A stretch of 41,851 nt of DNA, from positions 1-41,851 of the forward strand of contig JACQFP010000075.1 in the NCBI GenBank assembly GCA_016200005.1, in the 5' to 3' direction. The position numbers and the translations under genes are program-made. Each line of letters begins with the position of its first letter. Within the stretch, counting starts at the first letter, position 1. Below the pieces are notes generated by a model. That model saw nothing but the letters and a program-made list of their open reading frames with translations, did no database searches and had not been told where the DNA came from. The DNA is from Verrucomicrobiota bacterium. GTDB taxonomy: Bacteria > Verrucomicrobiota > Verrucomicrobiia > Limisphaerales > PALSA-1396. Positions 1 to 41,851 of the stretch are shown here, one piece after another.

Positions 1-220
1 GATTCGATGGAGTGCTCAACAGCCCCAGGCGCGGAGATTGTGCGGCATTCGTAGAGTCAAGCCGGACACTCTTTGCTGGTGAAGTGGAGCGTTCGTTTAG
101 ATTGGGCGAAGTCGTGCGGTTCTTCCGGACCTGCCATTCGTTGCTTAAATGCCAGACGTATGCGCCTAGCACCAACAACATCAAGCCCAACAAAAACCAC
201 CACATCGGTCGCATTCGCAT
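1..220 (-). CDS. N-terminus of a membrane-anchored protein, cut by the window edge
   Basis: Reading the minus strand from the ATG at 220, the frame stays open for 73 codons to the left edge, so only the N-terminus is present. It starts MRMRPMWWF and is followed by a hydrophobic stretch of about 18 residues (LLGLMLLVLGAYVW), then a polar, Ser/Thr/Asn-rich segment. This is the pattern of a signal anchor or uncleaved signal followed by an extracytoplasmic linker. A second in-frame ATG lies at 214. No Shine-Dalgarno sequence is visible. The gene has the same orientation as the large LamG gene upstream. The family cannot be recognised from this fragment. An opposite-strand frame at 12-227 has no recognisable features and is judged a shadow. 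Confidence 0.55.
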   Translation of the reverse strand, partial: MRMRPMWWFLLGLMLLVLGAYVWHLSNEWQVRKNRTTSPNLNERSTSPAKSVRLDSTNAAQSPRLGLLSTPSN

Positions 221-240
221 AACTTAAACAACGTTAAGTT
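221..240. promoter_or_regulatory. AT-rich perfect inverted repeat abutting a start codon
   Basis: AACTTAA (221-227) and TTAAGTT (234-240) form a perfect 7-bp inverted repeat around a 6-nt spacer. It directly touches the ATG of the minus-strand gene that starts at 220, so it would sit in the 5' end of that mRNA or overlap its promoter. It could be an operator or a leader hairpin. It is short enough to be chance. Confidence 0.3.
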
Positions 241-388
241 AATGCTTCGCGAAGATCAAGCTGGTGACGAGAAAGGATAATTTCCTGATTGGTATCAAGA
301 AGGCAAGTATTCCGACCATAGGAGACTTTGCAGAATATGGCACGAAAATTCATTGATGATCGGACCTATGCAAAAGTTGTCATCGGCT

Positions 389-408
389 AATCGAGAAGGC
401 ACTCGATT
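389..408 (-). terminator. Possible terminator hairpin after the LamG gene
   Basis: AATCGAG (389-395) and CTCGATT (402-408) form a perfect 7-bp stem with a 6-nt loop, starting 11 nt past the stop of the minus-strand LamG gene. There is no T-tract after the stem in the direction of transcription, so intrinsic termination is not assured. Confidence 0.3.
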
Positions 409-419
409 GAATCATTGCG

Positions 420-3400
420 TTATGGCACCGCCACCGCGCGGTAGAAGTGCAGGGACGAATTCGTGGCCGAGGGGTCGATGAATGGCACGGTGCCGGCATT
501 GTTCGTCAGCGACAGTAGTGCGATCCAGTCCAGCAGGTTCGTTGAGACGTCGATCCGATAATGGCCGCCGGCATCTCCCGTCAGCATCAGGTGCAAGCCT
601 TGTTCGTCCAACCCTTCAGCGGCGACAGTTAAGCCGGGTCGTCCGGTGAAATCCGCCATGATGGTTTTGCTCTGGTTCATCACGACGATCAACGGATTAT
701 TCGTGCCCGTGGCATCACCACTCCACTCAATGAACTGTCGTCCCGTATCCGGCACGGCTGTCAGCATCACGTTCTGTCCGTTGGTGTATCGATTGGCCCG
801 CGGGTTGACCGTGACCTGACCAAATCCATTGGGGATGACCGTCAGCGCAAATTCGCCGACGTTCAACGTGGTGAACAGTGCTGAGACGGTCGGGTTGGCC
901 TTGGTCATGGCAAAGCTCAAGGGATTGATATTGCCGCTGGCGGCGTTGCCCCACAGCGCAAAGTAGCTTCCAGTTTGCGGCACGGCATCAAGATACACTG
1001 TCGTGCCGAAGGGATACGGCCCGCCGGCAGGAAACACGGATGGGATAAATCTAATTACTCCGTTGCCTGCCGCCGCGGTACCCAGTCCCGTGCCGAAGAG
1101 TGCCTGCACGAATTTATTTCGATTCATCGTCACACCGATCGTCGTATTGGTGCCGCTGGCGTCTCCCGCCCAGCCCAAAAACGTCCAGCCATTGGTCGGC
1201 GTGGCTGTCACATTGACCACCGTATTGCTCGCGTAAGGGCCGTTGGTCGGATTTAGAGAAACAGTTCCTCCTCCCGGTGTGGTTGCCATGAGCGAATAGG
1301 TCGGAATGATGGTCAAGGTGATGGAGTCCGATTCGGCGGACTGGGAAAAGTCCGCGCTGTAAGTGAGCACGCGCAGAATCGACGAATCCGTTACCAGAAA
1401 TGGCCCGAAATATTCTGTCGAATCGAAAGTCGGCGCCGAGCCGTCCAGGGTGTAGAGAATCGCACCATTGGTGAAAATGGTTTGCAACTGGATGGTGACC
1501 AAACCGGCGAAGCTGTATTGGGCATTGGTGAGGCTCTGACCGTTTCCGAAAACAAAAACATATTGAACCTTTAAATTGGCCGGAGCGCTCGTCACCGAGT
1601 TGACGCTGTTGCTGACCACTACGGTGTAATCGCCAGCTTGAGCCGACTGCACATTGCTTAATACGAGCGAGGAGTTAGTGGCTCCGGCAATGACATTCGT
1701 CGTGTTAAACCACCATTGATAACTCAAGAGTTGGCTACCGGTCGAGACGACATTGAAAGTAACATAGGTTCCGGCGCGAACCGTCCGGCTTTGCGGCGAA
1801 GTCAGGATCGAGGGCGGCAACGCACACTTGCCAGCGCTGGCAGCGTTGAAAATCGCCTGAATCTCAGGAGCGGCCAAAGCGCGATTGTAGATGCTCACCT
1901 CGTCCATTTTGCCGACAAAATGCGTGCTGCCGCCCGACGGACGGTATCCCAAGTTCATGGGTAAGGCCGTCAACGGCGTGATCGATCCAAAGTTGGCGGT
2001 GGCTAAACTGGTTCCGTTGACAAAAAGCTGGGCAACTCCCGAAGTTGTGTCGTAGGTCAACGCAACGTGGGTCCACTGGTTGGAGGGGATAACGCCTGCG
2101 CTCGTGCCGAATTTGTAAGGACCAAAGGCATCCGCCACATTGGCATAGAGACTGCCCGGTGCGAGAACACTGTGCCATAGGTGAGCGCCGGGATTGCCGG
2201 TTGGGGCCGCATACTCCACGATGGGCTTGGGCACATTGACATCGGCAGGGAAAATCCAGGCTTCAATCGTGAAGCTTTGCACGTTCAGATTGGCCGCCGC
2301 CGGAATCTGGACATGGTTTGTTCCCCAAAAGTTGAAGGCTGTCCCCACTCTGCCCGGAACAAAGGACGTGCCGTTGACCAAAACGCCGTTGTTGCTGTCC
2401 GCCGCGTCGGCCGCATTACCTTCTCCTTGCCACCAACTGACCAAACCCGTGGAGGCTGTAATACAGACCGGGGGAGAGACCGTCAGGGTTGCGTTACTGC
2501 TAGTCAAAGAACTCAGCGAATTGCTTATTACAGCGTTATACGCGCCAGCGTCGCTCAATTGCACATTGGTCAACGTCAGGATGGCATTGGTAGTCGCGAG
2601 CAAATTGGTCACATTGAAATACCAGCGATAGCTCAACGGACCCGTGCCCGCCGCGACTACGGCAAACGTTACGTCGGCACCGACAGGCACCGTTTGACTT
2701 GCGGGTTGGGAAGTGATGGAAGGATCACACTTGCCCGCGCTGCCGGCGTTGAAAGCAGCCTGAATCTCAGAAGCAGCCAATGCGCGATTGTAGATGCTCA
2801 CTTCATCCATTTTGCCGACAAAATGGGTGCCGCCAGCCGGCCGATATCCCAAGTTCACAGGTAATGCTGTCAAAGGTGTGAGCGATCCAAAGTTGGCGGT
2901 GGCCAGATTGGTTCCATTGACATACAGCCGGGCAATTCCCGCAGCCCTGTCGTACGTCAAGGCAACGTAGGTCCACTGGTTAGAGGGGATAACGCCTCCT
3001 CCCGTGCCGAATTTGTATGGACCAAAGGCATCGCCCACATTGGCGTAGAGACTACCCGGCGAGACGCCGGCGCCTCCGTCAGCCGGCACACTGTGCCAAA
3101 GGTGGAGCCCAATGTTGCCGCCATCCCCATACTCGACGATGGGTTTGAGCACACTCACATCGGCGGGGAAAATCCAGGCCTCAATGGTATAACTTTGCAC
3201 ATTCAGATTCACCGCAGCGGGAACCTCGACGTGGTTTGTTCCCCAAAAGTTGAAGGCCGTCCCCACTTTGCCCGAAGCAAAGGAAGCACCGTTGACCAAA
3301 ACGCCGTTGTTGCTGTCCGCCGAGTCGTTCGCATTACCTTCTCCTTGCCACCAACTGACCAGGCCGGGCGGGGCAGTAAGACAGGCAGGCGCATTCACCG

Positions 3401-4385
3401 TAAGCACTGCGTTGCTGCTGGTCGCCGAATCCACCGCATTGCTCACCACGACACTGTAATCGCCACCGTTGGTAACTTGAACGTTACTCAGTGTCAGCGA
3501 GGCATTGGTAGCCGTGACAAGGACGTTCGTCTGGTTAAAGCGCCATTGATAACTCAACGGACTGGTGCCTGTGGCCAGGACGGTGAACGTTACATTAGAG
3601 CCGACGTTCACTGTCTGGCTGGCGGGTTGAGAAGTGATGGAAGGTGGAATGCCGCACTTGCCCGTGGCACCAGCGTTGTAGATGGCCAGCACTTCCGAAG
3701 CACTCAACGCGCGATTGAACACATCGATCTCGTCAATGAGTCCCAGAAAACTATTCGCTGAGTTGCCCCCCAGCGCCCCGATGGCCGCCCCGCTGGTGAA
3801 CGAAAAGACCGAGGCAAACGCCGCCGCCGCAAACGCCGCCCCATCCACGTAAAACACCACGGTGTTGCCGGTCTTGGTCACGGCCACATGATGAAAATTG
3901 GTGTCGGTGACTTGGGCGCCCGAAGTTACCTGACTGATTCCGACCTTCGACAAAAACAGATGGCCATCGTCCAAAAAGCCCAACGCATATCCGCCAGTAT
4001 TATAGCCAAACACAAGTCCCCCTCCGGCGCTGAGCGAAGCTTGTGTCGTACTGCTGCGTTTGATCCAGGCATCGATGGTAAAACTTTGAAGCTGCAAACT
4101 GGCCGGATTGCCTATTTGCACGGCATCGCCGCTCCCGTCAAAACTAAAAGCCTTTCCGACTTGTCCCCCGCTGTAGGCAGTGTTTCCAACCAACGTCCCA
4201 TGATTGGTGCCTTTGGCGTCAGACGCATTGCCTTCGGCCTGCCACCAACTGACCAGGTTGGAAGGAACGGGATCACAGAGTTGACCTTGGATGCAAAACG
4301 GCAAAAGCAAAAACACCGCGAAAGCACGAAGCGCAGCCCAAAGAAAGATTTTAGGGGAAGTGATTGTATTTGTAGGAGCGGGCAT
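420..4385 (-). CDS. Large secreted LamG/Ig-like/InlB-repeat surface protein
   Basis: This is an exported protein of about 1321 residues. After a hydrophobic signal (about residues 12-35) come LamG/concanavalin-like domain 1 (about 40-240), an Ig-like domain (PPSITSQPASQTV type), LamG 2 (about 335-550), Ig 2, LamG 3 (about 640-855) and Ig 3. A chitobiase C-terminal-like segment (LYTLDGSAPTFDS, about 990) follows, then divergent InlB B-repeats with the W-x-G-D-A-S/T-G-T-N motif (about 1040-1250), and a C-terminal domain containing YRIDVSTNLLDWIAL and FYRAVAVP that recurs on secreted Verrucomicrobia proteins. LamG and Ig modules usually bind glycans or proteins, so a surface adhesion or polysaccharide-binding role is inferred. 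No catalytic domain is seen. The start chosen is the ATG at 4385, because GGAGGA lies just upstream; an ATG at 4397 would add four residues. Confidence 0.88.
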   Translation of the reverse strand: MPAPTNTITSPKIFLWAALRAFAVFLLLPFCIQGQLCDPVPSNLVSWWQAEGNASDAKGTNHGTLVGNTAYSGGQVGKAFSFDGSGDAVQIGNPASLQLQSFTIDAWIKRSSTTQASLSAGGGLVFGYNTGGYALGFLDDGHLFLSKVGISQVTSGAQVTDTNFHHVAVTKTGNTVVFYVDGAAFAAAAFASVFSFTSGAAIGALGGNSANSFLGLIDEIDVFNRALSASEVLAIYNAGATGKCGIPPSITSQPASQTVNVGSNVTFTVLATGTSPLSYQWRFNQTNVLVTATNASLTLSNVQVTNGGDYSVVVSNAVDSATSSNAVLTVNAPACLTAPPGLVSWWQGEGNANDSADSNNGVLVNGASFASGKVGTAFNFWGTNHVEVPAAVNLNVQSYTIEAWIFPADVSVLKPIVEYGDGGNIGLHLWHSVPADGGAGVSPGSLYANVGDAFGPYKFGTGGGVIPSNQWTYVALTYDRAAGIARLYVNGTNLATANFGSLTPLTALPVNLGYRPAGGTHFVGKMDEVSIYNRALAASEIQAAFNAGSAGKCDPSITSQPASQTVPVGADVTFAVVAAGTGPLSYRWYFNVTNLLATTNAILTLTNVQLSDAGAYNAVISNSLSSLTSSNATLTVSPPVCITASTGLVSWWQGEGNAADAADSNNGVLVNGTSFVPGRVGTAFNFWGTNHVQIPAAANLNVQSFTIEAWIFPADVNVPKPIVEYAAPTGNPGAHLWHSVLAPGSLYANVADAFGPYKFGTSAGVIPSNQWTHVALTYDTTSGVAQLFVNGTSLATANFGSITPLTALPMNLGYRPSGGSTHFVGKMDEVSIYNRALAAPEIQAIFNAASAGKCALPPSILTSPQSRTVRAGTYVTFNVVSTGSQLLSYQWWFNTTNVIAGATNSSLVLSNVQSAQAGDYTVVVSNSVNSVTSAPANLKVQYVFVFGNGQSLTNAQYSFAGLVTIQLQTIFTNGAILYTLDGSAPTFDSTEYFGPFLVTDSSILRVLTYSADFSQSAESDSITLTIIPTYSLMATTPGGGTVSLNPTNGPYASNTVVNVTATPTNGWTFLGWAGDASGTNTTIGVTMNRNKFVQALFGTGLGTAAAGNGVIRFIPSVFPAGGPYPFGTTVYLDAVPQTGSYFALWGNAASGNINPLSFAMTKANPTVSALFTTLNVGEFALTVIPNGFGQVTVNPRANRYTNGQNVMLTAVPDTGRQFIEWSGDATGTNNPLIVVMNQSKTIMADFTGRPGLTVAAEGLDEQGLHLMLTGDAGGHYRIDVSTNLLDWIALLSLTNNAGTVPFIDPSATNSSLHFYRAVAVP

Positions 4386-4389
4386 TTGG

Positions 4390-4395
4390 TCCTCC
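4390..4395 (-). promoter_or_regulatory. Shine-Dalgarno site deciding the LamG start
   Basis: The minus strand reads GGAGGA, then CCAA, then ATG at 4385. This is the strongest Shine-Dalgarno sequence noted in the window. It lies inside the frame of the alternative ATG at 4397, which favours 4385 as the true start. Confidence 0.6.
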
Positions 4396-4593
4396 ATGAG
4401 TTCTGGGCTGATAGGTAAATAAAATTCCGACGTTGACCGATTCTCACATGGTTGGGGGCAAATGCAAGGAAATAGACAAGCAGGTCACTTCGAAGTCGCA
4501 CCTCGCCCGCTTTGCCCGCTGCGGACCCTTGAATCGCGATTCGAGATAGCGGATGAATCTATAATTAAAGCTGCCAACGCTCATGCCCCTCTC

Positions 4594-5832
4594 TCAATAG
4601 GATCTGCCAATCGAATCCAGAAAACGCTCGTCCGGGGTTCGAAAGTCGCGCGATTTGAGTAGGGTTGCATAGAACTCGTTGACCGGTTCTATTCCGGTCA
4701 ATCGTTCCGTGCTGCGACGCTGACGTGCCGAGAGGACACGCTCCGAAACTGTGTTCATCGGTAGCGACACTTGTGGCGGCCAGAATGCCAGCGAACTGCT
4801 GAATCGCTTCAGACCAGACAGAAAATCGAGCGAACCGATTACCGCCTTGAACGCGGATATGTTACGAGCGAACTTGCCCGGTCGAGTGGCATGACGCACA
4901 GCGTCACCCACTCGTCCCGAAGCCGGCCTGTGAAGAAATGTAAATCTTGGCAAATTTACGGATGGCAAGGCACAATCGGTATCGCGCGGAGCAAAAACAG
5001 TGATCTGGTCGTCGTTGTGCACCAGGCGGAAGCCGCTTCGATAGAATTCTTTTGTAATCGTCGAGCGTGGCACAAACTTCTCGAAACCCCAACCCTCAAA
5101 CACAAACGCCTTCAATCCCTTTCCGCGAAGCATCTCGTGGGCGACCCGCAGCACAAACGCCATGCTGTTGGGGTGCATCTCCGCCAGCGCGTGATTGCAA
5201 GTGACCACGTCCGCGGCAGGCGTTCCCTTGTCGAGGAGCCGGTAGAACTCCCACCACGGAATATGCACGGGTTGTTTTGGAAGAAGCGTGCCGTCCCATT
5301 CCGCATCGGTAACCAATTCCTTGATGCGACCACCCGATGCGAAGTTCCACAGGTGGTTTTGCATCAGGTAAAAAGCCTGGGTTATATCCGATGCGGCATA
5401 GCTCCAACCGTTTTGAATAAACAAGCAGCCCAAGTAGCCAGAGCCGGGACCGATTTCACACACCCTCGCGGGTGAACCGCCGAAAATATCGTTGATGTGC
5501 CGATAGACGTTGAGCGCGCGGAGCAGGCTGCCGCGTGTCGTCAGGTTTCGCCCAAAGGACGCGTTACTGAATTCGCAGGCAAGTTGAGCGACGCGCCGCA
5601 ACAGAGCAAATTCCTGCTCGGTGATACCACCGCCGAACAGCGTCGCAAAATCCCGCTCGAATCGCGTCTCGTGCATGACATCGAGATACTTCCAAAGCTC
5701 TGAATCGCTGCGCAGCCTAGTGGGATATCCCTCGGAGGAAAACATCACCGGACTTACCATCTCCACGACCCGGTTGGGCAAGGCAGCCACAGCCGCGCTT
5801 TCCTTTATATTGTATTCTTCGACTGTCAGCAT
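4594..5832 (-). CDS. SAM-dependent methyltransferase, probably sugar-modifying
   Basis: A 412-residue protein with a class I methyltransferase fold. Motif I is visible as VCEIGPGSGYLG (about residue 125), followed by a post-I acidic region (YAASDITQAFYL). A long N-terminal helical part and a C-terminal extension flank the Rossmann core, as in putative sugar O-methyltransferases of surface-polysaccharide clusters. The substrate cannot be read from the sequence. It is the last gene of the minus-strand sugar cluster, 22 nt after the UDP-galactopyranose mutase homologue, so the two are probably co-transcribed. The ATG at 5832 has no strong Shine-Dalgarno sequence. Confidence 0.75.
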   Translation of the reverse strand: MLTVEEYNIKESAAVAALPNRVVEMVSPVMFSSEGYPTRLRSDSELWKYLDVMHETRFERDFATLFGGGITEQEFALLRRVAQLACEFSNASFGRNLTTRGSLLRALNVYRHINDIFGGSPARVCEIGPGSGYLGCLFIQNGWSYAASDITQAFYLMQNHLWNFASGGRIKELVTDAEWDGTLLPKQPVHIPWWEFYRLLDKGTPAADVVTCNHALAEMHPNSMAFVLRVAHEMLRGKGLKAFVFEGWGFEKFVPRSTITKEFYRSGFRLVHNDDQITVFAPRDTDCALPSVNLPRFTFLHRPASGRVGDAVRHATRPGKFARNISAFKAVIGSLDFLSGLKRFSSSLAFWPPQVSLPMNTVSERVLSARQRRSTERLTGIEPVNEFYATLLKSRDFRTPDERFLDSIGRSY

Positions 5833-5854
5833 GGTGTCATTGGTTTAGAGATGC

Positions 5855-6964
5855 TCACTTAAGCTTCAGCGCAACATCCATCGCCTGAGCGATGCAATCA
5901 TCGATGTCGATGTACCGATAGCTACCGGCCCGTCCAATGGAGAAAACGCCGTCGGGCATCAACCCAATATACTTTAGGGCAGTGCCCCGCTCGGATTTCA
6001 TCGGCATGGCGTAATGCTTGCCGTTCATGGACGGAAACTCAATGCCAATCAAGGTGGTGGGAGATTTGTGCTGCGTGAATTTTTTATACTCCACCAGGCG
6101 CTTGAATTTTTCCTGGCCGCTATAATACAAAAAGAAAACGTCGTCCGGGAAACATTGCTCCATCGGCAGGACGATGGGGTGAAAGTCCAGCCCGACGAAT
6201 CGCAACTCACCAAAGCAATAGTCGAACAGGATGTCCGGCGCGATTGTGTTGACGATGACATCAAACGTCCGCCATTCGCCCGACCATTTGACCCGTTTTT
6301 TGGGAATGTCGTACTGCTCAATGCGGGTGGAGAGCAGCACCTTGGCCCGAGCGGTGCCGATGGAGAAGTATTCATCGTAACCATTCGGCGCGAAGGGATA
6401 CGCCGAAATGGCATCATGAAATCCGTGACGCGGCCCTTCGTACAACAGCGCACCCTTGGAGGTCCACTCGGGCACGGCATCATCCAGTTCGCGGTTGTCA
6501 GAAATTTGCCACATCTTGTGGTTATAGTGTTTGGCAAATTTATCATAAAGCGTCGGGCCAACCGAGCCGAGCCAGTATTCCTCAACGTTGGTGGCGCGCT
6601 GGCCGGATTTGAGCTGGGCGAGTTCCTGTTTGATTTGATCGCGGTCGGGCATGCGCTCCACGTCGTCCACATGGATGGGGAAATTGTAGAACTCGGCGTC
6701 CCGCTCGACATACGTCAGGAAAACGTGTTTCAGCCGGCGCAACGGAACGTAGCGATTGAGAAAATCGAACAGGCGCTCGTCCCGCGTCAGAAAGTGGCGC
6801 GGTCCAAACGTGTGTGGGTGACCACCGTACCATTGCGTGCGCACCCCGGCGCCCAAAAAGGGCGCGACCTCGACCAAGGTGACATCCCAGCCGCCTTGCA
6901 GTTCGAGTTGATGCGCCGCAGCGCAACCCGCGAATCCACCGCCAATGATCAATGCTGATTTCAT
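5855..6964 (-). CDS. glf: UDP-galactopyranose mutase homologue
   Basis: The 369 residues match the flavoprotein mutase that converts UDP-galactopyranose to UDP-galactofuranose for surface glycans. Visible features are an N-terminal dinucleotide motif (IIGGGFAGCAAA), GPRHF for the usual GPHxFHT, a YNFP segment, HYNHKMW for the family's Y-x-x-K-x-W, a Y-F-G-E-L-R-F-like region, EYKKFT for the family's EYKHFT, and the C-terminal FAD motif GRAGSYRYIDID. Length is close to the family's usual 370-400. Several core motifs deviate, so a related pyranose substrate (for example a 6-deoxy or N-acetyl sugar) is possible. A 430-nt repeat-filled gap separates it from the upstream gene. Confidence 0.8.
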   Translation of the reverse strand: MKSALIIGGGFAGCAAAHQLELQGGWDVTLVEVAPFLGAGVRTQWYGGHPHTFGPRHFLTRDERLFDFLNRYVPLRRLKHVFLTYVERDAEFYNFPIHVDDVERMPDRDQIKQELAQLKSGQRATNVEEYWLGSVGPTLYDKFAKHYNHKMWQISDNRELDDAVPEWTSKGALLYEGPRHGFHDAISAYPFAPNGYDEYFSIGTARAKVLLSTRIEQYDIPKKRVKWSGEWRTFDVIVNTIAPDILFDYCFGELRFVGLDFHPIVLPMEQCFPDDVFFLYYSGQEKFKRLVEYKKFTQHKSPTTLIGIEFPSMNGKHYAMPMKSERGTALKYIGLMPDGVFSIGRAGSYRYIDIDDCIAQAMDVALKLK

Positions 6965-7040
6965 GTCTATTCGATATTCAGATTCTGCTTGTTGAAAAAC
7001 TTATACCAGTTGCCAAAAGTAATTTCCAATTAGTACGACG

Positions 7041-7337
7041 CCCCCCACCCGGCCTTCGGGCCGCCCTCTCTCATCGGATGGGGAAAAAATTCTCCGAACT
7101 TCGCATGCGCCTTGCGCCTCTGAACCGAAGGGCATGCGGATGGTCGCGTCAGCGTTTGGAGTGCGGCGACTTGTCGCCGCTTTGGGAAGGTGCCGACTCC
7201 ACAGCGGGTGTGTCTTCCCCACACGCCCCGTGCAACAGCGGCGACAAGTCGCCGCACTCCAAACGCTCCGCGCGTATCCGACAATTTGTACAGCATCGCG
7301 GTTCATGGAAAGGGTGGCCGAAGGCCGGGTGAGGGGC
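7041..7337. repeat. Nested intergenic inverted repeats (BIME-like) in the sugar cluster
   Basis: This fills most of the 430-nt gap at 6965-7394. The inner pair is a perfect 31-bp inverted repeat: 7151-7181 and 7237-7267. Each arm carries a small palindrome, GCGGCGAC-tt-GTCGCCGC, preceded by the head GGAGT. The outer pair, roughly 7043-7068 and 7310-7336, carries CACCCGGCCTTCGG and its complement. The nesting resembles bacterial interspersed mosaic elements. It may act as a transcript-stabilising or attenuating structure between two genes of one operon. No coding sequence is supported here. Confidence 0.8.
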
Positions 7338-7394
7338 TATTCATTTTTTAACCAGCAATCATTTGTGCCAACCATTCCATACACTAAACAGCCA

Positions 7395-8528
7395 TCAGCG
7401 CATGACACAGCTTACATATTGCTGACCGCGCCCCCACCATTTTCGAAATTCCGTCAACGCGCTTTCGCGGGCCATATCTGACTGGAGATAACGGATGAAG
7501 GAGTTCAGCGACCGATGAGTCTGGGGGCTTTGGTCGCGGAGCAGTTTTTCCAGAGCCAGCAACAACGGCAACATCTGCTGCCGTGAAAAAGTGGATTGGC
7601 CGCGTTCACGGGCGAAAACGCCGTCGTAGATTTTTTGCGAAATGTTTTCCGCGCGACGGACAACACTTCGTTCAGTTTGCGGCAACCGGACGCGAAAATC
7701 CATCAAGTTGAGGCCCAACTCGTAGTAGGAGTCCACGGCGAATGAGTTGTCAGCGCATCGGTATCCAACAATGCTCTTATACCAACGCCAATCGATCAGA
7801 AACCGCGGCGAGCAGCCCAACAATGCGCCACGATTACCAAGCGCGATCAAGGCTTGAGGAATCGAAAACAAGGGGCCAACCCACGGATGCAGGATTTGAT
7901 CAATGACCCAATCCTCCGGACGGCGGGACATGCCCGGCAACGCGGCGAGATCGGGGCGGAAAAAGCTCACCAGCCGAGCAACCTTCGCGTCAAAATCCGA
8001 AATGTCTTCGACCAGATTCCACGCCAGCCAACGGCGCAACATTTCCGGCAGCAGGGAAATGGGGTCCATACAGGTGAACACCAGCACGCCGCCCGGCCGA
8101 ACAAAACTCGCGACGTGCCGCAGGAAAGCGGGCGGATTTTTTTGTGTGGGAATGACTGCCTCGCACAAGACGATGTCGAATTTTTCCTTGGAGCGGAAAC
8201 TTGAGATCGAGGATTGATGGAGTTGAAAATTCAGGCGCGGACAATGTTGTTTGAGAACCCGGTTGGTGCTCTTGAGACTGGGAGGGTTGCCGTCCACCAG
8301 TAGGTAGCGGCTCGGTCCCAGCAATCCGGTCACGACCGCGTTGTGCCCGCTGCCGGGACCAAATTCCAATACTGAAGCCCGGTGAAAAGTTCCGGGCGGC
8401 AGACCGAGATGGCGATACAGGGAATGGCGACGTTCGATGTGGCGGCCCAAATCGGAAATGTCCTGCCGGGTCGGGATGATTCCGTGCGCGGAATAAAAAT
8501 GAACAAAAGGTGTTTTTGATGCAGGCAT
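7395..8528 (-). CDS. Class I SAM-dependent methyltransferase
   Basis: A 377-residue protein with methyltransferase motif I, VLEFGPGSGHNA (about residues 53-64), a post-I acidic residue (LLVDGNPPSL), a motif II-like strand (FDIVLCEAVIP), and the typical VRPGGVLVFTC strand. The C-terminal 200 residues are helical and family-specific. Substrate is unknown; the setting suggests a sugar or a nucleotide-linked sugar. It is separated from both neighbours by gaps of 248 and 430 nt that hold palindromic repeats, so it looks like a module added to the distal end of the cluster. Confidence 0.75.
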   Translation of the reverse strand: MPASKTPFVHFYSAHGIIPTRQDISDLGRHIERRHSLYRHLGLPPGTFHRASVLEFGPGSGHNAVVTGLLGPSRYLLVDGNPPSLKSTNRVLKQHCPRLNFQLHQSSISSFRSKEKFDIVLCEAVIPTQKNPPAFLRHVASFVRPGGVLVFTCMDPISLLPEMLRRWLAWNLVEDISDFDAKVARLVSFFRPDLAALPGMSRRPEDWVIDQILHPWVGPLFSIPQALIALGNRGALLGCSPRFLIDWRWYKSIVGYRCADNSFAVDSYYELGLNLMDFRVRLPQTERSVVRRAENISQKIYDGVFARERGQSTFSRQQMLPLLLALEKLLRDQSPQTHRSLNSFIRYLQSDMARESALTEFRKWWGRGQQYVSCVMR

Positions 8529-8606
8529 CGTCAGTGGAAATGCGGTTGCGATTTACGGTGAACAACCGAAATCAGCGGTTTAGCCGGAACGATGCAGACC
8601 GACGAA

Positions 8607-8754
8607 CCCCTCACCCTCGCCCTCTCCCCGTCCGACGGGGAGAGGGAACGTTTTCGCGCGCGGGGACGACACGCACCGTTCGGTAATTGGGCGCAACGTC
8701 GCTGGAGTTTCACCCTCTCCCCATCGGATGGGGAGAGGGTCGGGGTGAGGGGCG
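8607..8754. repeat. Inverted pair of CCCTCTCCCC palindrome units
   Basis: Two units face each other in the gap before the 7395-8528 gene. The left one (8607-8646) has CCCTCTCCCC-gtccgac-GGGGAGAGGG preceded by CCCCTCACCC. The right one (8711-8752) has CCCTCTCCCC-atcggat-GGGGAGAGGG followed by GGGTGAGGGG. Each can fold alone, and the pair can fold together. The outer arms at 7041-7337 contain related words (ccctctc-tcatcggatgggga), so these belong to one dispersed family. Confidence 0.8.
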
Positions 8755-8776
8755 TGTTCAACTGCATCCTTGCGCC

Positions 8777-9604
8777 TTAGTTTTCATCTTGCAGCGGGTT
8801 GTCAAGCCATGCTCGCGCCATGGATTCATGCCAGTGCAGGCTCACTCCTCCATCCACCAGAAGCTCTTGTCCGGTGACGAAGGAGGCCGCCGGACTCAAC
8901 AGAAAAGCCACCACTTGCGCGACCTCTTCCGCGGTGCCCATCCGACGCAGCGGCGTGATGCGCTGATACATCCGGTGGAGTTTTGGATTTTCCAGAAAAT
9001 ATTTTTTGGATACTTCCTTCAGCAATGTGCCGGGCGAAACGGCGTTCACGCGGATGCCTTGCGGTCCGAGTTTGAACGCGAAATACCGCACCAGTCCAAG
9101 CACGCCCGTTTTCGCTGCGTGGTACCCCTCGTCCTGCTCGTCCGCAACAAACCGCGCGGCGCTGGACGCCAGGATTACAATGGAGGCGTCCTGGGAATTG
9201 TCGAAGTGAGCGCAACTTTTTTGAATAACCTCCTTCGTGGCGGTCAGCGTGGAGGCCAGATTGCCCGCCCAGGCGTTTTCTTTTCCACGGTGACGTTGAA
9301 AAAAAACCAGCCCGTTTAATTTGCCCTGATCCGCAATCACGCGGGAAATCACCGGCTCCACGGCTTTTGCGTCGGTCACATCAGCGACGTAAGAATGAAC
9401 CGTCGAAACCGCAGGCGTCCCTCCTGTACGGGAAACCAGTGAGACCTTTGCTCCCAATTCTGTCGCCAGCCGCGTGAAGGCGCGACCGATGCCACGCGTG
9501 CCGCCGATTACCAGCAAGTGCCGGCCCTCCAAGCCACTCAAACTCGGCCTCTTCACCGTCGGGGATTTGGTGGATGCGTGTTTTGGTTTATTGGCGGCTT
9601 TCAT
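8777..9604 (-). CDS. SDR-family oxidoreductase (short-chain dehydrogenase)
   Basis: A classical-size SDR of 275 residues. The cofactor site is GGTRGIG (residues 34-40), catalytic Ser lies in VILASSAA, the catalytic Y-x-x-x-K is YHAAK, and the C-terminus has the usual FVTGQELLVDGGVS. The NNAG motif that normally follows strand 4 is replaced by FFQRHRG, so this is a divergent subfamily. It probably reduces a keto-sugar or keto-acyl intermediate made by the cluster. The ATG at 9604 is chosen. A TTG at 9649 would overlap the upstream C-methyltransferase stop by 4 nt and is possible, but it adds 15 residues that look non-conserved. Confidence 0.85.
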   Translation of the reverse strand: MKAANKPKHASTKSPTVKRPSLSGLEGRHLLVIGGTRGIGRAFTRLATELGAKVSLVSRTGGTPAVSTVHSYVADVTDAKAVEPVISRVIADQGKLNGLVFFQRHRGKENAWAGNLASTLTATKEVIQKSCAHFDNSQDASIVILASSAARFVADEQDEGYHAAKTGVLGLVRYFAFKLGPQGIRVNAVSPGTLLKEVSKKYFLENPKLHRMYQRITPLRRMGTAEEVAQVVAFLLSPAASFVTGQELLVDGGVSLHWHESMARAWLDNPLQDEN

Positions 9605-9645
9605 TCTCGCGGCGGAGTATAAGGAAAGTGTCAAGCGGACGCCGG

Positions 9646-10887
9646 TCAAATAATTTTCAATTCCGGCAATGGCAAAACATAATGACCCTGGCCTTGTCCG
9701 TAACGAGGATGTTTTTTTTGTATCTGTTCAAGATAACGCCAGGCGAAAACGACAACGTAGTCGGGCCTCGATTCGTCAAGTTTGCCTGCCGGCACGCACG
9801 GTATGTGCAGGCCGGGACTGAACTTGCCGTGCTTCCGCGTGTTGTCGTCGAACAATTCCTTCACCAACGAACCCAGCTTGAATTCGTAAAGCATCGTGGT
9901 GGTGCCGACGGACGCGCCGTAACCCATCACCGATTTGCCCTCGCGTTGGAAATCACCGAGGGCTTTTTGAAGTTTACCAGTCAGTTCATCCAAACGGCGG
10001 CGGCAGGTGGCGAGGGTTGCGAGCGCGTGGATTTGTTCCCGCTGCTCGATGGCGATCTGTTGGGCGACCGATGGATTGACCGCTCGCGTTCCGCCATTCC
10101 ATTGCACGGTCAAACGAATCGAGCCGCCCTTGTTGGAATTCCACTGGCTGTCTATCAACTGCAACCCGTGTCGATGGAAAAAGGCCTGCAACGGCACAAC
10201 GGAAAAATATGAAATGTGTTCGTGATAAATCGTGTCTATGAGTCCCTTGCCCACCACGTCGCGCCAATAGGAAGTTTCCATCACTAAAATTCCATCCCGA
10301 GCCAGCAATAGTTTGAAGCCTTGCATCACGGCGTCGAGGTCATCAATGTTGGCGAGCACGTTGTTGGCGGCAATGACGGTGGCGTAGCCATGTTCGCGCT
10401 GGACTTCACGGGCCAGTTCCTTGGTGAAATAGCGCGCGAGGGTCGGCACTCCGGCATTGGTGGCGGCGCGCGCAATTTCCGCGGCCGGCTCGATACCCAA
10501 CACGCGACAGCCGCGTTCTTTGAAGGCGCGCAGCATCGGGCCTTCATTACTCCCGATTTCAACGACCAATGAATCCGCCGCAATCCGGTGCTGGTTCATC
10601 AAATCCTCGGCGAATTTTCGAAAATGTTCCGGCAGTCCAACGGACACTGACGTGACGTACGGAAACGCCGGGTAGAGAAGATCGGGCGAGACCACGTCGC
10701 GCAGTTGAACCTGGCCGCAGTCTTCGCAGAGAAACAAATCCAAATTGAAAATCTCCTCACGCTCATTGCGACCGTCGGCGGTGACGTAATTGTCGCCGAT
10801 GGGTGTGGGCTGCATTGGCAGACCGGGCGTCAACTTGGCTGAGTGGCAGAGGCGGCAGGTTTTTCGCGTTTGAAAGGAGGCGGTCAT
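9646..10887 (-). CDS. Zinc-ribbon C-methyltransferase for a keto-sugar
   Basis: At 413 residues this matches the NovU/TylC3-type sugar C-methyltransferases: an N-terminal zinc-binding domain (CRLC at about 11-14 and CEDCGQVQL at about 54), a central SAM domain with motif I VVEIGSNEG, GIEPA after it, the signature IYHEHISYFS, and a C-terminal domain with GYGASVGTTTML and VVVFAWRYLEQI. Known members add a methyl carbon next to the keto group of NDP-4-keto-6-deoxy sugars. This implies the cluster makes a branched sugar, although the dTDP-glucose steps are not encoded in the window. It follows wbuC after a 49-nt gap filled with a heptamer repeat. Confidence 0.88.
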   Translation of the reverse strand: MTASFQTRKTCRLCHSAKLTPGLPMQPTPIGDNYVTADGRNEREEIFNLDLFLCEDCGQVQLRDVVSPDLLYPAFPYVTSVSVGLPEHFRKFAEDLMNQHRIAADSLVVEIGSNEGPMLRAFKERGCRVLGIEPAAEIARAATNAGVPTLARYFTKELAREVQREHGYATVIAANNVLANIDDLDAVMQGFKLLLARDGILVMETSYWRDVVGKGLIDTIYHEHISYFSVVPLQAFFHRHGLQLIDSQWNSNKGGSIRLTVQWNGGTRAVNPSVAQQIAIEQREQIHALATLATCRRRLDELTGKLQKALGDFQREGKSVMGYGASVGTTTMLYEFKLGSLVKELFDDNTRKHGKFSPGLHIPCVPAGKLDESRPDYVVVFAWRYLEQIQKKHPRYGQGQGHYVLPLPELKII

Positions 10888-10892
10888 GCAAT

Positions 10893-10955
10893 GGGCAAAG
10901 GCTAAAGGCTAAAGGCTGAAAGCTGAAGGCTGAAATTTAGCATTTAGACTTTAGA
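10893..10955. repeat. Degenerate tandem 7-bp repeat (AAGGCTA/AAGGCTG)
   Basis: Between the C-methyltransferase start and the wbuC stop the plus strand reads about nine consecutive 7-nt units of the type AAGGCTA, AAGGCTG, AAAGCTG, then TTTAGACT variants. The repeat extends into the last codons of wbuC, supplying its LKSK tail. Such low-complexity heptamer tracts can expand or contract by slippage. Confidence 0.75.
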
Positions 10956-11479
10956 CTTCGAAGAGTTGCCACGTCAGCGTCCATGCGCTCGAGAAAGCGG
11001 GTGCAGGCGGCGATATCCTGATCTTCCGGCGCCCACGCGGCAAACACCGTGTCCCCGGCGACAAATGGCCCGCGGGTGGTCTCCTGAAACATTCCAAGGG
11101 GGGTGATCGTGCGAAGCGTGTGAAAGCGTGTCTCGTGGAGCCGGAAGTAGGACGGGTAGCCCGACGCATAGGCGCCCAAACGGGTCGCGCCGGTCACCTT
11201 TCCGGCATCATCAAACACCACGACGTCCATCATCCCCTCGAGCATCTGGAACGATTTTGGTTTGTTCGTGTTCTTGTGCGGGCGCACGTAGGTGTCGCGC
11301 AGATTGACGATAATCATTTCATGCAACGGGTCGCTGACGTCGTGATGGGTGCAGAGACGGGCGCGTTTGCGCGGGTTGCGTTGCGTCTGCTGTTTGAGAA
11401 AAGCAAGATCGGCTGCGCTAAAGGTGACAATTTCGCCTTCGGCGTAAAAAACTTCGTCGGATACTGTCTTGATGTTCAT
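10937..11479 (-). CDS. wbuC: WbuC-family cupin-fold metalloprotein
   Basis: The 180 residues match the WbuC cupin family found in O-antigen clusters, whose function is not established. Visible features are the N-terminal NPRKRARLCTHHDVSDPLHE segment, then VRPHKNTNKPKSFQMLEGMM, which holds the cupin metal-binding His and Glu residues, and the later LHETRFHTL strand. It may act as an isomerase or dehydratase on a sugar intermediate, or be regulatory. The ATG at 11479 is chosen over a TTG at 11488. The start lies 9 nt after the zinc dehydrogenase stop, so the two are likely translated from one mRNA. Confidence 0.82.
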   Translation of the reverse strand: MNIKTVSDEVFYAEGEIVTFSAADLAFLKQQTQRNPRKRARLCTHHDVSDPLHEMIIVNLRDTYVRPHKNTNKPKSFQMLEGMMDVVVFDDAGKVTGATRLGAYASGYPSYFRLHETRFHTLRTITPLGMFQETTRGPFVAGDTVFAAWAPEDQDIAACTRFLERMDADVATLRSLKSKC

Positions 11480-11488
11480 GGTGAACAA

Positions 11489-12535
11489 TTAGGCTGGCGC
11501 ATTTTGCATGTTGATGAGGATGCGGCCCGCCTCGCCGGAGCGAAATGTGCGAATGGCTTCGTTGATTTCGTCGAGTTTGAATTCGTGAGTGAACAGTCCG
11601 TCGAGCTTCATCCGGTTCTGCCTAATCAGGCGAATGAGTCGCGGGATTTCCACGTCGGGAGCGGCGCTGCCTCCATGAGAACCTTTGAGCACTTTTTTGA
11701 AATGCAACGGCAGCGTGTAGATGCTGGCCTTGTCGCCCTTGCGCGGCACCCCGACCAGGATGGTTCGCCCATCGGAATGCGTCAGATCGTAGGCCGACTC
11801 GATCACACGAGCATTACCGGTGGTGTCCACCACGACGTCCGCGCCTTGCGGGCCGACGATTTCCCGGATGCGCTCACTCAAGTCCGGCGTCTTGCTGGAG
11901 TTGAACGTGTGGGTCACGCCCCATTGTTTCGCCAGCTCCATTTTAGCGTCCACGATGTCCACGCCAATGACGGGATACGCAGAAACCATTGCCGCGGCCT
12001 GGGCGATATTTAACCCGACACCACCGATGCCGAAGATGACAATGGACTGGCCGATCTTGAGTTGCGCGTCATTGTTGATGACCCCGATGGCCGTGGTCAC
12101 TGCGCAACCAAACAACGGTGCCAACCGCAGATCGAAATCCGGCGGGATGACGGTTAAACGGTTCTCGGATACAATGGCTTCGTCGTTGAAAGTGGTCACC
12201 CATCCGGCGTTGACGGTGCGTCCGTTCCAATCGTATTTGGGCGTTTCGCATTCCAGCCCGGCACTGGGCCGCCAATGGAGCACGACGTGATCGCCGGGCT
12301 TGACGGTTTTGACGCCGGCACCAACTGCCGTGACTGTTCCGGAACCTTCATGTCCCAGGAGATGCGGGAGAAATTTGTCCGGGCCTTTGGCGCCTTCGAT
12401 CTCGTTGATCTGCGCGCCGCAGATACCGCTGTAATGGATTTTGACGTGCACCTGGCCGAAGGAGAGTTTCTCCGGCACGCGCAATTCGGCCACGACCAGC
12501 GGCTTGTTGTTTTCAACCAGGATCGCCGCTTTCAT
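11489..12535 (-). CDS. Zinc-binding medium-chain dehydrogenase lacking the structural zinc loop
   Basis: A 348-residue MDR-superfamily dehydrogenase. Catalytic zinc ligands are visible: Cys in YSGICGAQ, His in LLGHEGSG, and Cys in LFGCAVTTAIG. The NAD(P) site is IFGIGGVGLN. The four-cysteine structural zinc lobe of classical alcohol dehydrogenases is absent; the region reads HWRPSAGLECETPKYDW. It probably oxidises or reduces a sugar alcohol or keto-sugar of the cluster. The start at 12535 is supported by a 4-nt ATGA overlap with the upstream methyltransferase stop and by the canonical MKAAILVENN opening; the frame is open for 20 further codons upstream. Confidence 0.88.
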   Translation of the reverse strand: MKAAILVENNKPLVVAELRVPEKLSFGQVHVKIHYSGICGAQINEIEGAKGPDKFLPHLLGHEGSGTVTAVGAGVKTVKPGDHVVLHWRPSAGLECETPKYDWNGRTVNAGWVTTFNDEAIVSENRLTVIPPDFDLRLAPLFGCAVTTAIGVINNDAQLKIGQSIVIFGIGGVGLNIAQAAAMVSAYPVIGVDIVDAKMELAKQWGVTHTFNSSKTPDLSERIREIVGPQGADVVVDTTGNARVIESAYDLTHSDGRTILVGVPRKGDKASIYTLPLHFKKVLKGSHGGSAAPDVEIPRLIRLIRQNRMKLDGLFTHEFKLDEINEAIRTFRSGEAGRILINMQNAPA

Positions 12536-13197
12536 TCGAAGTAGATGAATTCGTAATCGCCGGTGTAGCCGAAGTGTTGGAAGAGCCAGATCCACTCCTC
12601 TTTATCGAACAGCGATTCGGCCGTCAGCGCCCAGCACTCCAGGTTGAACATCTCCAGTTCGTTGCGATAACTCTCGACCACGATGTATTTGTTTTTGCCA
12701 ACACGCTCGATTTCCTTGAGGGCGGCTTCCAATTCGAAGACCCGCAGGTTGTGCAGCGTGGTCAGCGAGATGACGAGATCAAAGTGTTTGTCACCGAACG
12801 GATACGGATCTTGCGCGCGATGCTGGAACGTCTGGCCTTTGAATTCCGGAAGTCTCGAAGCAAGGCCGTGTTTGGAAACATCGAAACCAACCAGTTCGAG
12901 TCCCGGCTCGATCAGTTGCATTTCGTACAGGAGAAACGCCTTGCCGCAGCCAACATCGAGCACGCGCGACCCGGCCTTGAGTCCATAAATATCAATCAGC
13001 GCCTGCGCCACCGGCTTCCAGCGTCCGGGAAGGTATTTGTAGCCGCCGTAGCCAAACCGCCGGTCGCCGTCCCAATAGTCGGCCTCATATTCCTTGGCCT
13101 TCAGCATGCAGGTGACTTTGTCGTCCACCATGCGCGCGAGGTAATCGCGTTTGGTGGCCTTATGCAGCGGCGTAACGATGTTCAGCAATCGGCCCAT
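12532..13197 (-). CDS. Class I SAM-dependent methyltransferase
   Basis: A 221-residue methyltransferase with motif I VLDVGCGKAFLL (about residue 80), a post-I acidic residue (LVGFDVS), an FDLVISLTTLHNL strand, and KYIVVESYRN near the end. The N-terminal WDGDRRFGYGGYKY segment is typical of small methyltransferases in polysaccharide clusters. It overlaps the dehydrogenase by 4 nt and follows the transketolase C-subunit after a 53-nt gap. The acceptor, sugar hydroxyl or amine, is not evident. Confidence 0.8.
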   Translation of the reverse strand: MGRLLNIVTPLHKATKRDYLARMVDDKVTCMLKAKEYEADYWDGDRRFGYGGYKYLPGRWKPVAQALIDIYGLKAGSRVLDVGCGKAFLLYEMQLIEPGLELVGFDVSKHGLASRLPEFKGQTFQHRAQDPYPFGDKHFDLVISLTTLHNLRVFELEAALKEIERVGKNKYIVVESYRNELEMFNLECWALTAESLFDKEEWIWLFQHFGYTGDYEFIYFE

Positions 13198-13250
13198 GAT
13201 ATTTTTGGTTCGGAATCTTCGGGCAACCCCAGCGGCTGCCCGCGGTTCAG

Positions 13251-14180
13251 CTACCGAGTATGAGAAAGTTCCTGGACGACGGAAACAATTTTTTCAGCCG
13301 TGATGTCGTAACGCTTCATCAAGCTGGCCTGTGAACCGTATTGGTCGGGGAAAACATCCGGGAGGCCGATCCGCCGAAAGCGTTTTAGCGTTTTGAAATC
13401 GGCCTCCGCCATTACTTCCGCCACGGCGCTGCCCAACCCGCCGATGACAGTGTGTTCCTCCACGGAAACAATGACCGGCACGCGGCCGGCCAGTTCCAAA
13501 ATTTTTTCTTGATCGAACGGCTTTACGGTCGGGACATGTAAGACGGCGGCTTTAATCGTGGCAGCTTCCAACGAACTCGCCGCATCCAGTGCAGCCTTTA
13601 ACGTGATTCCGGTGGATACGATCAATGCGTCCGAACCTTCTTTCATGGGAATGGCTTTGCCAATCTCGAACGGCACACGATCATTCGTCACAACCGGATC
13701 GCCGCCCTTGCCGAGACGAATGTAGATCGGGCCACGATGGTCCACCGTGGTCGGCATCATGCGCCGCATTTCTTCGGCATCCGCCACGGCGAGAATGGTC
13801 ATGCGCGGCAGCGCGCGGAAAATGGCCAGATCCTCGATGGCCTCGTGCGTCGGTCCGAGCGGGGCATAGACGACGCCGCCGCCGTTGGCGATGAGGCGGA
13901 CGTTGGCGTTATGCAGGCAGAGGTCGAGGGCGACCTGTTCGAAACATCGGCGTGTCAGAAACGTGGCGATGGTGTTGACGTAAACAATTTTTCCTTCGAG
14001 CGCCAACCCGGCGGCGACGCCAACGATGTTCGCCTCACTTACGCCTTCCATCAGGAAACGGTCGGGCATTTCGGCCTTGAATTGCTTCAACGTGCCGACG
14101 CCGAGATCCGAGCCGATGAAAAAAATACGCGGGTCCTTCTTGGCCAGCTCATACACCATGTCCAAACAGGTCTTGCGCAT
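13251..14180 (-). CDS. Transketolase C-terminal subunit (Pyr and C domains)
   Basis: At 309 residues this is the second half of a split transketolase. The pyrimidine-binding domain carries the catalytic Glu in GVSEANIVGVAAGLA, then ANGGGVVYAPLGPTHEAIED, and the C-terminal domain has VSVEEHTVIGGLGSAVAE. It pairs with the N-terminal subunit encoded immediately upstream; the TAATG junction overlaps by one base. Together they should transfer a two-carbon ketol unit with thiamine diphosphate. Split transketolases occur both in central metabolism and in specialised sugar pathways, for example for branched apulose phosphate. The position inside a sugar cluster points to a dedicated role here. Confidence 0.92.
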   Translation of the reverse strand: MRKTCLDMVYELAKKDPRIFFIGSDLGVGTLKQFKAEMPDRFLMEGVSEANIVGVAAGLALEGKIVYVNTIATFLTRRCFEQVALDLCLHNANVRLIANGGGVVYAPLGPTHEAIEDLAIFRALPRMTILAVADAEEMRRMMPTTVDHRGPIYIRLGKGGDPVVTNDRVPFEIGKAIPMKEGSDALIVSTGITLKAALDAASSLEAATIKAAVLHVPTVKPFDQEKILELAGRVPVIVSVEEHTVIGGLGSAVAEVMAEADFKTLKRFRRIGLPDVFPDQYGSQASLMKRYDITAEKIVSVVQELSHTR

Positions 14181-15019
14181 TACGCCTTTACCTCCAACTC
14201 AGCCAACAGGGATTTGATTTCCTCCGGAGTGACCTTGTTTTTGTGGTGCCAGTTCAAATTGTTCTCCACGAAGCTGACGCCCTTGCCCTTGATGGTGTGG
14301 CAGATGATAGCACTTGGCTTTTCGGCGTCGAACGGCGTCCGTTTCAACGCGGCTCGCAATTGTTCGACGCTGTGGCCGTCCACTTCCTCGACCGCAAAGC
14401 CGAACGCGCGCCATTTGTCCGCAAACGGTTCCATGTCCAGCACCTCGTAAGTCGTGCTGTAGGATTGTTGTTTGTTGTAGTCCACCAGCACGGTCAGATT
14501 GCTCAACTTGTGTTTGCCGGCGCTCAGAGCGGCTTCCCACAACGAACCTTCGTTGGATTCACCGTCGCTCGCCACGACGAAGACGCGATGGTTGGCCTGT
14601 TCGTAACGGGCGTTCAGCGCGAATCCGACGCCAATCGGCAGCCCGTGACCCAGACTGCCGGTGGACGCTTCCACGCCCGGGACTTTGCCGTATTCGGGGT
14701 GGCCGCCCAAAATCCCGTCGGTCTTGCAGAATTTCCACAACTCCGCCTCCGGAAAGAAACCCTTCTCCGCGAGCAAGACGTAAAGCGCGAGGCAGCCGTG
14801 GCCCTTGCTCAAAATGAATCGGTCGCGTTGCGCTGAGCGTGGATTTTTCGCGTCGTAGCGCAACACGTCGTCGTAAAGCACGCGCAGAATTTCAACGAGC
14901 GAGAACGCCGAGCCGACGTGACCACGCCCGCCTTTTTCCAACATGCGGACGATCTGGCAGCGCAGCTCGCGCGAGCGCCGGTCCAGCGGGGTGGTGTTGA
15001 CGGGCGGCGGTTTAATCAC
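14180..15019 (-). CDS. Transketolase N-terminal subunit (TPP-binding PP domain)
   Basis: A 279-residue diphosphate-binding subunit of a split transketolase. It shows GGRGHVGSAFSLVEIL near the start, SKGHGCLALY, GSLGHGLPIGVG, and the TPP/Mg motif SDGESNEGSLWEA. The gene begins with GTG at 15019 and overlaps the stop of the upstream kinase gene by 8 nt. Its stop overlaps the start of the partner subunit. The tight coupling suggests a fixed stoichiometry. It makes ketose phosphates such as sedoheptulose 7-phosphate in known systems; the substrate here is not known. Confidence 0.92.
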   Translation of the reverse strand: MIKPPPVNTTPLDRRSRELRCQIVRMLEKGGRGHVGSAFSLVEILRVLYDDVLRYDAKNPRSAQRDRFILSKGHGCLALYVLLAEKGFFPEAELWKFCKTDGILGGHPEYGKVPGVEASTGSLGHGLPIGVGFALNARYEQANHRVFVVASDGESNEGSLWEAALSAGKHKLSNLTVLVDYNKQQSYSTTYEVLDMEPFADKWRAFGFAVEEVDGHSVEQLRAALKRTPFDAEKPSAIICHTIKGKGVSFVENNLNWHHKNKVTPEEIKSLLAELEVKA

Positions 15020-16082
15020 GGTAAGGGAAGCGTTCGTATTCGTGGCGAATCCGGTTCAGGATCTGGCGGGCCTTGTCCAGTTGTTGCATTTGAAGAGAGG
15101 CACGATCCGGGGCTGCGACGGCGGCGAACTGGCGGCGCTGGAATTGATCCGGCAGGAACTCGTTGAGAAAAATCATGCACCACTTGAGGCCGAAGAGTGG
15201 ATAAAGGCTCTCCACGCGCTGGAGCAGATCGGGCCAGTCCGAAAAACATCGGAACATGCCCGAGGCAAATTTCTTTTTCAAAGCCGGCGACAAGTCCATG
15301 GCCGGGTGCAACAAAAAGTCCGCAATCATCTTCGCCGGATCATCCCAACCGAAATACTCGAAGTCCAGAAAGATCATCCGGCCGTCGCGCTGGCGCAGGG
15401 CGTTGTGAAAACCGAAATCCGACGGACTGAGCGTGCGCTGCTCCCAACTCAATTCCTCTGCAAAAGCGCCGCCTGCGGCTTTCAACCGCGATTCGCTCCA
15501 GTGCGTCACCTGTTCAAACAGTGGCGTCAAGTCCGTTTCGAGAAAGTCGCGCAAGGCGTGGTAAGCGGGCGTGTTTCCTTCGGCGGCGCGAAGGCGTTGC
15601 AAGCGTTGGCGGACGTTATCCACCACCTGACCCGCGGCAAAAAAAGCTTCGGACGCTGCGCCCAACTTTCGGCTTTCGGGTTTCCGGCTGAGCTCACGCA
15701 GCCGGCACAGCAGGCCCAGGGCGGCGGTTAGCTCCGCGTCACCGGCCTGACCGGGAAGAAGTTTGTCGCCTTCGATGAATTGATAAACCGCCCAGCCCAG
15801 TTCGTGGTCAGCGGCGATGGGCTGTGGAATATCGCGGAAGCCGCTCGCCCAGAGATAGACAAAGCTGTTGTATTCGGTGGCGAGCCGGTCGCGCTGGTCG
15901 GAGTGGTGGCGAAAATAAACCTTCAAGGCAAAATGCTGCGCGCCTTCCAATGCCACTTCATAAACCTGGCTATTGCGTCCGCCGCCAATGCGTTCGACGC
16001 CGGACACGTTCCGGTTGAGCAATCGGGTCAGCGCCGCACGCATCTCGTCCGGGCGCAGTTCACTTCGCGGCGTTGAAGACAT
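15012..16082 (-). CDS. APH-type phosphotransferase, probably a small-molecule kinase
   Basis: A 356-residue protein of the aminoglycoside phosphotransferase/choline kinase fold. Visible features are a glycine-rich loop (IGGGRNSQVYEV), the ATP-binding Lys in FALKVYFR, the catalytic loop LSPSDFGFHNAL, and the metal-binding FLDFEYFGWDDP. The usual His-Gly-Asp of the catalytic loop reads Ser-Pro-Ser-Asp, but the Asp and Asn are kept. It probably phosphorylates a sugar or a sugar alcohol rather than an antibiotic. It overlaps the HAD gene upstream by 23 nt and the transketolase N-subunit downstream by 8 nt. Confidence 0.82.
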   Translation of the reverse strand: MSSTPRSELRPDEMRAALTRLLNRNVSGVERIGGGRNSQVYEVALEGAQHFALKVYFRHHSDQRDRLATEYNSFVYLWASGFRDIPQPIAADHELGWAVYQFIEGDKLLPGQAGDAELTAALGLLCRLRELSRKPESRKLGAASEAFFAAGQVVDNVRQRLQRLRAAEGNTPAYHALRDFLETDLTPLFEQVTHWSESRLKAAGGAFAEELSWEQRTLSPSDFGFHNALRQRDGRMIFLDFEYFGWDDPAKMIADFLLHPAMDLSPALKKKFASGMFRCFSDWPDLLQRVESLYPLFGLKWCMIFLNEFLPDQFQRRQFAAVAAPDRASLQMQQLDKARQILNRIRHEYERFPYRD

Positions 16083-16674
16083 AGTCGAAAATTTGTGTCC
16101 AGTCAGCCAGGGGTATCACGGCGGGCAGGTTGTGGGGCGCTTCGTGTCGTCCGAACAGAACCTGGACGACAAAATGCGGAAATGCAGGCTCAAGAAAAGT
16201 TTCCTCCAGGTCGTCAATGAAGCAGGTGCAACCCGTTTCCCGGATAAAGCGAATTTTCTCCTGCCGCGTCTCGCCGAAATGCACGTGCTCTGGCGAAAGC
16301 CCGATGCGTCGCGGATCGAAGAAGCCTTGCGCTGCCAGCCATTCGCGGGCGGATTGCTGGAGATCGAACGCCGGTCCCGAAACAGCCGTGCGGGTCTTGT
16401 GGCTGATGATGTAAACCGGCAACCGGTGCCGGACTGCGTGGGTGAAAAATTCAAGCACGCCCGGGAACGGCTGCGCTCCCGCCATGTGCGGGCCGTAAAC
16501 GTAACCCTGCAACTCCGTCCAATCCCTCTCGCGGTTCTGGTTCCGGAGGAAGTCGCGAATGTCGTTCTTGCGGGCGGGCAGTGTGGCGGGAATTAGCCCT
16601 CGCTCCACGGCGACTGAATGAAACAGTTCGTCGTATCGAACGATCGTGTTATCAAAATCGACGCCGAGGACCAT
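16060..16674 (-). CDS. HAD-superfamily phosphatase
   Basis: At 204 residues this is a compact HAD hydrolase with motif I GVDFDNTIV (nucleophile Asp6 and Asp8), motif II IISHKT, and motif IV CFIDDLEET. A helical cap of about 80 residues separates motifs I and II (ARKNDIRDFLRNQ onwards). A phosphosugar substrate is likely from the setting; it is not the GmhB type. The start overlaps nothing upstream (33-nt gap), whereas its 3' end overlaps the kinase gene by 23 nt, so the phosphatase and kinase are probably coupled in translation and act on the same compound or on successive ones. Confidence 0.82.
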   Translation of the reverse strand: MVLGVDFDNTIVRYDELFHSVAVERGLIPATLPARKNDIRDFLRNQNRERDWTELQGYVYGPHMAGAQPFPGVLEFFTHAVRHRLPVYIISHKTRTAVSGPAFDLQQSAREWLAAQGFFDPRRIGLSPEHVHFGETRQEKIRFIRETGCTCFIDDLEETFLEPAFPHFVVQVLFGRHEAPHNLPAVIPLADWTQIFDYVFNAAK

Positions 16675-16707
16675 GGTATCTTCACGAATCGCCGCGATGC
16701 CCCGGCG

Positions 16708-17727
16708 CTACTTTACTTTCAACTGCTGCATCCGCTTGATGTTGGAATATATCGGGTTGGTGAACGGGTCTTTGATCAGGCCGCGGCGATACGCATCGGC
16801 GATGTCCTTGATCGCATCCTCAATCGTGTAACGGGTTTCAAAACCGAGCACGCGTTTCACTTTCTCCGAATTGACGTGATACGAGCGGTTGTCATCCGAG
16901 GGCGTGTATTCCAGTTCGATGTTGGGATCGCCAAGCGTTTCGCGCACGAGTTTGGCGATGTCCTCCACGGAACGATTTTGGAAACCGACGTTGAAGGCTT
17001 CACAATCAATCTTCGCCCCCGGCGCTTCCAGGAAAGTGTGATACGCACGCACCATATCTTTGATGTGCAAGTTGGGCCGGAGTTGTTTGCCGCCGAAGAT
17101 GCGGATCTTGTGATTCACCAGCGCATGGATGGTCAGAATGTTGACGGTCAAGTCAAGGCGCAGACGCGGCGCGTAACCACAGACCGTTGAGGGACGGACG
17201 ATGACGCGCTCCATGCCGTTGACCTTCGAATGCGCGAGCAAATCCCTTTCGCAATCGAGTTTGAACCGGGAGTAGTCCGTCAGCGGCTTCGGTTCGGCGT
17301 CTTCGCGCACGTCAGGCTCTTCTTTCACGCCGTAAATACTCGATGAACTGGCGTAGATGAACCGCCGCACGCCCTGGTCAATGGCGCCCTGAAGCAAGCC
17401 GGCAAATGCGTCGTAGTTGATCGATTTGCCGAGCTTGAGATCCAGCTCGAAGCTCGGATCGTTGGAGATGCAGGCCAGATGAATCACCGCGTCCACGCCT
17501 TTCAACTCCTGTTTCAACCGCGCGCTGTCTCGAATGTCCAACTCCAAAAGCTCAAGTTGCGGATGACGATTGCATTCGCCAAAGACTTCGCGTCCATACC
17601 AAAAGAGATCGACCACTTTGACGCGGTAGCCCTGCTGCAGAAGATCCGGCACCAACGCGCTGCCGACATACCCCGCTCCGCCGGTGACCAGAATCGAACC
17701 AAACCCGTTCGGATTGTTGCTGCTCAT
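16708..17727 (-). CDS. NAD-dependent epimerase/dehydratase (extended SDR)
   Basis: A 339-residue extended SDR with NAD motif TGGAGYVGS, HLACISNDPS, Ser in ASSSSIYG, and catalytic YSRFK. The RPSTVCGYAPR and NLHIKDMVRA motifs are typical of NDP-sugar epimerases and dehydratases. It should act on the nucleotide-activated sugar of the cluster, as a 4- or 3-epimerase, reductase or decarboxylase; which one is not readable. The ATG at 17727 fits the family's usual start. A TTG at 17778 would add 17 residues with no match to the fold. Confidence 0.87.
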   Translation of the reverse strand: MSSNNPNGFGSILVTGGAGYVGSALVPDLLQQGYRVKVVDLFWYGREVFGECNRHPQLELLELDIRDSARLKQELKGVDAVIHLACISNDPSFELDLKLGKSINYDAFAGLLQGAIDQGVRRFIYASSSSIYGVKEEPDVREDAEPKPLTDYSRFKLDCERDLLAHSKVNGMERVIVRPSTVCGYAPRLRLDLTVNILTIHALVNHKIRIFGGKQLRPNLHIKDMVRAYHTFLEAPGAKIDCEAFNVGFQNRSVEDIAKLVRETLGDPNIELEYTPSDDNRSYHVNSEKVKRVLGFETRYTIEDAIKDIADAYRRGLIKDPFTNPIYSNIKRMQQLKVK

Positions 17728-17842
17728 AGATTGCGACTTCAAGGCGGGACAGCTTATTGGCGGGTCGGCTTTAGTCAATTCGTTTGTCCCGCCTCGCAGG
17801 ACGGACGCCTGGTGAAAGGCGAAGCGCGCGGAGCACAGAGAA

Positions 17843-19372
17843 TCATTTCATCAGCGAGGTGATGTGGCGGAAAAGGTTGGTCGGTTCGATGAAACTGCGA
17901 TTACCCATGATGGTGCAGGCTTCGGCGCCGACCACATTGGCGATGAACCCCAGCACCAGGGGCGGAGCGTCGAGCGCGACGCAGGGGGCCGTGATCGCGA
18001 GCACGGCGTCACCGGCACCGACGCGGTCCACCACGCGGATGGCGAAGGCCGGCACCTGGACGATTCCCTGCGCGCGATCATGAATCAATACGCCGTAACT
18101 GCCTTGAGTGACCAGCAGCTTCCGGCTCCTGACTCTGCCGGCGAGTTGTTGGACAAGATGGTCCAGATTCGCCGTCAACTGCCGGGCATCGAGCCGCAAT
18201 TCCATCTCGCCGATGGTGACATAGTCGGCGCGCGAATATTTCGAAATGGTGTTGAACCCCCGGTTGCCGGCGTTGGTTTGTGTGGTCACCGCGAGGAACT
18301 TGGCCTTTTCCGACACGAGCCGTTTGACCTGTTCGGTGATCAACTCATGCCCGTAGTCGGCCAGGATTACCACATCATACCGGGGCAGGAGCTGCTCCAA
18401 GCGCTGGCAGAACTCAAGCTCGACCGCGGCTGGTAACTCCTCATCGCGCATGACGTAAACTTCAAACAATTTGCCGCCAGGGTATTCCTGGAGGAACCGT
18501 TGCTTGATGATGGTCGGGTAGCCAGGCAGCCAGACAAAATGGCAGGCCACATTGCTGTTCAAGTTGGCGCGGATGAAATCCTCGCAGGAGTTCATATCGC
18601 CGAGCGCGCTCAACACGGCCACTTCGTCGCAGAAGTTGGACACGTGGTTGGCGATGGCCAGCACGCCCCCGGTGTATTGCTCCGTGCGGTCGTGTTGCGC
18701 GGCAAGGATCGAGTCCTTCCCGGATTTGCCCAGAACGGTGCAGAACTGGTACTGATCGATGATGGTCTCGCCGAGGACCAGGACCTTGAGTTTGCGGATG
18801 GCTTGGAGGTGGCCGAAGACTTCTTCGGGGGTGTGCTGATTGCGGAATTGCTCTAGGAAGGTCTTGGTTTCCGGCGTGAAGACTTCCATGAAGCGGTTGA
18901 TGAGCGTGGACGCGCTATAGGTCTCTTCATCCGTGTAAACGAGCTTGCCGCCCACGCCGATGATGGCTTGCTCCTCCCGTTCGATGGCGTCGGAATGGTC
19001 GCGCTTGCCCGATTCACGAACCAGCCCTTTCACGAAGAGGCTGGGTTTGAGCAACTGAATTGTTTCAACGGCGGTCGGCCATTCGTTGATGGCCACGTAA
19101 TCCACGCAGGCCAGCGAGGCCAGGGCCTCCGCCCGCAGTTTCTCAGGAAAAGCGGGGCGATGTGGTCCCTTGCGCACAAAGCTGTCCGGAGTCAGCGTCA
19201 CGACCAGCACGTCGCCCAGCTTGCGCGCCGCCTCCAGGTGTTTGATATGCCCGATGTGAAGCAGATCGAAAACTCCATGGCAGTGGACGATACTTTTCCC
19301 CTGCTCCCGAAGCGATACCAGGGTTTTGGCGAGGTCTCCCAGTCGCTTGACTTTATTGCTGGTCATTTCCAT
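17843..19372 (-). CDS. Nucleotidyltransferase-PfkB kinase fusion (HldE-like, reversed order)
   Basis: A 509-residue two-domain protein. Residues about 27-165 form a cytidylyltransferase-like domain with HCHGVFDLLHIGH (HxGH at 39-42). Residues about 190-509 form a PfkB/ribokinase-type sugar kinase with VLVLGETIIDQY, GGVLAIANHV, ILADYGHELI, and the catalytic GAGD at 452-455. In E. coli HldE the kinase is N-terminal and the adenylyltransferase C-terminal, so this order is swapped. It could phosphorylate the anomeric or another carbon of a sugar phosphate and then activate it with a nucleotide. It is the first gene of the cluster, and the downstream gap to the epimerase is 115 nt. An ATG at 19366 is an alternative start. 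Confidence 0.88.
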   Translation of the reverse strand: MEMTSNKVKRLGDLAKTLVSLREQGKSIVHCHGVFDLLHIGHIKHLEAARKLGDVLVVTLTPDSFVRKGPHRPAFPEKLRAEALASLACVDYVAINEWPTAVETIQLLKPSLFVKGLVRESGKRDHSDAIEREEQAIIGVGGKLVYTDEETYSASTLINRFMEVFTPETKTFLEQFRNQHTPEEVFGHLQAIRKLKVLVLGETIIDQYQFCTVLGKSGKDSILAAQHDRTEQYTGGVLAIANHVSNFCDEVAVLSALGDMNSCEDFIRANLNSNVACHFVWLPGYPTIIKQRFLQEYPGGKLFEVYVMRDEELPAAVELEFCQRLEQLLPRYDVVILADYGHELITEQVKRLVSEKAKFLAVTTQTNAGNRGFNTISKYSRADYVTIGEMELRLDARQLTANLDHLVQQLAGRVRSRKLLVTQGSYGVLIHDRAQGIVQVPAFAIRVVDRVGAGDAVLAITAPCVALDAPPLVLGFIANVVGAEACTIMGNRSFIEPTNLFRHITSLMK

Positions 19373-19417
19373 TTCGTTTTACTTTGTCCATACCGCTTCC
19401 ACCGTCGGGCTGGGTTC

Positions 19418-19446
19418 ATTTAAGACATGGAGCGCATTAGCGCCAA
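19418..19446 (-). promoter_or_regulatory. Possible promoter of the sugar cluster
   Basis: On the minus strand TTGGCG (19446-19441) and TTAAAT (19423-19418) are separated by exactly 17 nt, each with four of six consensus bases. They lie about 45 nt upstream of the fusion gene start, in the divergent gap to the plus-strand YfhO-like gene. Verrucomicrobial promoters are poorly known, so this is a weak prediction. Confidence 0.25.
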
Positions 19447-19537
19447 GTACAAAGCAATATCGGCGGAAAAGTTTGCAGTTGGCGGTGAATGTTTTGTCGG
19501 TATGCTTGGGGCGTTGTTGGTTTAGCACCAATTCTTT

Positions 19538-22165
19538 ATGCGCACCAATGAGAACCGAACCACGCCGGCCAGTTCTGTCCGGCGCGATTTTTTTATCCTG
19601 TTGCTTGGTTTGATCGCGGTGTTGGTCGTGCTGTTCCATAAGAGCTTTCAATCGGGGCAGGTGATTTTCAGCAACGACGGTCCCTTGGGCGCGCTTGTTT
19701 CACAGTCGGACGTCACCCTGAACAATCTTGATTGCGTCTGGCAACCATTGAACTGGCTGGGGACAGCGCAGCCGAGCGTTCCGCCCTCGCTGGTTACTTT
19801 GATTCTTCTGCTCACCGGCCCGATCCTTTACTCGAAAATCATCGTCCCAATTTGTCTTTTGGTCCTGGGATTGTGCGCCTGGTTTTATTTTCGGCAGATG
19901 CGGTTCAATGCCACGGTTTGCGTCATCGGCGGCCTCGCGGCGGCGCTCAACATGAATTATTTTACCAGCGCCTGCTGGGGACAGATTTCGCGACCGCTGA
20001 CCTTGGGGGCCGCGTTTCTCGCCCTGGCGGCGTTGCAAGATAATTCGTCCAAATATCGCTGGGTCAAAGCTCTGCTGGCCGGCATGGCGGTGGGCTTCAG
20101 TATCATGGATAGCTTCGACATCGGTGCCATCTTCAGCGTCTTCATCGCGGCGTTCGCGCTTTTTCAGGCATTGTTTGGCGAAGGTTCACTCGCTAAGAGA
20201 TGGACTCAAGGCATTCTTCGCATCGTGCTGGTGGCCATTTTTGCCGCCTTGATTTCCGCGCAAACTTTGAGTTCGTTGGTGGGCACACAGATCAAAGGAG
20301 TGGCCGGCACAAAACAAGATGAACAGACCAAGGCCGAACGCTGGGATTGGGCCACACAATGGAGTCTGCCCAAGATCGAAACGCTCCAGTACCTCGTGCC
20401 CGGTTTGTTTGGATATCGCATGGACACGCCCGGAGGGGGCAATTACTGGGGCTCCATGGGACAGGATCCCGAATGGACGCGGTATCTGGATTCTGGTCGG
20501 CAAGGGCAGCCGCCAACTGGCCGAATGCTTCGTTTTACTGGTGGAAGTACGTACGGCGGGCTGGTTGTTTTGGTGCTGGCTCTTTGGGGTGTGCTCCAAT
20601 CTTTCCGTAAGTCCAGTTCTCCTTTCAGCGTCAGCGAACGGAAATACATCTGGTTTTGGTCGGGCATGGCGGCGCTTTCGCTCTTGCTGGCCTTTGGCCG
20701 GTATGCGCCATTTTACAAGCTTTTCTACGCCTTACCGTATGCGTCAACGATTCGAAACCCGGCCAAGTTTTTGCACATTTTTGATTGGGCACTCCTGGTA
20801 GTTTTCGGCTACGGCTTGCAGGGATTCAGCCGCGTTTACCTGGAAAAAGCCCGGGCCGTTGTAAAGGGAGTGCAACCTCAAAACTGGTGGGCCAAGGTCA
20901 AAGCCGCCGACCCAAAATGGATCTTTGGCTCCATCATCACCTTGCTCGCCAGCGTGCTTGGTTGGCTGGTTTATGCCTCGTCGCGCACGAATCTGGAAAG
21001 TTACTTGCAGACCGTTGGTTTCGAACCCACGGGCGCAGCCGAAATGGCAAGGTTCAGCGTGAATCAAGTCGGCTGGTTCGTCCTGTTCCTGACGCTGACA
21101 CTGGGTTTGGTCACCTGGATCATGAGTGGTCTGTTCGTCGGGGCACGCGCGAAATGGGCCGGAATTCTCCTGGGTCTGCTGCTGACGGTTGATCTGGCCC
21201 GCGCCAACGCGCCGTGGATTTTTTATTGGAACGCGGACGAGAAATACATCCAGGCTGGCAACAACGCCGTCATCGATTTTCTAAAGCAACGACCTTACGA
21301 CCATCGCGTGGCGCTGCTGCCCTTCCAGTCTCCGCCGCAACTCTCCGCCATGCAGCAGGTTTATCAGATCGAATGGCTGCAACATCTCTTTCAGTACTAC
21401 AAGATTCAGTCGCTGGACATCGTTCAGATGTCGCGCACGCCGGAAGACCTCGCGGCATTCGAAGGGGCTGTGCGGGCTCAAGGCACGCCGCTGACCCGAC
21501 GTTGGGAGTTGACCAATACGCGCTACCTGCTCGGAGCTGCGGGTTTTCTCGATCCGCTGAATCAACAAATCGACCCGGCACAAAAGCGTTTCAAAATTCA
21601 CACGCTTTTTAACTTTTATCAAACCGCTCAAGGCGGCCCCATCCTGGTGCAAACCAATGCCACCGGCCCATACGCTTTGATCGAATTTACCGGCGCGTTG
21701 CCGCGAGCAAAACTTTACGCGAACTGGCAGGTGAGCACCAACGACGAAGCAACCTTGAAACAACTGGCCAGCCCGACGTTTGATCCATCCCAAACGGTGC
21801 TCGTGGCCGACAAACTTCTGGCCATCAACTCTCCCGTTGCCACCAATCAAAACGCAGGCACGGTGGGATTTGTCAGCTACTCGCCCAAACATATTGTCCT
21901 ACGCGCCAGGGCCGAAGTCCCATCGGTGCTCTTGTTAAACGATCACTTTGATCCGAACTGGCGCGTAGTCGTTGATTCCCAACCCGCCACCCTGCTGCGC
22001 TGCAATTACCTGATGCGCGGGGTTCAACTCGCGCCGGGTGAGCATCTGGTGGAATTTCGTTTCTCGTCCGGCGAGGGAAGTCTTTACCTCACGCTGGCAG
22101 CGATCCTCGCCGGCTTCGCCCTGCTGGCTTTCGTAATGCTGTCGCACAAGCGGGCGGCCGCGTGA
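19538..22165 (+). CDS. YfhO-like polytopic membrane protein
   Basis: At 875 residues this has a short cytoplasmic N-terminus, about a dozen hydrophobic segments (first at about 18-33, then 88-105, 135-160 and onward), a large loop around 260-340 rich in Trp and Gly, and a C-terminal extracytoplasmic domain (about 590-845) before a last membrane segment. The layout and HFDPNWRVVVDSQP near the end match YfhO-like proteins, which resemble GT-C glycosyltransferases or multi-membrane surface glycan factors. It is divergent from the sugar cluster and could be its only glycosyl-transfer candidate in the window. The stop overlaps the NUDIX start by 4 nt. No strong Shine-Dalgarno sequence is visible. 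Confidence 0.75.
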   Translation: MRTNENRTTPASSVRRDFFILLLGLIAVLVVLFHKSFQSGQVIFSNDGPLGALVSQSDVTLNNLDCVWQPLNWLGTAQPSVPPSLVTLILLLTGPILYSKIIVPICLLVLGLCAWFYFRQMRFNATVCVIGGLAAALNMNYFTSACWGQISRPLTLGAAFLALAALQDNSSKYRWVKALLAGMAVGFSIMDSFDIGAIFSVFIAAFALFQALFGEGSLAKRWTQGILRIVLVAIFAALISAQTLSSLVGTQIKGVAGTKQDEQTKAERWDWATQWSLPKIETLQYLVPGLFGYRMDTPGGGNYWGSMGQDPEWTRYLDSGRQGQPPTGRMLRFTGGSTYGGLVVLVLALWGVLQSFRKSSSPFSVSERKYIWFWSGMAALSLLLAFGRYAPFYKLFYALPYASTIRNPAKFLHIFDWALLVVFGYGLQGFSRVYLEKARAVVKGVQPQNWWAKVKAADPKWIFGSIITLLASVLGWLVYASSRTNLESYLQTVGFEPTGAAEMARFSVNQVGWFVLFLTLTLGLVTWIMSGLFVGARAKWAGILLGLLLTVDLARANAPWIFYWNADEKYIQAGNNAVIDFLKQRPYDHRVALLPFQSPPQLSAMQQVYQIEWLQHLFQYYKIQSLDIVQMSRTPEDLAAFEGAVRAQGTPLTRRWELTNTRYLLGAAGFLDPLNQQIDPAQKRFKIHTLFNFYQTAQGGPILVQTNATGPYALIEFTGALPRAKLYANWQVSTNDEATLKQLASPTFDPSQTVLVADKLLAINSPVATNQNAGTVGFVSYSPKHIVLRARAEVPSVLLLNDHFDPNWRVVVDSQPATLLRCNYLMRGVQLAPGEHLVEFRFSSGEGSLYLTLAAILAGFALLAFVMLSHKRAAA

Positions 22166-22698
22166 CGAATATGGCCCCATTGAATCCCGAAGGGGAAATT
22201 GTTTTCACGACACCGTGGTTTCAAATCCTCGCCAACCGTCCGGCGGGTTTTGACCAGCCACATTACTCGATCCAGGCGGTTGATGTCGTTGTCATTGTGG
22301 CGGTGAATTGTCAGGGAAAACTTTTGCTGGTGCGCCAGTTCCGACCGGCGGTTGATGCATTCACGCTCGAATTGCCAGCCGGCCACATCGAGCCGGGCGA
22401 AACTCCCGAAGACGCGGCGCGCAAGGAGTTGTGGGAGGAAACGGGCCACGAAGCTGGAACGTTGGAGTTGTTGACAAAGCTCTCGCCCTCCACCGCGCGT
22501 TTCACCAATCGGCTATGGTGTTTCTTCGCCGCCGACGTCAAGCCGGGTTCGCGCCCGGACTTGAAACGCGAGGCCGGAATCGAACCGGTCTTTTTTGAGA
22601 AGCCTTTGCCATCGCTCCTGACCGAAAAGGAATTCTTGAGCGCACCCAGTCATGCGGCTTTGTTTGCTGCCGTGCTGCGAGGGAAACTGAAAGTCTGA
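22162..22698 (+). CDS. NUDIX hydrolase, ADP-ribose pyrophosphatase-like
   Basis: A 178-residue NUDIX protein. The box runs from G74 to G95 (GHIEPGETPEDAARKELWEE), with the normally invariant Arg of RE replaced by Lys88. LLLVRQFRPA before the box and a C-terminal helix fit the ADP-ribose/ADP-sugar pyrophosphatase subfamily, which splits NDP-sugars into sugar phosphate and NMP. A GTG at 22162 overlaps the preceding stop by 4 nt; an ATG at 22171 is the alternative. It may recycle NDP-sugars or ADP-ribose. Confidence 0.87.
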   Translation: MTNMAPLNPEGEIVFTTPWFQILANRPAGFDQPHYSIQAVDVVVIVAVNCQGKLLLVRQFRPAVDAFTLELPAGHIEPGETPEDAARKELWEETGHEAGTLELLTKLSPSTARFTNRLWCFFAADVKPGSRPDLKREAGIEPVFFEKPLPSLLTEKEFLSAPSHAALFAAVLRGKLKV

Positions 22699-23066
22699 CC
22701 GTGCCGGAACATTTTCGGGCGAGACCGGGCGTCACCACAGAAATGCCCGGAGTCCCAACAGCGTCTTGCAGGGCCTTGCCGCCACCGTATCCATGAATCC
22801 GGTACTCACAAACTTTGTCGCATACGCGACAAAGTTTGGGAGACGATCCCCGGCCAGTCTTATGGGGAGGGCAAGCGTTGAACGAACTTTGTTTCCGAGC
22901 GGCAGTTGCAGTCGCCGCGGCCACTCCCACTCGCAAGCCGCGCCCAACCTTACCACCGCTTCCCGTTTTCCCCGCGCTGCGATTCACAGAGTCCCGCTCC
23001 AATTCCGAATCCCAAATGGATTCAAGTCTGTTCAATCGGTTGATTCTGTCTCATTTTATCTGAGCT
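22699..23066. other. 368-nt gap without a supported gene
   Basis: This region between the NUDIX and rsmH genes holds the 13-bp hairpin at 22809-22838 and otherwise no feature I can support. A minus-strand frame at 22538-23035 overlaps the NUDIX gene and has no recognisable motif. Promoter elements for rsmH are not clear. Confidence 0.5.
22809..22838. repeat. Perfect 13-bp hairpin with a 4-nt loop
   Basis: CAAACTTTGTCGC (22809-22821), loop ATAC, GCGACAAAGTTTG (22826-22838). It is a strong stem, 111 nt past the NUDIX stop and not followed by a T-run. It may be a dispersed intergenic palindrome, a transcript-end structure, or an operator. Confidence 0.65.
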
Positions 23067-24128
23067 GTGAGCGACCCTTTGCCATCTTCAAACAATCCGC
23101 TGCCGGCGACGCCGCATCGCCGTCGCCCGCGTTATGCCGGCAAAAATCCGCGCCGGTTCGGCGACAAATACAAGGAGCATGACCCGCAGCGTTACGGCGA
23201 AACCGTCGCGAAAGTGCTCGCGTCCGGCAAGACGCCCGCCGGCACACACCGGCCCGTCATGGTCGCAGAAATTCTCGAAGTCCTCGCGCCCAAACCCGGT
23301 GAAGTGGCGGTGGATGGCACGCTTGGATACGGCGGTCATGCCGAGGAAATCCTCGCGCGCCTCCAGCCCGGTGGGCGAATGCTCGGCCTCGATACCGATC
23401 CGATCGAATTACCGAGGACGGAGGCCCGCCTGCGGGCCGCCGGTTTTGGGTCGGAGATTCTCACCGTCCTGCGCAGCAACTTCGCCGGTTTGCCACAGGC
23501 GCTGGCCCGAGCCGCATTACCTGGCGCGGATTGCATCCTTGCTGACCTCGGCGTTTCATCCATGCAACTCGATGATCCGTCGCGCGGCTTCTCGGCGAAG
23601 TCCGATGGGCCGCTCGATATGCGGATGAATCCGCAACGCGGCTTTCCGGCATCGGTGTGGCTGGAAAAGATTTCACCCGATGCACTCGCCCAGTTACTCC
23701 GGGAAAACGCCGATGAACCCCGCGCCAGCGAACTGGCTGTCGTCCTTGCGAAAGGCCGCTTTGCCACGACCAAAGCGTTGACCAAAGCCATCCGTGCCAC
23801 CTTGCGGCGGGTGAACAAGGAAGAGGTTGAACTCACCGTGCGCCGTGTGTTTCAAGCTTTGCGAATTGCTGTGAATGACGAATTCTCCGCGTTGGATATG
23901 TTTTTGCGTCATTTGCCTGCGTGCCTGAATCCGGGCGGCCGCGTGACGATTCTCACGTTCCATTCCGGTGAGGATCGACGCGTGAAAAAGGCGTTTGCGG
24001 CCGGTTTGCGTGACCAGCTCTACGCGGACATCGCTCGCGAAATCGTTCGTCCCACGCCCGACGAGCGGCGCAACAATCCTCGCTCCTCACCCGCCAAACT
24101 TCGCTGGGCGCGAAAAGTTGAACGTTAG
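23067..24128 (+). CDS. rsmH: 16S rRNA (cytosine-1402-N4)-methyltransferase
   Basis: At 353 residues this matches RsmH (MraW), which methylates N4 of C1402 in 16S rRNA. Visible are the SAM motif DGTLGYGGHAEEIL (83-96), DLGVSSMQLDDPSRGFS, GPLDMRM, and ILTFHSGEDRRVKKAF, the family's FHSLEDRxVK motif with Gly for Leu. The 60-residue basic N-terminal extension (RRRPRYAGKNPRRFGDKY) before HRPVMVAE is unusual, because most RsmH proteins begin about ten residues before that point. It starts with GTG. It is not flanked by mraZ, ftsL or ftsI, so it is outside the usual division and cell wall cluster. Confidence 0.93.
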   Translation: MSDPLPSSNNPLPATPHRRRPRYAGKNPRRFGDKYKEHDPQRYGETVAKVLASGKTPAGTHRPVMVAEILEVLAPKPGEVAVDGTLGYGGHAEEILARLQPGGRMLGLDTDPIELPRTEARLRAAGFGSEILTVLRSNFAGLPQALARAALPGADCILADLGVSSMQLDDPSRGFSAKSDGPLDMRMNPQRGFPASVWLEKISPDALAQLLRENADEPRASELAVVLAKGRFATTKALTKAIRATLRRVNKEEVELTVRRVFQALRIAVNDEFSALDMFLRHLPACLNPGGRVTILTFHSGEDRRVKKAFAAGLRDQLYADIAREIVRPTPDERRNNPRSSPAKLRWARKVER

Positions 24129-24131
24129 GGG

Positions 24132-25469
24132 ATGTGGATGAATTCACGGCGCATGGTCATCGTGGGCGGTGGAGCGGCGGGATTTTTTGCCGCGCTGGCG
24201 TGCGTCGATTCCGGTTGCACGGATGAAATTGTCATCCTCGAAAAGACTTCCCAGTTTCTTTCCAAGGTCAAAATCTCCGGCGGTGGCCGGTGCAACGTCA
24301 CGCACGCCTGCTTTAACGAACGCGAATTTGCCACGCGCTTTCCGCGCGGTGAGCGCGCATTGATCGCGCCATTCAAACAATTTCAGGCGCGCGACACGGT
24401 GGCGTGGTTCGCGGCGCGCGGTGTGAAGCTCAAGGCCGAGAGCGATGGGCGGATGTTTCCCACGACGGATTCGTCGCAGACCATCATTGATTGCCTGGTC
24501 AACGCAGCGCGCAGGGCGGGCGTGAAGCTGATGACGAATTGTGGCGTCGAGCGTGTCGCGCGCGCGGGACGTGGGTTTGAGGTGGCGCTGGCAACCGAGC
24601 GCGGCTCTCTGCTCCAGCGGGATGAGGTTGGCGTTCAAGCTTCAGCTTGTTCGGCTGACACGGTGAGGCGTGAACTCCAACGCGCGGAGGGGGAGACCGG
24701 CGCTCCCATTACTTGCGACCGGCTGCTTCTGGCGATTGGCGGATGCCGGACGCCGGCGCTGGGTCAATTGGCGGTCGCGCTGGGGCATACACTCGAACCG
24801 CCCGTGCCGTCGCTGTTCACGTTCCACATTGCCACACCGTGGTTGCGGGAATTGGCGGGAATTTCTGTGGAAACCGTTGAAGCCTCCGTTGCGGGCGCCG
24901 GATTATGCGAGCGTGGCGCGCTGCTGGTGACGCATTGGGGGTTGAGCGGGCCGGCGATTCTGCGTTTGTCGGCGTGGGGCGCGCGCGCGTTGCACAAAAC
25001 GGATTATTGCTTCGCGCTTCACGTCAATTGGTTGCCGCACCTGAACGCGGAGAAACTCGCGGCGGAATTTCAGGCGCGTCGGCGCTTGCAACCGGCGCGC
25101 CTCATCGTGAATTCACCCATCGCACCATTGCCCGCGCGGCTTTGGGAACATCTGGTTCTCGCCTCTGGAGTGGCGCGCGGGACGCGATGGTCGGCACTCT
25201 CACGTTCAGCGCAACACCAACTCATTGAACAATTGCGCCGCACGGAATTCCCAGTTACCGGAAAAAGCCTGAACAAGGATGAGTTCGTGACCTGCGGCGG
25301 CGTCCGGTTGAGCGAGGTGAATTTCAAGACGATGGAGAGCCGCATCTGTCCCGGTCTTTTTTTCGCCGGCGAAGTGCTGGATATTGACGGCCTTACAGGC
25401 GGCTTCAACTTTCAGGCGGCCTGGACGACGGGCTGGATTGCCGGACGAGCGATGGCGCGGAGTTGTTGA
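24132..25469 (+). CDS. BaiN/HI0933-family FAD-dependent oxidoreductase
   Basis: A 445-residue flavoprotein: FAD motif VIVGGGAAGFFAAL, then KVKISGGGRCNVTH (the family signature), FPTTDSSQTI, LLLAIGGCRTP, and the C-terminal LFFAGEVLDIDGLTGGFNFQ. Members are oxidoreductases of often unclear substrate. An extra segment of about 35 residues (SLLQRDEVGVQASAC onward) lies before the conserved LLLAIGG strand and includes a palindromic word, so it may be an acquired insertion. The gene starts 3 nt after rsmH, probably in the same operon. ATG codons at 24132 or 24138 are possible. Confidence 0.88.
   Translation: MWMNSRRMVIVGGGAAGFFAALACVDSGCTDEIVILEKTSQFLSKVKISGGGRCNVTHACFNEREFATRFPRGERALIAPFKQFQARDTVAWFAARGVKLKAESDGRMFPTTDSSQTIIDCLVNAARRAGVKLMTNCGVERVARAGRGFEVALATERGSLLQRDEVGVQASACSADTVRRELQRAEGETGAPITCDRLLLAIGGCRTPALGQLAVALGHTLEPPVPSLFTFHIATPWLRELAGISVETVEASVAGAGLCERGALLVTHWGLSGPAILRLSAWGARALHKTDYCFALHVNWLPHLNAEKLAAEFQARRRLQPARLIVNSPIAPLPARLWEHLVLASGVARGTRWSALSRSAQHQLIEQLRRTEFPVTGKSLNKDEFVTCGGVRLSEVNFKTMESRICPGLFFAGEVLDIDGLTGGFNFQAAWTTGWIAGRAMARSC
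24631..24655 (+). repeat. Palindromic word inside the BaiN-like coding sequence
   Basis: CAAGCT-tc-AGCTTG (24636-24649), flanked by GCGTT and TTCGG, lies inside a segment that adds about 35 residues relative to the family core. It resembles a small intergenic-type palindrome carried in frame. This is seen once in the window, so its repeat nature is inferred. Confidence 0.35.
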
Positions 25470-25578
25470 TCAAGCGCGGCTGCGCCGCGCGTTCAAAAAT
25501 GTCGGGCCGCGAGCCAGCCGCCGACGTAAGGAGAACTCCACGGTTTGTTGCCGGGCATCGTGCTCGCGTCGCTGCGCC

Positions 25579-25649
25579 GCGCGGACAGCCTTGTCCGCAA
25601 GTTCGCGAAGCCGTGAAAGAAACGCGCGGACAAGGCTGTCCGCGCTCCG
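25579..25649. repeat. Inverted pair of GCGGACAAGGCTGTCCGC palindromes
   Basis: A 20-bp inverted repeat, GCGCGGACAGCCTTGTCCGC (25579-25598) against GCGGACAAGGCTGTCCGCGC (25626-25645), in the 261-nt convergent gap between the BaiN-like gene and the minus-strand coiled-coil gene. Each arm is itself nearly palindromic (GCGGACA...TGTCCGC). The right arm ends GCGCTCC, the complement of a GGAGCGC head. Similar head and stem organisation recurs at 7151 and 40014. It could also serve as a bidirectional terminator. Confidence 0.8.
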
Positions 25650-25730
25650 GCGACGTGGATAGGCGGATTCCCTGGCAAATCAAAACCTCCCGTCCGCGTC
25701 GTTACCTTGGCGCACTTCTGTAACGGGCCG

Positions 25731-26375
25731 TCAGACCTTGCCGACACGCGCCGGGGTTGGTCTGATATTCTCCTTCAACGGCGCGCGCGCGGCTTTTTCG
25801 AATTCAAGGATGCGGCGTTGGAGTTGATCCACTACGCCGAGCAAACGGGCGTTCGCCTGTTCGACGGCCTGGTTCGACGCGGACTGTCCGCCGTCCGACA
25901 GGGCGCGGCTGCTCGCCATCGTCAGTAAGCTAGGACGCACAGAGGACAATTCGGCGAGACGATGGGCGACCCGCCATTGGAAGTAGGAAATGAACAGCAG
26001 GGCGATGAATACGAGCGCCACGAACGCGCCCGCCACCACCAGTACGACATGATTCATTCTTTGCATGGCCGCCAATTCACCGGCACGCTGGGTGTTCAAG
26101 GATTCTTCCAGGAGTTGGAACCGCGCCGTCATGTCTTCAATCGCGCGCCGGACCGCCGCCTGCGCGTCCTGCTGGCTGCGTTCGAGGGCAAGTTGCGTGG
26201 CCTGGATTTCCTGTTGCAACTGAAAATAGGCTCGCTGCACGTCCGCGACGCCAACATCGGTTGTGGTCGGTTGGGGAATTTGAGCGGCCGGCGTATCATC
26301 GGCAAACGCAAGGTTGGCACCGAGGGAACAAAGCGCACCGATGAAAAGGAATTTCAAAAGCGGCGCGCGTTTCAT
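25731..26375 (-). CDS. Exported coiled-coil membrane protein of unknown function
   Basis: A 214-residue protein with a signal peptide (KRAPLLKFLFIGALCSLG, cleavage after AFA likely), a coiled-coil region rich in Gln, Ala and Arg (about 45-100), a single hydrophobic segment (VVLVVAGAFVALVFIALLFI, about 110-130), and a second coiled-coil (QAVEQANARLLGVVDQLQRR) near the C-terminus. No family was recognised. The ATG at 26375 is chosen because it opens the signal peptide; an alternative start 30 nt upstream only adds a polar leader. It is divergent from the sialidase-like gene. Confidence 0.7.
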   Translation of the reverse strand: MKRAPLLKFLFIGALCSLGANLAFADDTPAAQIPQPTTTDVGVADVQRAYFQLQQEIQATQLALERSQQDAQAAVRRAIEDMTARFQLLEESLNTQRAGELAAMQRMNHVVLVVAGAFVALVFIALLFISYFQWRVAHRLAELSSVRPSLLTMASSRALSDGGQSASNQAVEQANARLLGVVDQLQRRILEFEKAARAPLKENIRPTPARVGKV

Positions 26376-26462
26376 GGTGAACCGGGCACCAGGCTGATGC
26401 GTCACGCCCGTCCTGTCAAGCGTAGCGCGCGCAGGACAGTGTATTTATCTGGTCACGATTGA

Positions 26463-27812
26463 ATGAGTTGCCATTTGGCGGCCAAACGAGGTAAGAGAAC
26501 TCGTGTGACCACGAACCCCCCGGGCAACTTTGGAGTGAAACGACCCGCGTTGTTGATGGTCTTTTTGGCACTGACTCAAATCTCTTTTGCGGAGGAGAAT
26601 TTCCAGGTTCTGCCCTGGAGGACCAACCGGCCGATTGTCCAAATCACGAAGGAACTCTACAAAAAACGTCCCCAACCGGGCGCGGCGGCCTTGGTGTCGG
26701 TGTGTTACGTCGGGCCGAAGCTGGAGCGGATGGAAATCCACGCGCTGGAGGTTCGGGACGACGTGCCGAGCGAGCCGAGGCGGCGTTTTTCCACGGACAA
26801 TGGACGGACCTGGTCGGCCTTTGAACCGCAACCCCCCACGCTCAGTTATCCGAACAAGGTTGAGGTCTGGGAAGGCGGTGGCGCAAAGCTGTACGATTCG
26901 AAGGCAAGAGTGTTGGTCGAGGTTTGGTTGCGGCAGATTGCGGTGCAGGGACGGTACAACTGCTTTACCTACTACCGGCTGTCGCGCGACCACGGCAAGA
27001 CTTGGAGTGTGCCGAAACAACTGCGGTATGAGGATGGTGCGGACTTCGACCCTGCCGACCCGCTTCGGCCGGATTTCCTCCAGCGCAATCAAGCATACTT
27101 CGGCAGCCACATCCTTCCGCTCAGCAACGGCACCCTCATTCTCTGCGTCGCGCACGCCAATGCTCCCGGTGATCCGGCCAACGACAAACGCGCCTGGCGG
27201 ATGGGCTCGTTGTGCTTCATCGGCAAGTGGAATGCCCGCGCACAAGATTACCAATGGACGCCGGGCAAGCGGGTTGAAATTGCGCCAACGATTTCGTCGC
27301 GTGGTTTAATGGAGCCGGAAGTCGCGGAGTTGAACGACCATCGCGTCCTCGTTATCTGGCGTGGCTCGAACACGGCACAAACTCCGGGACGCAAATGGTT
27401 CAGCACGTCTTCCGACGGCGGCAAGACCTTGAGCAAAGTGCAGGAGTTGAAATACGACGACGGCTCACGCTTTTACTCACCTTCCTCCTACCACCGCATG
27501 ATCCGTCACAGTGTGACCGGGAAACTGTATTGGATCGGCAACATCTCCGCCGTGCCGCCCAACGGCAACTCGCCGCGTTATCCGCTCGTGATCGCTGAAG
27601 TTGACGAAAAAATTCCTGCCCTCAAACGCGCCACCGTCACCGCCATCGATGATCGCCAGCCCGGCCAAGGCGACGCGATTCAATTCTCGAACTTTTCATT
27701 GCTGGAGGACCGTGAGTCTCACAAACTGGAATGTTACCTGACGCTGTATGGCGAAAATGCCACCAACATTTTCAGCGCCGACAATTACAAGTACACGCTG
27801 ACCTTTAATTGA
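26463..27812 (+). CDS. Exported sialidase-like BNR-repeat protein
   Basis: At 449 residues this has three Asp-box (BNR) motifs: STDNGRTWSAF, SRDHGKTWSVP, and STSSDGGKTLSKV, the last with Leu for the motif's Trp. A signal peptide, KRPALLMVFLALTQISFA, lies at about 26-43. The fold is a six-bladed sialidase-type propeller. The FRIP motif and a clear catalytic Asp/Glu/Tyr set of true sialidases are not evident, so the activity may differ. The start is uncertain: ATG 26463, GTG 26505 or GTG 26535 would all keep the signal peptide. It probably acts in the periplasm or outside the cell. Confidence 0.72.
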   Translation: MSCHLAAKRGKRTRVTTNPPGNFGVKRPALLMVFLALTQISFAEENFQVLPWRTNRPIVQITKELYKKRPQPGAAALVSVCYVGPKLERMEIHALEVRDDVPSEPRRRFSTDNGRTWSAFEPQPPTLSYPNKVEVWEGGGAKLYDSKARVLVEVWLRQIAVQGRYNCFTYYRLSRDHGKTWSVPKQLRYEDGADFDPADPLRPDFLQRNQAYFGSHILPLSNGTLILCVAHANAPGDPANDKRAWRMGSLCFIGKWNARAQDYQWTPGKRVEIAPTISSRGLMEPEVAELNDHRVLVIWRGSNTAQTPGRKWFSTSSDGGKTLSKVQELKYDDGSRFYSPSSYHRMIRHSVTGKLYWIGNISAVPPNGNSPRYPLVIAEVDEKIPALKRATVTAIDDRQPGQGDAIQFSNFSLLEDRESHKLECYLTLYGENATNIFSADNYKYTLTFN

Positions 27813-27896
27813 AATCTGTCTGGCGCCATCCTCGTCCACTCACCTGAAGGGATTGCCAGACCAAAACAAATCGTCAATTCCCGGTACGGCGCCACT

Positions 27897-28973
27897 TTAA
27901 TACACCCCCTCCACAATATTCTTCTCCATCGCGCCGAAGGGGCGGACTTCGGCCACGCCGTCCCAGGGGTAGGGCGCGCGCGGTTCGCGGCGGATGGCTT
28001 CATCGCGTTCGAGAAAGCGCGGCATGAAAAATTCCTTCGTCATGGTCGTCAGTTCCACACGGCCCCATTCGCCGTAGCCGACGAGCTGACTGGTTTGCTG
28101 CGGGTTCACGACCCGGAGCACGGCGCGCGGTTGCGGAGCGTAGTAGGTGATGGAGAATTTGTCTTCCGGCTTCAATGGCACGCTCGCGGCCAATCCCATC
28201 AATGTGTTGCCGTAAGTGGGATAAAATCCGATGCGACCTTCCAGCACCTCCTCGACGATGAAGCGGACGTATTGCGGGGCCATGGTCGTGCCGCCGCAAA
28301 AGACGCCGCGGATGCCCGCTTCCCAAAGATCGATTTTTTCCGCGAGCGCTTCAAGCAACTTGGGCGTTGTGAAAAGCCCGCTGATTTTACGGTGTTTCAA
28401 AATCGTCACCGCCTGATCAACGACGTGTTCCATGTAGGCTTTGGCCTGATCGAATTGTTTGGCACTGATGATCTTCTTCACCCAACGCGGGTCGAGGTCG
28501 ATGAAGTAACAGGAGCTGCCGCGAACGTTGGCAAGGTGCTCGATGGCGAGGCGCAATCGGCGCGGGCCGGTTGGGCCGACCATGAGCCAGGCCTGACCGC
28601 GCGGGAAATGTGTGTCGGAAATCTTTTCGGAGAACTCACTGTAATCGACTTTGTAATCGTCCCAGCCGATGCGTTGCTTGGGCATGCCGGTCGTGCCGCC
28701 GGTCTCAAAAATATTGAATGGGCGACCCTTGAGCTTTGCCGGCACCCAGACTTCGGGCTGCAAGTCGCGCAGGGTCTCGTCCTGAAAGTGCGGGAACTTC
28801 GCGATGAGATCGGTGAAGGCATTCACTTCCTTGCGCGGGTCGAAATTTTTCTTCGCCCAATCGAGCCAGAACGGGCAGCCGGTTTCCGGCGAGAAATGCC
28901 ACGCGATGATTTCGCGCAAGTGAGCGTCGAGTTGAGTTTGAGCGGATTTGATTTCGGATTCAGTGATGGGCAT
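27897..28973 (-). CDS. PaaK-like AMP-dependent acyl-activating enzyme
   Basis: At 358 residues this is shorter than phenylacetate-CoA ligases (about 430). It has the adenylation P-loop TGGTTGMPK (91-99), a middle FCGGTTMAPQYVR, and YPTYGNTLMG in place of the usual Y-G-x-T-E. The C-terminal subdomain ends early, after DGVAEVRPFGAMEK. It likely adenylates a carboxylate or transfers an acyl group; the substrate is unknown. It is the last gene of the minus-strand set, 16 nt after the HEPN gene. Confidence 0.75.
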   Translation of the reverse strand: MPITESEIKSAQTQLDAHLREIIAWHFSPETGCPFWLDWAKKNFDPRKEVNAFTDLIAKFPHFQDETLRDLQPEVWVPAKLKGRPFNIFETGGTTGMPKQRIGWDDYKVDYSEFSEKISDTHFPRGQAWLMVGPTGPRRLRLAIEHLANVRGSSCYFIDLDPRWVKKIISAKQFDQAKAYMEHVVDQAVTILKHRKISGLFTTPKLLEALAEKIDLWEAGIRGVFCGGTTMAPQYVRFIVEEVLEGRIGFYPTYGNTLMGLAASVPLKPEDKFSITYYAPQPRAVLRVVNPQQTSQLVGYGEWGRVELTTMTKEFFMPRFLERDEAIRREPRAPYPWDGVAEVRPFGAMEKNIVEGVY

Positions 28974-28989
28974 AATTCAATTTCAAATT

Positions 28990-29382
28990 TCACTTTTTGG
29001 GCAGGCCAAGACTCAGGCGGACTTCGGCGCGAATGGAGCGGCACGCTTTCAGCGCTGCCCGCGCATCCGCCCGCGTCGCGACGTGTCCGGGGTAACGGAA
29101 CTTTACAGCGTAATTTGTCAAGTTGCCAAGCGTCGTGTGGAAAGCGGCCCAAAGCGGATGGCGAACTAATAATTGATTCAGCAGGACTTGAAGGTCGTGG
29201 GTCTTGATGACGGGCGCTCCGTCTTCAACCATCCGCGCCTTGAGATATTTTTCGACGCATTGCTGGCAATGAAATCCAATCGAGTTGGCGGTCGGTTTCC
29301 GGGTGCGACTCCGCAACGCCAGGCCGGCGATCGTGTAATCTTCCTCGGCGGTGGCCACCCACTCCTCCGTATCAGGCTTCAT
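28990..29382 (-). CDS. HEPN-domain protein, partner of an MNT nucleotidyltransferase
   Basis: A 130-residue HEPN protein with the typical FHCQQCVEKYLKA core helix (37-49), THDLQVLLNQL, and a KFRYPGH loop (95-100). The catalytic R-x4-6-H of HepT-like RNase toxins is not present: the nearest is R96-x3-H100. It may therefore be non-nucleolytic or a different branch (COG2250-like). It overlaps the upstream nucleotidyltransferase gene by 11 nt, the standard arrangement of a toxin-antitoxin-like MNT/HEPN pair. Confidence 0.85.
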   Translation of the reverse strand: MKPDTEEWVATAEEDYTIAGLALRSRTRKPTANSIGFHCQQCVEKYLKARMVEDGAPVIKTHDLQVLLNQLLVRHPLWAAFHTTLGNLTNYAVKFRYPGHVATRADARAALKACRSIRAEVRLSLGLPKK

Positions 29383-29776
29383 ACATCACCTTGCCGCGCG
29401 TCAGCACTTCGCGTGTGAAGTAATCCGTCTTCCGCGCACGAGCGGGACTCCAAACCAGCAGGTCCATCGGAAATGGCGCTCCCACCTGCCCGCGAATTTT
29501 TCCCATCATCTGGATGTCGCGTCCCCGGAAAGGCATGACCACCGCCAGGTCCACATCGGAATCCAGTGTTGGTTTGCCATACGCATACGAACCAAACAGG
29601 ATAATTTTCTTCGGACGAAACTCACGTGCCACCACGCGGCAATAGCGTTCGATTTGATTGCGGCCCACGCGCCGGGTGCCGTTCCAAAGTGGGCCAGGCA
29701 CTTCTGGATGCCACAGCCGGATGGGTGCCTGTCCGTTTGTGGGTCGTTTGGCTTGTTTTCGGCCTTTGCGGTTCAT
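29372..29776 (-). CDS. MNT-type minimal nucleotidyltransferase
   Basis: A 134-residue protein with the polymerase-beta signature GSYAYGKPTLDSDVDL (62-77): GS, ten residues, then D74-x-D76. A lower Asp (FPMDLLVW) supplies the third metal ligand. In MntA/HepT systems this protein AMPylates the HEPN toxin; whether it does so here is inference. The N-terminal 40 residues are basic and Pro-rich. It is followed by the HEPN gene with an 11-nt overlap and lies 33 nt downstream of the MFS gene, so it is probably carried in the same transcript. Confidence 0.85.
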   Translation of the reverse strand: MNRKGRKQAKRPTNGQAPIRLWHPEVPGPLWNGTRRVGRNQIERYCRVVAREFRPKKIILFGSYAYGKPTLDSDVDLAVVMPFRGRDIQMMGKIRGQVGAPFPMDLLVWSPARARKTDYFTREVLTRGKVMYEA

Positions 29777-29809
29777 CGAATCTTCAATTCCAGTTTCACG
29801 CGGCGATGC

Positions 29810-31483
29810 TCACGGCTCAAGTTGTTCTTTCGGCTCAGGTAGAATGAAGGTTGCCGCGAGCGCAATGATGAAAACGGACGTGCCGACGATGCCAGCGGCC
29901 ACGGCAACGGAATCGAACGTGCTCTTCGCGCCAATCATGGGCGCGATCCAATTCGCTGTGACGAACGCGGCGAAGGTCCCGACCATGCGCCCGCCGACGT
30001 TCGTCGCGAAACTACCACCCGTGCCGCGCAGGTGGAGCGGGAAGACTTTCGGCAGGTATTCGCCAAAGTAGCTGAACTGGGCCACGACCATCAGGCCGCA
30101 GAAGAAAATTCCCCACTGCATCGCGGCAGCGGATTGGTGGTAGAGCACCCAGTACGTGACCGGAAACAAAGCCAGCCCGGGCACGAGGAAGAGCCGCAGC
30201 AAATTCCGTCGCGTGATGGCCGCTAGCAACAGCACGGCCAGAAGAATTCGCCCGACCAGTCCGCCGGTCTCCTGGAAAAGCTGAATGGTGTTGCCACGCG
30301 TTTTGATGGCGGTGTCGAAGGGCTCCTGTAAATCGCGGTTGTCACCGAGCAGCTTCAAGATTTTCTCCCGCTCGACGACAGCCTTCCTTGCGTCGGGTCT
30401 GGACTCCGTCAACTGGACAAGATTCGTCTCCAATTGATTGAAGCGCGTTCCAAGCGTTGCGAGCAATTCCTTGTTGTCAGCCTTGCGCGCAGCGCGCTGG
30501 GCAATGCGTGTTTTCGCCCGTTGCGCCGCGAGTTCAGCAAGTCCGGGCACGTTTTTCTCCGCCTGCAGGAACGCCGGCATGACTGCGAGAAGGTTCGTGT
30601 TGAGTTGGATGGCCCCGACCTGGAGCGGTCGCAGCGCGTTGCGTTGCTCGGCAAGTTCCGGCAGTCCGGGGGCAATGCGTAACGGCGTGAGTTGCAGCGC
30701 GCCGAAGGCTGCCGCATACGCGCACGCGGAAAGCAGCGCGGTCACCAGCGTTACGCGGCGAAGTTCCGGTGCGAACAATTCGGCGAAGCTCGGACGTTTG
30801 AGCGTGCCGGCCCGGCGTCGTTCGCGCCAGATTTGCGATTCGGGTACGAACGGCAGGAGGAATGCAATCAGCAGCGCCGGTATCAATCCCGTGAACAAAG
30901 TGTAGCGCCACGCCGCGTGCGTGTTAAATACGTCCGGCAGCGGCAGCGCGGGCAATGTATTCGCGTGCGAAACCACCCAGACGTTGATGCCCGTCACCAA
31001 TAGTCCGCCGACCGACGCGAACGCCTGCGTGCTGCCGATGACGATTTCTTTGCGTCGTTTATCGGGAAACAATTCTGCCAGCCACGTAATCGCCGCGACG
31101 AATTCGACGCACACGCCAATGAACGTGGTGCAGCGGAAGAATACGAACCAACCCAGGCTCGTGCTGAGCGCCGCCGCCACCGGCGAGAGCGAGTAAACAA
31201 AAATGCTCGCCGCCATGATCCGCTTGCGCCCGAAGCGGTCAATGAGCCAACCGCCGAGGAGGCCGAATACCCCGCCGCACAGCGCGGATAGCCAGAGCAT
31301 GTTGCCCATCCATCTCGTGACGAGCGGATTATTGGCGGGCACTTGCAGCAATTCGGCGATGGCCGGCACGCCCACCAACGGCGTCATCAGCAGTTCGTAG
31401 GTGTCGAACAGAAAGCCGATGGCGGCAATGGCGATGATCAACCACTGCGTCAGCGTAAAGCGTGAACTGGACTCGGAGGACAT
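29810..31483 (-). CDS. MFS transporter with a large TM7-TM8 insertion
   Basis: A 557-residue major facilitator. TM1 (about 14-36), the GGWLIDRFGRKRIMA loop of TM2-3, and FPDKRRKEIVIGS are typical of MFS sugar or organic-acid symporters. After TM7 (about 250-270, ending LTPLRIAPG) there is a polar, Ala/Arg/Glu-rich segment of about 130 residues, predicted to be helical or coiled-coil, before TM8 (GGLVGRILLAVLLLAAI). The family normally has a short loop there. The insertion is in frame with no stop, so it is not obviously a fusion artefact. Substrate is unknown. Confidence 0.82.
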   Translation of the reverse strand: MSSESSSRFTLTQWLIIAIAAIGFLFDTYELLMTPLVGVPAIAELLQVPANNPLVTRWMGNMLWLSALCGGVFGLLGGWLIDRFGRKRIMAASIFVYSLSPVAAALSTSLGWFVFFRCTTFIGVCVEFVAAITWLAELFPDKRRKEIVIGSTQAFASVGGLLVTGINVWVVSHANTLPALPLPDVFNTHAAWRYTLFTGLIPALLIAFLLPFVPESQIWRERRRAGTLKRPSFAELFAPELRRVTLVTALLSACAYAAAFGALQLTPLRIAPGLPELAEQRNALRPLQVGAIQLNTNLLAVMPAFLQAEKNVPGLAELAAQRAKTRIAQRAARKADNKELLATLGTRFNQLETNLVQLTESRPDARKAVVEREKILKLLGDNRDLQEPFDTAIKTRGNTIQLFQETGGLVGRILLAVLLLAAITRRNLLRLFLVPGLALFPVTYWVLYHQSAAAMQWGIFFCGLMVVAQFSYFGEYLPKVFPLHLRGTGGSFATNVGGRMVGTFAAFVTANWIAPMIGAKSTFDSVAVAAGIVGTSVFIIALAATFILPEPKEQLEP

Positions 31484-31529
31484 ATTCAGTCGGCTTTGAT
31501 CAACTGGTTTGCTTGTCAGTCCAAACCGG

Positions 31530-33284
31530 TTATTTCCTATCGTCCGGTTTCTTCAAATCGACCTTGGGCACTTCGTCTTTGCCGGCGGCCGCGCGCGCGG
31601 CATCGTAGAACGCGTAAAGATGATCGTTCGAAGCAACATAGACGACGCCGTTCGCCACAACCGGCGTGGAATAAACCGGCGACCCTAAATTCACTTCACT
31701 CAGAACTTTCTTTTCCTTGCTGGCAGCCATCACCACAAAGTCACCGTCTTCATCGCCGCAATACACTTTGCCATCCGCGACCATCGTCGAACCCCACATG
31801 TGCGCCTTCATGTCATGCACCCAATAGACCTTGCCGGTCTCGGCATCGAGGCAATGGACGAAGCCGGAGAAATCGCCGACGAACAGCAGGCCCGTGTCCG
31901 GATCGATCGAAACGGTCGAGATGCTGCGATGAATTTTGTCGTAACTCCAGAGCCGGGCCGTCTTGGTGACATCGCCGGTCTTGGTGGCGTCGATGCAGGT
32001 CAGAATGCCCACGCCTTCACCGTGTTCGGGGTCCTGGCCGACGGCGACATAGACCCGGTTTTTGTAAAAGACCGGCGTCGCATTGATCTCGCTCACGCCT
32101 TCGGCAGCAGGATATTTGAATGTTTTCCGGTCGGGCGGATTGCAGTCGAACCACCATACTTTCTTGAGATACTCCGCGTCCTTGTCTTCATCGCGTTTGT
32201 ATTCCGGCCCCGCCAATACCGGCACTATGGGCGCGCCCGTGCCCTTTTGCGGTTGCGCGTCGAACGCATAGCAAACGCCGTCACCGCCGCCGAATAAGAC
32301 AAGCTGCTTGCCGTTGACTTTGCCGGTTGAAGGCGAACCCCATTGGCCGTGGAAAATCCGCGGGCCTATTCCAGCGTTGTCTTCCGCCGCAAGTTTCCCG
32401 GTTTTTTTGTTGAGCGCGATGAAACTCGGCGAATTGGGCGACGGAATGTTCACGTGCGACCAATCCTGACCGTTGGAGGTGCAGGCATAAACCAGGTCGT
32501 CCACAATCAGCAAGGAGCAGTTCGACGCGTTGTGTGGGAAAACCCCGAGGTCGTCCATCATGTCATAGACCCAGATGATGTCGGCGTCTTTCGGGCCGAT
32601 CTTCGCCTTCGGTTTGCCGGGACCGACGACATATTGCGCTTCGTCCTGGAACGGGCCGTCGTTGCCGTTGGCCATGCCTTCGGTGTCGAGGCAGATGACT
32701 TCGCACCGGCTCGTCACAAGATAAACGCGATTGCCCTCGACGCACGGTGAAGACAGCAACCCCAAACCTTCCCAGTCGTTGACTTTGCCCGAGGCGAGTT
32801 TGGGCACGACCAGTTGCCAGAGAAAATCACCAGTCTTTTCGTCGAAACAAAGCAAGATGCTGCGATCCCCCTGGTGTTGCGGGTCGCGCGGGTTCTCGTT
32901 GTTGGTGCCGATGAAGACCTTGCCGCCAGCGACGACGACATTGCCGTAGGCTTGCGAACCGAGTTTGGCCACCCACTTGACGTTCTTGGTGGTACTCATG
33001 TCAATCTCCTCGGTGCCGGCCTTGGGTTTGCCGGGGTCGAAGCGATCGGGCAGACCTTTTGCGGGCGAATACATGTTGCGCCCCGGATCATTGCCGCCCC
33101 ATCGCGGCCAATCGGCGGCGGAGGCGGAAAGTTCCAAACTCCAGGCACCAAGTATCAGAGAAGCACCAAGCGCCAGGCGCCAATGGCCATGCCTGATTCT
33201 TGATGATTGTCCCGCATGACAGGTTGGAGCCTGGATGCGCTCAGGCGTTTCATTGGAGTTGGAATCTGGAATTTTGATTTTCAT
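31530..33284 (-). CDS. Exported PQQ-like beta-propeller protein
   Basis: At 584 residues this has repeated PQQ/WD-like blades, for example NVVVAGGKVFIGTNNE, RSILLCFDEKTGDFLW, PFVALNKKTGKLAAE-like strands and LLFVGDFSGFVHCLDAETG. It begins with an unusual 33-residue n-region, then a signal core (RLALGASLILGAW, about 37-49) and SASA before ADWPRWGG. The ATG at 33284 is supported by a 4-nt ATGA overlap with the DUF2442 stop. The DNA of the signal is part of a CCA-rich repeat. Such proteins are usually periplasmic or surface propellers; the ligand is unknown. Confidence 0.82.
   Translation of the reverse strand: MKIKIPDSNSNETPERIQAPTCHAGQSSRIRHGHWRLALGASLILGAWSLELSASAADWPRWGGNDPGRNMYSPAKGLPDRFDPGKPKAGTEEIDMSTTKNVKWVAKLGSQAYGNVVVAGGKVFIGTNNENPRDPQHQGDRSILLCFDEKTGDFLWQLVVPKLASGKVNDWEGLGLLSSPCVEGNRVYLVTSRCEVICLDTEGMANGNDGPFQDEAQYVVGPGKPKAKIGPKDADIIWVYDMMDDLGVFPHNASNCSLLIVDDLVYACTSNGQDWSHVNIPSPNSPSFIALNKKTGKLAAEDNAGIGPRIFHGQWGSPSTGKVNGKQLVLFGGGDGVCYAFDAQPQKGTGAPIVPVLAGPEYKRDEDKDAEYLKKVWWFDCNPPDRKTFKYPAAEGVSEINATPVFYKNRVYVAVGQDPEHGEGVGILTCIDATKTGDVTKTARLWSYDKIHRSISTVSIDPDTGLLFVGDFSGFVHCLDAETGKVYWVHDMKAHMWGSTMVADGKVYCGDEDGDFVVMAASKEKKVLSEVNLGSPVYSTPVVANGVVYVASNDHLYAFYDAARAAAGKDEVPKVDLKKPDDRK
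33131..33280. repeat. CCA/CTCCA-rich repeat coding for a signal peptide
   Basis: The plus strand reads a degenerate run of the type CCAAACTCCAGGCACCAAG, AGAAGCACCAAGCGCCAGG, GGAGCCTGGATG, GGAGTTGGAATCTGG. It covers the first 50 codons of the propeller gene at 31530-33284 on the other strand and encodes its signal peptide. It is probably a dispersed low-complexity repeat recruited into coding sequence. Confidence 0.55.
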
Positions 33285-33574
33285 TTCTTTGGTTCGTCTT
33301 TCATCACGTATACCTTCTGCGTTTCTGGTCTAGCCGGCAAGCCGCTGGCCACACGGATCAACCCGTCCACCGACAAGTCTTCATCCAGTTCCAGCCAGTG
33401 AATGCCATAGCCAGAAGGCGAGATCCGATAATTGCGCCTGGCCGCCTCGTTTGCATGAGTCAGTCGCTCGGAAACTGCTGCCACGGCAACCCGAAATACT
33501 TTACCGTCCACGCGCAACACCAGACTGCCGCCGTCAAACCCGACGCTTTCGACGTTGTGAAATTTCGTGTTCAT
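33281..33574 (-). CDS. DUF2442 protein
   Basis: A 97-residue protein with the DUF2442 pattern: VLRVDGKVFRV, ERLTHANEAARRNYRISPSG, and IHWLELDEDLSVDGL. DUF2442 genes often stand next to DUF4160 genes in a suspected toxin-antitoxin-like pair; the function is not settled. The ATG at 33574 is chosen over a GTG at 33598. Its stop overlaps the next propeller gene by 4 nt. The upstream DUF4160 gene, once its frameshift is corrected, ends 2 nt before this ATG. Confidence 0.8.
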   Translation of the reverse strand: MNTKFHNVESVGFDGGSLVLRVDGKVFRVAVAAVSERLTHANEAARRNYRISPSGYGIHWLELDEDLSVDGLIRVASGLPARPETQKVYVMKDEPKK

Positions 33575-33576
33575 GG

Positions 33577-33821
33577 TTATCCATGAATTCTTTGCCACTC
33601 GCTCACAATATAGTCAAAGTTTTCAAAAATGATCTGCCGAACTTGCCGACATACCTTGGCGTCATGTTGTAGGCAAACGCCTCCCGAATGTTAAACGCCT
33701 CCGGCTCGATCCAATATTTGCATTCTGCTTCTGCCTTCTCAGCGTGAATGTGCATCGGCTCACCGCGCTCGTTCGAGTAAAAGTGAAACCGCCAGCCGTT
33801 GATGAACAGAATTGCTGGCAT
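33577..33821 (-). pseudogene. DUF4160 gene with a frameshift
   Basis: The open frame from 33821 (PAILFINGWRFHFYSN, HIHAEKAEAECKYWIEP) is a normal DUF4160 N-terminus, but its last 17 residues (from about Y56) are not like the family and it stops at 33603. Another frame restores a credible DUF4160 tail, RQVRQIIFENFDYIVSEWQ, ending at 33577, just 2 nt before the DUF2442 ATG. The switch point is near 33650, and adding one base there would rejoin both. This is therefore a single-base deletion, or an assembly error, or programmed shifting. The intact part alone may be inactive. Confidence 0.7.
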
Positions 33822-33837
33822 GGTCGCGGTGGTTGTT

Positions 33838-36168
33838 TCAATTCGCCGTCACCTCCACATTGTCAATATAAACGCGCATGTCTTGCGGCGAGAAGCCGAA
33901 CAATCCGGGGCAGCCGCTTTGATGCGCGTGTTTGTGCGGCGCTTCGAATGTCCATTTGTCAGGTTCAGGCTCGCCTTTTTTCCACGCCTTCGCACGCACC
34001 ACACCGGAACCGTCGGCGACCGCGTCCACCCGCGTCTTCAAGTGATACCAGACGTTGGGCGACCAATCGAACGGCGTGCTGAACCGGAACAACTCGTCGT
34101 TGGAACTGATCTCCAGTTTTTTCTCGTTGCCCTTGAGCACAATTTTGTAGCGCTGATTGATCACGCCGACATCCGACATCTTGCGTTTGTTCCCTTCACT
34201 CATCACGTCGGCCTCAATCGTGTAATTCTGCAAGGCCGGATCGCCCATGAAAACCGTGGCGCGCTGAAAAAAACGGTTGTCGATGGTCTTGACCAGACAC
34301 TTGTTGCCGTCCTTCTCACGCACATCGAACTTGAAGCGCGCGCCGATCCACGGCAACGGCGGATACGCGAAATGCGTCGCCGGCTCGATGTTGTTGGAAG
34401 TCACTTCGCTCAATTGAAACGATTCAAAGTCCTGCTTGATCGGCACCCCCGGCAAAACCCGACCGCGAATGTAACCCTTCAAACCGTCCAGCGACGCCTC
34501 GAAAGCGCCGGCCGACGCCTTCACGTCGGAAGCGGCGACGAAATTGCCCTCCGCATTGAACTCCCCCGCCAAAGAAGCGCGCACCTTGGCCGTGGGCGGA
34601 ACATAGTGCGCCCATTTCACGGATTTCACGTCCTTGACTTCCTCAACCGTCAGTCCGTTGGCGTCGAGTTTGCGCACGCGAAACGACGCGACCTGTCCGG
34701 GCTTCAACAAGACTTCCGACGGAATCACTTGCAGTTGTTTGGCCGGACCAGGTGCCGGCCATTTCTCGTCGGCCATCTCGCGCGGCAGACCGGGATTATT
34801 TCCTTTCTTGCCGAAGCAATACAGTTTCTTGCTCGTCTGGACGTAGATTTTGCCGTTATAGAGCGTGGGAACCCCGAAGCAGCGCCCCTCCAGCGCCACA
34901 TGAGAAAGAATCTGGCCGTCCGTGTCGCGGGGTTTGACGATGTAAAACGCGCCTCTGCCGCCGGCGGTTTCCTCGCTGGCTTGTTCGTTCTGACCGGGTT
35001 CGTTCAAGACCGGCACATACAATTTGCCATCGGCGTAAATCGGACACGCGTTGCGCTGCTCGATGCCGAGCTTGAGTTTCCAAAGAATCCTTCCGCTGTT
35101 CGCGTCGATGCAGGCGAGGTTGCCGACTTCGCTCGTGAGATAAACGCGGTCGCCAACGAGAATCGGCGAACTGGTGGAAGTGCGCAGTTCGTTATTCCAA
35201 AGTTCCACCTGCGAACGCTCCACAACGACCGGCCCGGCGACGGTATTCGTGGGGAAGACATGGGGAATTTTCATGGCGACCATCTGGCCTGGTTCGTACG
35301 GCGTGCCGTAAATGGCGATGATCTTGTCGTTGTGATGGACGAGCACCGAGGAATTGATGCCGGCTTTGAAAAGCGGGATGCGCCAGATGGGATCGCCCGT
35401 GCGCGCGTTCACGCACACGATGCTGCCGTCGCCAGTGGAAGTGTAAAACACGCGCCGGCCTTCGAGCCAGCCGAGCACTGGCAGCGAAAACGAATTGTCA
35501 TGTGGACGATCACCTGGCGACGACGCCCAGACCAGTTCACCAGTCTTTTTGTCGAAGGCGTAAAAGCGGTCACCGCCCGGTCCCTGCGCGCCCCAGTTCG
35601 CCGTGATACCGCGTGTGATGAGCAGGTCTTTATCAATCAACGGGGACGCCGTGCGACCATTCGGAAATGTCAACCGGCCGTAAAGCTCCATCATCGACAT
35701 GTCCCATATTTTTTTGCCGTCGGGCGTGAAACCAGCGAGAATTCCTTGCGTTCCTTGCATGTAAACATTGCCGGTTTCAGGATCGATCGTCGGACTCGAG
35801 GTTGCGTAACGGTGATAAATGATGTCGCTCAAAAAATCGCTGTAGCCCTGCTGCCACAGTTTCTTGCCGGTTTCAGCGTCGAAGCACGCGAGCACCTCCT
35901 GCAAATCCGGGCCGTCGCCCACATAGCCCATGATGTACAGCCGGCCGTTCGCGATCACCGGCGCGGACTGACCGGGCAGGTCGGCGATCCAGAGTGGTTT
36001 CCCGACGTCGATTGTATCCGGCAGATTTTTTTCGTTCGAGGTGCCGTTTTGATTGGGCCCGCGCCAACTGAGCCAGCCCTGCACCGGTGCGGCTGAAGTT
36101 TGGGAAGGAATGGCAGGTCCGCCAGCGAGGAAAAGACCCAGCGCGCTTAAGACAGTTGAAAGTTTCAT
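33838..36168 (-). CDS. Exported PQQ-like beta-propeller protein with a C-terminal glycan-binding-like domain
   Basis: At 776 residues this starts with a signal (KLSTVLSALGLFLAGG) and WLSWRGPNQNGTS. PQQ blades run to about residue 470 (for example EVLACFDAETGKKLW, FYAFDKKTGELVWA, LACIDANSGRILWKL). A linker region (about 485-590) contains KLDANGLTVEEVKDV. The C-terminal 180 residues (IKQDFESFQLSE, YTIEADVM, YHLKTRVDAVADG, VYIDNVEVTAN) look like a LamG/DUF1080-type beta-sandwich. The protein is divergent from a MarR regulator and is the first gene of a minus-strand set, so MarR control is likely. A long opposite-strand frame is a shadow of it. Confidence 0.87.
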   Translation of the reverse strand: MKLSTVLSALGLFLAGGPAIPSQTSAAPVQGWLSWRGPNQNGTSNEKNLPDTIDVGKPLWIADLPGQSAPVIANGRLYIMGYVGDGPDLQEVLACFDAETGKKLWQQGYSDFLSDIIYHRYATSSPTIDPETGNVYMQGTQGILAGFTPDGKKIWDMSMMELYGRLTFPNGRTASPLIDKDLLITRGITANWGAQGPGGDRFYAFDKKTGELVWASSPGDRPHDNSFSLPVLGWLEGRRVFYTSTGDGSIVCVNARTGDPIWRIPLFKAGINSSVLVHHNDKIIAIYGTPYEPGQMVAMKIPHVFPTNTVAGPVVVERSQVELWNNELRTSTSSPILVGDRVYLTSEVGNLACIDANSGRILWKLKLGIEQRNACPIYADGKLYVPVLNEPGQNEQASEETAGGRGAFYIVKPRDTDGQILSHVALEGRCFGVPTLYNGKIYVQTSKKLYCFGKKGNNPGLPREMADEKWPAPGPAKQLQVIPSEVLLKPGQVASFRVRKLDANGLTVEEVKDVKSVKWAHYVPPTAKVRASLAGEFNAEGNFVAASDVKASAGAFEASLDGLKGYIRGRVLPGVPIKQDFESFQLSEVTSNNIEPATHFAYPPLPWIGARFKFDVREKDGNKCLVKTIDNRFFQRATVFMGDPALQNYTIEADVMSEGNKRKMSDVGVINQRYKIVLKGNEKKLEISSNDELFRFSTPFDWSPNVWYHLKTRVDAVADGSGVVRAKAWKKGEPEPDKWTFEAPHKHAHQSGCPGLFGFSPQDMRVYIDNVEVTAN

Positions 36169-36318
36169 GGTTGCACTCCGGTTCGTAAACAGCAGCCACG
36201 CTCAACGCGCGCTGCTGGTTTTCTCCCCAGACGGCTGACACTATTCTGCAGGTCTGAAAAGTTTGCAATGACAATAATACTTATACGTATAAAATGCTGA
36301 CAACGTTCAAATTTAATC
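36169..36318. promoter_or_regulatory. Divergent promoter region of the MarR gene and the propeller operon
   Basis: The 150-nt AT-rich gap has TATAAAAT at 36288-36295 (a -10-like box for marR) and TTGCAA at 36263, with a 19-nt spacer. The palindrome at 36281-36292 overlaps the -10 box. The left side should hold the promoter of the minus-strand propeller gene, but no clear box is seen there. Confidence 0.4.
36281..36292. promoter_or_regulatory. Perfect 12-bp palindrome, candidate MarR operator
   Basis: TTATACGTATAA is its own reverse complement and sits 27 nt upstream of the MarR start, between divergent genes. MarR dimers usually bind AT-rich inverted repeats next to their own promoter, so this is the best candidate operator. 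Confidence 0.55.
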
Positions 36319-36810
36319 ATGCCGTCAACCAACCGAGCTTCTGCGTCGCCCATTGATTCGCCCGATCGCCGGCGGCTGCCGCTCCTGCTCCGCCGCGCCT
36401 GGTATGGCTTGAACCAGGCGTTCCGACGCCGCATCGCGCACATTGGGGTGACCCCCGATCAGTTCACCGTCATGCGCACCTTGCTGGAAAATGAAGGCGT
36501 GACCCAGCGGGAACTGACCCAACTCATGACGAGCGATCCAAACACCGTCGCCTCGCTGCTCGAACGAATGGAGAAGGCCGGGTTGGTCGAGCGCCACCTC
36601 CACGAAAAAGACCGGCGGGCCCATCGCATCCACCTCAAACCGTCCGGCAAACGCAAATACGAAGCGGCGCGTGAAGTTGCACTGGCGCTGCAGACGGAGA
36701 TTCTGACCAGGCTGCCAGAAGATCGACGAGAGGAATTCCTGGAGCATTTAACGATGGTGGCTGACGCATGTCGCGCCGTGGCGGGAAAATCTTCCAAGCG
36801 AACCCGCTGA
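36319..36810 (+). CDS. MarR-family transcriptional regulator
   Basis: At 163 residues this has the winged helix-turn-helix: TPDQFTVMRTLLENEG, VTQRELTQLMTSDPNTVASL, LLERMEKAGLVERHLHEKDRRAHRIHL (in pieces), with the Asp-Arg-Arg wing typical of MarR. The C-terminal helix forms the dimer. It probably represses itself and the divergent propeller operon; the ligand is unknown. No enzyme for aromatic or antibiotic breakdown lies next to it. Confidence 0.9.
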   Translation: MPSTNRASASPIDSPDRRRLPLLLRRAWYGLNQAFRRRIAHIGVTPDQFTVMRTLLENEGVTQRELTQLMTSDPNTVASLLERMEKAGLVERHLHEKDRRAHRIHLKPSGKRKYEAAREVALALQTEILTRLPEDRREEFLEHLTMVADACRAVAGKSSKRTR

Positions 36811-36938
36811 GGGGGTTGCTTTGCCGCGTCCAACGCAACCAACCGCCAAACCATTTCTTCACCAACGGGATCAACCGGGTGCGATTCCAGGCGTCGCCGC
36901 CCTGCTGACTCCCATCAGTCTGGATCGGGTAAGGATGT

Positions 36939-38273
36939 TCATCCGTGCCGCTGGAATAGAAACTCCGTCTGGACTTTGATCGTTTTGCCGTCCATTTCCA
37001 TCACAGGATACGCGAGGAAGTTGATCGGTCCGGAAGCGGGTTGCGGATCGACGATCAGGTCGCGGCCTTTGCTCAACTCGAACCGATTCGCCGGATGATG
37101 ACCAAAGTAATAATCCGCCAGGCTCGAATTCTTATCGGCCTCGCTGATGTCCACGGGCACCCACTTGCCGTCGGCGAAAAATTCCGCCCAACAGTGGTAA
37201 CCATCAATCCCGCCGTCATTCCGCTCCGAGGGAATGGCAGCGCCAATGGCAAATCGGGCCGGGATGCCAACCTCGCGCGCCAGCGCGATGAAGTAGGCGT
37301 GGAAGTCCGAGCAATTGCCGGTGCGCGCGTCACAGGCGTACACGGCGTCACCGCGGCCCCAGCCAGGACCATATTTGGCGTAGCGCAGTTTTTCGATCAC
37401 GTGGTCGTACAGCGCACGGGCGCGAGCCAGATCGGCGGTTTTGCCGCGCGTGACTTGCTGCGCGATGCTGCGGAAGGTTTCATTGGTCGGCACGAGACGC
37501 TCGGGGTTCAGATATTTTTGCGTCATTGGCTCCCGAACCGCATATTCCGATTTCTCGAAGCGTTTGACGTGGTACCGGACTTCGATGGTCTTGCCGCTGT
37601 CCGCCGGGCCGGCGTTCAGAAAAAGAACCTTGTTCCCGTATTTGCGCTCATCCAGCTCGCGCCACTGTTCGGGCGCGGTGATGTTTTTGACTTCGACGCG
37701 CTGAAACGTGTCCGACGTGGCCAATGGCAGCCAGAGCCGCGCAGCGTTGGTGATCGCCGGCAATTTCACCCGGTAAACGAACTCAAACTCATCGGTGCCG
37801 TTGATGACGCCCAGCAGACGCCGGGACGCATTCTTGGCCGCGACTTTGCGCCAGGTGCCGTTTCGCTTTTGTTCCCAAAGGTAAAGCGGTTGCCCATTGA
37901 TTTTGTGGACGCTGGTTTCCGTGACCGTCATCGCGCCGGGCGGACCTTTCAGGAAGAAGTCCACGTCGTAAACGGGTCCGTCAGTCCCGACGAGGTCCAC
38001 GCACGCGAAGCTGACGCCGTCGCCGAGATCGGACAAATACTCGAGATGGACGCGCACGATTTGGAGGTTTAGCTCCTTTTTATTGTGTTGAAGTTTGAAG
38101 TAGCCACCGCTCGCCTTTGATTGCTCGGCGATGTGTTTCTCGATCCCGGCCGCGATGTCGTCAATCGTGACGGCGGGCTTGGTGGTCTTCTGCGCCGCCA
38201 AGGCCGTGCAAAACGGCATCAGCGCAGCAAGGCTCACCAACCACGCAAAAACAGAAGCGTGTCGTGCAGACAT
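36939..38273 (-). CDS. Exported transglutaminase-like protein
   Basis: At 444 residues: signal peptide (SVFAWLVSLAALMPFCTALA), a DUF3857-like beta region (about 30-290), and a transglutaminase-like domain with the catalytic Cys in RTGNCSDFHAYF, His in DGYHCWAEFF, and Asp in WVPVDISEA. Arg-Glu-Val-Gly-Ile-Pro-Ala-Arg (REVGIPAR) is the usual motif after the Cys. It may be a protease or a peptide cross-linking or deamidating enzyme in the periplasm. Downstream and upstream genes are on the same strand; the small lipoprotein gene ends 61 nt upstream. Confidence 0.88.
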   Translation of the reverse strand: MSARHASVFAWLVSLAALMPFCTALAAQKTTKPAVTIDDIAAGIEKHIAEQSKASGGYFKLQHNKKELNLQIVRVHLEYLSDLGDGVSFACVDLVGTDGPVYDVDFFLKGPPGAMTVTETSVHKINGQPLYLWEQKRNGTWRKVAAKNASRRLLGVINGTDEFEFVYRVKLPAITNAARLWLPLATSDTFQRVEVKNITAPEQWRELDERKYGNKVLFLNAGPADSGKTIEVRYHVKRFEKSEYAVREPMTQKYLNPERLVPTNETFRSIAQQVTRGKTADLARARALYDHVIEKLRYAKYGPGWGRGDAVYACDARTGNCSDFHAYFIALAREVGIPARFAIGAAIPSERNDGGIDGYHCWAEFFADGKWVPVDISEADKNSSLADYYFGHHPANRFELSKGRDLIVDPQPASGPINFLAYPVMEMDGKTIKVQTEFLFQRHG

Positions 38274-38334
38274 TGTTGGAGCTCCCCGGCGTGACGAATC
38301 GTCGAACGATGCGTCGCCCCGTCTGGTTCAGTGG

Positions 38335-38493
38335 TTAGGGCTTGGAGGAAGGCGCGTTGGTCCCCGGATGCTCCGCTTTCGGATGCTCCTTGCTGGGATG
38401 TTCCTCCGTGTGCTTGCACGCGGAGAGCGCCAGCGTTGAAATAAAACACAATACCAGCAGCCACGACCATTTCTGGAGGGTTTGATTTTTCAT
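38335..38493 (-). CDS. Small lipoprotein with EHP repeats
   Basis: A 52-residue protein: basic start (MKNQTLQKWS), hydrophobic core (WLLVLCFISTLAL), lipobox LSAC with Cys26, then a His/Pro/Lys/Glu-rich tail with three EHP units (EHPSKEHPKAEHPG). The tail could bind metal. The ATG at 38493 is chosen because it starts the signal; a frame-open leader upstream is not supported. It is placed between the third propeller and the transglutaminase-like gene on the same strand. Confidence 0.75.
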   Translation of the reverse strand: MKNQTLQKWSWLLVLCFISTLALSACKHTEEHPSKEHPKAEHPGTNAPSSKP

Positions 38494-38759
38494 AGTTTCA
38501 GCAATTCCAATCTCTACATGGTTTACGCTTTCCGACAGATTAAATGCCTCACGCCAGTCGAACATTCCACAAAAAAACTCTCCGGCTCCCCGAATCGAAG
38601 CGCAGCTTTTCCGCAGGTACGACTGCAGAATCGGCTGGCCAAACCCTTGCAGACGCCATTCGCGCTTTCGACGTCGGCAACAAAAGAATCGGCTGTGAAG
38701 AAAAGAGTGGCCCTAAAATCACACCTTCAGCCAGTTCAAGATTCGATAAACCACGCTGC

Positions 38760-39959
38760 TTATTTCCCACTCACATCCACACAAACCAAATCGCCCCTGG
38801 CGTTGCGGCAATAAATTTTCCCATTCGAAAGGACGGGCGTCGTCCAGCACTTGCCGCCGAGCACTTGTGCTCGGGAAATCGGTTTGAAACCAGCGGGCGA
38901 CGCTGCGGCCACCACCAACATTCCCTTTTCGCTCAGCACAATCAGTTTGCCATCCGCCGCCATCAACGAGCCTTTGCCCAAACCGCCTTCGGTCCATTTG
39001 ACGGCGCCGTTCGATCCATCCAGACATTTCAGGTCCGCTTCATCGAAGCCGTAGATGTTGCCCGCGATCAAAACAGAACTGTTGAAATGGTTGCGCATGT
39101 TTTTGTTTTGCCAGACCACGGACGGCTTGTTGCCGCTCACCTTCAACAGGGCGCAGCCTTCATTGTAACCGGAGGAAATAAAAATGTTGTCGCCGTTGAT
39201 AATTGGGTCGGCGGCATTGACACCGTATTTGGTTTTCCACGGAAACGTCCACAGCAGTTTGCCATCCGCCACCGACACAGCTTCGAGCTCCGTCGTGGAG
39301 AACAAAGCCACCGCTAGTTGCGAGCCTTGATTGACCGGCACGGGCGTCGAGTACCCGGCGGATTCTTTGCCGGAGGTCCAAACAACTTTGCCGGTCGTCT
39401 TGTTCACCGCGGAACCGGCGACGCCGGCATTGATGATCAACAAATCCCCTTCCACCAGCACCGAACTCGAAAGTCCCCACTCCGGAATTTTCAGGCCCAG
39501 CTCGTCGTGAACGTTTTTCGACCAGATTACGTTGCCGGTCTCGGCGTCGAAGGCGAACAAATGACCTTTGCGGCTGAACGTATAAACCTGCTTGCCGTCC
39601 ACCGTGGGCGTGGCGTTCGGTCCGCCTTCATAAACGTGCGGATCAATCGGGCAGGGATAAGAATGTTTCCAGCGGAGTTCGCCAGTGTTGGCGTCAAAAC
39701 AAAAAACCGTTTCCGTGTCCTTCTCATTGCCCATCGTATAGACGCGACCATTGCTGACCGACATCGATGAAAAGCCGATGCCGACGGCGGCTTTCCAAAG
39801 TTGCTTCGGCCCTTCCTTCGGCCACGTCGTCTGCCAGCCGCTTTCCTTGGAAATGCCGTCGAGGTCCGGCCCGCGCCAGCGATACCAGTCCAGCGCTTCG
39901 GCTGCGAATGTCGAGAGCGCGAACAACACGGGCAACACAAGCAGCGAGTGAGTTTTCAT
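38760..39959 (-). CDS. Exported PQQ-like beta-propeller protein
   Basis: A 399-residue propeller with a signal peptide (LLVLPVLFALSTFAAEA) and WYRWRGPDLDG at the mature start. Blades show VFCFDANTGELRWKH, FAFDAETGNVIWSK, SAVNKTTGKVVWTS, AVSVADGKLLWTF, and YGFDEADLKCLDGSNG. The length and layout are close to a single 7- or 8-bladed propeller without extra domains. It is the third such protein within 8.5 kb. It may be a periplasmic scaffold (BamB-like) or bind a ligand; a quinone cofactor is not shown. Confidence 0.85.
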   Translation of the reverse strand: MKTHSLLVLPVLFALSTFAAEALDWYRWRGPDLDGISKESGWQTTWPKEGPKQLWKAAVGIGFSSMSVSNGRVYTMGNEKDTETVFCFDANTGELRWKHSYPCPIDPHVYEGGPNATPTVDGKQVYTFSRKGHLFAFDAETGNVIWSKNVHDELGLKIPEWGLSSSVLVEGDLLIINAGVAGSAVNKTTGKVVWTSGKESAGYSTPVPVNQGSQLAVALFSTTELEAVSVADGKLLWTFPWKTKYGVNAADPIINGDNIFISSGYNEGCALLKVSGNKPSVVWQNKNMRNHFNSSVLIAGNIYGFDEADLKCLDGSNGAVKWTEGGLGKGSLMAADGKLIVLSEKGMLVVAAASPAGFKPISRAQVLGGKCWTTPVLSNGKIYCRNARGDLVCVDVSGK

Positions 39960-40013
39960 GTCGCCAAGTTAACCAGTCAGCAAAGGCTGTCAACCGTGCG
40001 GACTAACCTTATA

Positions 40014-40136
40014 GGAGCGCGGCTGTGTCGAAGACCAGCCGCAGCAACTTCGCAACGAGTGGCCGTAGGAATGGACCTGATGCCGCCGGGCATTTCGACG
40101 TGCTGCGGCTGGCCGAGGACGACACAGCCGCGCTCC
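40014..40136. repeat. Inverted pair of GGAGCGCGGCTGTGTCG units
   Basis: The left unit GGAGCGCGGCTGTGTCG (40014-40030) continues as CCAGCCGCAGCA. The right unit, TGCTGCGGCTGG to CGACACAGCCGCGCTCC (40101-40136), is its imperfect reverse complement with a different linker. The head GGAG and the CGCGG stem match the other palindromes of the window. It lies in the divergent gap between the propeller and the hypothetical gene at 40187. Confidence 0.8.
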
Positions 40137-40186
40137 CACCATGTCGCTTCTCGACAAATCATTTCTTGAAGTTCAATCTGCCGACA

Positions 40187-40795
40187 ATGGCAAACGATCC
40201 TGATGCGCCGTTCGATCAACTGTGGAAGGAATACGGCCTGGTGTTCCGCGACTTCGACGACCTCACGCTGGCCCGGTGGTTGTCGCAGACGTTGAGTCAA
40301 TTGCAAGGGCGCGCGTGGCGGTTGTCGCATCCGTTGCTCGGCGCGTATCGGCTCGGCGCGCAACTGGCGCATGATCGGCAGGTGTGGTTGAAACGGCTGG
40401 TCACGTTGCCGCCCGCCTATCCGGAATCGTCATGTTGCCGCGCGCCGCTGCTGCCCCTGCTCACGCGCGACGTGCAGGAGTCGGGTCTGATCTGCGAGCA
40501 TTGCAGCGCAACGCTTGTGCCCTTCGAGGAAATTCCCGCCGAGCTACGGCCCGAATTGCAATCGTGGGCGTCCAAGTATGCGCCGGTTCATGCCGTCGCG
40601 CACTGGGACGACCGGCAGCGCAAAAGCGCGGGCAATTACGATCGCGCATTTGAACAGGCAGCCAAGGAGGCCGAGAGTCTGCTGGTGTTTGCCGCGCGCG
40701 AGCTGCTGCCCAAGCTGGTCGAACATTATCCCGCCGTGGTGTGGGAAGACCAGGACGAGTGCCTCGATGTCCAGCCGGAAGATATTCAACTTTGA
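40187..40795 (+). CDS. Hypothetical protein with a Cys-rich centre
   Basis: A 202-residue soluble protein. A helical N-terminal half (FDQLWKEYGLVFRDFDDLT) is followed by paired cysteines (CC at 83-84, CEHC at 103-106) that could bind a metal, then an acidic C-terminal half (WEDQDECLDVQPEDIQL). No family was recognised. The ATG at 40187 is chosen; the frame is open further upstream into the repeat at 40014-40136, which argues against an earlier start. The next gene begins 4 nt after its stop. Confidence 0.6.
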   Translation: MANDPDAPFDQLWKEYGLVFRDFDDLTLARWLSQTLSQLQGRAWRLSHPLLGAYRLGAQLAHDRQVWLKRLVTLPPAYPESSCCRAPLLPLLTRDVQESGLICEHCSATLVPFEEIPAELRPELQSWASKYAPVHAVAHWDDRQRKSAGNYDRAFEQAAKEAESLLVFAARELLPKLVEHYPAVVWEDQDECLDVQPEDIQL

Positions 40796-40799
40796 GCGG

Positions 40800-41519
40800 A
40801 TGAAAGTTTTTATCCGTTGGGCGAAGCGAGCCGGTCTCATCGTGGTGGCGCTGCTTATGGCGCTGATCATTTTCAAAAACGACATCCTCAAGCCGGTCGC
40901 GGTCCGCCGGATTCGCGCTGAAACCGGGATGGAGGTGAAGATCGGCGCGTTTGACTTCGGGCTGCTTTCTCCGACCATCACAATCAAGAATCTCAAGCTC
41001 TACAATTCCGCGGAGTTTGGCGGTTCGGTTTTTTTGGACGTTCCGGAGTTTCACGTCGAGTACGACCGCCACGCGCTCGCCTTGCGCAGGCTGCACCTCT
41101 TGCTCCTGCGCTTCAACCTGGCCGAACTGCACTTGGTCAAGAACACCAGTGGCCAAACCAATGTGACAGCGTTGCTGGAACGAGTTGAAGCGCGTGCCGA
41201 ACATCAACACAAGATCAGAATCGGTCGAACGAAATACGAGTTTGACGGCATTGACACTTTGGAACTGACGCTCGGTAAAGCGAGCTTCACCGATCTGGGC
41301 CACCCCGCCAAAAACCAGGAGCGGGACATCGGCTGGACGAACGAAGTGGTCACCGACGTGAAATCGGTGGGCGACCTTTACGGCGGACTATTCCTGATCA
41401 TGCTCAAACAGGGGCGCATCGATTTTCCAAGACACCCAAGTGAATTCACAAACGAAATCACGAATTCAATGCCGGAGCCGATTACAGTACCAGCAACGAA
41501 TGAACCGGCTGGAAAATAA
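40800..41519 (+). CDS. AsmA-like single-pass membrane protein
   Basis: A 239-residue protein with an N-terminal membrane helix (about 13-25, LIVVALLMALIIF), then a domain with MEVKIGAFDFGLLSP, TITIKNLKLYN, and FLDVPEFHVEYDR, which is the start of the AsmA/DUF748 repeat fold. It ends with a Pro/Glu/Thr tail. AsmA-family proteins sit in the inner membrane and are linked to lipid transport to the outer membrane. It is shorter than AsmA (about 600), so it may be a stand-alone N-terminal module. The start at 40800 is chosen because it opens the membrane helix. Confidence 0.68.
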   Translation: MKVFIRWAKRAGLIVVALLMALIIFKNDILKPVAVRRIRAETGMEVKIGAFDFGLLSPTITIKNLKLYNSAEFGGSVFLDVPEFHVEYDRHALALRRLHLLLLRFNLAELHLVKNTSGQTNVTALLERVEARAEHQHKIRIGRTKYEFDGIDTLELTLGKASFTDLGHPAKNQERDIGWTNEVVTDVKSVGDLYGGLFLIMLKQGRIDFPRHPSEFTNEITNSMPEPITVPATNEPAGK

Positions 41520-41851
41520 ATTGGATGTGTCGTAAGGGGACCGTGCTCCCCCGAGTATTCTTTCACGTTCGGAGTTTATCCAAAATCACCCCTGCGCTAC
41601 AGGCGGCTTCGTCAAATACCAAAATAAGCTTTTCAACTTCTACAGATGGCCACTTCATATCAGGCAGGAGTTTTGATGGCGTGGTTTGATAAGCAAGTAT
41701 CTGCTCACCGCTAGGAATTTGTCGGACTTAGAATTGGGTTGCTGTGGCGGAGCCTTCTGGTGCCGTTCTGCGCCTGAGCAAAATTATTGTTACTCAACGC
41801 CACACCGTTTCCCTGCACTCTCGCAAGCGGTTCTTGACCGTTTTTCTCCCC
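41520..41851. other. 332-nt right edge without a supported gene
   Basis: No convincing coding sequence or RNA gene was seen. GGGGA-ccgtgc-TCCCC (about 41537-41552) is a short hairpin 17 nt past the AsmA-like stop and could aid termination, but no T-run follows. A minus-strand frame runs in from the edge and stops at 41711, without recognisable content. Confidence 0.4.

Follow-up and report, generated by a model that had tools for sequence, protein, structure and literature searches.

A split-transketolase gene cluster of a Verrucomicrobiota bacterium that may produce a branched, nucleotide-activated heptose

The window analyzed here is a whole contig of 41,851 bases from a Verrucomicrobiota bacterium whose relatives are Limisphaerales known from peat-bog MAGs. 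Between positions 4594 and 19372, it carries a same-strand run of open reading frames, all on the reverse strand, that mostly overlap or are separated by short gaps (spacings of 22, 430, 248, −4, 49, 0, −64, 53, −1, −8, −23, 33, and 64 bases, going upward from position 4594). The original prediction described 15 such genes; the compact run stands, but the count is 14. The lengths of homologues place the likely true starts of EPI and ADH (described below) near 17727 and near 12535, respectively, and some overlaps are smaller if these internal ATGs are indeed the starts.

The first gene, NTK (17843..19372), encodes a single protein in which a nucleotidyltransferase of the HldE C-domain type precedes a PfkB kinase (CTP_transf_like and PfkB in Pfam/NCBIfam); the motifs GVFDLLHIGH (nucleotidyltransferase HxGH) and GAGD (PfkB) are both present. 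It is followed by EPI (16708..17778), an extended SDR of the NAD epimerase family with the catalytic YxxxK in the form YSRFK; HAD (16060..16674); APH (15012..16082); and the two halves of a split transketolase, TktN (14180..15019) and TktC (13251..14180). The SAM methyltransferase MT3 (12532..13197) and the Zn-dependent medium-chain dehydrogenase ADH (11489..12595) are, like the preceding genes, recurrent across loci. A WbuC-family cupin (10937..11488; TIGR04366, 107.9 bits against a cut-off of 42) and CMT (9646..10887), a sugar C-methyltransferase of the TcaB9/D-mycarose 3-C-methyltransferase family, come next. The accessory genes are an SDR oxidoreductase (8777..9649), the SAM methyltransferase MT2 (7395..8528), a UGM-like flavoprotein (5855..6964), and the divergent SAM methyltransferase OMT1 (4594..5832). 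Pfam/NCBIfam backs the identities of EPI, TktN, TktC, ADH, the cupin, CMT, and the SDR, and finds methyltransferase domains in MT2, in MT3, and, with a score under the curated cut-off, in OMT1 (Methyltransf_23). The UGM-like protein is a distant GLF/UGM relative that meets the Pfam GLF cut-off, misses that of the equivalog TIGR00031 (88 versus 303.75 bits), and is possibly a pyranose/furanose mutase.

Among the 14 genes, Pfam/NCBIfam finds neither dTDP-glucose nor classic glycosyltransferase families, and the window has no Rfam match. The predicted lack of dTDP-glucose genes holds for these 14. The predicted lack of a recognizable glycosyltransferase applies within the interval, but a multipass membrane protein encoded divergently on the forward strand (19538..22165) adjoins it and is, tentatively, a transferase candidate. 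It contains nine hydrophobic segments and a YfhO match that is below cut-off (E = 0.0087) and confined to the C-terminal end. Three genomes from the same order carry homologues on the contig that also bears the fusion gene NTK.

HAD and APH are assigned through their folds. Neither has a Pfam match at E ≤ 1e-3; at E ≤ 5, HAD still has none and APH only a sub-cut-off match to Choline_kinase, and searching the PDB by sequence produced no useful match to either. Their AlphaFold models (pLDDT of 94.7 and 88.5, respectively) and Foldseek support an uncharacterized HAD phosphatase family and a small-molecule kinase of the choline-kinase/aminoglycoside-phosphotransferase fold, the latter with the loop SPSDFGFHN and the motif DFE. 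The two genes usually adjoin each other and are fused in some genomes: L036 and L064 encode both in a single frame, and in G014 and G026 they lie within frames of 594 and 556 aa, respectively. In G019, they are located on different contigs. HAD is detected in L037, L038, and L065; no APH was seen in L037.

The split transketolase comprises PF00456 (Transketolase_N) in TktN and PF02779 (Transket_pyr) and PF02780 (Transketolase_C) in TktC. TktC also matches DXS models, but for both halves, the transketolase model scores best, and a DXS or E1 dehydrogenase was rejected. A role as the central transketolase is ruled out by a full-length enzyme in the same genome, a 668-aa frame at G000:C65. In human transketolase numbering, the catalytic and ThDP residues H37, H110, H258, and E366 are all present, whereas the substrate residues R100/K244/R318/S345/H416/D424/R474 read C/H/R/G/G/L/K, R318 being the only one of the seven that is kept. 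Across the clusters, all 27 distinct TktC rows show H416 replaced by G and R474 by K, R318 is kept in each of the 26 with data, and the 22 cluster TktN rows all contain H37 and H258 and in no case R100 or K244 (two have the conservative K244R). The best PDB match for both halves is the split transketolase of Carboxydothermus hydrogenoformans (6yaj/6yak), which, as read from the alignments and unlike the cluster enzymes, retains the substrate residues of canonical transketolase.

These counts omit L073 (same contig as L030), L059 (a cut-off copy of L130), and, owing to overlapping frames, the TktN rows of L036, L060, L069, L071, and L113 and the TktC row of L123; in all five loci without a TktN row, the gene is recovered by tblastn. 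L029 and L030 were placed in G001 and G011, respectively, on the basis of equal coordinates. Among 22 hand-picked comparison TktC rows (six of 302 matched plasmid records, one Solidesulfovibrio locus, and 15 TktC matches of the phylum sample), 14 have G416 and only three retain H416; the unannotated Streptomyces plasmid loci L075 and L077 entered this residue comparison only. G416 is hence common among other split transketolases and is by itself no mark of the pathway. In a tree from which L059, L073, L074, and DXS were removed, the cluster TktC rows do not form a single clade (two changes), so K474 is possibly ancestral or convergent. TktN also matches 37 records of a phage collection, mostly unannotated and below 60% identity.

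The search for the same gene set in other genomes, as originally suggested, finds it linked in several phyla. Eight genes (NTK, EPI, TktN, TktC, HAD, APH, MT3, and ADH) form a recurrent module, often accompanied by WbuC and the C-methyltransferase. The module is seen in Verrucomicrobiota as well as on MAG or plasmid sequences from five further groups. Besides Verrucomicrobiota, linked core genes are found in Oscillatoriales, Dehalococcoidia, Acidobacteria, a deltaproteobacterium, Magnetococcales, and Solidesulfovibrio; in Solidesulfovibrio carbinolicus DSM 3852, they are located on a plasmid. HAD is present in 12 of 387 genomes of the phylum (E ≤ 1e-10), and the 12 best TktC matches (at least 416.7 bits, the 13th scoring 354.5) fall in exactly these 12 genomes, with up to eight first-pass candidates scored per genome for HAD and up to five for TktC; six of the 12 lie outside the rows of the TktC profile. 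G030 and G037 combine heptose genes and a G416/K474 transketolase without HAD. Because the gene set recurs in other phyla and HAD and TktC co-occur, chance clustering was rejected. Scattered homologues or a sole, central transketolase had been named as findings that would speak against the prediction; the homologues are largely linked and a second transketolase exists, so neither was encountered, and a dedicated nucleotide-sugar route is supported. Among the papers listed in literature searches, no title or abstract shown describes such a gene set.

A likely substrate is suggested by NTK and its neighbors. Both NTK domains match the models of HldE (RfaE), TIGR02198/TIGR02199/PRK11316, but their order is reversed and the scores are far under the equivalog cut-offs (144.9/521, 102.8/345, and 97.3/181.5 bits for the HldE and domain models of NCBIfam). 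Separate homologues of each half occur elsewhere in the genome (contigs C34 and C22; C46). SIS_2 and/or GmhB-type genes lie near NTK in L031, L032, L033, L034, L037, L039, L056, L065, L071, L072, L111–L113, and L130, and the L063 cluster contains an HddC-like NTP_transferase gene; the labels GmhB, HddC, and EPI2 are assigned from family matches. The stretches retrieved for L035, L038, L058, and L060 showed no NTK, those of L038 and L058 being truncated by contig ends. Because GmhA-type SIS and/or GmhB-type genes neighbor the fusion in many genomes, NTK most likely makes an NDP-heptose, and sedoheptulose-7-phosphate is the likely starting point. GmhA and GmhB are absent from the window; candidates on other contigs of the same genome score under the family cut-offs (120 versus 209 and 116 versus 150 bits, respectively). 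EPI points in the same direction through its best PDB match, 6vo6 (122 bits), which we take to be Cj1427, a GDP-heptose C4-dehydrogenase.

Among the closest described parallels are the GDP-heptose modification pathways of Campylobacter jejuni, with GmhA, HddA, GmhB, HddC, Cj1427, and later enzymes. There, heptose activation is followed by C4 oxidation, a sequence also proposed for the present cluster; the C4-dehydrogenase and the pyranose/furanose mutases act on GDP-heptoses, and GmhB is encoded outside the cluster, as here; the accessible part of that paper mentions no transketolase (PMC10680097). Compared with C. jejuni, NTK would replace HddA/HddC, and the split transketolase, HAD, APH, MT3, ADH, and the C-methyltransferase are additional. 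For miharamycin and amipurimycin of Streptomyces, whose clusters likewise (compared by description) contain a split-gene transketolase among sugar-modification genes, such enzymes are proposed to branch keto sugars by hydroxyacetyl addition; the review states that no in vitro work has characterized these streptomycete antibiotic enzymes or demonstrated their branching role, and a survey cited there lists 13 such sequences, all from streptomycetes (PMC12247030). Those are antibiotic clusters, whereas the present ones are surface-sugar-like, have a heptose background, and span several phyla. In yersiniose synthesis, the ThDP enzyme YerE adds two carbons to an activated keto sugar (PMC12247030); YerE is of the decarboxylase type and uses pyruvate, unlike the two-subunit transketolase-type enzyme here.

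The reading that we favor, at somewhat less than even confidence, is that the cluster directs synthesis of a heptose that is nucleotide-activated and heavily modified, and that the transketolase acts late, on an activated keto-heptose, to give a C-branched sugar; every substrate, and the order in which the enzymes act, is inferred. The route would open with the isomerization of sedoheptulose-7-phosphate by a GmhA-type SIS enzyme, for which this genome has the candidate on another contig. The kinase half of NTK would phosphorylate C1, a GmhB-type phosphatase (the candidate elsewhere in the genome) would remove the C7 phosphate, and the nucleotidyltransferase half would activate the heptose, as family and neighborhood suggest. 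EPI, judged by its closest solved relative, would convert the NDP-heptose to a keto sugar, to which the split transketolase with its rebuilt pocket may transfer a two-carbon ketol unit, yielding a branched sugar of at least nine carbons. ADH and the SDR would reduce or oxidize this sugar, MT3, MT2, OMT1, and CMT would add methyl groups to it, and its ring may be contracted by the UGM-like enzyme. HAD and APH would be a phosphatase–kinase pair tied to the transketolase step; as a guess, HAD might remove the donor phosphate and APH rephosphorylate the leftover aldose.

The original prediction had placed the transketolase before activation, making or trimming a special ketose phosphate that is then handled by NTK, HAD, and APH. 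Transaldolase chemistry does act upstream in lincosamide sugar synthesis, and the adjacency of HAD, APH, and the Tkt genes in many loci, the HAD–APH single frames (L036, L064, G014, and G026), and the universally kept R318 would all fit this order. It is nevertheless not favored and appears unlikely: the equivalents of R100, K244, S345, H416, and R474 are lost, the GmhA/GmhB-type genes neighboring the fusion would already consume sedoheptulose-7-phosphate, and an epimerase–TktN fusion sits in a CDP-keto-sugar cluster, that of a Paenibacillus plasmid, where the split transketolase (TktC with G416/K474) lies beside a CDP-glucose 4,6-dehydratase. G141 shows a split transketolase beside the same dehydratase, and these contexts indicate a C4 ketone. 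This also argues against chain extension, by which ADH would create a terminal aldehyde on the activated heptose and the transketolase would add two carbons to give a linear sugar. Aldehydes are the usual transketolase acceptors and ADH accompanies the Tkt genes in many loci, but the fetched stretches of L031, L033, L038, L039, L061, L071, and L072 contain the Tkt pair without an ADH match, and we regard this route as improbable. Still more doubtful are two independent modules, one for NDP-heptose and one (HAD–APH–Tkt–MT3–ADH) for a separate small glycan substituent. In favor of this reading, HAD–APH is separated from the Tkt/NTK cluster in G014 and in G219, G324, and G442 (on a contig other than that of TktC in the latter three), NTK–SIS and HAD–APH–Tkt–MT3 are ~13 kb apart on opposite strands in Solidesulfovibrio, and the 8.5-kb contig of L038 has HAD, APH, TktN, and TktC but no NTK, yet Tkt, NTK, SIS, EPI, and MT3 share one stretch in G219, G324, G442, and G104, and, within the phylum sample, HAD and cluster-type TktC occur in exactly the same genomes.

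Branched or higher-carbon sugars can act as potent antigens and recognition signals, and many are made by enzymes that, to our knowledge, are not known. Late transketolase remodeling of an activated heptose would, if true, represent an unusual route to branched or extended surface sugars, and HAD and APH, uncharacterized and usually adjacent, gain a pathway context. The cross-phylum gene set, the residue signature, and the defined partners make branching by the transketolase testable with purified enzymes. In its furthest form, which we put forward as a speculation more probably wrong than right, the G416/K474 TktC subfamily would build two-carbon-branched, nine- or ten-carbon surface sugars from NDP-keto-heptoses, the phosphate loop of HAD and APH would permit unphosphorylated ketose donors, and the pathway would have spread unrecognized through several phyla.

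The cluster (4594-19372, minus strand) lies on contig C75, whose full 41,851 bases make up the window, in a source genome of 6.54 Mb and 87 contigs; near relatives of this genome include Limisphaerales MAGs with the isolate names "palsa" and "bog." The original prediction had counted fifteen genes; our count is 14, namely, in the direction of transcription, a nucleotidyltransferase-PfkB kinase fusion (NTK), an extended SDR/NAD epimerase (EPI), a phosphatase (HAD), a small-molecule kinase (APH), the halves of a split transketolase (TktN and TktC), the methyltransferase MT3, a Zn-dependent dehydrogenase (ADH), the cupin WbuC, a sugar C-methyltransferase (CMT), an oxidoreductase (SDR), the methyltransferase MT2, a UGM-like flavoprotein, and the methyltransferase OMT1. 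Families were assigned by Pfam and NCBIfam, and the motifs sought were found in NTK, EPI, APH, HAD, CMT, SDR, MT3, MT2, and OMT1. For HAD and APH, Pfam returned no family at E<=1e-3. In structure comparison, the AlphaFold model of HAD (pLDDT 94.7) resembles HAD phosphatases, for example, deoxyribonucleotidases and AlnB, and that of APH (pLDDT 88.5) resembles choline-kinase/aminoglycoside-kinase folds, with N-acetylhexosamine 1-kinase at rank 31. With moderate TM-scores (about 0.5-0.65), the models make the folds clear but leave the substrates unclear. Inverted repeats occur in the cluster's two longest gaps, which flank MT2: one at 7151-7267 with 43-nt arms (88% complementary) and one at 8582-8777 with 65-nt arms (77%); they look like small palindromic repeat elements. 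Elsewhere in the window, the 1325-aa product of 420-4397 combines divergent InlB repeats with three domains each of the LamG-like and Ig-like types; the same-genus genome has a partial homologue at an end of its NTK contig (L066). In 31530-39959, three PQQ-like β-propeller proteins and a transglutaminase-like protein, all recognized by eye, are encoded close together.

As predicted, no recognizable glycosyltransferase is present among the 14 genes. The adjoining gene at 19538-22165 (plus strand) encodes a weakly YfhO-like membrane protein with nine strongly hydrophobic segments; the YfhO match is weak, confined to the C-terminal end, and below cut-off (E=0.0087). G001, G011 (L030), and G015 carry homologues on the same contig as NTK, with 76, 49, and 47% identity, respectively; the corresponding contig of G019 (L068) yielded none. 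The product may be considered a candidate membrane transferase. Recognizable transferases lie near some other loci (GT9 in L035, Glyco_trans_1_2 in L064).

The gene set is real and recurrent: recurrence in other genomes was one of the checks named in the original prediction, and linked combinations are found in several phyla. The HAD query recovered 10 loci in named genomes, whose gene maps show NTK, EPI, TktN, TktC, HAD, APH, MT3, and ADH in combinations of varying order. The hosts are two Limisphaerales MAGs, one Opitutaceae, one other Verrucomicrobiota MAG, two Oscillatoriales, and one each of Dehalococcoidia, a deltaproteobacterium, Acidobacteria, and a Magnetococcales MAG. The maps of L037 and L035 show no APH and no NTK, respectively, and that of L038 only HAD, APH, TktN, and TktC. 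A Solidesulfovibrio carbinolicus plasmid carries SIS, NTK, HAD, APH, TktN, TktC, and MT3. In L029, a contig equated with the same-genus genome G001, 13 of the 14 genes are present, OMT1 being truncated at the locus end; the missing NTK lies on a different contig of G001. HAD and APH form a single open frame in L036 and L064 and lie on separate contigs in G019. A search of the available literature aimed at this kind of gene set found no description.

Co-occurrence was assessed by HAD and TktC profile searches in 387 evenly drawn genomes of the phylum. HAD is found in 12 of them at E<=1e-10, and exactly these 12 rank best for TktC (416.7-499 bits; next match 354.5 bits). Six of the 12 (G000, G182, G199, G234, G268, and G395) had themselves supplied sequences for the TktC profile, which leaves the other six for a fair test: among the 381 genomes that remain, they take the first six places, an outcome with a probability of about 2e-13 in a random draw, uncorrected for relatedness. 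In G219, G324, and G442, HAD-APH and the transketolase are present on different contigs. The unlinked HAD-APH pairs of L055 (G219; 2085-4830) and L057 (G442; 228-3211) are followed by 180- and 177-aa ORFs, which match no Pfam family in L055 and have the same lengths in L057. Eight relatives were chosen by NTK match. In six of them, HAD accompanies a TktC of at least 377 bits; the other two, G030 and G037, lack HAD and carry MT3, heptose genes, and a TktC scoring 313-315 bits.

Regarding the sugar, SIS_2 (GmhA-type) and/or GmhB-type phosphatase genes lie close to NTK in many loci, as seen in gene maps and by Pfam on examples, and L063 contains an NTP_transferase gene within the cluster. NTK matches the kinase and nucleotidyltransferase models of HldE with scores far short of the cut-offs, and its two domains stand in the opposite order. 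Since each half also has its own homologues elsewhere in the source genome, NTK is an additional copy. The candidates for GmhA- and GmhB-like enzymes in this genome lie on other contigs, with scores below cut-off. The best solved relative of EPI is 6vo6, which we take to be Cj1427. Cj1427 produces GDP-4-keto-heptose in Campylobacter, according to the available text of PMC10680097. On this evidence, an activated keto-heptose appears the likeliest pathway intermediate. On an Azospirillum oryzae plasmid (L040, 7338-16868), an NTK homologue adjoins SIS, SDR, and epimerase genes as well as an E1-alpha/transketolase-C-type pair and two aminotransferases, that is, another ThDP enzyme beside a heptose-type module.

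Active-site residues of human transketolase (available text of PMC8016368) were transferred to TktN and TktC via the full-length transketolase of the source genome. In all 27 distinct cluster TktC rows, H416 is replaced by G and R474 by K; S345 is replaced by G, R, or A, and D424 by L, N, or Q. None of 22 distinct TktN rows keeps R100 or K244 (R in two at the latter), H37 and H258 are retained in all, and H110 in 20. Unlike the cluster enzymes, the solved split transketolase retains the lost residues in the alignments. A control set of 22 split TktC rows from outside the clusters, picked by hand, narrows this claim: one row has K474, 14 have G416, and only 3 retain H416. Changes in the pocket are thus widespread among split transketolases, with K474 as the more specific mark. 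The one comparison row combining both, from Paenibacillus cellulosilyticus, has its TktN fused to an Epimerase domain and lies beside a glucose-1-phosphate cytidylyltransferase and a CDP-glucose 4,6-dehydratase; relatives of such CDP-glucose enzymes also flank the split transketolase of L127 (G141; 5156-9931), which carries G416 and R474. A second split-transketolase group in Verrucomicrobiota, near an SDR gene (L114-L122, L124, and L125), shows G416/L424/Y474 in 11 of 11 rows. The TktC tree has three supported cluster groups of 8, 16, and 2 rows, among which the CDP- and SDR-linked rows fall on weakly supported deep branches; hence, a single clade of cluster-type TktC is not supported.

Branching of keto-sugars by split transketolases is proposed, not demonstrated, for miharamycin and amipurimycin in the available text of PMC12247030. 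The original prediction let the transketolase act first, which is a possible order. Most likely, NTK would form an NDP-heptose, EPI would oxidize it, and the rebuilt transketolase would add a two-carbon ketol unit onto the ketone, after which ADH, SDR, the methyltransferases, and perhaps the UGM-like protein, a possible mutase, would complete the sugar. As a guess, HAD and APH might form a loop removing and restoring a phosphate around the transketolase step. The transketolase pair departs in part from what defines the canonical transketolase family, and NTK from what defines the HldE family (score cut-offs and domain order); because of this, the enzymes are kept out of both canonical families, and the cluster is filed as a variant form of NDP-heptose modification.
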